Shown here: positions 1 through 64,000 of the stretch, one piece after another
How positions within the stretch are numbered: position 1 is the stretch's first letter
Layout: each line of letters starts with the position of its first letter
Origin: Tomocerus qinae
Lineage: Eukaryota > Arthropoda > Collembola > Entomobryomorpha > Tomoceridae
Direction of reading: 5' to 3'
Assembly: GCA_020055645.1 (NCBI GenBank)
Contig: CM034547.1
Location: 71,582,884-71,646,883, forward strand
DNA length: 64,000 bases
The notes under the pieces: generated by a model
Seen by the model: the letters and a program-made list of their open reading frames with translations, nothing else
Database searches by the model: none
Told to the model about the DNA's origin: nothing
Translations under genes and position numbers: made by a program

Positions 1-583
1 GGATTGTTAGCGGGATAGTACATAATATTAAGTGCCGCTTCGACCAAATTTAAGATTTTATATTAAAGTAAATAAAACTGGAAAATATCTATTATAGGAC
101 GAAAATAAATCTATTTCGCATTTATATGCAAATAGATAGTTAAATTTATATTTTTCGAATTGCTTTCCATTATGATAGCCAACATTAATCAATTTTGATT
201 TTCTGTTGATTTTCATACTCAACATTAATAAAATTTGATTTTCTGTTGCTTTTCATAGTCATTATGATTAAATTTTGATTTTCTGTTGCTTTTCATAGTC
301 AACATTAATAAATTTTGATTTTCTGTTGCTTTTCATAGTCAACATTAATCTATTTTGATTTTCTGTTGAATTTTAATAGTCAATAATAATCTATTTTGAT
401 TTTCTGTTGATTTTAATAGTCAATATTAATCTATTTTGATTTTCTGTTGATTTTAATAGTCAATATTAATCTATTAATCAATACTAATCAAAATAAATGT
501 ATTTCTATTATTGTTCTAACAAAAAATGTGTACACGGTCCCCTTTGATCAGGCGAGCTTCTGTTACGGCTTACCGTAGGTTTT
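1..583 (-). mobile_element. HLE-A, Helentron-like non-autonomous element, cut by window edge
   Basis: Read on the minus strand, the 5' end lies at about 583 (cctacggtaagccgtaacag, then the gctcgcctgat word). It is followed by the GGGGACCGTGTACAC block, a 40-bp-period array (about 175-480) and the conserved AT-rich core up to base 1 (ggattgttagcgggatagta). The core matches HLE-C around 5690-5850 nearly base for base. The 3' microsatellite and hairpin would lie left of the window. No coding capacity. Confidence 0.8.
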
Positions 584-1369
584 CTAACTAAATTGAGCGG
601 AAAATGGGAATATCTAAAATTATGATTTACATAAAAGTGTTATAAATCTTCAAGACTTTTCAAAGTGTTATAAAATTCGATCGTAAATTCCAAAATCAAA
701 TTTCCAAATATTTTGCCATGTCAATGGATCCTATCTGGGGTATTGGTGCGGGCAGTGTCTTTAGCCCTATTATTTTAGGTGTGGAAAAAGAGGTCGGTCG
801 GGTGAACGCTCTGTGCATCTCATTCCAGAAGATAGTAAAATATTGTTTTAGATTTTATCGACTCTCGTAAATTTCCGGCGACATGGCGATGGCTCTACAC
901 AATTCACTTTTTTATACTAGGAGTATAAAAATTTATAGGTTGGAGCACTTTGTCCTATAAGATTAGGGGAAGGGGAGTGAGTGTGCTAAATGCAGAGAAG
1001 CGTCTCAGATGTTAAACTTCGGGATAAATATGCAATCAAGAAATCACACGACAGAGTGATCTCACATCAAACTCAAATTCGATCGAAGCATTTACTTTTG
1101 GACAGACAGGTAGTTCTTTATATTCCAAAGTCTAAGCAATAACCTACAGCAGATATTTCTCGGGGAAAAAATTGTGAAATTGAAATCTTTCTATCTAACC
1201 TAACCTAGATTTGAAACTTACCATACCTAAAATAAATAAGATCATTATTTTCATTCATTTCCAATTCCAACCGAAGATATAAGAATATGCAATAATATTT
1301 GCGTCAAGAATGCAAGTTATTACGGTTGCGTCGAAAAGGGGGACAAGTCGATTATGATATTAAATAGTA
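584..1369. other. No gene seen
   Basis: AT-rich sequence with no long open frame and no recognised repeat end. Mild GC enrichment around 720-830 (gtgcgggcag, ggtcggtcggg) is not backed by coding signal. Confidence 0.5.
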
Positions 1370-1892
1370 TAGTTTAAAAAAAATAGTAAAAAATAGTTTA
1401 ATTTAAATTTCGTGTTTAAATTTTTAATAAAATTCGGCGCCAAAGTATGAAATAGATTAGCAGCTGAAGATTGTTGTCACAAATTAAATAAGTGTCCGTC
1501 AATCAGAGTTGGATTCAACCAATGGGGGCACTAATCGTCCTTATTTGCCGATAGAGAAATTAATTGCATTTACATTGGCACATTAATATCAATTGTATGT
1601 AAATTGGCAATACCAAATACATTAATCTCTTTTTTATAACTTTCGGCGAACCTATGAAATAAATAGGATTAATTTGATTAATTAAGGGGTTAATTGGAAA
1701 TATTTCATAGACAATATAAAGTTTTAAAACTTATATTTTATTAAGTCTGTATTAAACTGACTAATTAATCGCTAAAATTTACCATTTTTACCATTAAATG
1801 CATTTTTACCATTAAGTGCATTTTTACCATTAAGTGCATTTTTACCACTGTGATGGTAAAAAAGCCTAAAAAGTGGTAAATTTTGTACACTG
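1370..1892 (-). mobile_element. hAT-like MITE, 'taccac' family, truncated copy
   Basis: The right end reads AAATTTTGTACACTG, the reverse complement of the left end of the more complete copy at 22894-23454. The body carries tandem taccattaagtgcattttt words and the segment ataactttcggcgaacctatgaaataaataggatt, which recurs at 16200, 18660 and 23080. The other terminus is missing here. No ORF. Family assignment rests on the CAGTGTAC end and the imperfect 8-bp duplication of the 22.9-kb copy. Confidence 0.6.
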
Positions 1893-2320
1893 TTCGTGGA
1901 GTCCCTCCTTAATTATATTTATCCTAGTACACAAAGTTACAATTACACTTTCTTAGAATCACGTTGGGATTTTAACGACAATGGGTGGTCGATTTCATTT
2001 CTGCGGGTTTAGGATTTGGCGTTAGCATAGGGTAACATATGTTAGTGTAGAGATTGTCGGTCGGGTGGTGGAGGTGGGGCAGATGCAATTTCACGCTGGC
2101 GGAACAACATTCCTCAGGGACATTCACGCTCTGCCACTTACCCACCTGTCAAGGGGCAGACAGAGACACCTTCATTTGCATTAAACATACCGCCACACTC
2201 GCACCAGGCATCACAAAGTTTAAGTAACAAACTCACCTAAATCAAATAACCAACATGTCTGAATGCATACAGGCATAAACAATTACAATCTGGCACTCTC
2301 GACTCGACCGACGGGGGAGA
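1893..2320. other. No gene seen
   Basis: Low-copy looking sequence with a G-rich patch around 2040-2090. I see no domain, splice structure or repeat terminus. Confidence 0.4.
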
Positions 2321-2324
2321 AACA

Positions 2325-3031
2325 TGAAAAAACCGAATTTTCCACTTTCTTTTAAAACTGATATAGTTAAGTGCATTTAAAATCAAACCGTCTGTAATGC
2401 TTCTGGTAACATCGATAAAAACCGAATTTTAATTTTCCTTCAAATAAAATTTGACAAAACCCAAAAATAACCGAATTTAAGGAGGTGTGAGGACTTTCAG
2501 CGAATATTGCTCAGAGAAATCGGCTAAACAGTAATGAAGTTTTCAGTTTCAGAATCAAATCTACCAAGATTTTTAAGACGACCATGAATGCCCGATTTTC
2601 GAAAATCATATTTTAAATCATCGAAAATTCAATTTGAAAATTTTGCTTTGGAGTAGGGATAGGATACATGTAAGAAACATATTTTGAATTTTTATTCACG
2701 CTTGCCAAAACAAATTCAAAAAAGGCGATTCGTGCTTGTCCTTATTTTCTTTCCTCTTTTTTATGGAATTTAGGTTACATTTTTTCCAGTTAACAAAATC
2801 CCGTAATCATTTTTCTCTGATTTTACATGGGAACTTTTTGGTAACGGTGGTAATTTTACTGAAATTCTGAAATTTTACTACGGGACGTGAGACAATAGCT
2901 ACCACCTACGATGCAAGAGCTCAGTGGCGTGCATCTATTGTTGTGCACCCGTAGTAAATTACCCGTTGGGATGTTAACCAAAGTCCCCACACGTCCTTAA
3001 GTTGTTTCAAAACAAAGTATGATAAAACTAA
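2325..3031. repeat. Left part of a 'ccgaattt' dispersed repeat split by HLE-B
   Basis: The word accgaattt recurs at about 2334, 2421 and 2470, and again immediately right of HLE-B at 10220 and 10265. Inverted copies lie at about 10715 and 10780. This suggests one older repeat into which HLE-B inserted. Confidence 0.4.
2874..2958. mobile_element. 85-bp MITE with TTTACTACGGG inverted ends
   Basis: TTTACTACGGG at 2874 is matched by CCCGTAGTAAA ending at 2958. An ATT direct repeat can be read just outside TTACTACGGG, compatible with a 3-bp duplication. A related half (gtcccgtagtaaa) occurs at about 55373-55385, next to a similar 'ctaccacc' core. No coding capacity. Confidence 0.5.
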
Positions 3032-3456
3032 AAACCTACGCCAGGCCGTAACAGAAACTCGCCTGAGTGAATAGGACCGTGTACACATGTTTGATAGAAT
3101 AATAGAAATAATTTTATTTTTTTTTGATATTTATAGGTTAATATTAAGTATCAAAATCAAAATAGATGATTGTTGACCATACAAATCAACAGAAAATAAA
3201 AATTTTGACTATCAAAATCAACAGAAACCCAAATTTGGTAAATGTTAAGTATCACAATAAACAAAAATTCAAAATTGATTAATAATGAGGATCAAAATCA
3301 AAATAAATTCAAAATTGACTAATATTAAATATCAAAATAAACAGAAAATCAAAATCATAATGAAATGTAATTCGAAAAATGTAAATTTGACTGTCAATTT
3401 GGATATAAGTTCGAAATAGATTTATTTCCGTCTTACAATAGATATTTTCCGGTTTA

Positions 3457-3796
3457 ATAGCCCCTTTTTTTATTCCCGATCCTATCCCAACTCCTATGTA
3501 CTACATGAGTGATTTTGGTGGGAACCGCGTCTCGGCTGTAGTCTATCCGAGACGGTAGTAGAAGGGTACAAGTGGTTTCCCATCAAGATGTAGTTCAAAC
3601 AAACCCTGATTGACCGTACTTGTAAGAAAGCTGCTGTGGGTTTGTTTGGTTAGGTTTGAACTACATCTTGATGGGAGACCACTTGTACCCTTCTACTACC
3701 GTTTCGGATAGATTACAGCCGAGACGCGGTTCCCACCAAAATCACTCATGTAGTACATAGGAGTTGGGATAGGATCGGGAATAAAAAAGGGGCTAT
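3457..3796. mobile_element. PIF/Harbinger-type foldback MITE, 340 bp
   Basis: It is almost a perfect palindrome. Arms of about 144 bp start ATAGCCCC and end GGGGCTAT, with a roughly 50-bp loop around 3605-3655. TTA flanks both sides (3454-3456 and 3797-3799). A 3-bp TWA duplication is the signature of PIF/Harbinger. Removing element plus one TTA restores the HLE core read in other copies (ccggttttactttatta type). No ORF. The high arm identity suggests recent activity. Confidence 0.8.
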
Positions 3797-4041
3797 TTAC
3801 TACATTATACAATCTTAAATTTTGGTAGAAGAGAAGTGAAATATTTTATACTATCTCGCTAACAATTTATAGGAAACACAATTGAACTTTTAATGTCCAT
3901 TTAATGCGAGGAGAAGCAATTGAGACAACAAAGTATAAACATGTTGACCTAGTTAGCTCCTGCACAAATACCTTACTGTACATACCACAACTTAGTAGTT
4001 AGACCTGTGTAGCTAGAATTTATCAGATATAACACAACACA

Positions 4042-4537
4042 ATGACGAAAAATCGAAATAAAACACAAACTAAAAAGGTAGTAAACAATAAATCGTAGTT
4101 AAGAACTAGTAACTTAGGAGAAATTGTAGAAAAATCAGCAAGCCCATTAACCAATTTAAGCATTGACGATAAGTTGTGTATACTTTTTGAAAAAATTATC
4201 AATCTTCCCGAAAGAATTGTGGAACTCGAAAACAAAGTGGAAAAGTTAACTATGGAAAATGAACGGTTTAAAAGAGAACTGGAGATTTAAAAGAAGGAGA
4301 AAAAATTTAAAGACTACAGTGCGTATATGTGGCCTACCCGAGGATGAAGACGAAGCAAAAGAAATAACCGAAACAAAAGAAATAACCGAAACAAAAGTTA
4401 TAACCCTTTGCCAAAACTTAGGACTGCCCAACGTTGACTTTGTCGAGATGAAGAGGATTGGAGAAAAATGAAAAAAGCCCAGACCAGTACTACTGCGGCT
4501 AACTCGAGCAAAAGAAAAACAAACTATTTGCAAATAA
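4042..4537 (+). pseudogene. LINE ORF1 protein, N-terminal and RRM-like part, broken
   Basis: The reading starts at ATG 4042 (MTKNRNKTQTKK) and has an early stop at 4096. It continues with a leucine-heptad segment (LPERIVELENKVEKL), a coiled coil as expected of L1-type ORF1p. It then shifts frame into LKTTVRICGLPEDEDEAKE and LGLPNVDFVEMKRIGEK, followed after another stop by KKPRPVLLRLTRAKEKQ. The order 'RICGLPE ... KRIG ... RPVLLRL' is the RRM-like core of non-LTR ORF1p, an RNA-binding chaperone. An EITETK tandem duplication sits in the middle. Stops and frameshifts mark it as dead. HLE-C interrupts it at about 4537; the C-terminal part resumes at 6136. Confidence 0.7.
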
Positions 4538-6135
4538 AAACCTACGGCAAGCCGTAACAGAAGCTCGCCTGAGTGAAGGGGACCGTGTACACAGTTATTA
4601 TATTAATAATAGAAACAGGTTTATTTTCATATTTATTGGTTAATATTGAGTATCAAAGTCAAAATGTATGAATGTTGACCATCAAAGTGAAGGGGACCGT
4701 GTACACAGTTATTCTATTAATAATAGAAACAGGTTTATTTTCATATTTATTGGTTAATATTGAGTATCAAAGTCAAAATGTATGAATGTTGACCATCAAA
4801 GTCAATAGAAAATCAAAGCAGATTAACGTTGACTATGAAAATCAACAGAAACTCAAAATAGATTAATCCTGACAATGAAAATCAACAGAAAATCAAAATT
4901 GATAATTGTTGACTATGAAAATCTATAGCAAATCAAAATAGATTAAGATTGACTATGAAAATCAACAGAAACTCAAAATTGATTAAGATTGACAATGAAA
5001 ATCAACAGAAAATCAAAATCGATGATTGTTGACTATGAAAATCAGCAGAAAATCAAAATAGATAATTGTTGACTATTAAAATCAACGGAAAATCAAAATA
5101 GATAATTGTTGACTATGAAAATCAACAGAAAATCAAAGTAAATTAATTGTTGACTATGAAAATCAACAGAAACACAAAATAGATTAAGATTGACAATGAA
5201 AATCAACACAAAATCATAATTGATAATTATTGACTATGAAAATCAACAGAAAATCAAAATAGATAATTGTTGACTATGAAAATGAACAGAAAATCAAAAT
5301 AGATAATTGTTGACTATGAAAATCAACAGAAAATCAAAATTTAATCATGTTGACTATGAAAAGCAACAGAAAGTCAAATTTTATTAATGTTGAGTATGAA
5401 AATCAACAGAAACACAAAATAGATTAAGATTGACAATGAAAATCAACACAAAATCATAATTGATAATTATTGACTATGAAAATCAACAGAAAATCAAAAT
5501 AGATAATTGTTGACTATGAAAATCAACAGAAAATCAAAATAGATAATTGTTGACTATGAAAATCAACAGAAAATCAAAATTTAATCATGTTGACTATGAA
5601 AAGCAACAGAAAATCAAATTTTATTAATGTTGAGTATGAAAATCAACAGAAAATCAAAATTGATTAATGTTGGCTATCATAATGGAAAGCAATTCGAAAA
5701 ATATAAATTTAACTATCTATTTGCATATAAATGCGAAATAGATTTATTTTCGTCCTATAATAGATATTTTCCAGTTTTATTTACTTTATTATAAAATCTT
5801 AAATTTGGTCGAAGCGGCACTTAATATTATGTACTATCCCGCTAACAATCCATAGGAAGCACATTTGAACTTTTAATGTCCATTTAATGTCACATTTTCA
5901 TTTTGAGTATCAAAATGAAGACAAAGTGAGCGCGCGTCATTTCAGCAACCTGTTAACCAATGTGGCCCATTTTCAATAGGCTTTGTCACAGATCCATAGG
6001 CAATGTTTTTGCCAAGTTTAGTTGAAATCCATCAATGTCTTCAAAAGTTATCGTGTAAACGGACGGACGCACGCACGGACGGACGCACGCACGGACGGAC
6101 TGTGCGATTCTATAAGCTGCCTTTTCAGGCGAGCT
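4538..6135 (+). mobile_element. HLE-C, long Helentron-like element inside LINE ORF1
   Basis: 5' end aaacctacggcaagccgtaac; 3' hairpin ending caggcgagct. It carries a roughly 114-bp head duplication: the block from agtgaaggggaccgtg to gaccatcaaagt at about 4573 recurs at about 4687. The 40-bp array (4800-5670) contains a higher-order 240-bp duplication, since bases from 5153 repeat 240 bp later with few changes. The microsatellite is (ggacggacgcac)n at 6060-6100. The LINE ORF continues directly on the far side, so the insertion is clean. Confidence 0.9.
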
Positions 6136-6372
6136 AAAAAACTGAAGAATGATGACAATTTTAAAAACGTGTACATCAACCCGGAACTAACCAAAGCAGA
6201 CGCGGCAAATGAAAAAATTATAAGGGATGTGGCCAGGGATGAAAAAAGTAGAAATAAAAATCTAGTGACGAGAATTACCAACGGAATCCTTACACCCCTA
6301 AATGGAATAACAGAAATGTACCGAGTATCCAAAGAAGGAAAAGTTCACAAAGTTGAAGACGGTAACCAATAA
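6136..6372 (+). pseudogene. LINE ORF1 protein, C-terminal part
   Basis: Reads KKLKNDDNFKNVYINPELTK, then ADAANEKIIRDVARDEKS, and ends at the stop at 6370-6372. The pattern 'kLk.....fk.VYI.pelTk' matches the C-terminal domain of ORF1 proteins and continues the segment that stops at 4537 before HLE-C. Any ATG within the HLE-C microsatellite that precedes it is not genuine. After the stop I find no ORF2. Confidence 0.65.
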
Positions 6373-7048
6373 AAATCATTATTCATTCAAATCAAAATGC
6401 TATTTTCACGCTTGTAACCAGGAGGGTAAAATGAAACTAACCACTATTTTTAAGATAAGTACCGCCATAAAACGTAATTATTAGTTTCCAACCAAAAGTT
6501 TTCAGTTAAAAGGCAGAATAACTGTGATGTAAATAAAATTTGTAATATATTTTAGGTAAGTTTGATAAAATTAGATGTCAAAATATGGAAGAAAAAAAAC
6601 CTTTTTTAGAGAACACACATACCATTTATGTCATTAATAGCAATGTAACACTTATTCTACATACCATAGATATTACTGAGTCTTAATTAGCTACTACATC
6701 AGCAAATAGTTGACACAATTATGTAGAACTCAAATTGACATAGATACTTAAATACAAGAAGAGAATTCAAACATCAGCAAAAAGTATGACGTAAGGAAAA
6801 AATGTAATACAAAAGCACAATCTTCGAATACACATGCATAAAAGAGGAATGGAGCCATGTAATCACAACTAGATATACATAAAAACATAGATATTATATG
6901 TACAGTAAAACAAATTAAGCAAACATTTGACACGCATATATAAAACTCTAATTGACATAAATAGCTAACTATAAGTAGAAAATTAAACGTCAACAATAAA
7001 AGTAACAAAAGCCAAAGATGTAACTGAAAGGCAAAATCGATAAATCTA

Positions 7049-9665
7049 ATTGAAGCCCAGCGTAGTAGAAGTGCCGATTTCAATTTTCTTTTTGGTTGTC
7101 AACGGAAATTAGAATTTTGATTACTGAAATATCCGAACGAATATAAAATATTTAGCCGACACGTGAATTGGCGGAAAGGTCAATCCAAATCCTTTCAAAT
7201 TGGCAACGAAATGGTTTTCAACGACCTTGTCTTGATTTGCCTTGTCCTCAGTGTGTTAAGCTAAAAGTATATTTTCAATTGTGCGTGAATATTGTCAATT
7301 ACTAAGCCAGCAATAATATGGAAAACGCTCCTGGTGCTGTCAAACCAAAGAAAACGCAGAAACACGAGAATTTGTGGCAACAAAACCGCTATAGGTATAA
7401 ATAGAAATAAATGTTACCCTATTCAATAAATAATGGTATCCTGATCGCACAACAATGCTATTACTAGTACTCTATCTCAGTATGCCTTATGCAAGATATT
7501 ATTTATTTAAATTTAGGTCAAGCTCATTTTAGACACAGATCTCAGACTCCTGTTGCAGAAAGAGAAGCAAACGATGTATTTTGTCGTCACAATTGTAGAG
7601 ACCAATTGTCAGATGTTGAGAAAAATCAAATTCTTCTGCGATTTAACCAAATGGGCAATCACGAAAAGCAGAACATTTATCTAAGAGGCTGTTTAAACTA
7701 CAGTGGAGGACAAAATCACTACGTCATACGATTAGAGGAAAGATTTGTTCTAGTATGCCAAAAATACTTTTTAGGAATTCATGGTATTCGGAGATCTAGG
7801 CTCAGGAAAAAGGTTATACAACTAATAAACGTTTCCAAAATAAATTTGGCAATGTTATTTGTCTCGTTGATTTTATAAAATTAAAACTGCATTGTAGGTA
7901 CTGAATTTTGAAGCTCCTATTCAAGATTTTAGGGGTAAAAATGGAACGCACAATCGAACTGAAGAAAGAATATTGAACATTGCTCGTCTCTATATAAATC
8001 GTTTGGAAACAAGAGAGTCACATTACTTTAGAAATTCAAATCGCAATAGAAAGTTCCTAGAAAGCAAAGCAACCTTGAAATCTCTCTACAATGCAATGAT
8101 ACAAGATCAAACTTACGATGTGGATGAAAATGATCTGAAATTATGGCAATTTAGAAAGATATTTAACACGGAATTCAATATAGGCATTGGTTTCCCAAGA
8201 AGTGATTTATGTGAAAGCTGCGAGATTTTCCACGCACAAATCAATGGGGCCGTAGCCATTGCAGATGTTCAAGAACACGAAAGACTAGCCATTGAACAAC
8301 AGGAACATTGGTTGAACTCGGAAATGTTTTACACAAGAATGAAAAAAGTAACAACTGATGAATACGACGAGAGTCACATCTTTATTTGCATGGACTATCA
8401 AAAGATTCTTCCGTACCCACTCACAAATACTAATAAGGAGTTTTTCCTCCGACAACTTTGGTTATATAACTTTGCAATTCACAACATTAAAACAGGACAG
8501 TCTTATATATTTGTCTACAGTGAGCATTTTGCTCATAAAGGCAGCTCAGAAGTTATAAGCTGCCTAAAATATTTCTTTGAAAATTTTATGGGTCCCGAGG
8601 TTCGAAATGTTCATTTGTTTGCCGACAATTCTGACGGCCAAAATAAAAATAGATTTCTGATTGCCTACCTCCAGTCCTTATGCCCATCACGATTCGAAAA
8701 CATTCATGTGGAATTCCCTATTCCAGGGCACTCACGAATGTCTGTTGACACTGATTTCGCTCAAATTGAAAAGCTTAAGAAGAAAGTAGACAAAATACTA
8801 TTTCCGTCCCAATGGGTGGACTTAATTCGGGCTGCTAATGTAAGCAAACCTTATACACTTGTTTACGTGAACCATCCGCTTACGGATGACCTAGCAGACG
8901 ACAGAACTCCAATTGCTCAAATTTATGACTTTAAAGTTGCTATCGAAGACATTCTGAAAAAAACTTGTGGAATAAATGAAATAAGAGGAGTTCATTTCAG
9001 TCATGCATTTAATAATACTAATCCGAGAGTTAGAAGACAAATGGAAGGACTGTGCATGGAAGAATGTAGTATTCTCAAAAGAAATGTTACCAATGATTTG
9101 CTTTGTGAAAGAATACGAAACTGCGGACTAGCCTACGACACATATCTTCCAATCTCTGAAGAAAAGTATGCGACTTGGAATACTTACTGAGTACATTTTA
9201 TCGTCCTCCTGAAAAAATCTTTTACGAAACTGTTTCTACAACTGTTTTAATGGAGCCTGGTGATGAGCAAATGGCAATCATAGATGAATTTGCTGATGCG
9301 GATCTCAATTTTGATTTCTTAAATTGATTAAGGATTAAATTTATCAGCTCATGTTAATGCCTATAATAAATAAATTAATTAGTTTAGCCATAGTCTGGTA
9401 CGATGCAAGTGATAGTTTCTATAGTTAGTAAATTGTAGTAAATTATCTTAGTAGTTAGTGTTCGAACTAAGCTTATAGTTACTTATATATATGATTTGAT
9501 AAAATGGCTATAGTATATAAATTTCATCACTTTCTTGTTTGTTTGTATCACGTGTCGGCTAAATTTAAATTTAAAATTCGGATGTTTTTGAAATTAAAAT
9601 TCTAATTTCCGTTGCTAACCAAAAAGAAATTTGAAATCGGCACTTCTACTACGCTGGGCTTCAAT
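7049..9665 (+). mobile_element. Near-complete DNA transposon, 2.6 kb, with long inverted ends
   Basis: Long terminal inverted repeats start ATTGAAGCCCAGCGTAGTAG at 7049 and end with the complement at 9665. Similarity continues about 120 bp inwards through tagccgacacgtga (about 7152) and tcacgtgtcggcta (about 9549). TA flanks both ends (7047-7048, 9666-9667); because the end itself reads AATT, a 4-bp AATT duplication is equally possible. It sits in the LINE 3' region. The transposase gene inside is spliced and nearly open. Superfamily is undecided. Confidence 0.8.
7517..9327 (+). CDS. Spliced DDE-type transposase (DUF7869-like), with 3' frameshift
   Basis: Likely catalyses excision and insertion of the surrounding transposon. 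Exons visible: about 7517-7812 (GQAHFRHRSQT to RSRLRKK) and 7898 onward (VLNFEAPIQDFRGKNG). They join in phase 0 across an 85-bp intron (aag|gttata to tgtag|gta). A possible first exon at 7318-7394 (MENAPGAVKPKKTQ) ends at ag|gtataa, but its phase does not match by my count. Counting from Met at 7973: CESC at 80-83 (zinc-type pair), Asp141 in CMDYQK, Asp218 in FADNSDGQNKN, and PGHS with Asp259/Asp261/Glu266 in DTDFAQIE, a plausible DDE/D triad. From memory this pattern fits arthropod transposon proteins annotated DUF7869; unverified. The frame stops at 9190, but an acidic tail (LSTFYRPPEKIFYE to FADADLNFDFLN) continues one frame over to 9327, indicating a one-base lesion. Confidence 0.75.
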
Positions 9666-10216
9666 TATAAAATTACATAAATTGTATTTTTATAGGCAAA
9701 ATTACTAACCAACACACGTAGCAACATTAAAAGAACCATGTAATGACAAATAGATGTACATATAACAAATAAACCTAAGACCTGTAAGAATGTAAAAATA
9801 TATACTACTATAATAAGAATAACACTAGCCCATTAGCTATACTAAATGTCCTATTATTATTATAACATTAATTAATTTACTCAAATAACTTTGTAACGCA
9901 TTCTAAAAAAAATTGTAAAACACACTTCCCTGGCTCCATGGGCAAAAAGCCCGAGAGGAGCGACACCCCCCTTAAATAAAAATGAAAAAAAAATAAATGT
10001 CCATTTAATGCCAATTTTTCATCAAAATGAAGACAAAGTGAGCGCGCGGTATCTCAGCAACCTATGCACCAATGTAGCCTATTTTCAATAGGCTTTGTTA
10101 CAGATCTATAGGCAATGTTTTTGGCAAGTTTGATCAAAATCCGTCTATGTGTTCGAAAGTTATCGTGTTCACAGACGGACTGTGCGATTCTATAAGCTGC
10201 CTTGTTCACGCGAGCT

Positions 10217-10800
10217 AAAAACCGAATTTTCGGTTGTTTTATGACGAAATATGGTAAAACTTGAAAACCGAAATTTAGGTGATTTCCGAACAACAGAAAA
10301 GTCGGGTTTTTCAGATTTTACCATCTTTTGTCATTACCATATAAGTACTAAAAGTAAATAATACTACCTATAAGTTTTCCTTTATATACCTGTAAACAAG
10401 CACGTATCCAGGAATTTGATCTAGGGGGGGCCCACCAAAATATATTGATAAATTCAAGTCATATTTGCGCGAAGCGCGAAAATTTTTTGGATTTTTCACC
10501 ATTTTTGACAAAAAGATTGCCTTTTTCTGGATACTTAGGAGGGGCCCGGACCCCCCCGGCCCTCCCTCTGGATACGTGCTTGCCTGTAAACGTAATAACA
10601 GCACCAATTACCTTCTCTTCTTAGGAAGGAAGCTGTTTTCATTAAACAGATGTTAAATAAATTAAACAAACTGAAACAGTTTTTCCTGGTTTAACCATAT
10701 TTCGTTATAAACAACCGAATATCGGGTTATTTCAATTTTTATCGTACTTTGTTCGGAAACCACTGCAAATTCGGTTTTTTCAATCGTCTTTTTCAACATA
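10217..10800. repeat. Inverted 'ccgaattt' repeat, right part, hosting a hAT MITE
   Basis: The segment cggttgttttatgacgaaat at 10232 is matched in inverted orientation at about 10690-10720 (ccatatttcgttataaacaaccg). A second pair surrounds gatttccgaacaacag (about 10280) and gttcggaaaccactg (10750). It appears to be the right part of the repeat interrupted by HLE-B. No coding capacity. Confidence 0.5.
10397..10582. mobile_element. hAT-type MITE, 186 bp, CAAGCACGTATCCAG ends
   Basis: Inverted ends CAAGCACGTATCCAG and CTGGATACGTGCTTG are flanked by a perfect 8-bp duplication, CCTGTAAA (10389-10396 and 10583-10590). Subterminal G and C runs (aggggggg, ggaccccccc) lie inside, and a gcgcgaagcgcg palindrome sits near the middle. 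An 8-bp duplication points to hAT. A left-end fragment recurs at 11992-12022 and a right-end fragment at about 39434-39450. Confidence 0.85.
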
Positions 10801-10883
10801 TTTACGGTAAACTTGCAAATTTGATTATGCTTAGTTAAAATACGACTATTCCTACGACCCCGTCGCAAGAGTAATGTAGCCAG

Positions 10884-11090
10884 GGTATAAAGACGGCACG
10901 CCGTAAATTGATTTTATGTACGGCGGCATGCCGTAAATGCCGTAAACTATTTTTCAATTCCGCATGCCCTAAACGTCGTAAACTACTTTTCAGTGCCGCA
11001 TGCCGTAAACGCCGTGAACTACTTTTCACTTCCGCATGCCGTAAACTACTTTTCGATTTCGCATGCCGTAAATGCTGTAAACTACTTTAA
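10884..11090. repeat. GC-rich minisatellite of 'gcatgccgtaaa' units
   Basis: About five units of roughly 36-40 bp, each combining cgcatgccgtaaa(c)gccgtaaactacttttca. GCATGC is palindromic. Related single units occur at 11390, 32940-32985, 37625-37690 and 47930, so the word is dispersed. Open frames on both strands here (CRKCRKLLF-type repeats) are artefacts of the array. Confidence 0.7.
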
Positions 11091-12594
11091 CCCTAGAATG
11101 CCCGCATTGGTCCATCCATGGATTCTAGGTCTTCGTTCTATCCTAGCTTCGACATGATATGCCTTACAACCTCAAGGATTTTTGTATTTGTCAAAAAATG
11201 CGTTTCTTTCTTTGTGTAGAGAATTTCTTTAAAATCAGTTGATATTTAAGGCAAAATAAGAAACCTACAGCAAGCCGCAACAGAAGCTTGCCGGAGTAAA
11301 GGGGACCAGGTTAATTTAATCGAAAGTGAAATGCAATCAAAATATTTTAAATGAATATAAAGGGAATATTTTAAATAAGTATAACAGCCGCATGGCGTAA
11401 ATTTGAAAAACTTGAAAAAAGAGTCTAGAAAGTCTAGAAATAAGATAAATGAATCATTTAAATTGTGTTTCTAATAAAAATAAGTTGAAATGGGATATGG
11501 CCTGTGTGTTATGGCAATTATGGAATGTGGGGCCCAAAAATGTATGGAGGAGTGCCGACAATCGACGATGCGGGAAAAAGTGGATGTCAAGGTGGTAGGG
11601 AGCGCACGACCTCGCGGTGAAACGGGACGAGTCGATGGGTTGGAAACAATAAGTGGAGGTGGATGAAATACGAGACAAGTTATTACCTTCCAGGCAATTG
11701 AACTACTCGGTTAGATGAGACCAGGATGTACCCGGGTCTTTCTCCTGCCCTGCCTGCCACTCAATCCCTCTTTATATATAACACTAAACTACTCTTATAT
11801 CTAGCTATCTGTATCACTCTCTCATTATACGCATACAGAGGGTCCTCTCACATAGCTGGACCACTTGTTTAAGAGGGCATAGCTGGGCCACCCGAAAACA
11901 GTTGAGTGACTTATTTAAGGAGAGTGGCTGTGCAAACATTTAATAATTTATTGATGAAAAATGATATGTGATTAGGCAGATATGTGTCATCCACGTATCC
12001 AGAAAATTTGACCAAGGGGGGCATGCGAGAACATGTTTTATGATATCACAACTTACGTTTGTACTTATGTCGCATTAAATCCATGTCTACATATACAAAT
12101 CAAAATCAAATAAAATTTGTTTAACTGCCAAAGGTTCATACAGGATGAATTAATTGTGTCAGCAACAATTAACACTTAAGGCAACCCAATTCATAGACTA
12201 AGTATTCATAGCAGAAAAAGCATTTACCAATCTGAAGGCAAATTTGAATGCCTATACTGCCAAACTATTGCGCCACGAATTGGCGCCTGTTCTCAAACTC
12301 CAATCCACCAGAGGTGGTCATAATTTAGTCATTGTCATTGGCTGTCAACTAGCCAATAGTAATGATTAAATTATGAGAGATGGCATCAAATATAACAAAG
12401 ACTCAGGGCATATTAAGCTGTTTCAGGCTTAATCTTAGTATATGAACCCAATTAACTCCCTCAAACAAAGCAGAGCCGTCCCATATCTGAATCGGTAGTT
12501 AATTATATACACATATCTGTGATTTTATAGTAAAGTACACTTCTAAACCTAGTCATCATAATTATCCTATGTAAATTAGCGGAGTACATATTTT
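11091..12594. other. Mostly featureless; HLE-T 5' fragment at 11263-11313
   Basis: At 11263 a degenerate plus-strand HLE 5' end (aaacctacagcaagccgcaac, agcttgccgga) runs about 50 bp and stops at ggggaccagg. A MITE left end sits at 11992. The inverted pair tggtcataatttagtcattg and caatagtaatgattaaattatga (12313-12376) makes a small hairpin. I see no gene. Confidence 0.5.
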
Positions 12595-12595
12595 A

Positions 12596-13633
12596 AAACC
12601 TACGGCAAGCCGCAACAGAAGCTCGCCTGATCAAAGGGGGCCGTGTACCCATTTTTTGGTGGAACAATAATAGAAATACATTTATTTTGATTAGTAAATT
12701 GGTATTCGAATTAGTTCAATATTAATCTATTTTGATTTAAATAGATTAACATTGACTATTAAAATCAACAGAAAATCAAAATAGATTAGTATTGACTATT
12801 AAAATCAACAGAAAATCAAAATAGATTAATATTGACTATTAAAATCAACAGAAAATCAAAATAGATTAATATTGACTATGAAATTCAACAGAAAATCAAA
12901 ATAGATTAATATTGACTATTAAAATCAATATAAAATCAAAATAGATTAATATTGACTATTAAAATCAATATATATTCAAAATAGATTAATATTGACTATT
13001 AAAATCAACAGAAAATCAACATAGATTAACATTGACTGTGAAAATCAACAGAAAATCAAAATAGATTGACATTGACTATTAAAATAAACAAAAAATCAAA
13101 ATTGACTAATATTGAGTATCAAAATAAACAAAAAATCAAAAGAATATAAAAATCGGTTAATATTGACTATCATAATGAATAGCAATTCGAAAAATATAAA
13201 TTTGACTATCAATTTGCATATAAATGCGAAATAGATTTATTTCCGTCATATAATAGGTATTTTCCGGTTTTTTTTACTTTGTTATAAAATTATAAAATTG
13301 GTCGAAGTGGCATTTAATATTTTGTACTATCCCGTTAACAATCCATAGGAAGCACATTTGAACTTTTAATGTCCATTTAATGCCACATTTTCATTTTGAC
13401 TATCAAAATGAAGACAAAGTAAGCGCGCGGCATCTCAGCAACCTATGGATCAATGTGGCCCATTTTCAAAAGGCTTTGTCACAGGTCCATAGGTTTTTGT
13501 TGGTGTTTATGCTTGTTGTTTTTGCCAAGTTTAGTTGAAATCCATCAATGTCTTCAAAAGTTATCGTGTACACGGACGGACGGACGGACGGACAGACTGT
13601 GCGATTCTATAAGCTCGCTTTCTCAGGCGAGCT
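12596..13633 (+). mobile_element. HLE-D, apparently complete Helentron-like element
   Basis: Uninterrupted copy of about 1.04 kb. It has 5' AAACCTACGGCAAGCCGCAAC, the gctcgcctgat word, and a 40-bp array at about 12735-13130 (unit attgactattaaaatcaaca plus gaaaatcaaaatagattaat). The AT-rich core with T8 (ccggttttttttactttg) follows, then tgacaaagtaagcgcgcggc, (ggac)n at 13572-13595, and hairpin agctcgctttctcaggcgagct. It serves as an intact reference for the family and as the empty site for HLE-P in HLE-O. Confidence 0.9.
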
Positions 13634-13734
13634 AAAAATTATTACACATCAAAATTCCTGAGTATTAGTGAGACAGTGTGATTGTGTAGTAAGTTTAGCT
13701 CATTGAGTGTTTGGAAAAATGAAAATTCATTTTT

Positions 13735-16193
13735 AGCTCGCCTGAATAAGGCAGCTTATAGAATCGCACAGTCTGTCCGTCTGTCCGTACCCACGATAAC
13801 TTTCGAACGCAATTACGGATGTTGACTAAACTAAGCAGAAACAATGTCTATGGGCCACTGACGATCCCTATTGATTTTGGGGCTAATCGGTCCATTGGTT
13901 GCCGAGATACCGCGCGCTCACTTTGTCTTCATTTTGATAGTTAAAGTGAAAAATGGGCATTGAAAATTGTAATACCGTTTCCTATAGATTGTTAGAGGAT
14001 AGTATAAGCTATATCATGCCGCTTCTACTAAAACTGAAATTATATAGTAAAATAACAAAAACGGAAAATTACCTTTAAAAGTAAAATAACGAATATGTTT
14101 CAAGTTTGTCTTGATTTTAACAGTCAATATTAATATATTATCATTATGTATTGACTGTGATAGTCAATATTAATATATTTTCATTATGTATTGACTTTGA
14201 TAGTCAATATTAATATATTTTCATTATGTATTGACTTTGATAGTCAATATTAATAAATTTTCATTATGTATTGACTTTGATAGTCAATATTAATATATTT
14301 TCGTTATGTATTGACTTTGATAGTCAATATTAATAAATTTTCATTATGTATTGACTTTGATAGTCAATATTAATATATTTTCATTATGTATTGACTTTGT
14401 TAGTCAATATTAATATATATGTATTGACTTTGTTAGTCAATATTAATATATTTTCATTATGTATTGACTTTGTTAGTCAATATTAATATATTTTCATTAT
14501 GTATTGACTTTGTTAGTCAATATTAATATATTTTCATTATGTATTGACTTTGATAGTCGATATTAATATATTTTGATTTTGTATTGATTTCGATAGTCAA
14601 TATTAATCAATTTTGATTTTCTATTGATTTTCATTGTCAACATTAATCAATTTGGATTTTCTGTTGATTTTCATATTCAAAATTAATCAATTTTGATTTT
14701 TTGCTAATTTTCATATTCAAAATTAATCAATTTTGATTTTCTGTTGATTTTCATAGTCAACATTAATCAATTTTGATTTTCTTTTAATTTTCATAGTCAA
14801 CATTAATCAATTTTGATTTTCTTTTAATTTTCATAGTCAACATTAATCAATTTTGATTTTCTGTTGATTTTCATAGTCAACATTAATCAACTTTGGTTAT
14901 CTGTTGATTTTCATAGTCAACATTAATCAATTTTGATTTTTTGTTGATTAGCTCGCCTGAGGAAGCGAGCTTATAGAACCGCACAGTCCGTCCGTCCGTC
15001 CGTCCGTTCGCCAACACTTTAACTTTTGAACGCAACGACGGAAGTTAACCAAACTTGGCAAAAACAATGCCTACGGACCAGTGACGAACCCTATTCATTT
15101 TGATTCAAATCGGTCTATAGGTTGCTGAGATGCCGCGCGCTCACTTTGTCTTCATTTTGATAGTGAAAATGAAAAATTGGCATTAAATGGACATTAAAAG
15201 TTTAATTGTGTTTCCTAAGAATTGTTAGATAATAGTATATAATATTTAACTCCGCTTCGACCAAATTTAAGATTTTATAATAAAGTAACTATAACAGGAA
15301 AATAACTATTATAGGACGGAAATAAATCTATTTCGCATTTTTATGAAATTGATAGTAAAATTTATATTTTTCGAGTTACTTTTCATTATGATAGTTAATA
15401 TCAACCAATTTGGATTTTCTTTTGATTTTTATACTCAATATTAATCAATTTTTATTTTCTGTTGATTTTGATACTCATTGTTAATCAATTTTGATTTTCT
15501 GATGATTTTGATACTCAACATTAATCAGTTTGGTATTTCTGTTTATTTTGATACTTAATATTAATCAATTTGGGATTTCTGTTTATTTTGATACTCAATG
15601 TTAATCAATTTGGGATTTTTGTTTATTTTGGTACTCAATATTGATCTATTTTTGATTTTCTGCTGATTTTGATATTCAATATTGATCTATTTTTGATTTT
15701 CTGTTGAATTTCAGTAGCCAATATTAATCAATTTTGATTTTCTGTTAATTGTAATGTTCAATAATTATTAATTTTGATTTTCAGTTGATTTTGATAATCA
15801 ATATAAATCAAAATCGATTTTAATATTCTATTGATTTTAATACTCAATATGAACCAATTATTTATTTTTATCGTGAAATATGAATTATATTAATCTAATT
15901 TGGATTAGAGTTCACTTTAATAATCAAAATCAATTTATTTCCTCTATTGATATACCAAAAATGTGCACACGTCCCCGTCCCCTTTACTCTTTAATATCTA
16001 TAAATCTTTAATATGTCATAGCTACATATATAAAGACTCAATTCTGAAAGTTTGATCAAAATCCGTACGCTCGGTTTTGTGCTACGTGCGAGTACTTTTC
16101 GTCTACCAAAATGTACACCTTTTATCACCTTTAATAATAATTTAATTTAACCTTTAATCAGGCGAGCTTCTGTTACGGCTTGCTGTAGGTTTT
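13735..16193 (-). mobile_element. HLE-E, subfamily II, split by HLE-F
   Basis: On the minus strand the 3' hairpin is at 13735 and the 5' end at about 16193 (gcgagcttctgttacggctt then gctgtaggttt). The array differs from HLE-D: its 40-bp unit is tagtcaatattaatatattt plus tcattatgtattgactttga. The 5' quarter (15990-16193) carries acatatataaagactcaatt and cggttttgtgctacgtgcg, exactly as in HLE-L at 29130-29220. HLE-L therefore shows what HLE-E looked like before insertion. Confidence 0.85.
14950..15989 (-). mobile_element. HLE-F, inserted in HLE-E, 5' tip missing
   Basis: 3' hairpin agctcgcctgaggaagcgagct at 14950, then (gtcc)n at 14986-15006, the core, and an array of mixed 40-bp units (about 15380-15850). 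It ends at gtcccctttactc without the terminal aggcgagcttctgttacgg block. Relative to HLE-L, about 30 bp of HLE-E is also missing at this junction, so one deletion removed the junction after insertion. Confidence 0.8.
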
Positions 16194-16435
16194 TATAACT
16201 TTCGGTATACAATAAAATAAATAGGATTAATTTGATTAATTAAGGGCTAAGTGGAAACAATTCATAGAAAATAAGGTTTTAAATCTTATATTTTAGGAAG
16301 TCTGATGTATCTGTACTAAGCTCAAATCAATCGCAAAAATTTACTATTGTTACCATTAAATGCATTTTACCATTAAGTGCATTTTTACCACTGTGAAGGT
16401 AAAAAAGCCTAAAAAGTGGTAAATTTTGTACACTG
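16194..16435 (-). mobile_element. hAT-like MITE fragment, 'taccac' family
   Basis: Ends with aaattttgtacactg at 16435 and carries the accattaagtgcatttttacc words, as at 1780-1892. The distal half is absent; it abuts HLE-E on the left and HLE-G on the right. Confidence 0.6.
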
Positions 16436-16563
16436 TGTTTAAACCTACAGCAAGCCGTAACAGAAGCTCGCCTGAGTAAAGGGGGCCGTGTGCAGGTTGT
16501 TGATAGGGGTTAGGTTAGGTTGGGTAATGCTAGTTAAAATAGATTTATTTTGAGTACTAAAAT

Positions 16564-17573
16564 AAACCTACGGCAAGCCGTAACAGAAGCTCGCCTGATC
16601 AAAGGGGACCGTGTACACATTTTTTGGTGGAACAATAATAAAAATACATTTATTTTGATTAGTAAATTGTTATTCAAATTAGTTCAATATTAATCTATTT
16701 TGATTTAAACAGATTAATATTGACTATTAAAATCAACAGAAAATCAAAATAGATTAATATTGACTATTAAAATCAACAGAAAATCAAAATAGATTAATGT
16801 TGACTATTAAAATCATCAGAAAATCAAAATAGGTTAATATTGACTATTAAAATCAACAAAAAATCAAAGTAGATTAATATTGACTATTAAAATCAACAGA
16901 AAATCAAAATAGATTAATATTGACTATTAAAATCAACAGAAAATCAAAATAGATTAATATTGACTATTAAAATCAACAGAAAATCAAAATAGATTGATAT
17001 TGACTATTAAAATAAACAAAAAATCAAAACTGTCTAATATTGAGTATCAAAATAGACAAAAAATCAATGTTGATTAATATTGAGTATCAAAATCAAAAGA
17101 AAATCAAAATCGGTTAATATATACTATCATAATGAAAAGCAATTCGAAAAATGTAAATTTGACTATCAATTTGCATATAAATGCGAAATAGATTTATTTC
17201 CGTCCTATAATAGGTACTTTCCGGTTTTATTTACTTTATTATTAAATCTTAAATTTGGTCGAAGCGGCATTTAATATTTTGTACTATCCCGCTAACAATC
17301 CGTTGGAAGCACAATTGAACTTCTTATGTCCCTTTAATGCCATATTTTCTTTTTGACTATCAAAATGAAGACAAAGTGAGCGCGCGGCATCTCAGCAACC
17401 TATGGATCAATGTGGTTCATTTTCAATAGGCTTTGTCACAGGTCCGTAGGCAATGTTTTTGCCAAGTTTAGTTGAAATCCATCAATGTCTTCAAAAGTTA
17501 TCGGATAAACGGACGCACGGACGGACGGACGGACGGACTGTGCGATTCTATAAGCTGCCTTTTCAGGCAAGCT
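16564..17573 (+). mobile_element. HLE-H, young copy nested in HLE-G
   Basis: 5' aaacctacggcaagccgtaac at 16564; array of about ten highly similar 40-bp units (16695-17110); core; (ggac)n at 17518-17538; end ttttcaggcaagct, where one G of the hairpin has changed. Very close to HLE-D and HLE-O. Confidence 0.9.
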
Positions 17574-18315
17574 AAAAATTAATTCAAATTAGATCAATAT
17601 TGATCATAATTGACTATCAAAATTAAAATTTTTTAAAAGAAGTTAGATTTCACTATCAAAATAAACAAAAATAAAATGCACATTAATATATTACCAACGA
17701 CAGTGAACAATAATGAAAAAACAATGAAAACAAACAAAAATTTAGAAGTAGTGTATTAACTATTGAAATCAACAGAAAACCAAAATAGATTAATGTTGAC
17801 TTTCGAAATAAATAAAAAATCAAAATATAATAATATTGACTATCATAACCAATGGAAAATCAAAATAGATTAATGTTGACTACCAAAATCAACAGACTAT
17901 CAAAATAGACTAATGTTGAATATCAAAAGCAATAGAAAATCAAAACTGATTAATAATTTGTATCAAAATCAACAGAAAATCCAAATTCATTTTTATTAAG
18001 TATCAAAGACAAAAGAAAATCTAAATCGGTTAATATTGACCATCAAAATAAAAAGGAATTTGAAAAATGTAAATTTTGCTATCAATTTGGATATAAATGG
18101 GAAATAGATTTATTTCCGTCCAATAATAGCTATTTTTCCGGTTTTATTTACTTTATTATAAAATCTAAACTTGGTCGAAACGGAGTTAAATATTTTATAC
18201 TATAAGGCTAACAATTTATAGGAAACGCAATAGAAATTTTTATGGCTCATTTTCTGCTTTGACTATCAAAATGAAAAGAAAGTGAGCGCGCGGTATCTCA
18301 GCAACCTTAACACTA

Positions 18316-18340
18316 CCTAACCTAACCTAACCTAACCTAA
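18316..18340. repeat. Interstitial (CCTAA)5 telomere-type run
   Basis: Five perfect CCTAA units (TTAGG on the other strand) inside HLE-G. Another four units stand at 36807-36826. TTAGG is the telomere motif of many arthropods, which is the clearest taxonomic hint in the window. Confidence 0.8.
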
Positions 18341-18489
18341 CCAAAATCAATAGGGTTAGCCAAACAATGCCCATAGGCATTGTTTATGCCTAATTTGGTC
18401 AACTTCGGTCAATGTGTTCGAAAGTTGTTCGGATGGACAAACGTACGGACAGGCTGTGTGGTTCTAAGCTCGCTTCCTCAGGCGAGCTC

Positions 18490-19450
18490 GCTTCCTCACA
18501 CTTATTGGTAAAAATGGTTTAGCGTTTGATTATTCTTATTAGTACAGATACACAAGATTTAATAAAATATAAGGTTTTAAACTTTATTTTCTATGAAACA
18601 TTTCCATTAGCCCCTGAATTAATCATCAAATTAATCCTATTTACTTGATAGTTCACCGAAAGTTATAAAAAATATTGCTAAAACCAAGGTTACATTTGGT
18701 GCCAATTTAAAATTGGTAATATTGGTATGAATGTAGCCAACCTGCGGCATTCCAACTTCATTTGATTTTTTTGAAACGCATTCGATTTATGACGTCACAC
18801 GGCGACATTTCCTATACATTTCCATGTGGCAGAAACATAATTTTGACAAAATTTTTTAAATTTTTTGACATGCACTTCACCATGGTGATGCCCATAGATT
18901 AAACTTTCACAAGCAAGAAAAAACTATGTTTTTTCTTACTTAAGATGTACAGAAACCATATACTAAAAGGGCTCCAGTGGGTTGTGGTTTCGTAAACATG
19001 CGGAGAAGGCCTAAGCTGCTCCCTCCGTGCAAATATACATACGGGTGATGCCCCATGCAAATATACAGGAAAGTCGCCGTGTGACGTCATAAATCGGTTT
19101 ACATACACAAAAATTCAGAAGTGCCTGGGAATTCCAAATCTATTTTGCTTCTACTAGCCTTGGAATGTTGCAATATAAATTGCAATTAATTTTTCAATCG
19201 GCAAATAATGCCAAATAATTAATTAATGCCCACATTGGTCCTCTGATTGTTGAAAACTTATCAATTTGTAACAGCTAAGGATATTTCATACTTTGGCACC
19301 GAATTTTATTCAAAATCTAAACACCAAATTTAAATGAAACTATTTTTACCATTTTTTACTATTTTTACCACTTACTACTTACACTACCTTTTAGGTGGTG
19401 GTATTTAACGTTAAGTACCATTTAAAACCACGTGGTTTTGTTATTTTTAG
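18490..19450 (+). mobile_element. hAT-like MITE, 'taccac' family, with a nested foldback
   Basis: Parallels the 22894-23454 copy: ttagtacagatacac, attaatcctatttacttgat, ccaaggttacatttgg, then after an insertion ggcaccgaattttattcaaa and taccactta words. The terminal GTACACTG is not preserved on either side. The insert is the foldback at about 18755-19150. Confidence 0.6.
18755..19150. mobile_element. Foldback element with CRE-like palindromes
   Basis: Inverted pair atttatgacgtcacacggcg (18784) and cgccgtgtgacgtcataaat (19075). Similarity extends outward over tttttgaaac/gtttacatacacaaaaat and inward over catttcctatacatttcc/aatatacaggaaagt. Each arm contains TGACGTCA. Interior (18830-19040) has no persuasive ORF. 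Exact ends and target duplication are not clear. Confidence 0.55.
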
Positions 19451-20408
19451 AAAAAAATTCCCCTTTCGTGGATTTGTAATGTAATGTTTATTCACTGAAT
19501 GGTTACAGGTATAGCCTTGCAGCCAAAATAGTATCCGAGAAGTACATTTTAGTCAGGTTAACAGCAGGTTAAAGTCTTAAGGATAAATTATTTAATTTAT
19601 CTTAATTCCTAAATGCTATAATATTATTGCTATAAGTAATTTTATGTTCGTCATACATTCTATTTATGCCACTTACAATTAGTGGGATCGTGGAATTTTG
19701 GTAACGTTTCTAAACTTCAGTACTAAAAGGTTGTAATAAATACATTTTACTGTGTCTAGTTTCTCTAACTTGATTTTCATACTGAGGTGGTAGCAATTGG
19801 CGAAACCTTTCTGAATTTCGGAGGGGGGAGAACTTCAGCCCGTAAAGCCCCCCCTCTCAATACATCTTTGCGAATTTTGTCTTTCTACGACCAGTATTCT
19901 CGGAGGAGTTACAAGTTTTCCAAAATATTCTGTATTGCCATAGAGTAGTTACTCTATGAATTTTTAAATCATAACCATTGCTTCTTCCCCGTCACCTTTA
20001 CTTGACCTTTACTATATTGAATTTCGATTGAGACCTGAACATTAAGAACTTTTTGAACAAGGAAGCGGTATTTGATTTTAGGAAGGCTACTACGTCATAC
20101 CAAAAATATAATTCAAAGGTTGTCCTGAAGGAAAATGTTTTCTCCATATCGGGATAAAGTGACTGTGTGGCAGGTGCATGTGGAGAGAGAGTAAGTGCAA
20201 GTTCCGAAGGTGTCTGGTGCATTGCAGAGTTAGGTCGGATGGAGTGCGGCGTTTTCTATGCTAGACTCCGTGGTAGTTTAAGCGCTCGTGAACGGGACAA
20301 ATTCCACCAACACGTAGAACAATCAGACCTATTCTGGTTATAGATCGTTGGCGCAGTTTTTCAATTATTTTTTATCAATAACAGGAAATTGTGATTAACC
20401 TCAATTTT
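19451..20408. other. No gene seen
   Basis: Mixed AT-rich sequence; open frames are short and show no domain. Confidence 0.4.
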
Positions 20409-20630
20409 AACTCGCCTGAGGAAGCGAGCTTAGAGAACCGCACAGTCTGTCCGTCCGTACCCACGATAACTTTCGAACGCAATGACGGAAGTTGACCAAA
20501 CTTGGCATAAACAATGCCTATGAACCACTGACGATTCCTATTGATTTTGGCATAAATCGGTCGATAGGTTGCTGAGATACAGAGGGCATTGAAAATTGCA
20601 ATAGCGTTTCCTATAAATTCTAATAAATTT
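20409..20630 (-). mobile_element. HLE-I, 3' fragment
   Basis: Minus-strand 3' end: ctcgcctgaggaagcgagct hairpin, cagtctgtccgtccgt tract, acccacgataactttcgaac, and ggttgctgagatac. It breaks off after gcgtttcctataaattc. The array and 5' end are missing. Confidence 0.75.
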
Positions 20631-20639
20631 TCACCTACT

Positions 20640-20836
20640 GGATAGCAACAACGGGTGGTGCTTTGATCTAGGAATCGAATTAACTGCTACTACACAATAT
20701 GTGCGAAACTCCACATATTTCCCTGAGATATACCCGCATCTATATTATTATACTCCCACACCTCTCCGTATTATATAATTTACATTAAAAGTACACTTAA
20801 AAATAAGTAAAATGGCCAGCAAACCGCTGTCATATT
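20640..20836 (-). repeat. Dispersed repeat R3, copy 1
   Basis: The sequence gcgaaactccacatatttcc, ctgagatatacccgcatcta and ggccagcaaaccgctgtcat is the reverse complement of 40405-40490. It separates HLE-I from HLE-J. No ends or coding seen. Confidence 0.5.
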
Positions 20837-21695
20837 GACTAGTAACGAACCCTATTCATTTTGGTAAAAATCGGTCCATAGGTTGCTGAAATACCGTGAG
20901 CTTATTTTATCTTCATTTTGATAGTCAAAATGAAAAGGTGACATTAAATGGACATTAAAAAGTTCGATTGTGTTTCCTATAAATTGTTAGCTAGGTAGTA
21001 TAAAATATTTCACTCCTCTTCCACCAAAGATTTTATAAGAATGCCGAAAAATATCTATTAGAGGAAGAAATAGATCTATTTTGGATTTTTATTCAAATTT
21101 ATATTCAAATTTACAAATTCCTTTTTCCTTTTAATTTTGATAGCCCAATAGCAATCGATTTTGATTTTCTGTTGATTTTTATGTTGAACATTAATCTATT
21201 TTAAATTTCTGTTGCTTTTGATAATAAGCATTAATCTATTTTGATTTTCTGAGGATTTTGATACTCAACATTAATCTATTTTGATTTTCTGAGGATTTTG
21301 ATAGTCAACATTAATCTATTTTGGTTTTCTGAGGATTTTGATAGTCAACATTAATCTATTTGATTTTCTGAGGATTTTGATAGCCAATATTAATCTATAT
21401 TGATTTTCTGTTGATTTTCATAGTCGGCATTAATTTATATTGCTTTTCTGTTGATTTTCATAGTCGACATATTATTAATATTAATCTATTTTTCTTTTCT
21501 GTGTATTTTCATAATCAGCATTAATCTAATTTGGCATTTTGAACAATGATCATCTAATTTGAATTACTGTTCACTAATCAAAATAAAAATCTTTTAAGTA
21601 ATCAAAATATATCTACTTCTACCATTATTCTACCAAAAATGTTCACATGGTCCCCTTTACTCAAGCGAGCTTCTGTTACGGCTTGCTGAAGGTTT
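20837..21695 (-). mobile_element. HLE-J, lacking the 3' hairpin
   Basis: Minus-strand copy with intact 5' end at 21695 (ttctgttacggcttgctgaa, ggtccccttt). It has an array of units containing gattttctgaggattttgat, then the core, and stops at gtaacgaaccctattcattt. The microsatellite and hairpin are gone. Confidence 0.75.
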
Positions 21696-22567
21696 TTATG
21701 GCGGATGTCTACTCAGGCGAAGTTAGTCCTTTTCTATTATTGATCCAAAAATTCGAGTATGGAGACGTATGTATGTAGAGTGTGCCAAAGATTTTCTTTG
21801 CGAACTTGATTTCATCTAATTAAGATTGAGAAGATGGTTCTGCTTAGATCTGCAATTGGATCATCAGTGTGATTTTTTTGGTAAAGTATCAATTTCAGTG
21901 TTTGTAGCATTAGTTGATATTTGAGATGTGTCAATAGAAGTGTCCAATTTTTTTGCCAAAAAACTCAGCACACACCCCTGTGCGCACGACATCCGTAACA
22001 TAGCATAGCATAGCCAGCCTTTGTATTCTTATTCTTCCGTAGTAGTATTTCAAATGATAATAAAACTTCACTTTTTCCATCGATAACCGTTCTGCGTTAC
22101 CCTTACATTACCCTATTTGGGATGCCTTAAGAAGTTACGATTGTTGGAAATAACATGGCAATTTTATATACAGGATGAAGATAAGTGGAGTTTTATTTTA
22201 AATCCTTTAAAGCTGGCTGTTTGTATAGGTACATTGGTCATGTTCATTGTTGTCATTAAGTTTTTAAAATAAAATTGAAAAAGAATTGCCGCTCTGAAGA
22301 CTAATACACGTTTTATTAATGTTGGTGCACCAACAGCCTATTCTGTTAGTAGAAATTTTAAGATATAACATTATGCTCTACGTAAAGAAGGGGATTGTAT
22401 AGATTATGGATATGAAAACTGCAGGATGCTAAAGGATAGTCAACATTGATAATTCGGAAATAATTTATATCAGATCAGCGAAGGAGACATTTGAAACGAG
22501 TCCATTACTCTTCGTTTACATAGCAATGAAAGCCTCACATGGGAATTGCATCTGTAAACGGAAACTC
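21696..22567. other. No gene seen
   Basis: AT-rich sequence without long frames or recognised repeat ends. Confidence 0.4.
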
Positions 22568-22866
22568 TTGTCTAGAGTCTATACCCAATTGCCTCAGCAA
22601 GTGGGTCTAGTATCGTTGGCTCTACCATCTACGGAATCCGTGGCAAACAGAGGTGATGGCCGACAATGAGGCGAGGTGAAAGGTGTGGAGGCGGCCAGAA
22701 TATCCATGGTTATATCAGTTTTGGCCACCTCCCCTCATTTCCACCTTGTCTCATTGTCGGCCATCACCTCTGTTTGCGACGGAATCCGTGGCAAACAGAA
22801 TGCATTTGGTAGAGCCAACGATACTAGACCCATTTGCTGAGGCAATTGGGTATAGACTCTAGACAA
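22568..22866. mobile_element. Mutator-like MITE, 299 bp foldback
   Basis: Arms start TTGTCTAGAGTCTATACCC and continue through ggtctagtatcgttggctct and cggaatccgtggcaaacag. The loop is around 22690-22735. Flanks CGGAAACTC (22559-22567) and CAGAAACTC (22867-22875) match at 8 of 9 positions, pointing to the 9-bp duplication of Mutator-like elements. A miniature relative lies at 33397-33456. Confidence 0.75.
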
Positions 22867-22893
22867 CAGAAACTCAGGCACAAATATTACCAT

Positions 22894-23454
22894 CAGTATA
22901 CAAAATTTACCAATTTTTTGGCTTTTTTTACCATCACAGTGGTAAAAATGCATTTAATGGTAAAAATGGCAAATTTTAGTGATTGATTAGACAGATTAGT
23001 ACAGATACACTAGACTTCCTAAAATATGTTTTAAAACTTTATTTTCTATGAAATATTTCAATGAACCCCTTAATAAATCAAATTAATCCTATTTATTTGA
23101 TTGTACACCGAAGGTTATAAAAAATGTTACTAAAACCAAGGTTGCATTTGGTTTCGCCCATTTAAAATTGATTTGAATGGATGGTTGTTAGCGCCTCCAT
23201 TGGTTGAATCCAACTCTGATTGATAAACACTTATTTAATTTGTGACAACTATCATCAGCTGCTAAGCTATTTCATACTGTGGCACCGAATTTTATTCAAA
23301 ATTTAAACACGAATTTTAAATGAAACTATTTTTTACCATTTTTACCATTTATACCACTTACCACTCCTTTTTAGATAGTGCAGTGGTATTTAACGTTAAA
23401 TACCATTAAAAACCACTTACCACTGGTAAGTGGTAAATGGTATTTTGTACACTG
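22894..23454 (+). mobile_element. hAT-like MITE, 'taccac' family, best copy
   Basis: Starts CAGTATACAAAATTTACCA at 22894 and ends tggtattttgtacactg at 23454, giving CAGTGTACAAAA-type inverted ends. Flanking octamers ATTACCAT and ATTCACAT agree at 6 of 8 positions. Internal taccactt/aagtggta words form short hairpins. Other copies lie at 1370, 16194 and 18490. Non-coding. Confidence 0.65.
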
Positions 23455-23619
23455 ATTCACATCACTGCAGTGCACTGTCTCCTAAGTTCCAACTTTCGCT
23501 TGGAATCCTTTGCATCTGCTATCTAGGCTTCAAAAATAAGCAGCTATTGGGAGTAACATATGTATCTCTAATATCCCCTTTTTTATTTACTTAAATTATT
23601 CGCTTTGATTATAAATAAA

Positions 23620-24565
23620 CCATGTTCAAATGGATGTAAAAAAGTGGTGTGAAATCGCATAGAAAGTTTGAACTGATTATCTGACGTTACATGACGTAGT
23701 AAATTTTTTCAATGACCTTTGATGTTTTGACACGCGTGACTTGACCTTGACATGGCCTAACGAATAACCTTTTCGAACGAACCATCTCATGACGTTTTAC
23801 AATGTCAATAAACCATGTACAATGGATGTAAAAAAGTAGCGGAGAGGGTTTGCCACGTTAATTGACATTTTTCCAATGACCTTTGACCTTTTTACCCAGA
23901 TGACTTGACATTGATCTGACCTAACGAATGACCTTTCGAACGAGCTATTTCATGACGTTTTACAATGTCGACAGCAAAAGTTACGCCAATTTTTAGTTTT
24001 TGAACCACGCCCACAGGCAGGGGGTGTGTCCGATGTTAACCATGTTCAATAGCATATAACCTTTCGAACGAGCTATTTCATGACGTTTTACAATGTCGAC
24101 AGCAAAAGTTACACCAATTTTTAGTTTTTGAACCACGCCCACAGGCAGGGGGTGTGTCCGATGTTAACCATGTTCAAACTTAGCATATAACCTTTCGAAC
24201 GAGCTATTTTATGACGTTTTACAATGTCGACAGCAAAAGTTACACCAATTTTTAGTTTTTGAACCACGCCCACAGGCAGGGGGTGTGTCTGATGTTCAAA
24301 CTTAACATATTACCTTTCGATAGAGCTATTTCATGACGTTCTACAATGTCGATAGCAAAAGTTACACCAATTTTTAGTTTTTGACCCACGCCCACAGGCA
24401 GGGGGTGTGTCCGATGTTAGCCATGTTCAAACGTGACGAATAACCTTTCGAACGAGCTATTTCATGACGTTCTACAATGTCGACAGCGAAAGTTACACCA
24501 ATTTTTAGTTTTTGAACCACGCCCACAGGCAGGGGGTGTGTCCGATGCTCACCATATTCAAACTC
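23620..24565. repeat. Tandem satellite, about 121-132 bp unit
   Basis: Five good units start at about 23931, 24058, 24190, 24311 and 24441. Each reads cctttcgaacgagctatttc, atgacgttttacaatgtcga, cagcaaaagttacaccaatt, then accacgcccacaggcagggg. Diverged units precede at 23640-23880. It leads directly into the second HLE-like family on its right, as if it were that family's internal array. Confidence 0.75.
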
Positions 24566-24651
24566 GACCTCAGTTTTTATCCCTAGATTATGTTCAGAAA
24601 GTTTGAACTGGTTAACTGAAACCGTTCTTGAGTTATCGTGCTAACAGACAG

Positions 24652-24696
<45 letters not shown>

Positions 24697-24960
24697 TCAG
24701 GCATTCCTATAAAGCAGCTCCGCTACTTAATAACTAAAGTTACACCAATTTTTAATTTTTGGACCACGCCTACCGACAGGGGGTGTGTCCGATTTTGTCC
24801 ATTTTCGAACTCGACCTCGCTTTTTATCCCTACATCGCGTACAGTAAGTTTGAGTGTATTATCTCAAAACGTTTTTGAGTTATCGTGCTAACAGACAGAC
24901 AGACGGACAGACAGACAGATCAGGCATCCCTATAAAGCGGTGTTGCACACCACTTAATGC
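24566..24960 (+). mobile_element. Second Helentron-like family, two 3' ends in tandem
   Basis: Two consecutive modules share the order cgacctc(a/g)(g/c)tttttatccct, gagttatcgtgctaacagac, (gaca)n (24648-24695 and 24893-24920), agatcaggcatt(c)cctataaag, then a small hairpin. The hairpin is agcagctccgct in the first and agcggtgttgcacaccact in the second. The sequence differs from the main family, but GTTATCGTG, the GAC microsatellite and ATTC-CTATAA-AGC occur in the same order, suggesting a common origin. Confidence 0.6.
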
Positions 24961-25870
24961 TTCGCGGAATTATATGTGATTATTTAAATTTTGGGCAAAA
25001 AGGGTTTTAAAATTAACGTGCTTCGCGCAATTACATAAGATGATTTATATTATGGGCAAAAAGAGCTTAAAACGAACGAGGTTCAGCAAAATACTCCTAA
25101 CGCATATTATATGGTTTAATGGCATTGACCCCTTCGTAATCGACAATACTGTATAGGGTCCCGTTTTCCGTTCGTCAAATTATTATCAGCCTACTTATGC
25201 GCCAAAACTGTAACTTTTTAGTTTACATAGTGCTGTATAGTAATACAGAGTATTAAATATACATGAGAAAAGTAGGGGATTGGTTGTAGATGCAGTTCCG
25301 TAAGTGTCAAGACAGAACTGGGGAGGAGGAGCGGGACAAGGTTATTAGAATTGTAGCAGTGTTTGTTTTAGTCATTTTATGTGGATTTTAGAAAAGTATT
25401 TGATGGGATGCTGTGTAATATGTGCTCAATTCCTGCTCAGCAATGGCTTTTAGATTCTGCAATAATTCGTCTGTCACAAACCTCGCACGAATGATAAAAT
25501 TTTTAATACAAAATCAGCAGGGATAGATAGGACGACCAAAAGAGAAGGTCTGCTATGCTACTGGGTCAACTATAAATTTCTTTACATTCATTAAGAGCAT
25601 GTTATATATGAAACGTTATGTTGAAAAGGCGGGGCAATTAATTATTAATTATGGTATATATTTATTTACTGCCTCAAACTGAGGTTGCTTTAAACACAAA
25701 AATAATTCAACAGAAAATAACGATAAATAATTAGTAAGTAATATGAATGTGTAAGAAATTTTGGTAATTATGATTGAGCAATGAAGAGATGATTTTGTAA
25801 TTAAATAAATAATTATTAATTGAAAAGTGGAACATTTGTTTTAAAAGTGGGCATTTTTTCGACAGAGGGA
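24961..25870. other. No gene seen
   Basis: Diverged tandem words at 24965-25085 (tgcttcgcgcaattacat-like, gggcaaaaagagcttaaaa). Otherwise AT-rich with no coding signal. Confidence 0.4.
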
Positions 25871-25874
25871 CAGC

Positions 25875-26470
25875 AAAATGGGCTGGAGAGTAACATCGAG
25901 CTAAATACGGCTATGGAGTAACACTGAGCTGTATAAGGCTACAGAGTAAAACTGAGTTTTGATAGGCCTATAGAGTAACACTCCTAGGGTGTACAGAGGT
26001 ACATTATGTTTCTAGGGGGTAGAGTGGTATTACTATTACAAACTAACATCAAGGACATCAAGACAATAAACAAAGGAAACAATGAAACACTATCACTAAT
26101 TAGATATTTATGGACCAGCACTCGCTTCGCCGACGTCGAGGAAAGAACAATTGAAAAGCAATTAGCAACACAATACAAAATATCCAATTAGTGATGGCGC
26201 TTCATTGTTCCATTATTTCCATTGTCCTAGATGTTATGTTGTAATACTAATACAAGTGAATTTCTAGGGGTAGAGATGTACAGTGAGTTTCTAAGGGGTA
26301 GACTGGTACAGTGAGTTTCTAGGAGGGTAGTTAGGGCTGAGTTCAAGGAGGCTGCTGGTAAGGGTCGAGTTAAAACAGGCTAGTAAGAGTCGAGTTAAAG
26401 GAGGCTAATAAGGGTCGAGTTCAAAGAAGCTAATAAGGGTCGAGTTCAAGAAGATTCAAGGAGGATAGTA
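25875..26470. repeat. Two short-unit minisatellites flanking a MITE
   Basis: At 25875-25985, about 35-bp units around ggctatggagtaacactgag. At 26270-26465, units around gggtagactggtacagtgag give way to units of about 24-26 bp around agggtcgagttcaaagaagc. Both lie either side of the inverted repeat at 26027-26253. Confidence 0.6.
26027..26253. mobile_element. MITE, 227 bp, imperfect inverted repeat
   Basis: Left gtattactattacaaactaa pairs with right gttatgttgtaatactaatac; the pairing continues inwards through acaatgaaacactatcacta and tagtgatggcgcttcattgt. Arms are about 80 bp and imperfect. The short ORFs on both strands here are mirror images of the palindrome, not genes. Confidence 0.55.
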
Positions 26471-27028
26471 AGGAAAAGATTGGCTGACCCTGTAACGAGA
26501 ACGATGGAGTGTGCAGTGGCAGAATAGACGGAGTACGTACGGACATATTGGAGTAAGTGTTCGTAGTAGAAGTAGAATGGATTGTTCCCACGAGAGTGTG
26601 GGATTTATTTATTGAACGCAGATCACATCCACTCAGAACAATTCCTGGTGTAATTACCTTGTAATGAAATGTTCTTTTCTTTTACCCCAACGACTTTCAC
26701 TCGACTGACTTTCACCTACACACTCTATGCCATGCACGGGTCATCATGTTTAGGTGCATTATCATCCGACTGTACTCACTCATTCCTTCCACACTATACA
26801 AACCCCTTTAATTATAATCTCCACTTACTACAGAAATACCCACCAGAGCAGATTCACTAACCTCTCTACAAGGTACAATTGACATTTTACTTTGAAATGG
26901 AACCTTCCAGGCTAAAATGAGTTTTAGCCAGTGGATAAAATGAGAACACATGTAAATTTGACCATGGCCATTTTAGCCACTATCCATTTTATCTGGATAA
27001 AATGGCTTCCTGGCTGGCTAAAATGTAA
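26471..27028. other. No gene; short 'ggctaaaatg' palindromic patch at 26900-27022
   Basis: The patch alternates ggctaaaatg, gttttagcca, ggataaaatg and ccattttatc. It resembles the 'ggacaaaa/ttttgtcc' patch in the hAT MITE at 33094. Nothing else recognised. Confidence 0.35.
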
Positions 27029-27578
27029 AAACCTACAGCAAGCCGTAACAGAAGCTCGCCTTAGTAAAAGGGACCGTGTGCACATTTTGGTTGTGATAAT
27101 AATAGAAATAAATTTATTTTGATTATTAAAGTAAGCACTAATTCAAACTGATTAATATAATTCATAATTCAATATAAAAACCAACAGCAAATCAAAGTTG
27201 AATATTGTTGACTATCAAAATCAACAGCAATTCAAAATAGATTGATGTTGACTATCAAAATAAACAGCAAATCAAATTCGATTTCAATCAAAATTGATTG
27301 ATATCGATTATCATAATCACCAGAAAATCAAAACTGATTAATGTTGACTATGAAAATCAACAGAAAATCAAAATTGATTAATGTTGGCTATTAAAATCAA
27401 CAGAAAATCAAAACTGATTAATGTTGACTAAGAAAATCAACAGAAAACCAAAATTGATTAATTTTGACTATGAAAATCAACAGATATTCAATCTTGATTG
27501 ATTATGAGTATTAAAATCTACAGAAAATTAAAATCGGTTAGTAAAGATTATCAAAATTTAGAGGAAATCAAAAAATGG

Positions 27579-29385
27579 AAAGGACGGTATCGAACTTTTC
27601 GTTTTTAGGGTATTCTGATAGCCCAGAAAAAATGGGACAAAAATAGTATAGGAAGTTATAGGTCAAAAATGAGGCCCTGGTTTTTAAAAAATGAAAAACC
27701 TAAAGAGGCGCCAATACTTCCTTTGTTATAATTTTTTGTATGGAAACCCTGATTTGGGGTATTTGGCCGGGGTTTTTATAGGGTACAATATAGACAGAAA
27801 GTGATCTTTAGTGTCTAAACCAACTTCTGAGAAAAAACTGTGTGCGGACTATTTAACACCGATTTTTAATTTCGATTTTTTGAATTTTTTTGAATTTTTA
27901 CATATTACGAAATACTGAAATCGAATTTAAAAATCGGTGTTAAATAGTCCGCACACAGTTTTTTCTCAGAAGTTGGTTTAGACACTAAAGTTCACTTTCC
28001 GTCTATATTGTACCCTATAAAAACCCCGGCCAAATACCCCAAATCAGGGTTTCCATACAAAAATTTATAACAAAGGAAGTATTGGCGCCTCTTTAGGTTT
28101 TTCATTTTTTAAAAACCAGGGCCTCATTAGCTCGCCTGAGTAAGCGAGCTTATAGAACCGTCCGTCCGTCCGTCCGTCCGTCCGTCGGTCCGTCCGTCCG
28201 TACCCACGATAACTTTCGAAAGCAATGACGGATATTGACCAAACTTGGCAAAAACAATGCCTATGGACCACTGACGATCCCTATTGATTTTGGGGTAAAT
28301 CGGTCCATAGGTTGCTGAGATACCGCGCGCTCACTTTGTCTTCATTTTGATAGTTAAAGTGAAAAATGGGCATTGAAAATTGTAATACCGTTTCCTATAG
28401 ATTGTTAGCGGGATAGTATAAACTATATCATGCCGCTTCTACTAAAACTAAAATTATATAGTAAAATAACAAAACCGGAAAATTACCTTTAAAAGTAAAA
28501 TAACGAATCTGTTTCAAGTTTGTCTTGATTTTAACAGTCAATATTAATATATTTTCATTATGTATTGACTTTGATTGTCAATATTAATATATTTTCATTA
28601 TGTATTGACTTTGATAGTCAATATTAATATATTTTCTTATGCATTGATCTTGATAGTCGTTATTAATATATTTTAATTTGTATTGATTTTGATAGTCAAT
28701 ATTAATCAATTTTGATTTTCTGTTGATTTTCATAGTCAACATTTATCAATTTTGATTTTCTGCTGATTTTCATATTCAAAATTAATCAATTTTGATTTTC
28801 TGTTAATTTTCATATTCAAAATTAATCAATATTGATTTTCTGTTAATTTTCATATTCACAATTAATCAATTTTGATTTTCTGTTAATTTTCATAGTCAAC
28901 AGTAATTAACTTTGATTTTCTGTTGATTTTCATAGTCAACATTAATCAATTTTGATTTTCTGTTGATTTTCATAGTCAACATTAATCAATTTTGATTTTC
29001 TGTTGATTTTTATGGTCAACATTAATCAATTTTGATTTTCTGTTGATTTTTATGGTCAACATTAATCAATTTTGATTTTTTGTTGATTTTTCAAATAATA
29101 TAGCTTCGTTTCCCTAAAATATCAATGTCTGAATTTTTAATATGTCATAGCTACATATATAAAGACCCAATTCTGAAAGTTTAATCAAAATCCGTACGCT
29201 CGGTTTTGTGCTACGTGCGAGTAATTTTTGTCTACCAGAATGTGTACACGTTAACCTTTAATCAGGCGAGCTTCTGTTACGGCTTGCTGTAGGTTTTTTG
29301 ACCTATAACTTCCTATACTATTTTTGTCCCATTTTTTCTGGGCTATCAGAATACCCTAAAAACGAAAAGTTCGATACCGTCCTTT
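27579..29385. mobile_element. Foldback M1, about 640 bp without HLE-L
   Basis: Ends AAAGGACGGTATCGAAC and GTTCGATACCGTCCTTT. Long, nearly identical arms (27579-27905 against 27910-28128 plus 29297-29385) include tttgccggggtttttatagg-like and ctgtgtgcggactatttaac words. HLE-L sits inside the right arm. No clear target duplication and no ORF. Arm identity is high, so it is young or kept alike by gene conversion. Confidence 0.75.
28129..29296 (-). mobile_element. HLE-L, complete subfamily II element
   Basis: Minus-strand, uninterrupted, about 1.17 kb: hairpin agctcgcctgagtaagcgagct at 28129, (gtcc)n at 28160-28200, gataactttcg, core, 40-bp arrays of two unit types (28530-29090), then the subfamily II head with cggttttgtgctacgtgcg. 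The 5' end is at 29296. It lies in a T-run of foldback M1; the opposite arm (27661-27680) shows the empty site. Confidence 0.9.
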
Positions 29386-29787
29386 GACTATAAAATTTAA
29401 TAAAAATCCAAAATAGATTTTTTTCAATCGTATAATAGTTATTTTCCGGTTTAATTTGCTTTATTATAATATCTCAAATTTGGTAGAAACGGATTGAAAT
29501 GTTTTATACTATACGCTAACAATTTATAGGAAACGCCATTGAACTTTTTAATGCCCATTTAATGCCAAATTTTCACATTGACTATCAAAATGAAGACAAA
29601 GTGAGCGCGCGTTATCTCAGCAACCAATGGATCGATTTACCCCCAATTCAATAGGGATCGTCAGTGGTCCATAGGCATTGTTTTTGCCAAGTTTGGTCAA
29701 TATCCGTCATTGCTTTCGAAAGTTATCGTGGCGACGGACGTACGGACAGACTTTGCGGTTCCATAAGCTCGCTTTCTCAGGCGAGCT

Positions 29788-31410
29788 AAAAAGCCGCCTA
29801 AAATAAAACACTGGGTGAGCATACTTACAATATTATACCCGTGATGATTGTATTAATAAATGATGGTTGTTGATGTTGGCCTTATGCTTCTATCAACGAA
29901 TTTCGAAATGTTCACGGAGTCTCTCTGTGACAGTGTGTTTCGACGGATGAAAGGTGCCTCGGAACAATTAACAGTTTTAGTTGAATTTAACTTTATTTCT
30001 CAACTAAATGTAGAGCACAAAATTGTCACAAATCCTTGCAACTAAATAAAAGTGGTCACTTTCCACAAGAGGACAAGTACCAATAAAATAACTAGCTGAC
30101 CTGACCCGAAAATAATCGGTGGACGTCGTCACTATCAGCAAAGGCTAGCTTCTCTCAATGACAAAGTCAAGAGCAGAATTAATAAAATTGACTCTAACGG
30201 TCAAACTCGTTCCAGAGATTAAAAAGAATTCAAGATTATTCTAGCGTCCTAAGCTTCACTCATACACTAGAATTAAGAACTAATAAATAAGTGGGAACAA
30301 ACTCTTACAAAATAAATTAATTCTACAAGCCTGAACAAACGTTACACATATCAGCTTATAGACTCATACGAGATTTCACAATGGTAAATAAGTAAATATT
30401 CTCCGATCCATGGGGCGACGGGTATTGGATTATATAATAATATAGCACGTAACACGAGCGTACGATAATGGTCTAAAAGTGGAGAATATAAATCTGCTCC
30501 TGCCCATGTACTTTATGTTTTCGAAATAACTACAATAGTAATGAAGTATGGTAACTGGCTCTTCTTACATTTATTTTCTTTTCCTGCATTTTCTCTAGAT
30601 ACAAAAGAAATGTTCTCCCTAAAGAAATGTTCTCCCTTCTCCCTCACATTTCTCAAAGTGTATTTATAAATTATCTCTAATAATCCGGGATGCCCTGACC
30701 TACCCTTTCAAGCACTCCAGTCATACAATTTATTTACGGAAATATTGTTTTTGAGTTACTGATTGGTAGATATTTTGTAAATATCTAAAAGTATTGAAAA
30801 TATTACTTAATTTTTTAAGTTAGCTAAGTGAAAAAGATGCAGTTAAGTACATTCATTATGTCTGTTGTCGACACATTGAAAGATTCAGTGAAATGAAATT
30901 ATAAAATATTTATTTGTAATATTATGGTATCTATTTATTTATTTCTTAGCTGTAGGAAATTATTTAAATTATGAATAATGTAAATTTAATATAATAATGT
31001 AATTTTAATTGTTTTATGTACATGTAGAAAATATTTGAATGCAAAAACAAATACTACGAATCATTTGGATTCCAATGATGTATAATTTGTATATGTAAAT
31101 CAATGTCTTTAATGTGAAATTTAGCGATGAAAGTGAAAGTCGTTGGTGAAAAATCACGACTTTGGTATATGTAAAAATCAGTTTGTACCGATTAGGCCAG
31201 TGCAGTGTCCTGTCATGGAAACTGTCTCCTAAGGTGTATTGCCAGTAGGGATTACCCTGAGCTGCCTTAGCATTTGCTTGATTTGTTGCAGACTTGCCTG
31301 CCTAATCGTACAAGCCGATTATCACTGTGATTGTGTATGGCTGTATTGATTGATTGTATTGTAAATAAATATATTGTTTCAGTTCCTATAACTGTCTTGT
31401 GGTCTTGTGT
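29788..31410. other. No gene seen
   Basis: Longest non-repeat stretch in the middle of the window. AT-rich; short duplication of aaagaaatgttctccct (30604-30640); polyadenylation-like aataaa words. A weak inverted pair, gtaccgattaggcc and gcctaatcgtac (31185, 31300). Frames are short and unconvincing, including one at 29860-30045. Confidence 0.4.
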
Positions 31411-31423
31411 ACCTTATTGTCGT

Positions 31424-31988
31424 TATGGGCGTACAGGTCTGTCTAGTGGTCTAAACAGCCGCTTCTCAGGCTGAGGTCTGGAGTTCGAATCTCTGGAGCG
31501 CCTCAGGTCTATAAGGTAGTAGTCTGGAGCTGGGAGAAGCTGTCATTGCCGTATATTCGTTATTAGCATTGATTTGCCTATCTTGGTGACAATATGATTA
31601 TCTATCAATGCCCTGTCTGTAGTGTATGGATTGTTCTGTTGGTCTGTATACGTGCTACGAGTTCTACCTAGCACAAGTCTGGACAATGGGATGCACATGA
31701 GGTGATAAGGTGGATTGAAGTAGACTGCTGTAAGTGATTTGTCTGTGGTCACTGGCGGTCGGCTTACATGTTCCGGTCCCTCTCTGACTGCCCACCAGAT
31801 CGAGTTGCGGGACAGTGTTGAGTCGTTCCGTCTCATGGTTCAGTACTCTTCACTAAAGTCTCTTCGTGTAAGTCTGTACACTTAGTAAAGTTGTTCCGGG
31901 AGCCACTGCAAGTAAGCCCTCGCGGCTTGAGCGGTAGCATAGCTATACTAATCAATAGTAGTAGCTGTGCTCTCCCCCTAACACACAC
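31424..31988 (+). mobile_element. Long SINE with tRNA-like head
   Basis: Flanked by a perfect 13-bp direct repeat, ACCTTATTGTCGT (31411-31423 and 31989-32001), with an (AC)n tail just before the right repeat. Residues 31428-31502 fold as a 75-nt tRNA-like unit. GGCGTAC pairs with GAGCGCC at 6 of 7 positions. A TGTCTAGTGGTCTAA A-box and a GAGTTCGAATC B-box are present, and the T-loop is TTCGAAT. The anticodon arm is degenerate (CAGCC/GGCTG with an 8-base loop), so it is a retroposon head rather than a working tRNA. The 490-bp body is unrecognised; transcription would be by RNA polymerase III. Confidence 0.7.
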
Positions 31989-32001
31989 ACCTTATTGTCG
32001 T

Positions 32002-32985
32002 GTAATCAACTGATAGAGATAAGTGTATTAACTCAATTAGCCCAGGTCCTCGGATCCAAGGTGAAAGGTTAAGCATACAACTGTCTCTGTATTTAGTTTG
32101 ATTGTTAAGAATTCAATTAGCCCAGGTCCTCGGATCAAAGTTGAACGATTCTTAGAAACAATCTACTAGATACTATCAGTGTAAAGTGCCTTTAAGGCTG
32201 GTCCTTCGAGAAGTAGAAACGAAGCTCTATTTAGCAGACTTGAGTTTTGCGAGATAGCGTTTTACGGCTAGAAAGATACATAGCTGGCCGTAACAATGTC
32301 AATAAGGGTCATAACAAAGGTTAAAAGAAGTGTAAAGTATTTCAAATATATTGCTACAATTTTTATGAATTTTTGAAACGTAAATTTTTTCCCCCATATT
32401 TTCTAGTGACTTTACGTAGTCTAAGGTTTATCTTTGTGTGCACTAACCTTCTCCGTATTGGATAAGTGCTATTCAAAATACGCAAAAAAGTGTTTTATTA
32501 AGTGTAAGGGACACGAATTTTAATGTTGACTCAGCCATTCCTAAGAAGAAACTGTCAGCTCCGCTCAAAAGAATGTAAGACTATGCATGTAAAATGACAA
32601 TGTAAGGTCCCTTAAAGTACAGTTACTATTCATTCTATACTACGGTTATAGTTTTTGCCAGTTTGTGCGTTTGCACATTTTGCCAAACTGTCCGACGTGG
32701 TATAAAGGCGATTTGCTAAATCAATCGTGGTAAAATAACTTTTGCCACAATTTCTTTTGCCAAATCGACCTACCACCGCATTATATACGTACTTAGTCCG
32801 TTTAAAAGTCAACAATTTTAGCGGTTAACATGGCGAGAATTACAGTATGTCTATGTATATCTATGTTTTTATGTCTGTATGTACCAGTGATGTACGTAAT
32901 CAAAGTCCTCCCAATCTCAGACCAGAGTATAAAGTCGACATGCCGTAAACTGTTTTTCAATGCCGCATGCTCTAAATGCCGTATA
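32002..32985. other. No gene; 78-bp tandem duplication and a 'gcatgc' unit
   Basis: The segment aattagcccaggtcctcgga at 32034 recurs at 32112 with gatc(c)aaggtgaa following. At 32940-32985 a catgccgtaaactgtttttc unit resembles the 10.9-kb minisatellite. No coding signal. Confidence 0.45.
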
Positions 32986-33093
32986 AAGGCTAGTGCACAG
33001 ATCGAAATTTCGCTACCATATACGCAATTCCGAGTCGAAATTTTAACTGCGTCATGGCGACAAAAAATTTTCTCCGACTCGAAATATCAAACC

Positions 33094-33276
33094 CAGGGTT
33101 GCGTTTTGTCCGGACAAAACTGTTACTGTCCAGGATGAAATTAGTTTTATCCACTTTCTATCCAGGACAAAAGTGGACAAAACTAATTTCTTCCAGGATA
33201 AAACTAGTTTTGCCCTGGATAAAACCACTTTTGTCCACTTTTGTCCACACCTTCCTATCCGGACACCGCAACCCTG
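33094..33276. mobile_element. hAT MITE, 183 bp, CAGGGTTGCG ends
   Basis: Inverted ends CAGGGTTGCG...CGCAACCCTG with perfect 8-bp duplications ATCAAACC (33086-33093 and 33277-33284), matching hAT (CAGGG end, 8 bp). The inside is a run of ggacaaaa, ttttgtcc, ggataaaa and ttttatcc words in both orientations, spaced about 10-20 bp. The open frame across it is a consequence of the repeats. Confidence 0.9.
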
Positions 33277-33396
33277 ATCAAACCGGGTATCAGTTTTCCA
33301 TTACCTAGAACGCAGATCATGGCAGCTAATTAGAACGAACAGATTTTGGGTTTAGAAATTCACAGCTTTCAAGTCACCTTATTAGTACCACAATGC

Positions 33397-33456
33397 TTGT
33401 CTAGAGCCTAGACCGTAGTGCGGCTCCCAGCCGTGACAAGGATAGGTTCTAGACAA
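33397..33456. mobile_element. Mutator-like miniature element, 60 bp
   Basis: TTGTCTAGAGCCTA ... TAGGTTCTAGACAA with a perfect 9-bp duplication CCACAATGC (33388-33396 and 33457-33465). End sequence and duplication length match the 299-bp element at 22568-22866. Extremely short for a transposed unit. Confidence 0.8.
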
Positions 33457-33465
33457 CCACAATGC

Positions 33466-34004
33466 CGGAGTAGACACCTGAACTATGACGTCATAATCTA
33501 GGCACTTTTACATGTGTCAACTGTCAACTCCGATAATCATTTACCAAAATGAAGTGCATTTTTATCACACTTCTTGGGATAGATTATCATACTTCGCAAA
33601 CGACGGCAATATGTATGTCATACATTTGAAAAGTTTGAACTTGAATAGAATGAACCACCCACTCAATCATTTTTATTATTTTCAACTTCTTCCCAAATCC
33701 ATACGTAGTTGAGAATTTGAGAAATCAAGTATTTGGTTACTGTAACCATGCAACAATACTATTCCTTAATAATTCACAGCGAAAATATGAATCTCTTTTC
33801 ACGCAACCGAGCTGGCGAAATTCATGATTTTCGCTTTGGCGAAATGAATATTTTGATTTCACATGCGAAAATTGATGAAGTGTGTACCGACAAAATGAAA
33901 TGACGGGAAAATTTTAATTTTCCCCCCTCTGAGAAAATTTGCCTTAGAAACTGCATTTACCTCACGATCTGTGTATTATAAGGCTTAATAAGCCGGAAAT
34001 GCCG
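33466..34004. other. No gene seen
   Basis: Carries 'ttcgcc/ggcgaaat' words around 33800-33880 in both orientations. No coding signal in the short frame at 33512-33712. Confidence 0.4.
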
Positions 34005-35103
34005 TTACTGTTACAATTATCGCTACGCGATATTTTTCAAATAATAACCGCAGTGAAAATCGCTTCTGATTGGTCGATGCATTTTTGAAATTGACCAATC
34101 AGAGCACAGGATTCCATAGCAAAATTTTATACGATTTTCATAAATCATTCCCAAGGGAAATATTTATTTTAACACTGAACTTTGAACTACAGACTTGTGA
34201 TAGGATAGGAAAATACGGACTCACACTTTTAGCATAATCGCAAACTAATACACTGCACTCAACTCTATGATGCTTCCTTGCTGAACAGAGCAACTGTTTC
34301 ATGTGTTACAATTGATTATTACTTCACTAAGCAGTCTGAACAAACATATAATCATAACATTTTGCATAAATATTATCACCACTACTACACTCAGTATTCA
34401 TCTTTCTCTATGAAGTAGTACAAACTAATTAATTAGATTTACTTTTAAAATTACAATTACAAGATATGATTGAAATTCAAGTGGGATAAGTCAGTCTAGT
34501 GGGATATGTCAGTCTAGTGGGATAGGTCAGTCTAGTGGGATAGATCAGTCTAGTTGGATGTCAGTCAGATAGTACAGGTCTGTCAGGTGGTAGATATTTA
34601 AATATTTAAATTGTGCTTAAACATTGTACTATGTAATAGTTACGTCTTAGTATACTTTAAAGTATCTACATAATAATAGTTTTCAAAATGTTATGATTTT
34701 GTATGTTCAGACTGCTTATAATAGTGAAGTAATAATCGAATTTGTAATACATGCAAGCAGTTGCTCTGTTCAATAAGTAAATTAGTTAGTCTGTATTGTA
34801 ACACATGAAAGCAGTTGCTCTGTTCAACAAGTAAGCATCATAGAGTTGAGTGCAGTGTATTAGTTTGCGATTATGCTAAAAGTGTGAGTCCGTATTTTCC
34901 TATCCTATCACAAGTCTGTAGTTCAAAGTTCAGTGTTAAAATAAATATTTCCCTTAGGAATGATTTATGAAAATCATATAAAATTTTGCTATGAAATCCT
35001 GTGCTCTGATTGGTCAATTTCAAAAATGCATCGACCAATCAGAAGCGATTTTCACTGCGGTTATTATTTGAAAAATATCGCGTAGCGATAATTGTAACTG
35101 TAA
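34005..35103. mobile_element. Foldback M2, 1.1 kb, CCAAT-box arms
   Basis: Ends TTACTGTTACAATTATCGC and GCGATAATTGTAACTGTAA; arms of about 320 bp contain gcgatatttttcaaataata, accgcagtgaaaatcgcttc, and tgattggtcgatgcattttt with gaccaatcagagcac. The centre is AT-rich, with a four- to five-copy 18-bp array (gtgggataggtcagtcta, 34481-34560). Same family as M4 (42861-43663). Non-coding. Confidence 0.75.
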
Positions 35104-35359
35104 CTACTTTAAACACAGTACAGTCCAAATCATCCCATGGCGATAATTTTCAAATCGAAACGGAAATATCTCTGGCTTCTGATTGGTCGATGCATTTTTG
35201 AAATTGACCAATCAGAGCACAGCATTTCATTTCAAATTTTATATGATTTTCATAAAGCATTCCCAGGGGAAATATTTATTGAAATACTGAAGTTAGCATT
35301 ACAGAATTGTGACTTGTGATATAAAGACATGCGGACTAACTTTTTTAGCATGTATGAAT

Positions 35360-35615
35360 CATAGAGATATAACATAGGTAGGTATTGTACTAATCTAGAG
35401 ATAGCATTTGAAAAGGATGCGGAAAAGCACATGACATGATGAGGGGATCTGCGCGAAAGCTATTCTCATGTGTTTTCGTACAAAATGAATTTGAATTGCC
35501 TCCGACGTCATCCCTCATAGCCAATCAAAATTAAGTATTACACGTCACTATTATTCAATTTATAACATTGAGGGAATACGATAGGCTCACTCTATATACC
35601 TATACTATCTCTATG
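35360..35615. mobile_element. MITE in M3, CATAGAGATA ends, 8-bp duplication
   Basis: CATAGAGATA...TATCTCTATG with perfect GTATGAAT duplications (35352-35359, 35616-35623). The opposite M3 arm near 36403-36410 carries the site once (attcatac on the plus strand), showing the empty target. 256 bp; 8-bp duplication suggests hAT. Confidence 0.85.
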
Positions 35616-35721
35616 GTATGAATACCATCACCACCATCGTAAATTAAAAAAATGCAGACTTACACTTTAGCATTACATCATCCTCATTCTATAAGCTTTA
35701 ATACAATTGCATTGCGTACTC

Positions 35722-35945
35722 CAAGGTACTTTAAATAAATACCATGACGACCTAACAAGGTATGCTGATAGTTTTTAAAAAAATCTCTCAGAACCACTAA
35801 TGGGGATCAAAGGAGAAGGAGCCATAGAGTAATACTCAATGGCATGGGGACGCCTGTACGTTTCCCCCATAAGTGGTTCTGAGTGAATTTCACTCCCCAC
35901 TATCAGCATACCTTGTTAGGTCGCCATGGTATTTAAAGTACCTTG
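35722..35945. mobile_element. MITE in M3, CAAGGTACTTTAAA ends, 8-bp duplication
   Basis: CAAGGTACTTTAAA...TTTAAAGTACCTTG with perfect GCGTACTC duplications (35714-35721, 35946-35953). The related foldback at about 44153 carries the uninterrupted site (cattgcgtactcaaccctac). Arms of about 45 bp include cctaacaaggtatgctgata. 224 bp. Confidence 0.85.
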
Positions 35946-36186
35946 GCGTACTCAATCCTATGAAATAATAAAATTAATTTTCGAATTGTAATAAAAACAC
36001 CATAAATAGACTAGACTAGCTTTGCTGAAAGGAGTAATGATTGACACTATAGCTATAGTCTACTCTATTGTAACGTTGTCACAGTTTATAGTTAATCCAA
36101 TAGCGTGTTTTATTTAAATAATGGAGTTTAGTACAGTGTATCTATATGATTTATGATGGTTGTGATCAGTGTGATTCGAATGTTAT

Positions 36187-36380
36187 AGGGTGAAGACAAT
36201 AGGATGTTTTGCTCTTTTTCTGCAGCCAGTTTAGATAGGAAAAAACTGGGTGCAGGCCCCGATGGCATCTGTGGCTGTATCCATGACCACGGGATTTTTC
36301 ACAGCTAAAAGTCAACTGAATGCACCCAAACCTCTAACTGGCTGCAGAAAGAGAGCAAAACATTCTATTGTCTTCACCCT
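36187..36380. mobile_element. MITE in M3, AGGGTGAAGAC ends
   Basis: AGGGTGAAGACAATAG...CTATTGTCTTCACCCT, with arms continuing through tgttttgctctttttctgca and gccagtt. 194 bp. Target duplication not evident. The 69-aa frame across its right half is not a gene. Confidence 0.65.
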
Positions 36381-36630
36381 CACACTGGTTGTGATTGTGA
36401 TGGTATTCATACATGCTAAAAAAGTTAGTGTCTTTATATCACAAGTCACAATGCTGTAGTGCTAAGTTCAGTATTTCAATAAATATTTTCCCTGGGAATG
36501 CTTTATTAAAATCATACAAAATTTGAAATGAAATGCTGTGCCCTGATTGGTCAATTTCAAAAATGCATTGACCAATCAGAAGCCAGAGATATTTCCGTTT
36601 CGATTTGAAAATTATCGCCAGATTTGGACA

Positions 36631-37640
36631 TTAATATAACATATTTATTAACCGTTCACATTTTAAATTGAATCTATGTATTTTATTTTTTTAAACAAAA
36701 ATGTTTCGTCAACTAAAGTCACAATTAATGGAAAACAGAAATTATTTGCGTCATTATTATTGCGTTGACTAGTAACTAGGCTTGATTGCTGGCAGCAAAC
36801 AGCAAACCTAACCTAACCTAACCTAAGCTACCAAGAGTCGGGTTTTCACGACAAATTATTGCGAGAAATAACAATTACTGCATTGATTTATCGATACTTT
36901 TGAAATTAACTGCTTCTTGTGGCTAAAAAATAGTTTGCGGCATTTACTTACGGCTTGCGGCATTTATAGCACACTCGAAACTGTCTCAGACAGGGAAATA
37001 AAGTCCTTTTATAAGTCCTCCCATTTACATGACATGATGTTAAATAAATCCTCTCAAAGACTTTCAGACCTACAAACTAAAGAAAAGAAGAAAGGAAGAC
37101 ACCATTCCAAGTGTTTAGTTGGTGCTTTCTCAGACCTCCTTAAAAATATTTACTCTGCAATTCAGCCCAAAAAGTGGTCATAGGAAGCCAAGAATGTCCA
37201 TCTATATATGTAGGGTACACAGTTAACGGTACACCAAAAGAGCATATTTATTTATTTTAGCTTACCTTATACTTAACTCCCGTTCTTCTTCCCCGCATCC
37301 GGGGAGGAAGCCAGAAATCAGTTTATTTTCTTTGGGTGCACCTGGATCTTAAGATCTGAAGTAATATTGATGCTCATTTACATTGTCTTCACCTGGTATA
37401 ATTTGAAAGTGGTGCAATAGGAATTATGGCATCTTGGCAACAACAAAACGCTTTTTGATTAAACCATGCACTTTTATATGTTTTACACTCACTTATCTGA
37501 AAGAACATGCCATTTGCTACCATAATATGGTTAGGGTTCCAAACTAATTCTGACATTAGAAAATGTCAAAAATGGGTCAAAAACAATTTCAACCGGGTGT
37601 AGGACAATCAAGATGTCGAGTGTGCCCTAAATGCCGCATG
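36631..37640. other. (CCTAA)4 run and an unassigned 88-codon frame
   Basis: CCTAA units at 36807-36826. A plus-strand frame at 36917-37183 encodes a lysine-rich peptide (SSQRLSDLQTKEKKKGRHHS, then CLVGAFSDLLKNIYSAIQPK). Its start overlaps dispersed gcggcatttac words, so only the part from about 36980 could be an exon or transposon relic. I do not recognise it. Confidence 0.3.
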
Positions 37641-37649
37641 CCATATATT

Positions 37650-37716
37650 TAACTCCTGCTTTTCGTATTTGGCGGCATGCCATAAATTATTTTTTATGTT
37701 TTTAGCTGTTTTTATA
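37650..37716 (+). repeat. Dispersed repeat R4, copy 1
   Basis: cgtatttggcggcatgccat, aaattattttttatgttttt and agctgtttttat recur at 47925-47967. Downstream ctaaaagtgcttttatgcac (39155-39175) recurs at 48003-48020, so the second locus may be a shortened copy of a longer unit. Confidence 0.5.
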
Positions 37717-39160
37717 CGGGAAGAAACTGCAAAGCAGGCAGCGCATTGCCCGAAGGTCAATGTGTGGTTTCACCACTAGTATGCAGTTAACTACTGGTTC
37801 AAATTTTGTCAACTGGAATTGCTCGTAAACTAGCAGCTTCTGTAAAACATGGCATATATGACAGCGTAGAGAATTCTTCTGTGGGTTGTGCATTAATTTG
37901 AAATCAACTGTCCGGTTTCAACTTTAGCCGTAGGAACCGGAAGAATGAATTTTGAAATTGTTTGGTATCTCCTTGGCGACTTGGTACAATGCATCATAGT
38001 CAATTGGGTGTTGGATGGAATGGACTGGATGGACTCATGAAACTAGGAATACAATTTCCATTTCCTAATTCAATCTCCGTAGATACGAACTACTGAGTGC
38101 CCTGAATTAGCATTGGCAGGCATCATCTCAATAATAATGATAATAATAATGTCGGATTTAAAGATGCATTATTCCTGTTACGTGGTATTCCCATTCTCAA
38201 TAATCCCAGTCACATTCACATCCCAATGCAAATACCGGAGTACCAAGAACAATTCCAGGGATGGAAAATAAATTAAGCTCGAGGGCACTGACAAGGTTTG
38301 TAAAAAATTTAGAATAAGGGAAATTTCAGGGATGGAAAAAAGGTAGCATTGAGTGTGATTCCAGGCATAGAAAATGACAAATTGTAACAGGCATGCTCAA
38401 TACTACCAATACAAACATTTACACTTTCCTGGCATGTGGTGGATTTTACTAACCGCAAAAATACGAAGTATTCATCTCCCCTAAAGCGGGGGTTTGGGGG
38501 CGGCAGCCCCCAATAAAAAATAAAATTATCTTATGACATACATAATATATTATTAATAATTTTGCGAAAAAATCTAACTTATAGAAATGTAGGTCAAATA
38601 ACAATATTTATCATTTTTTCATAGATGTAAAATTTACATTGTAAACTAGGCAGGGATGATTAATATTTAGGAAATGGGGACATGTTGATTAGTAGAAGTT
38701 TACTCGAATATTGTACATTAAATCACCATTCCAATAGTTACAAAAATTTGCGAAGACTGTGAATGTTTTACTTATATAAATAATTTCGAAATATTCATTA
38801 TCTGGTTAAAATTTTTGTAGTTCATAGTTATATGATAGTTATAATTATAACCAGATATATCAAGAAAAACAGTAAAACTATGAATACTGGTATCCAATGG
38901 ATACTTACTTTCTTGCCATACTGTAGTGTCAATCTAATGTTTTAGGCAAGTTTTAGGGTTATTGCAATGAAATTAACTGTAAACGCACGGGGAGAATTTT
39001 TGAAGATAATTTTAAAATTACAGGCTTTAATTATATCTTGGCATCAAAACTATATCTTGTTTTCGAGTTTTTCTGGCCTTCTCACCGTATATTTCTCCAG
39101 GTTTTTAACCTGTAATTTTTATATATAAATTAATGTGGAAAGTGAGAAATAGCCGCTAAA
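37717..39160. other. No gene; scattered short repeats
   Basis: Imperfect ttccagggatggaaaa words at 38255, 38325 and 38360. A GC-rich 'gcgggggtttgggggcggcagccccc'-type island at 38485-38512 (first 20 bases gcgggggtttgggggcggca) looks like a transposon end. No coding signal. Confidence 0.4.
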
Positions 39161-39184
39161 AGTGCTTTTATGCACCAATATTGT

Positions 39185-39375
39185 GTATTAACCTTTTCGC
39201 TACCAATTACATCACAGTAATGTAATCATAGCCATGATTTTCATTGGCCCATTACATTATTGTCATGTAATCATTAAATACAATTCACTCACTGACCGAT
39301 TACATGTCAATAATGTAATTTAAATTTTGGCCCAACTGACATGTTACATGCATGTGATGTAATTTCAAAATTTTG
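39185..39375. repeat. Four-unit minisatellite built on attacat/atgtaat palindromes
   Basis: Units of about 45-50 bp, each with attacat followed 5-8 bp later by its complement atgtaat, starting near 39205, 39249, 39297 and 39342. Spacers between palindromes are unrelated to each other, unlike an ordinary tandem array. Confidence 0.5.
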
Positions 39376-39740
39376 CAGTGCATATGCAGTGACAAAAATT
39401 AATGTAAAAAAATACGTCGCGTTCCCTTGAATAAATTCCCGGATACGTGCCTGCGGCTGACGAAATTCTCGAGTCTACTTTATTTCTAAAGTTTATAATA
39501 TTTTCATATGATGGAAAGATTTCAAAATAATACAACAACTCAAAATGTATGATCCCACGCTTAGTATACAGTGATTGTCATCTTATAGTAGGAAAGATTT
39601 CCAATTCACATCGGATAACTAATTTTTAAATTCAATGCCAGTTTACTGGGAGTCTTTGCATTACCGGGGATTTCTAGTAATTAATTATTATAATGATATT
39701 GTGCCAGTGCATTTTTGCGCGAGGCAAGGCAGTAGCATGC

Positions 39741-39960
39741 TCATTTTTCTCTTTGACTATCAAATGAAGACAAAGTAAGCGCACAGTATCTCAGCAACCT
39801 ATGGACCGATTTATTCCTAAATTAATAGGGATCGTCAGTGGTCCATAGGCATTGTTTATGTCAAGTTTGGTCAACTTCCGTCATTGCGTTCGAACGTTAT
39901 CGTGGGTACGGACGAACGGACGGACAGACTGTGTGGTTTTATAAGCTCGTCAGGCGAGCT
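39741..39960 (+). mobile_element. HLE-N, 3' fragment
   Basis: Starts within the core (ctttgactatcaaatgaaga), then agcgcacagtatctcagcaa, ttatcgtgggtacggacgaa, cggacggacagactg, and ends ctcgtcaggcgagct. Upstream array and 5' end absent. Confidence 0.8.
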
Positions 39961-39978
39961 AAAACTCACGTATATATT

Positions 39979-40381
39979 AGGCAGTTAGTTTTATTCCTTA
40001 GTGTAACTCTGAGCTTCGGGTAGTGTAAGTCTTTACGCGGCTTACTTTGCGAAGCTAACTTACACTACGGTTACGTAGAATAGTTAGTGATTTTCCGTAA
40101 GTAATTGGTTGCTAGGTCCCGCAATTTCCAAAATTAACTTTGTGGAATAAACATGAATGATACCAGTCGCCTGGGTAACTACATCCTGTAGGGCAATACG
40201 CATGCCCGTAAGTCTGAAACGTAGTGTAGTCATTTTTACGTTTCGTAACTCGGTTTTTTTTGGCTTAGAGTAGGATTCTCTCGTAAAGGGGAGGAGTTTG
40301 ACGTAAGACTTACACTACGGGAAGCTCATTCTTACACTACGGGAAGGTCATTCTTACACTACGGAAAAAAACTAACTGCCT
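39979..40381. mobile_element. MITE with AGGCAGTTAG ends and 'cttacactacgg' repeats
   Basis: AGGCAGTTAGTTTTA at 39979 mirrors AAACTAACTGCCT ending 40381; ATT flanks both sides (39976-39978, 40382-40384). The word cttacactacgg occurs once at about 40059 and three times between 40308 and 40364, and inverted near the left end (gtagtgtaag). 403 bp, non-coding. Confidence 0.6.
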
Positions 40382-40394
40382 ATTACCTTGGTGG

Positions 40395-40500
40395 AGATGA
40401 CAACGGTTTGCTGGCCATAAATTGGCAATTTTACTAATAATAATATAAATGCGGGTATATCTCAGGGAAATATGTGGAGTTTCGCACATTTTCATCCCCA
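40395..40500 (+). repeat. Dispersed repeat R3, copy 2
   Basis: Reverse-complement match of 20700-20830: gacaacggtttgctggccat, tgcgggtatatctcagggaa, atatgtggagtttcgcacat. Confidence 0.5.
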
Positions 40501-42763
40501 TCCATTTTATTAGATAACTAGTAACTATGGGGGATTGGGAAATATCAGGAAATAGCAAGGATTCGCACCTGTTCGCACACTAGCTGTTATTTTTATTACC
40601 AATGGAGATGAGAGGTCCCCCGGTGTCACCCCCGAAGAGAGTAGTACGTAATTTCCATGTAAACCCCCTAAGTATGACTATGAGTGACGTCCCCGAAGTC
40701 AAAATCCCATGTAATGTTCCCACAAACTCCACCCACTTTTCTGTTCATAGAAGATATCCATGGGTTGAGGAAATACGAAAAATAAATCACAAAGCCACCT
40801 TTAAATTTTGGCGTGGTTTTGCAATTTTGATACCAGGTTCGGGGTGGCGATCCAATAGTAGGGATTTCACCTACCTCAATAAAATAGTATTAAACTGCGC
40901 CATATTTTGGAACTATTTCTTTATTATTTCCAACATTTCTACCGTTATCTTTTACCCAGTAGAAAATTTCGAACTAGTGGTGCGATCAAAACCTTGGACA
41001 TTTAGAATGTTTCTAGGAAGGGTGTATGTTTGGATAGATATTATATATATGAGAGAGTGTATTGGATTGTGTAGAGTGTAGAGAAGACAAGAGGTGATAA
41101 AAGTGTGGGAAGTTCGTTGATAAATCAGTCGGGTTCTCGTAATCTTGTCAAGTGCACGTACTTTGAATACATCTTCTCCATGATATATTATATCATAACC
41201 ATATTCAACACTCTCTCCAGCCACCAGCTGCTGCATCATCATACATAATACATGTCCAACTTTCAAACTGTCGCCCCAGTATTTTTATTTCTTACTTCCA
41301 GCACTCTCACCTGTATCATCCTCCCACCACCATTATGCATCTCAAATATAATATCATGTGCTAAAATTGTACTGGTAGGTACTATTTATTATTTATACAC
41401 AAAGAAATTTCAATGTCTTTGTCGGGCAGATATATTTGGGGTTGGGAAGAAAATTCGATTGTCGTGGTCGGGCCCGTCGGGCAGATAAATTTAGGCTCGG
41501 TTACTGACCGTGACTAGGATTAATAGGCTTCAGTAAACAGTCAAAGTGAGATATAGCGACGCGCAAGTACTAACAGTGCCACCTATTGGGCAGACTACAA
41601 AATGTGTGTGGTGTTTGGCGCGTGGCCTAAATCTCATTCTGGCTTTTTACCCGCGGTATGTGGGGATTTATCCTACTAAAACGTACGGACACAAATGCCA
41701 GGTTATGTGCCAAGGATTCAATCAGCCAACCTTGGTGGGCTACCATAAGAACCGCACGCGAAATGACGGAAGTAGGTGAAGTTTTGGAAATTTCTGTGGC
41801 AATAGAACGCTGAATTTGGCAGAGCTAAAACAATTATGCCTGCCTAAAACATTTTTACCAGAAGGTAAAGACTTACATTAGGGATTGTAAATTCTGAGAG
41901 CAGTTAGCCTGCCTCGAATGTCTCCTATGAAAAAATTGAGAAGTGAGTGGATTGCATTTTTTGGATGACTGAATTGTACAGAGTTCAACTGGCCGGTGGG
42001 TGGTGGCTAGGGGGAAAAAGTGGCTAGTGGGCGGGCAAAATGTCAGGTGGCTAGTGGGCAAAAGTAAAATTAAGGTTTTAAAAATAGCACAAAAAAATTT
42101 CAAACTTAACTCAGTATTAATTTTATGGAATCTTTGTTTTCATTTATTTCAATCGATTGAGGATTGGTGAAATGTGAAAAGAGTGATGATTTGATGATGG
42201 AGTTCAGATGGAGTAATAGGATTGATTGCGGGATTTACGGGACGATAATTGATTTCTGGAGATGGAAGACCCCAGAGATTTGAAACTTGTAATACTTACG
42301 GTGGGCAAATAGCTTTTGTCTGGGAAGGACTATGGCAATTACAGCATAGAGTTATTTAGCCATAGAATGCATATAGAAGGGAGAGCAGACGTAATGTAAA
42401 AGAGAAATGAGCCGAGTCGTAATTGATTCTACGTCTTCTCCCTCATGTCCTCCCTACCAATTCATTTGTCTTCTCCAGTAAATTAAAAAATTTGGGCTTT
42501 TCCTTGAATACATTTATTCAATTGTGGCAGAAACGAAAGGAACTGTCAATAGCTATATTTCTCTATCCTATCCCCTCATGCAAAAGAGACTTGCCTGGGC
42601 ATAGGGAGTTTGGGAATGGGTTCAAAATATTAAATTTGCACTTCCGATGCGTACCAAATATTCCTATGCAATGGGCATCGATGCAAAATATGACATTAAA
42701 TTGTACACGGCATCGGTGCAAAATAAGCTAAGCGTATTGTAATAATACTGTGCCTTATGGTAC
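40501..42763. other. No recognised gene
   Basis: Contains the second-longest open frame in the window (40602-41081, 159 codons) and several of about 75-100 codons, none with a domain I recognise. The sequence is less AT-biased than its surroundings and lacks visible repeat ends, so unrecognised exons remain possible. Confidence 0.35.
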
Positions 42764-43735
42764 TGTCTGAATTATATCCAAGGGAGATAATTTTCAAATC
42801 CAAACTGAAATAATAAATATCGCTTCTCATTGGCCGATGCAATTTGAAATTGACCAGCATTACTGTTTGAATTATCAATTCGCGACCTTTTTCAAATAAT
42901 AACCGCAGTGAAAATCGCTTCTGAATGGTGGAAGCATTTTTAAAATTGACTAATCAGAACACAGAATTCCATGGCAAAATTTTATATGATTATCATAAAT
43001 CATTCCCAGGGGAAATATTTATTTCAACACTGAACCTTGAACTACAGATACAGACGTGTGATAGGAAAATTCGGACCGTTACTTTTAGCATCATCGCAAA
43101 CTATTATAATAAACTATACTCAACTCTATGATGTAATTAAAATTATATAGAATTAACTTGAACAGTGAACTTGAAACTGTGAAAAGGTTACAATACACTG
43201 TTATAGACTAGCTAAATTACTTGCTGGACTGAAAATGTTATATGTTTGTTCAGGTTCAGACTGCTTATAGTAGTGAAATAATAGTCAAACTCATGCAAGC
43301 AGTGCTCTATTCAGCAATAATTTAGTTAGTCTTTAATAGTATATTGTAACCTTTTCACAGTTTCAAGTTTACAGTTCAAATTAATTCTATATAATTTTAA
43401 TTACATCCTAGAGTTGAGTACAGTGTATTAGTTTACGCTGATGCTAAAAGTATCGGTCCGTATTTTCCTATCACACGTCTGTAGTTCAAGGTTCAGTGTT
43501 GAAATAAATATTTCCCCTGGGAATGATTTATGATAATCATATAAAATTTTGCCATGGAATTCTGTTCTGATTGGTCAATTTTAAAAATGCATCCACCAAT
43601 CAGAAGCGATTTTCACTGCGGTTAATATTTGAAAAAGGTCGCGAATTGATAATTCGAACAGTAAATTTCAAAATTTTATATGATTTTCATAAAGCATTCC
43701 CAGGGAAAATAATTATTGCATCAAAACTACAAAAT
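42764..43735. mobile_element. M3-family foldback fragment hosting M4
   Basis: ccaagggagataattttcaa at 42778 and ttttatatgattttcataaa at 43674 are M3-family arm sequence. They are separated by M4, 42861-43663. Confidence 0.55.
42861..43663. mobile_element. Foldback M4, M2 family, 803 bp
   Basis: TACTGTTTGAATTATCAATTC ... GAATTGATAATTCGAACAGTA with arms of about 380 bp. Arms share accgcagtgaaaatcgcttc, ttccatggcaaaattttata and ctacagatacagacgtgtga words with M2. Innermost pairing includes gaacttgaaactgtgaaaag. Non-coding. Confidence 0.75.
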
Positions 43736-44052
43736 CATCAAATTATTAATCAAGACTTCCTGTATTCTATTCTTATTATTTCATAATATAAGAGAATCAA
43801 GAGTCGGAGTCAAATTTTCGAAAATCACCTTAGCTACTAGCTAATTTTAATTTTAAATCCTTCCCCTTCCCCTTAGCATAAAACTGTACACTGTAGGTAC
43901 CAAAGGTATCAATTCGGTGTATATCATACTTTGGTGTGCCAATTTATGCTAAGAGGTTGTTGAGGGGATAATGAAGTGAGGTGCTGAAGTGATGTGCTAA
44001 ATTCCTACTCCGACCCTAAACTACAAAACCTAACCAAACCTATACTTGCAAT
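43736..44052. other. No gene seen
   Basis: Short low-copy stretch with an inverted pair around tagcataaaactgtacactg and ttatgctaagagg (43876, 43946). Confidence 0.4.
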
Positions 44053-44477
44053 GCACCATGAACTCTGAATTACAGACTTGTGATAGGGAATTGCGGACTT
44101 ACATTTTAGCATATTATTATCATCACACTAAGCTTTAATACAATTTCATTGCGTACTCAACCCTACGAAAAAATACAATTAACTTTTGAATTGTAAAAAC
44201 ACCATAAATAGACTAGTGATTAGACTAGCTTTGCTTGCTGAATAGAAGAAATGGTTTACACTTGATAATCAGTTCTGCATAGTGCATTACTCTGTCTGAA
44301 ATAATACAATTACAAGATATCAAAAGTATTTTGTATACAATAAAAAATTATTTAAGGCGAACAAATAATTTTAACTGACGTGCCAGGTATTATGTAGTTG
44401 TGTAAATAGTCCAATAATAGATCTCTAATTTTGTTACGATTTACGATGATGGTAATGGTATTCATACATGCTAAAAA

Positions 44478-46806
44478 AAACCTACGGCAAGCCGTAACAG
44501 AAGCTCGCCTGATCAAAGGGGACCGTGTACACATTTTTTGGTGGAACAATAATAAAATACATTTATTTTGATGTTATTCAAATTAGTTCAATATTAATCT
44601 ATTTTGATTTAAACAGATTAATATAGACTATTAAAATCAACAGAAAATCAAAATAGATTAATATTGACTATTAAAATCAACAGAAAATCAAAACAGATTA
44701 ATATTGACTATTAAAATCAACAGAAAATCAAAACAGATTAATATTGACTATTAAAATCAACAGAAAATCAAAATAGATTAATATTGACTATTAAAATCAA
44801 CAGAAAATCAAAATAGATTAATATTGACTATTAAAATCAACAGAAAATCAAAATAGATTAATATTGACTATTAAAACCAACAGAAAATCAAAACAGATTA
44901 ATATTGACTATTAAAATCAACAGAAAATCAAAAAAGATTAATATTGACTATTAAAATCAACAGAAAATCAAAATAGATTAATATTGACTATTAAAATCAA
45001 CAGAAAATCAAAATAGATTAATATTGACTATTAAAATCAACAGAAAATCAAAATAGATTAATATTGACTATTAAAATCAGCATAAAATCAAAATAGATTA
45101 ATGTTGACTATTAAAATCAATATAAAATCAGAATAGATTAATATTGACTATTAAAATCAACAGAAAATGAACATAGATTAACATTGACTGTGAAAATCAA
45201 CAGAAAATCAAAATAGATTGATATTGATTATTAAAATAAACAAAAAATCAAAATTGACTAATATTGAGTATCAAAATAAACAAAGAATCAAAGTTGATTA
45301 ATATTGAGTATCAAAATCAAAAGGAAAACAAAATTGGTTGATATTGACTATCATAATGAAAAGTAATTCGAAAAATATAAATTTGACTATCAATTTGCAT
45401 ATAAATGCGAAATAGATTTATTTCCGTCATATAATAGGTATTTTCCGGTTTTAGCTCGCCTGAATAAGGCAGCTTATAGAACCGCACAGTCTGTCCGTAC
45501 GTCCGTCCGTCCGTCCGTACGTCCGTCCGTCCCCACGATAACTTTCGAAAGAAATGACGGATATTGACCAAACTTGGCAAAAACAATGCCTATGGACCAC
45601 TGACGATCCCTATTAAATTGGGGGTAAATCGGTTCGTTGGTTGCTGAGATAACGCGCGCTCACTTTGTCTTCATTTTGATAGTCAAAGTGAAAATTTGGC
45701 ATTAAATGGTCATTAAAAAGTTCAAAGGCGTTTCCTATAAATTGTTAGCGAGATAGTATAAAATATTTCACTCCGCTTCTACCAAATTTGAGATTTAATA
45801 ATAAAGGAAATAAAACCGAAATACTACTATTAGAGGACGGAAATAAATCTATTTTGGATTTATATTCAATTTTATAGTCAAATTTACAATTTCTAACATC
45901 TTTTCATTTTGATAGTCAATATTACAATACAATAGTGATTTGACTTGATTTTACACTCAAGATTAATCAATTTTAATTTTCTTTTGATTTGATAGTCAAT
46001 AATAATAAATTTTGATTTTCTTTTGATTATGATACTCAATATTAATAAATTTTGATTTTCTTCTGATTTTGATACTCAATATTAATTTGGACTATCTTTT
46101 GATTTTGATACTCAATATTAATTTGGACTATCTTTTGATTTTGATACTCAATATTAAATAATTTTGATACTCAATATTAACTAATTTTGATTTTCTTCTG
46201 ATTTTGATACTCAATATTAATTAATTTTGATTTTCTTTTGATTTTGATACTCAATATTAATTAATTTTGATTTCCTTTTGATTTTGATACTCAATATTAA
46301 TTAATTTTGATTTTTCTTTTGATTTTGATACTCAATATTAATTAATTTTGATTTTTCTTTTGATTTTGATACTCAATATTAATTAATTTTGATTTTTTGT
46401 TGATTTTGATAGACAACATTAATCAATTTTGATTTTCTGTTGATTTAATAGTTAATACACTACCACACTTTAAATTTTTGTTTGTTTAGATAACTTAAAT
46501 TTGCCTATTTTACACTTTTCATTTTAACAATCAAAATAGATCTATTTCTTCTATTTTCTACCAAAAATGTACACAGGGTCCCCTTTACTCAGGCGAGCTT
46601 CTGTTACGGCTTGCTGTAGGTTTTTTACTTTGTTATAACCTATGGACCAATGTGGCCCATTTTCAATAGGCTTTGTCACAGGTCCATAGGCAATGATTTT
46701 GCCAAGTTTAGTTGAAATCCATCAATGTCTTCAAAAGTTATCGTGTACACGGACGGACGGACGGACAGACTGTGCGATTCTATAAGCTCGCTTTCTCAGG
46801 CGAGCT
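44478..46806 (+). mobile_element. HLE-O, hosting HLE-P, with a very regular array
   Basis: 5' aaacctacggcaagccgtaac at 44478. The array at 44600-45220 holds about fifteen 40-bp units, many identical, the most homogeneous in the window. The core reaches ccggtttt at 45452, where HLE-P enters. After HLE-P it reads actttgttataa and jumps to cctatggaccaatgtggccc, so about 190 bp of core is deleted. It ends with (ggac)n and the hairpin at 46806. Confidence 0.85.
45453..46623 (-). mobile_element. HLE-P, complete, inserted in HLE-O
   Basis: Minus-strand: agctcgcctgaataaggcagct at 45453, (gtcc/gtac)n at 45495-45530, core, array of units with gattttgatactcaatatta (45930-46440), then the 5' end ttctgttacggcttgctgta at 46623. 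The array unit differs from that of its host. Confidence 0.9.
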
Positions 46807-47116
46807 AAAAGTTAGTCCGCATTTCCTTATATCACTAGCCTGTAATTCAAGGTTCAGTATTTCAATAAATATTTCCCCTGGGAATGCTTTATGAAAATCA
46901 TATAAAAATTTGAAATGAAATGCTGTGTTCTGATTGGTCAATTTGTAAATTGCATCGACCAATGAGAAGCGATTTTATTTCCGTTTCTATTTGAAAATAA
47001 TCTCCCTTGGATGATTTGGACAGTAAGTGCCCACTTATTAAATGCTCTTTGTTTTGACCGGGCAATTATTTCAATGCGGGGAATTATAGTTTCAAATGCT
47101 GCAATTTACGGGGGAA

Positions 47117-47217
47117 ATCGATACAGTGATCTAGTAAGAGTGCAGAAAAGTAGTAACGCCATTCCTTACTACTAGCCTTGCTACTTTTCTGGACTCTTAG
47201 TAGATCATTGTATCGGG
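47117..47217. mobile_element. Short foldback (hairpin MITE), about 100 bp
   Basis: atcgatacagtgatctagta, agagtgcagaaaagtag pairs with ctacttttctggactcttag, tagatcattgtatcg. No target duplication identified. Confidence 0.55.
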
Positions 47218-48825
47218 TTAAAACGATTCGCTCACACATTAACAATTATATCGATTATTGTGGTAAAGCATTTATTTGTGATTGTGAGCAAACCAGTTAT
47301 GTATATAATATCAGTTATGTAAGTCGCTCTTAGTCTTTTTTAATAAGCAAGATAATATTGCTGAGCAATATCTATAAATTTGTATAGTATTTAATTATAT
47401 AAATCTATAAAGCGTTGTGACATCGTCATTTTTCACGTCGTTTTCAAAAAGTGAGATGCACTTTGCAATGTAGACCTACTCGTAAATGATACTCCTCCAA
47501 GATATATTACTCCCTCTTTTCCTTCACCCTATCCCAAGCAGACCACATTTACACAGCGCTAATTTATATATCTATACCTTTTTGCGATTTTACAAACGTT
47601 ACGGGTAATGTAATAATACAAACTTTAATTTTTATAGCATCTAAATTATAAGAACATTCACAGCAATATCAGTGGGTAGATTGAACTATACATTTGATGT
47701 GTCGGTTAGTTAAAGATGTGGGTTTCGGCAAACATTAGAGGAACCTACTTTGTTTTTCGACATAAACTTTTTTCATGATTTACAGAGGAACCGGACCCTT
47801 AAATACAGGTAGGTATGAGGCGCCAGAACCTTTCTACATTAACGTGGGCGGATACATGGTAACTGAAAATTTTTCGACATGATCTGACCATCATATCAAA
47901 GGTTTTTTAGCAAAGTCGTATTTGGCGGTATGTCGTAAATTATTTTTTATGTTTTAGCTGTTTTTATGCATCAATTGATGTAAGAATTGGGAAACAACGC
48001 ACTAAAAGTGCTTTTATACACAAAAATATTTCGTATTAACATCATTACATGCTACTTTTAGTGTCTGAAAAGCCTTGAAAAGTGAAAACTCAATTTATAA
48101 CTTATAAGAGTTGTGAAGTGTGTGCATTGAGGCTTGACTGGTTTATGCCTTTTACAATCTAATATCGTATTTCCAAAAATACGATTGTACTTGAGTTCCT
48201 GCCTAAGATGTATAATGTAATGTAACAAAAAATGTCAGCTGATATTTATTTATTATGATATTCAATTATAGATGCTAGTAGAATAATTACAGGAAAAACA
48301 CTGATGAAAACTACTAAACACACTATATTAAAATTCAATAAATAATCAATTTTACAGAAGACAATTTTAGACAGAACTGATTTTTTTGGAGTTGGGTTGA
48401 CTGAGCGCTGTAGAGCAGACGTGTTTGCCGATCTGTCCTGATAATTTCATTTACTACACTTGTACTTTATTTCGTTATATCTTTATCTCATCAATATTAT
48501 TGTAAATCCTTATGTTATTGGATAAACAACGCCACTACATTATATTAGTAGATTTTTAATGTATTTTTTGCTTCTAATGTAATGTAATATGTTCCCTTAA
48601 ATTTTATAATTCCTTTAGTGAAAATAACAATCCTCGAATCGGGTCACTAAATCAGGTAACAACCAATCTATTTGTAAGTTAGAAAATGGCTAAATTTTGG
48701 ACGAGGCTTATCTGTTTTAAACTTTAAAATATATCACTAATTATATACCTAGTGTAATGTGATTTTAATTACTGAAAAGGCAATTTGCCGATTATGATAG
48801 AAATTGAAAATTTGTATCATGTCAT
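47218..48825. other. No gene; R4 copy 2 at 47925-48050
   Basis: AT-rich. The R4 copy carries atttggcggtatgtcgtaaa. No coding signal otherwise. Confidence 0.4.
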
Positions 48826-48829
48826 TTTA

Positions 48830-49200
48830 AAAATGTCAATTTAGAGGAAATCTATCAATGAATTTTGTATTACTTTTCAACAAGATTAGAGAGAAACTTT
48901 TTTCTATTTTCTTAAAGAAAAATCTTGGAAAAACGATCTACCAATAAGGTTTTGTGAATTCAAGAAAATGTGTAAGAGAAACGATTTACCTACTTTAAGA
49001 TATTGGGAATTTAAAGGAAATGTGTCAACTAGTTTTGGATTATTTTATGATTTTGTAAATTTAAAGGAAATGTGTCAATGAGTTTTGCATTATTTTTAAG
49101 CAAGGTTTTGAGATACGCTGGTTTTATTACCTTAATGAAAAGTCTCATGGAAAAAACGATTTACCTACTTTAAGATTTTGTAAATTTAACATTTCAACCT
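48830..49200. repeat. Degenerate tandem repeat
   Basis: Repeats ttaaaggaaatgtgtcaa (49010, 49060; diverged at 48843), acgatttacctactttaaga (48978, 49153) and gattttgtaaattta (49052, 49175). Unit length about 170 bp, strongly diverged. Confidence 0.45.
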
Positions 49201-49629
49201 TTTTCATGAAACTGTCTTTGCTATTTTTGACATTGGCTAGGATTTATGGGAAAATGTTCGATTATTGCCTCAGTTTTTATACATGTCACAATTAATTGAT
49301 GACATCTGGATAGAAATTCGCATAAAATTTTGAACCATTGCTACTGCTAAATAATCAAAAAAATCGAAAATTTTCCCAAATTAAATCCTAGCCAATGTTT
49401 TTACCTTTCCGAAAATGTACTTCATTAGAAAATCAGAGTAAAACTCAAAAATTTTAACATGTATTTTGATAGCCACCAGAGATTCCCAAATCGTATACAC
49501 AATCACCTTAAGGGAATTGCTTGATGACGTTAACTGACTGACCACTATCTCTGCTCACCATTGGATTAATCCTTACTGGCTGGCTGGCCCGTATTCGATT
49601 CCCATTTCTTTTGCTAAAATCCCTCTCAC
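49201..49629. other. No gene seen
   Basis: Diverged inverted pair around 49240 (attggctaggatttatggga) and 49375 (cccaaattaaatcctagcca). Confidence 0.4.
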
Positions 49630-51133
49630 TAGTACTGCTTAACAGGCCTCCTTAGTAGGCCTAACAGGCCAAGGCCGTTATCAGGCCAGGCCATTATCAA
49701 GCCAGGCCGTTATCAGGCCGGCCTGGTAACGGCTTTTTAAGGATGGCCAGAACCAAACGACAAGCAACTTGAAAACTCATTCCAACAATACCTACCAATC
49801 TGAATTTTAAAGTTTCAAAACATGCTGATTTCGAATGAATTTGTCATTTTAACGCAATTTAAAAACTGGGTGGGGCTACTCCACCCAATTTCTATTATCT
49901 ATAAATTTAAGCTGCCAAATTATATTTTAAAGTTTTGGAGCATGGTGATTTCGAATAAATTAGTCATTTTAACGAAATTTGGAAACTGGGTGGGGCCATT
50001 CTACCCATTTTCTAATATCTATGGAATTAAGTCATCAAATTATATTTTAGGGCTTTGAAACATGCTGATTTCGAATTAGTAAGTCATTTTAATTAAATTT
50101 GAAAAGTAGGTGGGGCAACTCCATTCATTTTCTAATATCTATACAATTGAGCTGCTAAATTCTATTTTATGGTTTTGTGACATGCTGATTTCGAATAAAT
50201 TAATCATTTTAACAAAATTTGAAAAGTGGGTGGGCCACTCCACCCATTTTCTAAAATATATACAATTACCTCATTAACTTATATTTTAAGGTTATAAACA
50301 TGCTGATTTCGAATAAATTAGTCATTTTAATTAAATTTGAAAAATGGGTGGGGCAACTCCAACCATTTTTTAATATCTATACAATTAAGCTGCTAAATCC
50401 AATTTTGAGGTTTTTAACATGCTCATTTGGAATAAATTCATCATTTTAAGAAAAATTAGAAAAGTTGGTGGGGCCAGTCTAGCCATTTTTTAATATATAT
50501 ACAATTAAATCATTTTAACGAAATGATTTCTTTAAAATGACCAATTAATGCTTAATAGTATATATCTTAGAAAATGGGTAGACCCCCAGTTTTCAAATTT
50601 CGTTAAAAGTACTAATTTATTCGAAATCTGCAGGTTTTAAAACCTTAAAATATAAGTTGATGACGTAATTGTACAGATATTACAAAATGCGTAGGCTGGC
50701 CACACCCACTTTTCAAATTTAGTTAAAATGACTAATTTATTCGAAATCAGCATGTTTTTAAACCTTAAAATATAAGTCGATGACGTAATTGTATATATTT
50801 TAGAAAATGGGTGGACTTGCCCCACCCACTTTTCAAATTTTGTTAAAATGACTAATTTATTTGAAATCAGCATGTTCCAAAACCTCAAAATAGAACTTGG
50901 CAGGTTAACTGTATAGATATTAGAAAATGGGTGGAGTTACCCCACCTTGTTTTCAAATTTCGTTAAAATGACTAATTTTAACGAAAAGTTTTCAAGTTGC
51001 TTGTCGTTTGGTTCTGGCCATCCTTAAAAGGCCGTTACCAGGCCGGCCTGATAACGGCCTGGCCTGATAATGGCCTGGCCTGATAACGGCCTGGCCTGTT
51101 AGGCCTACTAAGGAGGCCTGATAAGCAGTACTA
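49630..51133. mobile_element. Foldback M7, 1.5 kb, of 120-bp repeats with GGCC-rich ends
   Basis: TAGTACTGCTTA...TAAGCAGTACTA with a perfect 8-bp duplication CCTCTCAC (49622-49629, 51134-51141). The outer ~110 bp of each arm are runs of aggcc, gttatcaggccagg and ggccggcctgg. Inside, six forward units start at 49821, 49941, 50061, 50181, 50299 and 50418 (catgctgatttcgaataaat, gaaaagtgggtggggc). About four inverted units follow, at exact 120-bp spacing (50631, 50751, 50871, 50991). Non-coding; short frames recur because the unit is a multiple of three. Confidence 0.85.
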
Positions 51134-51141
51134 CCTCTCAC

Positions 51142-52388
51142 ACAAATTTTATTTCACTTTTTGCTTTATGTGTATAAGAAGATACAAGGTAGAGCCGTAG
51201 GCGATTTTCAAAATCAGTTGACAAAGCTACGGGTAACTGTTAGCTTTGGAGGTTGAGGAGTTATTCTGTAACGGACCTTCGGACTGGTAACGTACCTCCG
51301 TGAGGTTACTTACTTACTTACTACTTACTAACAGCAAAAAGTATTAGAATAAAAAATACAGAATATTATTCTCTCACATAATCAAATGTATTGCATAAGA
51401 TTATTTCCTTACGCAAAATATACGGCCAGAAAATAGTGATAAAAAATAGGAAGAAAAGAACCTGAGCATAAGTGAATTCAGCAAATTTAAAGTATCCTGA
51501 CCAACAAAAGCCATTTACCAATCCTTTCAAATGTCATACAACTGCATTTGGCGCTATCATATGTGCGCAGCTAACAAATTTACGGTTATTTGATAAAAAT
51601 TAAGCAAAAATAACGTATATAAGGTATTTCGAAATTAATATTCGTGCATGTTATTACAGAGATAACTGAGGATATTAAGAGAAGGTACCATTTCGCGCGT
51701 AGCGCGAGAAAAATTTGAAATTCAACTTCAAAATTTATCAATAATGATTTGAACAATTTTGTGTAATTTAGCTTATCGGTTAAGTGACATAGTTGAGGAA
51801 AAGAAGTTTGTCATTTATCACTGATAAGTGATTAATGGATTTCCATCGAAATTGGAAGAGATTTTTGACAACTAAAGTGGATAGATCAGCAACGAACATT
51901 GAAATTCGCGCGAAGCGCGAGAATATTTTTATATTTCAACTTACTTGAACGCTAACAAAAAAATGTGTTTTAATACTGAAGAATGAAATTATTCCATTGC
52001 TACCGATTTTAGCTCATTCAAGTATTTTTAAGTATAATTTAAGTATTTTAAGTATAGGGTCTATTTTAAGTATTATACTTGCCATTTAAGTATACCTATG
52101 GTAACCCTGAAGGGGAGAAGAACATCTTTTTTACATTTTAGCTTTGTCAGCTAATTTTTCATATCGCCTCCGGCTCTCCCTTGTATCCTCTTATGTAGCA
52201 TAGCGCAAGGCAATGATGAGAGAAAAAGTACAGATAATACCCATTAATCTGTACTGGACATTAATTTATTCAGGCACAAAAAGGATAGCCCTTGATCTGA
52301 AATGATTCTCAGATATCAATGGATTTCTTCGGAAAAAATGATTTCTATTGCAACCATTTTCATCTGATTCCATCAGAACAACATTTAT
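51142..52388. other. No gene seen
   Basis: Two gcgcg(t/a)agcgcgag words at 51695 and 51907, resembling the 10.4-kb MITE interior. aagtattttaagtata repeats around 52020-52100. No coding signal. Confidence 0.4.
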
Positions 52389-52863
52389 GACGCTCACCAC
52401 GCCTGCATAGCAACCGCATGGGCCTATCTAAATGCGTGTTAAAGATGCTTTGCATCAAGCTTTATTCCTCCCGAAGGATAAGTCCGATATTTATGGGACT
52501 TACATTTTTGGAATCCAGGACTATCGAGAAACACACAAGGGCGATAGATTTTTGATATCGTTGTTTTAAATGCTTTAAAAAAAATCAAATTCCAAAAAAA
52601 GTGAATCAATGTTGATTTTTTTGCACCATTTAAAGCAACAATATCAAAAATCCATCCACCCTCCTGTTTTCCTTGATAGTCCAGGATTCCAAAAATGTAA
52701 GTCCCATAAAAATCGGTCTTAACCTTCGGGAGTAATAAAGCTTGATGTAAAGCATCAAGCTTTATTAAAAGTTAAATTAAAATTAAATTAAAAGTTAAAG
52801 CATTAAGTTTTAACACGCATTTAGATAGGGCCATGCGGTTGCTATGCAGGCGTGGTGAGCGTC
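52389..52863. mobile_element. Foldback M8, 475 bp
   Basis: GACGCTCACCACGCCTGCAT...ATGCAGGCGTGGTGAGCGTC, continuing agcaaccgcatgg and atctaaatgcgtgttaaa. Inner pairing around ttggaatccaggactatc (52509/52685) and tttttgatatcgttg. Target duplication not evident. Confidence 0.7.
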
Positions 52864-53583
52864 CTTAAGTTACCTTGTGAAAAATCTGGAATGTCTGGAT
52901 AATGGTATAGGTTGGCCAGAATGTCCGACTAGCCTGTTGGTCGTCGACATATATGTATGAAGGGTTTCGCTGGTTGGCCGGAGTGAAGATGGCCGGGACG
53001 GAAGATGTCCAGGAGTTGTGAATGGAAAGTAAATAATATCATCACTAATTAGAGATGTTTCTTCGGTTCTCTTGACCACATCTGCTTTCCATTCCATTCC
53101 TTCACACGCTTTCTCACCCTCCCTCCATTTCCTCCCCTCCCTCTCATTCTCCTAATCGAAAACATCCGTTATGAGTCCAGAAAAGACACTAATCTGCTTC
53201 ACCGCTCTCCTTTCGTCAACCAACAAGATTTGTGTACTCCAGAATCCAGCCCGTCCACGGACAAATGTTTTTTAATTTTAATTTTGGGCTAGATAGATTG
53301 CTTACGGATTTCAGTCTAATTTTACCCAATTCTTTACAATTGACACATATTGCTTTCTCTAAATACATACATATTTTAATAAAAATACAGAATTTAATGG
53401 AAAATTTTTATATGATTTTCATAAAACATTGCAAGGGGAAATAGTTAACTATAATAAAACTTTGAACTTGGATTACAAAATGATAGGGAAATACGGACTA
53501 ACTATTTTAGCATATTTTTATTACCACCATCGTATAAGCTACGCACTGCGTACTCCATCTCATCAAGTAATACAAGCTTTTTT
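52864..53583. other. No gene; M3-family fragment at about 53395-53583
   Basis: aaaacattgcaaggggaaat, tacggactaactattttagc and ctgcgtactcc are M3 arm sequence; the fragment seems to resume at 54990 (attaactttcaaattatgaa) after M9. Confidence 0.45.
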
Positions 53584-54989
53584 ACACTTCCACATCCAAG
53601 TGTGGTACAATTGTACCACAACGCCTTTATTTGCCCTTATCTCCGTTCCCTTCAACCGAATTACATCCAGCTTTCAGGTACCTGTCAGGAATATTGTTTT
53701 ACAATTTTTAAAAATATTTTGAGGTAATTTTGAAATTTTTTTCAATTTTTTATGGTCGAAAAACTAAGACGAAGTCATCGCTAACAGGGCAGTATCCAAT
53801 GTGGTACATTTGTACCACAAAGAAGGTTTCTTATCTGGGGTGGTACAATTGTACCACACTTGGATACTGTCATGTAAGCGAGAATAAATGGTAAATATAT
53901 AGTAAATTAATATAATTAATTCAATGCTAGTAAGCAAATTAATTTTCCATAGTCGATTATAAGCCGACGATGTATAAATTAATTTTTATTCTTTTACTAC
54001 TGACCGACAAAATGGAAATTATATTGCTATCGTCGAATGTAAGACGACAGAATTCAAATTAATTTATACCATCGACTATAAGCCGGCGGAATGCACATTA
54101 AATTGTAATCACCGACTATAAGCCGACAGAATGCAAATTATTCTGTAAGCATCGAATATTAGCCGAAAGAAAGCAAATTAATCTGCTAGCATTGACTATA
54201 AGCCGACTGAATGTATATTAAATTGTAATCATCGACTATTAGCCGAAAAAATGCAAATCAATCTTTAAGCATCGACTATAAGCAGAAGGAATGTATATTA
54301 AATTGTAACCATCGACTATAAGCCGACACAATGCAAATTAAATTGTAATCACCGACTATAATCCGACGGAATGAATATTAAATTGCAATTATCGACTATA
54401 AGCCGCTGGAACGCATATTAAATTGTAATCACCGAATATAAGCCGCCGTAATGGAAATAATTCTCTAAACCTCGACCATTAGCCGAAATAATGCAAATTA
54501 ATCTGTTAGCTTCGACTATAAGCCGACGGAATGTATATTAAATTGTAATCATCGACTATAAGCCGCTGGAACGCATATTAAATTGTAATCACCGAATATA
54601 AGCCGCCGTAATGGAAATAATTCTCTAAACCTCGACCATTAGCCGAAATAATACAAATTAATCTGTTAGCTTCGACTATAAGCCGAAAGAATGCAAATTA
54701 ATCTGTTAGTAACGACTATAAGCCGACGGAATGCATATTAAAGACTATACGCTGAAAGTATGGTGTGGTACAATTGTACCACATTGAGTTTTGCTATGTG
54801 GTACAATTGTACCACACTTGGATATTGCCATGTTAGCAAGAGTAGGGCCTTAACCATTGGTTTGGCTACAAGGATAAAAACACGAAACCTTGTGTGGTAC
54901 AATTGTACCACACTTGGATACTGCTACGTGGTACAATTGTACCACACTTGGTAGTCCGCGGAAGTTTTTAGGCTTGGATGTGGAAGTGT
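53584..54989. mobile_element. Element M9: 40-bp array between palindrome clusters
   Basis: Short inverted ends ACACTTCCACATCCAAG...CTTGGATGTGGAAGTGT. Next to each end are copies of the 18-bp perfect palindrome GTGGTACAATTGTACCAC: about 53602, 53801 (one base changed) and 53839 on the left; 54763, 54799, 54894 and 54930 on the right. Between them (53945-54745) run about twenty 40-bp units with consensus cgactataagccgacggaat then gcatattaaattgtaatcat. No transposase. Inserted in an M3-family fragment. Confidence 0.75.
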
Positions 54990-56886
54990 TTATTAACTTT
55001 CAAATTATGAAAAGGTCGTAATACACTAGAGGACAAATGTCAGTTAAAATAAAATTTTTATTGGTCAGCTGTAAAATATACCGATGGAAAGGGATATTAT
55101 GTCCATTTTGTAGTTTTGTTGAATATTATATGTTGTATGATAGAAAAATTCATTTGTCAGCATAAATGACAAAAGTCAAGTTACTTAATTGTCATTCATC
55201 ACACTTTTTGTTGAGGCTAGTTTGACACCTTTGACATTAGTAGCTACGATAGTTGGTTGGGTTTTGCAAAATCTGGGTGTGTTTCTGCTGTACATGGTTA
55301 CGAAAGTAACACTGGGGTCTGGGATGTAACTACCACCCACGAACGCTATGAAAGCTGAGTAATGTACACTTGTCCCGTAGTAAATAGTGCAAAGGTCGAG
55401 TCTAATCAATTATTTCCAATTTTAAGTACTTATATTTTGTAGATGCAGAGTGGCGTTGAAGGGGCTACGCATTAGATTAGGATGTCAGAATGTCGTCTGA
55501 CCACATCTGTGCTTGCTCTCTCCGTCCATTCTTGTAATTACCTCCTTCTGCTCTGATGTGACTAATAAGAAAGGCCCTTTGACAAACTCCAATCATCCAA
55601 AGACCCTCCTGACTCTTTTATTCCTACTCTACACTAAGCAACAAACTATTTGCAATTATTATACTTATTTCTCATACCATTCACCATTCATTTCCTATTA
55701 CCCAACAGACTCAGCTCCAAAAATACCCAAAGTCCTACGGAAAATTTATCCGACACGAAATTTTAACATTTTAACCAAGTCAGAAAATTTCAATTCAGAA
55801 CGATATCAGAATTTTGAAAAGATTTGAATCGCAATGACAATACCTCAATTTACAATATTTATATCTAGTATTTCCTGTATGTATTTCCTTCCAAAAGGAC
55901 AATTTTGAGAAAAAAGTTATGGCCTCAGTTCCCTTGGTCCCTCGTCAAAATCAAAAAATTACATTTTTGATGGTTTAAAAATTATTTTTTGAAAATCGGG
56001 CCGTCATGCTCATCTTATTTTTTATCTTCTGAAACTGCAAACCGTATGTCTAGGTTCAGTCGATTTCCAGGAATCATGTTAGTTAAAAGTCCTTCTAAAG
56101 ATGAATTAGCAAGGTTAGATCTTCTCTTTGAATCTTACTCTGGGGCATCAATTCGAGTTGAATGCTGAAATAGGCGGTAATAATTGATGGCAGAAAGAAT
56201 AAATGATTCTTTGTGGTGATTTGTGATAATGTAGAGTAGAAAAGGTCGGAGGGAGATGAAATAGATTAGGAATTTTTCTATTCCAGTCGTGTGACTTCTA
56301 ATGTATTTCTTTTGGCAGTTGAGCGAGTGATTGGCTGATATCGATTGTCACTAGACATTCTCATCTTATAACCACAAAGAATCTAAAAATAGAATTTTAG
56401 ATTGCATTCATGCAATCCCAGGAGGGAGGGGATAAGGAAATATATTCCCATCCGATAAACATCTAAGGTGATATGTGAAATGGGACGTAGCATTTCAAAT
56501 GTTGCCCCATTTTCAAGACGTCTACTTAAATTATTCCCAGCCAAATTTGATACACAAACGGACAGAAGAAATTAGGAGGGCTAAAATAACTAAAGTGCGC
56601 CAATAACTAAAGAGAACCAAATACATTGACAGTGGCCAATTCAAATCAGAGTACTTTCCCACTCCTCGCTGGAGCTTAACAATGTAACCTCGTAATTAAA
56701 TTTTTCCAACCCACTTTACTACAAGATTCCTCTATATTCCGCAATCATATACATCATTGGAATCGTCGTAGTACAAACGATTTTACAACATATTATGTAA
56801 TTTAGAGAGATAGCCCGTAGCTTTAGCAGTAGTCATTCCAAATTCGTACAATATTTTACATTAGTGAGATAGAAAATTTCAAATAA
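54990..56886. other. No gene; MITE-half like that at 2874
   Basis: ggtctgggatgtaactaccacc to cttgtcccgtagtaaatagt (55316-55390) resembles the 2874-2958 element. A 104-codon frame at 55513-55827 has no recognised domain. Confidence 0.4.
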
Positions 56887-57799
56887 AAACCTACAGCAAG
56901 CCGTAACAGAAGCTCGCCTGAGTGAAGGGGACCGTTTACACAGTTTTAGTAGAATAATTGCAATAGGTTTATTTTCATATTTATTGGTTAATATTGAGTA
57001 TCAAAATCAAAAATTTATAAATGTTGACCATCAAAGTCAACAGGGAATCAAAATAGATTAATATTGACTATGAAAATCAACAGAAAATCAAAGTATTAAT
57101 TTTGACCATCAAAAGCAATAGAAAATCAATATAGATTAATGTTGACTTCCAAAATCAGCAGAAAATCAAAATAGATAATTGTTGAATATTAAAATCAACA
57201 GAAACTCCAAATAGATTAAGATTGACAATGAAAATCAACAGAAGATCAAAAGTGATTGATGTTGACTATGAAAATCAGCAGAAAAACAAAATTGATTAAT
57301 GTTAACTATGAAAATCAACAGAAAATCAAGTGATTAATGTTGACTATGAAAAGCAACAGAAAATCAAAATAGGTAATTGTTGACTATGAAAATCAACAGC
57401 AAATCAAAATAGATAATTATTGACCATGAAAATCAACAGAAAATCAAGATTTGATTATTGTTGACTATGAAAGTCAGCAGAAAAACAGAAGTGATTAATG
57501 TTGACTATGAAAATCAGCAGAAAAACCAAATTGTTTAATGTTAACTATGAAAATCAACAGAAAATCAAGTGATTAACGTTGACTATGAAAAGCAACAGAA
57601 AATCAAAATTTATTTTTGTTGACTATGAAAATCAACAGAAAATCAAAATTGATTAATGTTGGCTATCATAATGAAATGAAATTCGAAAAATATAAATTTA
57701 ACTATCTATTTGCATATAAATGCGAAATAGATTCATTTCCGTCCTATAATAGGTATTTTTCAGTTTTATTTACTTTATTATAAAATCTTAAATTTGGTC
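56887..57799 (+). mobile_element. HLE-Q, 5' part
   Basis: 5' aaacctacagcaagccgtaac at 56887. Array with mixed 40-bp units and an internal roughly 185-bp duplication (the block with gattaatgttgactatgaaa, agcaacag at 57327 recurs at 57572). Core to aaatcttaaatttggtc at 57799, where it meets HLE-R head-on. Confidence 0.8.
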
Positions 57800-58413
57800 A
57801 ACAATTATCTATTTTGATTTTCTGTTGATTTTCACAGTCAATGTTAATCTATGTTCATTTTCTGTTGATTTTAATAGTCAATATTAATCTATTCTGATTT
57901 TATATTGATTTTAATAGCCAACATTAATCTATTTTTATTTTCTGTTGATTTTCATAGTCAACATTAATCTATTTTGATTTTCTATTGCTTTTGATGGTCA
58001 AAATTAATCTATTTTTATTTTCTGTTGATTTTCATAGTCAATGTTAATCTATGTTCATTTTCTGTTGATTTTAATAGTCAGTATTAATCTATTCTGATTT
58101 TATATTGATTTTAATAGTCAATATTAATCTATTTTGATTTTCTGTTGATTTTCATAGTCAATATTAATCTATTTTGATTTTATATTGATTTTAATAGTCA
58201 ATATTAATCTATTTTGATTTTCTGTTGATTTTCATAGTCAACGTTAATCTGTTTTGATTTTCTATTGACTTTGATGGTCAATATTCATGCATTTTGATAC
58301 TCAATATTAACCAATAAATATGAAAATAAACCTATTTCTATTATTTTACTAAAACTGTGTGTACACGGTCCCCTTCACTCAGGCGAGCTTCTGTTACGGC
58401 TTGCCGTAGGTTT
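57800..58413 (-). mobile_element. HLE-R, inverted 5' part
   Basis: Minus-strand array (tctgttgattttcatagtca, acattaatctattttgattt) followed by the 5' end ttctgttacggcttgccgta at 58413. A block of about 240 bp from tctatgttcattttctgttg (57848) recurs at 58028. The 3' half is missing. Q and R together form an inverted pair with 5' ends outward. Confidence 0.8.
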
Positions 58414-58804
58414 TACTATAAAATTGAATAAAAATCCCATCGTCTAATAGTTATTTTCCGGCTTAATTTGCTTTATTATAAAATTTCAAATTTGGTAGAA
58501 GCGGATTGAAATATTTTATACTATCCCGCTAACAATTTATAGGAAACGCCATTGAACTTTTTAATGTCCATTTAATGCCAAATTTTCACTTTGACTATCA
58601 AAATGAAGACAAAGTGAGCGCGCGGTATCTCAGCAACCAATAGACCGATTTACCCCCAATTCAATAGGGATCGTCAGTGGTCCATAGGCATTGTTTTTGC
58701 CAAGTTTGGTCAATATCCGTCATTGCTTTCGAAAGTTATCGTGGGGACGGACGGACGTACGGACAGACTGTGCGGTTCTATAAGCTCGCTTCCTCAGACG
58801 AGCT
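58414..58804 (+). mobile_element. HLE-S, 3' part
   Basis: actataaaattgaataaaaa, core, agtgagcgcgcggtatctca, cggacggacgtacggacag, and hairpin agctcgcttcctcagacgagct at 58804. Very similar to the right half of HLE-K (29386-29787). The array and 5' end are replaced by HLE-R. Confidence 0.85.
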
Positions 58805-59546
58805 AAAACAAGCCACAAGCCCTAGGTACTCAATCAGAGTTTCCAAAAATCCCTACCAAAAATATTTTGCATAAAGTATTTTTTGAACTATCTATGAGCG
58901 TTTGAAATTTTGGAATTTGAATGTGAAATACAGACGAAAACAGCGAATAACGGCACATAGCTTGAATCAAATTCCTCGCACTTGAGCAGATTGTCACTTT
59001 CGCACATCTTGCAGTGCGAAGGTGCCATGCCTTTTTGGTGAGCAAATTGGCAGAGCTGTTCGCACCTAGTTTGGCCAATGGCGGGCTGAGCTGCGGTTCA
59101 AATTCGTTCCCGCCTTGGCACTCTCTCGCAGATGTGCAATTGCACGAAAATTGCATGGCTGCACAGAGTGCGATGCGAAAGTGCCCTGAATCTGAGTGAA
59201 ATGCCAAGGCAACAATTATCTTTCATCTAAAGTACCAGCTTCTGAAGCCACAGTTGACAAGTTTGCTAAAATTTTTGTTTCCTCATAGATACGAATTACA
59301 ATTTGCCATTTCTCGTGTAACCTACCCAGAATTGCCAGGGGTCTTTTATATTTTGACTCGTACAGTAGTATACTTTAGAAAAGTTTTGAGCAACCGTTTA
59401 TTTTAGAGAATTCGGATAAATCATGGTTTCCTGTCGTTGGACGATATTTCAATTTCATACTGTGATTATACATAATATGTACTTGCATTATTTTGAAAAT
59501 ATTTGTGTTCTTTCGAGAGTATTTCATAATATTTATTTCCTTTCAG
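58805..59546. other. GC-richer patch with gcac/gtgc words; no gene assigned
   Basis: 58975-59190 is GC-richer, with cactttcgca (58996) and its complement tgcgaaagtg (59173) plus several tgcac/gtgca words. This suggests a decayed inverted repeat. Overlapping frames on both strands (longest 125 codons, minus) fit a palindrome better than a gene. Confidence 0.35.
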
Positions 59547-59686
59547 CTGTATTTGGACTTATTCCAAACTATCATTGTGCTTCGAAGTACTCGAAGCCAT
59601 TCGAAAATAGCCTTCAAAAATACTCAGACGACATCGGCATAGCGGCTAATGGACGGACTACAAAGGACGATTGTCCACAGTTCTAG
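59547..59686 (+). CDS. Possible terminal coding exon, unknown product
   Basis: A pyrimidine-rich acceptor (atttatttcctttcag) is followed by an open frame, with two leading bases completing a codon. It reads VFGLIPNYHCASKYSKPFEN then SLQKYSDDIGIAANGRTTKD and ends DCPQF with a TAG at 59684. Two cysteines and a polar composition would suit a secreted or extracellular tail. The acceptor and non-repetitive setting are the only support. I do not recognise a family and found no upstream exon. Confidence 0.2.
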
Positions 59687-60250
59687 TAATCCATTAAGGG
59701 AAAGAATTTTTGACTGAATTCACCCCGTAGCTGTCAAATAAATTCATTTTGGTGGCGGTATGGTTAGTCGGAGATATGGTATGTGACGTCGGGTAATGAA
59801 GTGGCGGGAGCGAAGGAAAAGGAGAAAATCGAATGAATTGAAGTCGACTTCGATTCATCTACACAAAGAGACTTTCTCCAGCCGCAGCCACTTTCTCCAC
59901 AGACATAGAATAAACTCATCCAAGAGACACCCAAAACACTCTCCTAATTTGACCTTAGAGTTCATAGCACAGGATCCCCACCAAGGTTTCGATTGGGAGA
60001 CACCACTGATGGGAATTTTCCATATCCCACCCGGAATCAAAATACAGTGAGAAATTGCAGCAAAATTGAAAGTATTGGGAAATGATCAAAACTTGGGCCA
60101 AATTAAAATTGTCCCCTTTATATCTCGGATATCAATCAAAATGGGGGACATTAGAAATGAGAACATGGAAAACTATGGCTTTTTTTACTGGAACGTAGGT
60201 ACTCAAAATAATATTATAATATGTAGTCAGGGTCCCTTATATTTGGGGCC
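59687..60250. other. No recognised gene
   Basis: Less AT-biased and apparently low-copy. Overlapping frames at 59796-60050 (plus) and 59855-60040 (minus) have no recognised domain. Confidence 0.35.
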
Positions 60251-60850
60251 TCAACTCGGGCGAGCTTCCGTTATCCAATCTATGTGTTAGGGCAGTAAGC
60301 GTAGAGTGCGTGAATTGAGATAAGAATGGGACTGTGAGAGAATTGTCCCAAATGCGAAGGAATTGAAGATAGTATGTGGGTAGAGGGAAATGAGAGAGTC
60401 AGTTGTGAGAAAATAGGCTGTGGAGGTGAAAGGGAGGAAGAGAGTGTTCGAAGTATACTGGCGCCTAAATGTCCACATTTCACACATTTTCGGTTGGGCT
60501 AATGCAAACGGGTTTCTCACAGTTCCAAATTTCTCACCATTCTGCACTTTTTTCAAATTTTTCATTATTTTAGACTTTTACCAGTTCCCACTATTTCCCA
60601 TATTTCTTATTTTTTTCAATTTCTCAGTTTCCCATATTTCCCGGGCGTCCAACGAAGTGTGGCCTATTCTGTATTATTCGAACGAGCTTCTGTTACGGTT
60701 TATTTTAGGGTAGCGAGTATAGATTGCGTGAGATGGTATGAGAGATGAAAGTGCGATCTGTCCCGGATGCGGAGGAATGGAAGAAGAGAAAGGAGTGGGA
60801 GAAAGTAGGGTACGGAGGTGAAAGGAGTGTCGGAAGTGTACGGGACGAGG
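60250..60850 (-). repeat. Diverged direct duplication containing HLE-like 5' tips
   Basis: Blocks at 60258-60450 and 60681-60840 share cgagcttc(c/t)gtta, tgcgtgagatggtatgaga-type sequence, aaatgcgaaggaattgaaga/ggatgcggaggaatggaaga and tggaggtgaaagg. Each begins like the HLE 5' tip (gcgagcttctgttacgg). Lacking the array and core, they may be ancient HLE remnants or a distinct repeat. Open frames across them are not convincing. Confidence 0.4.
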
Positions 60851-61150
60851 GAGGGAGGGTTGGGGGTGTCTGGCTCCCTCCCTCCATCTCCTCTCTCTCC
60901 TCTTCATTCTCAGTCTGAACTCACAGTCGAGAGGAGCAGAGACGCCGAGAAACAACCCGGGTATTCTGTGTGTGCCGGGTATCTCACGACCCGGGTAATC
61001 AAATGAGATAAAGTGACTCAGTGAGGGACAATTCCCAGTTTTCTCTTGATTGAAAAGAGTCCACATTACCCCAGGCTACCCTACTTTCACCACTTTCACC
61101 ATATTATCTTACGAAATCTGTCCAAAAGATTAAATCGGACTTACGGAAGA
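60851..61150. other. No gene seen
   Basis: Pyrimidine-rich stretch (60880-60920) and a near-direct repeat of acccgggtat/acccgggtaa (60956, 60990). Confidence 0.35.
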
Positions 61151-61154
61151 ACGT

Positions 61155-61740
61155 AGAAACACAACCTTTTCTACTTTCCCAGTCCTTATAGTTACATTTG
61201 ACAAATTCGAATCCTTTCTTTACTTTCCTCGCCTTTATAGTGGCATTACTGCAACTGGGCTTATAGTACTGCCTACCAGATTCCGACAAACTGAGGGGCA
61301 CGGAAAAAACCCAGTTTCTCTACTTCCCCCATTGCCACAGTTCAACACATTTGACAGAATTCCACCAATTTATACCTCAGCCCCATTTCATAGTTTCTTC
61401 TATAGTGTGTAAAGTAAGCCTACTTTCTCCACTTGCCCCAACATCCTAGGTAGGAATACCATTCACTAATTAGATCTACTTTACTGTTTGGATATCCAAG
61501 CTGGGAGAACCAAGGCACTTTTTCCATCGTTCAACTTTGGTCTATACACTCCCTTGTCTCTGCCTATACACAGGCTTAGTAAATGTTCGATCGGAGAATC
61601 TCAAGAACCACTGAAATCCCACTTTCCCTACTTTCCTCGCGAGTCAACACTTGCACAATTTGTATTTAAACACGCAATAAACATTTAAAGAGGAGTTGGT
61701 GGACTAAGAAAGTCAACTTTCTCTACTTTCCCCATAGTGG
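61155..61740. repeat. Diverged 'tttctctactttcccc' periodic repeat
   Basis: Variants of tttct(c)tactttcccc occur at about 61168, 61218, 61313, 61418, 61623 and 61712, often followed by cttatagtggcatt or gttcaacac. Spacing is commonly 90-105 bp. It looks like an old tandem array. Confidence 0.4.
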
Positions 61741-62128
61741 CGTTCTTCGACAGTTTTTTATATGCAGTTATCTTGTCGAAAATTCACCGGCCCTATGCAA
61801 TTGTATAGATAGTGATAAATATTTAAACGGAGGAGCAAAGAAGACCGAAGAAAGTGTGCTTTCTCCAGTGACAGAATGGGGGAGAGGAGAAAAGAAGCAT
61901 TTGTCATGTGAGATGACATGAATTCAGCGAGTCTGGACGTTGCCAAAAGACAACAATGGTACAATATGTTGAGGATCATTTATCACGTCCTTCCACCCCA
62001 CCTACCCCACCCACAAACATAGGAGAAAGCACGTAGATGGAAAAACTAATTAAATAGCTCATAAATTGACCTAATTGGAGAAAGGAAGACTCTTGTAATG
62101 AGATAATAGATTCACTTAATTAATGCCA

Positions 62129-62156
62129 TATAAAAACTCATTAAAGGATTTCAGAC
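62129..62156 (+). promoter_or_regulatory. Candidate core promoter for the 62.2-kb exon
   Basis: TATAAAAA at 62129-62136 and an initiator-like TCAGAC at 62151. Spacing from TATA to the candidate +1 is about 24 bases, slightly short of the usual 28-32. It lies about 90 bp upstream of the ATG at 62240. Weak alone; the downstream signal-peptide exon adds some support. Confidence 0.25.
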
Positions 62157-62239
62157 ATGCACCTCCCCTTGATTTACTGCAGAGACAATTGATTTAAGAG
62201 AACTCTTGGCTTACTACGGAAAATTTTGATTTGTGTCAG

Positions 62240-62336
62240 ATGAAAATGCTGGAGAAGGAACCAAGACTGTCAATACTGCTCATCGGGCTACTCTCGGCCC
62301 TTAGCCATATCGCCAAAGCTGGATCCATTTTCCCAG
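62240..62336 (+). CDS. First coding exon of a putative secreted or membrane protein
   Basis: ATG at 62240 opens MKMLEKEPRLSILLIGLLSA then LSHIAKAGSIFP and runs into the donor CCAG|GTAACC at 62336/62337, phase 1. Features of a signal peptide: basic/polar n-region with KEPR, hydrophobic core LSILLIGLLSAL, and an AKA-G type cleavage site at about residues 27/28. Read-through hits a stop seven codons into the intron, so splicing is required. It is too short for ordinary ORF cut-offs. A TATA-like box is 110 bp upstream. The rest of the gene lies beyond at least 1.66 kb of intron, probably right of the window. Identity unknown. Confidence 0.5.
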
Positions 62337-63621
62337 GTAACCCCTTTCTCAATACTTAACCTATACTATACATTGAATGAAACGCAAGGAACAACATATA
62401 GATATCCATGTTTTGACGAAAAAAAGTCAAAAATAGCCCTTGATATGCACCTTTTTCGAACTGGGCTTAAACACCTCTTAAGTGTATACGAATTCATACG
62501 CGAGAATTCGCGTAAATCCTTCTCTAGCCCCTTTTATTTTTTAGCCTTTAAAATAGTCCAGGTGAAAATACTATGATTTAATAATGCTAAACGATTTGTT
62601 GGAAGGAAATGCAAAAAGTATTTAACTCCAGGATGAGAAGAATTGGATTTCTTGCTGATGAAGCCCCTTTTCGGTACACGGTAGATATCTCTACGTAACT
62701 CATAATATGGCTTATTGAATATTATTTCAACAATTTGTCAGCAACGAGATGCTCATTCATAACCATTATTAAACCGTTGCAATTTCGCCCAACGTAGAAC
62801 TTTCACCGCTACCAGATTTGTACCACTTTCCCAGAACGGAAATTAGGGAAGGTCGATTCTTAGATTCTCCGCTTAAGCATACTCAATTTGTACATGTTTA
62901 AAGTGGACATGAGATTGTCTACCTATAATATTACAGCAGAGCAGAAGTAAGTGGTGTTTGGTGGTGGTAAGCATGGCTGAATGAAAGGCAGAACCAAATA
63001 GCTCCCTCCAATACTCTTCCAAAAATATCAATAAATAGTTATAAGAATATTACAGTTTATCCAAATAAAAAATAATGAACTTTGATGTGATTTAAGGATA
63101 AATTTAAGGATTATTTTTCATAAATACATTTCTTACGAACAAAGTACAGTAAATAAACTCAAAAAACTAACGGCTAAATTTTTGCAAAATTCATACCAAA
63201 GTTCATTATTGTTCTGGATGAACTGTACTTTTTTTAAAACATTTTGGCCCTCAAAGGACGCCTTCTCACTTCAAACCATATGCAGGTACACCCTACTTAT
63301 TATGTATTTGGATAGGAAATCCCCCTGCGATGAGATAAGCACAGAGATGAGCGGAGCACCTTTGTCAAAGCACCTTAGAAAATACTGGGCCTTTGAAAGC
63401 TACATTTTCTAATTTAAGTAGAAAATAAGAAAACGAATACCTTCTGTGGCAGTTCAATACCAATTTCCTATAATAATTAAAATCATTTCTTTCCCTGAAA
63501 AATATAATTTCAACAATCCACCTTCCATGGGCCCTAGACAGAAACATCTACTTTCAGAATGTAAATCGTTGCACATCAGTAAGTTGTCCCTGTGACCTAT
63601 GCGTGCAGCGAAAGTTGGGTA
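62337..63621 (+). other. Putative intron 1 of the 62.2-kb gene
   Basis: AT-rich, no convincing acceptor-plus-frame combination. Short frames (62373-62576, 63182-63412) have no recognised domain. Confidence 0.3.
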
Positions 63622-63964
63622 TTGTCTTATTAGGATAAGGTTTACCGTATCTAATAACACATAACTTGGAAAGGATACAGCAGAAAATTTGCCCAGGAGG
63701 TATCTGTAACCAATACATTTCTATGGTAATTGCCATTTTTCGTAGTTTAACATGGGAAGGGTCTGTCCGCCCGAACTTGCTCGTGTAAAAGTGATTTTAC
63801 ATGAGGACGGAACGGGCGGACAGACCCTTTCTACGTTAAACTACGAAAAATGGCAATTACCACAGAAATGTATTGGTTACAGATACCTCCTGGGCAAATT
63901 TTCTGCTGTATCCTTTCCAAGTTATGTGTTATTAGATACGGTAAACCTTATCCTAACAGGACAA
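63622..63964. mobile_element. Tc1/mariner-type foldback MITE, 343 bp
   Basis: TTGTCTTATTAGGATAAGG...CCTTATCCTAACAGGACAA with TA on each side (63620-63621, 63965-63966). Arms of about 150 bp share ggtttaccgtatctaataac, gcccaggaggtatctgtaac and gggtctgtccgcccg. The loop is near 63785. Frames here are mirror images of the palindrome. Confidence 0.75.
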
Positions 63965-64000
63965 TAGGTTAGGTCGGATCGTTATTTTAACAAATGCACT

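Follow-up and report, generated by a model that had tools for sequence, protein, structure and literature searches.

HINEs in a 64-kb genomic window share their termini with Helentrons of the same genome

Closest to the repeats among the known systems are HINE/DINE-1 elements, for which passages of PMC4067079 give subterminal inverted repeats (subTIRs) of 12-15 bp, near the 5' terminus but internal to the 3' terminus, as the HINE criterion. The repeats analysed here resemble these elements, as treated in those passages, in having a 5' subTIR with a nearby inverted repeat, a microsatellite, central repeats, a 3' subTIR followed by a palindrome, duplication-free insertion into T-runs, and a longer Rep/helicase-encoding partner that shares their ends; they have their own subTIR (AGCTCGCCTGAG), their own 40-bp array and their own core. 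The 5' and 3' subTIRs lie 0 and about 21 bases from the T-runs, in contrast to 2-4 and 38-60 in the mite element of the same passages. With Cg_HINE of the Pacific oyster, compared by modules, they share the order of subTIR, complementary inverted repeat, GTCY/GTCC microsatellite, satellite-like central array, and then subTIR and palindrome (passages of PMC7492417). Those passages link the oyster elements to no autonomous Helentron, whereas here both-ended Helentrons are present, and an abundant HINE family is tied to Helentrons of its own genome through shared termini, a link that the oyster study was unable to make for its own elements. The family is thus new yet ordinary; less usual is the C-terminal C48 protease of its partner.

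The window, the whole stretch of DNA analysed (64,000 bases, C2:71582884-71646883), contains by our delimitation 19 copies covering 16,073 bases (25.1%). These repeats are HINEs, non-coding rolling-circle transposons with two Helentron ends and a central 40-bp tandem array, and probably depend on Helentrons of the same genome for mobilisation in trans; we regard the two parts together as very likely the best explanation. The copies are as follows, with strands in the true polarity of the element.

Copy 1, 1..579, + strand: cut by the window start; minisatellite and 3' end
Copy 2, 3035..3907, - strand: 3' end kept, 5' end absent; interrupted by a foldback insert (3454-3790)
Copy 3, 4541..6135, - strand: both ends; host repeat occurs twice more in the genome without interruption
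Copy 4, 9997..10216, - strand: 5' fragment
Copy 5, 11264..11310, - strand: 3' end solely
Copy 6, 12599..13633, - strand: both ends
Copy 7, 13735..14945, + strand: 5' end, core and minisatellite, no 3' end; array abuts copy 8
Copy 8, 14950..16189, + strand: both ends
Copy 9, 16444..18488, - strand: both ends; interrupted by copy 10; 5' end without T-run
Copy 10, 16567..17573, - strand: both ends; nested in copy 9
Copy 11, 20409..21692, + strand: both ends; internal homology gap near 20580-20870
Copy 12, 27032..29787, - strand: both ends; interrupted by an insert at about 27575-29380
Copy 13, 28129..29293, + strand: both ends; nested (by eye) in a transposon-like insert within copy 12
Copy 14, 39745..39960, - strand: 5' fragment
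Copy 15, 44481..46806, - strand: both ends; interrupted by copy 16
Copy 16, 45453..46620, + strand: both ends; lies within copy 15, in one of its T-runs
Copy 17, 56890..57799, - strand: 3' end, minisatellite and partial core, no 5' end
Copy 18, 57800..58410, + strand: minisatellite and 3' end, no 5' end
Copy 19, 58415..58804, - strand: 5' end and core, no 3' end

That a repeat family is present, as a sequence-only reading had proposed, is borne out by 27 matches to AGCTCGCCTGAG with at most 1 mismatch (mean of 0.06 and largest value of 1 in shuffles) and by 12 matches to the core word with at most 3 mismatches (0 in shuffles). Arrays of period 40 are also numerous in the window, and several copies are nested (copies 10, 13 and 16). 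Its estimate of about 18 copies is close to our count, and the fixed order it gave them is complete in only the 10 copies that keep both ends, the other 9 lacking an end; altogether there are 14 true 5' ends and 15 true 3' ends. With a quarter of the bases covered, the statement that the family 'dominates' the window was too strong. Positions 56890-57799 and 58415-58804 look like two separate copies in their sequence, because 61 core positions are found in both, and a single copy spanning 56890-58804 was rejected. Also dropped was the word at 60255 (1 mismatch), the surrounding bases viewed showing no HINE context.

The assignment to the Helentron/HINE class stands, on the subTIRs, (GTCC)n, central tandem repeats, 3' palindrome, T-run insertion and same-ended loci that encode Rep/helicase, but the polarity first given to the element was inverted and is corrected here, because both the Rep/helicase frame and the module order run opposite to that direction. 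The true 5' end, comprising T-run, subTIR AGCTCGCCTGAG, inverted repeat and (GTCC)n, is what had been called the 3' hairpin, and the true 3' end, comprising subTIR, palindrome and T-run, is the supposed AAACCTAC tip. So oriented, the anatomy follows the module order published for HINE/DINE-1 elements (passages of PMC4067079 and PMC7492417). AGCTCGCCTGAG directly follows the 5' T-run, and about 21 bases separate its inverted copy from the 3' T-run; by eye, the elements start with AGCTC and close with GTAGG and the T-run. For the 5' end, folding of two forms gives a hairpin (z -2.84 and -2.03). The 3' palindrome ACGGC..GCCGT is present in the sequence, and folding of one 37-nt 3' end favoured another hairpin, between the subTIR and the palindrome (z -1.87).

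All 15 3' ends in the window are followed by at least 3 T, and 13 of the 14 5' ends are preceded by at least 2 T, the sole 5' end without a preceding T-run being that of copy 9; at random positions, TTT follows in 5.0%. The repeat that hosts copy 3 is uninterrupted in 2 of 2 other genome copies, compared with which the copy 3 target is missing TG (on the strand of the sequence-only reading) and has extra A, and copy 6 represents the unfilled form of the copy 16 insertion site. No duplication of sequence beyond the T-runs was found at these two insertion sites. Duplicated non-A/T targets and an unrelated transposase within the same termini had been named in advance as evidence against a Helentron origin; the former did not appear at the two sites, nor the latter in six loci examined.

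Across the genome, the 3'-end word has 1,642 matches and the 5'-end pattern 1,189, with 0 for the reversed-pattern controls. Among the first 100 listed of the 1,642 3' ends, a 5'-end word is found within 4 kb of 50 and not of the other 50. Of the 50 paired ends, 46 show the expected order and orientation at 363-3,059 bases. Also or instead, a mirror-ordered 5'-end word accompanies 9 of the 50 tips, an inner same-strand word 3 and an outer same-strand word 2. The 24-base 3'-end word had 0 matches in viral contigs, where the Helentron protein gave 1 pattern match and no relative.

A PF14214 (Helitron Rep) profile search of the genome gave 96 matches, none within the window, in agreement, at that sensitivity, with the claimed absence of a RepHel protein there. 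From the loci behind these matches, six of Helentron type were read with wide flanks (C1, C2 twice, C5, C7 and C8). Five of them (C1, C2 twice, C5 and C7) have a Rep/PIF1-helicase frame preceded at 0.4-1.5 kb by a HINE 5' end in the same orientation, and three of the five also carry the HINE 3' end, delimiting elements of 10.7, 10.9 and 12.3 kb. Longer same-ended copies encoding Rep/helicase, the check suggested by the sequence-only reading, were thus found, all three with split frames.

C2:45175034-45185769: both-ended Helentron C2_45M, split frame
C1:89504872-89515793: both-ended Helentron C1_89M, split frame
About C2:15076788-15089048: both-ended Helentron C2_15M, split frame
C5 locus: 5' end and split frame; 13.7 kb read without a 3' end
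C7 locus: 5' end and 2,181-aa frame whose last codons come from HINE core; no 3' end

At the C8 locus (L050) the Rep motif is of Helentron type, neither HINE end is present, and C48 is absent from the two frames scanned. No clean complete autonomous element was found among the six loci read; L039 was rejected as such a copy, its last codons being HINE core and its 3' end absent. Common to the HINEs and the three both-ended Helentrons are 11 identical subTIR bases, and the first 314 bases of copy 10 match the 5' end of the C5 locus at 95.9% identity. Because identity between HINEs and Helentrons is about 72-96% over parts, the parent is not pinned to one locus. HINEs also adjoin the fetched Helentrons, and owing to this adjacency the upstream 5' end at C7 or C5, neither of which yielded a 3' end, could come from a truncated neighbouring HINE. 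Apart from pieces and overlaps of the main frame, no further frame reaches 100 aa in two of the both-ended loci or 150 aa in the third; the mite Helentron has an RPA-like second frame (passages of PMC4067079).

Helentrons are told from Helitrons by S instead of L in Rep motif 2, with F/Y-x-R nearby (passages of PMC4067079). The diagnostic S (RGSPH) is present in 6 of 6 fetched loci and an F-Y-R triplet in five, C8 having T-Y-R; as a control, 27 of 30 high-scoring PF14214 loci were readable, and every one of the 27 has the Helitron L. A PIF1-type helicase was detected in all three proteins scanned (E 5.4e-26 to 2.9e-28). Matches to the Pfam family Exo_endo_phos_2 in 1 of 3 whole proteins (E 8.2e-4, below the cut-off) and 3 of 5 C-terminal rows (best E 3.7e-5) weakly suggest a putative AP-type endonuclease domain C-terminal of the helicase. 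This region contains GDFN, QIDICFSN and SHHKP in 5 of 5 rows and HNIQSLN in 3 of 5 (two rows do not reach it), all of which we take to be endonuclease motifs. It had 0 matches in PDB, and structure prediction of the C-terminus was unusable (mean pLDDT 37.2).

Fused at the C-terminus of the partner Helentrons, in the loci read, is a Ulp1/SENP-like Peptidase_C48. H, D, Q and C, presumably the C48 protease site, are kept in all 4 rows covering them (the fifth row ends short), a hint of selection for the removal of SUMO or ubiquitin during transposition. Like the OTU and VTD Helentrons in passages of PMC4067079 and PMC9741609, the partner combines Rep/helicase, a C-terminal AP-type endonuclease (putative in the partner) and a cysteine protease for ubiquitin-like modifiers; it differs in that the protease is a Peptidase_C48 (Ulp1/SENP-like) in C-terminal fusion. 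Uptake of an Ulp1-type domain is shared with Mutator/MULE and Ginger1, the elements that the Ulp1 passages of PMC2836005 and PMC13317346 treat, but those are cut-and-paste DDE elements and the partner is a rolling-circle one. In the open literature covered here, no Helentron with a C48 domain was found. Tentatively, and with slightly more doubt than confidence, we read the partner as a Helentron lineage with a fused C-terminal Ulp1/SENP-type C48, the third independent recruitment of a ubiquitin/SUMO-type protease beside OTU and VTD. If C48 is general in a Helentron lineage, processing of SUMO/ubiquitin-like proteins would be a recurrent and testable need of rolling-circle transposition.

From the ends, module order, T-run flanks, uninterrupted sites and same-ended Helentron loci, we infer the following steps of HINE movement. 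The Rep (HUH) protein of a Helentron would nick at the T-run by the 5' subTIR, and the PIF1-type helicase would peel off one strand, with the 3' palindrome terminating the copy. The strand would then be joined, with no target duplication, into another T-run, which the putative AP-type endonuclease domain may open.

The 11-12-base word inverted between the two ends, and a window without a RepHel match, would also suit cut-and-paste MITEs, with inverted AGCTCGCCTGAG as the terminal inverted repeat of a DDE-transposase element. We consider this extremely improbable, however: the word reaches the terminus at just one end, lying about 21 bases in at the other with a separate palindrome beyond it, the two insertion sites lack target duplication beyond T-runs, and the long both-ended loci encode Rep/helicase. 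Mobilisation by canonical Helitrons of the same genome instead of Helentrons would draw on numerous PF14214 loci of about 190-220 bits with the Helitron-type L, several with frames above 1,000 aa. Yet none of 30 high-scoring loci has HINE termini or core within flanks of about 1.5 kb, short enough to make this a weak argument, the HINE ends lack by eye the 5'-TC/CTRR-3' form (as given in passages of PMC4067079), and it is the Helentron loci that carry HINE ends; Helitrons are thus a highly improbable source of mobility.

Satellite-style tandem amplification, instead of transposition, we judge to be very unlikely as the main route of spread: window copies are dispersed in both orientations with differing flanks and nested at T-run junctions, and uninterrupted sites exist. 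Tandem amplification remains a local secondary process, seen in the arrays L055 (unit of about 2,050 bases) and L056 (unit of 1,882 bases), each unit comprising a HINE and a spacer, with array copies 99.3-99.8% identical.

The family is an ordinary HINE family (non-autonomous Helentrons), and its Helentron partner has likely been located in the same genome. Nineteen copies are delimited in the window, ten of them with both ends, together occupying 16,073 bases (25.1%). The repeat words named in the sequence-only reading are real, with a frequency far above chance in the window, and period-40 arrays sit between them, as its minisatellite claim had it. Across the assembly searched (334 Mb, 115 contigs), in which the window occupies C2:71582884-71646883 and where an initial DNA search gave 2,634 candidates, 40 of which were scored, the exact 24-base word of the 3' end occurs 829 + 813 times and the 28-position pattern of the 5' end 584 + 605 times, with zero matches to either reversed-pattern control.

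Read in the sense of the coding partner, the 5' side of the typical element, from which individual copies vary, runs from a T-run through AGCTCGCCTGAG, a short inverted repeat (GCGAGCT or GGCAGCT) and (GTCC)n to CACGATAACTTT. Downstream of it lie the core, the 40-bp array, GTGTACACGGTCCCC, CTCAGGCGAGCT, TCTGTT, ACGGCTTGCCGT, AGG and a second T-run. The class assigned from sequence alone stands, since this module order is that of known HINEs and a likely partner exists; the 5'-to-3' polarity proposed with it is reversed, as the coding partners run opposite. Once flipped, the order is that described for DINE-1/HINE in the portion of PMC4067079 drawn on here, and likewise for oyster Cg_HINE in that of PMC7492417, where the left flank carries a subterminal inverted repeat (subTIR), a complementary inverted repeat and, in several elements, a GTCY/GTCC-type microsatellite, and the right flank a subTIR and a palindrome.

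A search of the genome with the Helitron Rep profile PF14214 returned 96 matches, one below the cut-off and some being pieces of a single locus; none falls within the window, in keeping with the reported absence of a RepHel protein there. Six lower-scoring places were read with wider flanks. In five of the six, the Rep frame is preceded at 0.4–1.5 kb by a HINE 5' end and core in the same orientation, and in three of those five a HINE 3' end follows downstream, giving units of 10,736, 10,922 and about 12,261 bases: the longer, same-ended coding copies for which a genome search had been proposed. The 3' parts of these three (C1_89M, C2_15M and C2_45M) contain more tandem repeats, with self-match offsets near 177 and 182 bases. 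The locus on contig C5 has no HINE 3' end in the stretch read. That on C7 has an open frame of 2,181 residues and is chimeric: the frame closes with LTIKMKTK, which is a stretch of HINE core, and another 5' end comes after it. The sixth locus, on C8, lacks HINE ends.

Setting the partner loci apart from canonical Helitrons of the same genome is the Rep signature, GSPH in all six Helentron-type loci versus GLPH in 27 of 27 Helitrons (a set of 30, three of which did not match the motif search). By the subTIR criterion of PMC4067079, there given as at least 11 identical bases, the HINEs belong to one family with the three both-ended Helentrons. Sequence identity at the ends is partial. Copy 10 (16567..17573, minus strand) is 95.9% identical to the C5 locus across its first 314 bases, and its 3' end is 90.0% identical to the C1_89M Helentron over 70 bases and 85.3% to C2_45M over 75. 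The comparison that gave the first of these figures also contains matches to HINEs adjoining the Helentrons, which are not evidence of descent.

Three partner proteins were scanned: all match Helitron_like_N and PIF1, two match DUF6570, and two match Peptidase_C48; the frame of the protein lacking the C48 match ends inside the C48 region. Pfam matches C48 in four of five alignment rows (the remaining row is truncated), and the domain resembles SENP2 (1tgz; phmmer E 3.4e-6, profile 8.8e-10). Weaker than C48 is Exo_endo_phos_2 (one of three whole proteins, three of five rows, best row E 3.7e-5), and the putative endonuclease region has no match in the PDB. OTU and VTD proteases have been reported from Helentrons (PMC4067079; PMC9741609) and Ulp1 domains from Ginger and Mutator/MULE transposons (PMC2836005, PMC13317346), as far as the portions of these papers drawn on here go; no Helentron with a C48 domain is among the matches listed in the open-access literature.

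At least three T directly follow all 15 3' ends in the window (TTT follows 5.0% of random positions), and at least two precede 13 of 14 5' ends, the exception being copy 9 (16444..18488, minus strand), with none. Two further genomic copies of the repeat hosting copy 3 (4541..6135, minus strand) are both uninterrupted; measured against these, the junctions of the filled site are A/T-runs, bases of other kinds are not duplicated, and two bases are missing. Copy 16 (45453..46620, plus strand) lies within a T-run of copy 15, flanked by 4 T and 6 T, and the corresponding place in copy 6 (12599..13633, minus strand) has 8 unbroken T. With T-runs at the boundaries the joint cannot be placed exactly, a point that PMC4067079 also makes in the part drawn on here. 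By analogy with the family, the element would be nicked by an HUH enzyme, copied by a helicase-driven step and joined into T-runs.

Of the first 100 listed HINE 3' ends (of 1,642), half (50) lie no more than 4 kb from a 5'-end word, in the expected arrangement in 46, in mirror order in 9 and on the same strand in 3 and 2. For the remaining 50, no exact match to that word occurs at this distance; they may be truncated, diverged or part of longer elements. Superimposed on transposition is local amplification, seen as HINE-containing tandem arrays of near-identical units (99.3–99.8% across both) in two fetched genomic stretches:

L055, 1-7001: tandem array, unit about 2,050 bases
L056, 1-6001: tandem array, unit 1,882 bases

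Several other repeats lie in the window. At 23740-24940, 131-bp tandem repeats precede two occurrences of GAGTTATCGTGCTAACAGACAG..(ACAG)n..TCAGGCATYCCTATAAAG, by eye similar to the HINE 5' module and possibly a second, diverged HINE family. A separate period-40 array (53805-54950; higher order 160 bp) has repeated TGTGGTACAATTGTACCACA palindromes on its flanks and no visible sequence kinship with the HINE array. Also by eye, mutual inverted repeats (16185-16440 and 18490-18700) bracket copies 9 and 10, and within copy 12, at 27575-29380, sits an insert resembling a transposon, whose inverted ends measure about 100 bases (GGACGGTATCGAACTTTTCG..) and which carries copy 13. An 18-bp array, CATTTTTACCATTAAGTG, recurs at 1783-1847, 16346-16390 and about 1930-1970 of the fetched stretch L052, the latter two near HINE-type ends. 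A foldback-like element occupies 49665-51098, where an inverted pair of 16-bp tandem arrays encloses two inverted 120-bp arrays. Adjoining open frames of 136 and 430 residues at 7468-9190 look transposon-like, the second matching DUF7869 (PF25273, E 8.6e-11).
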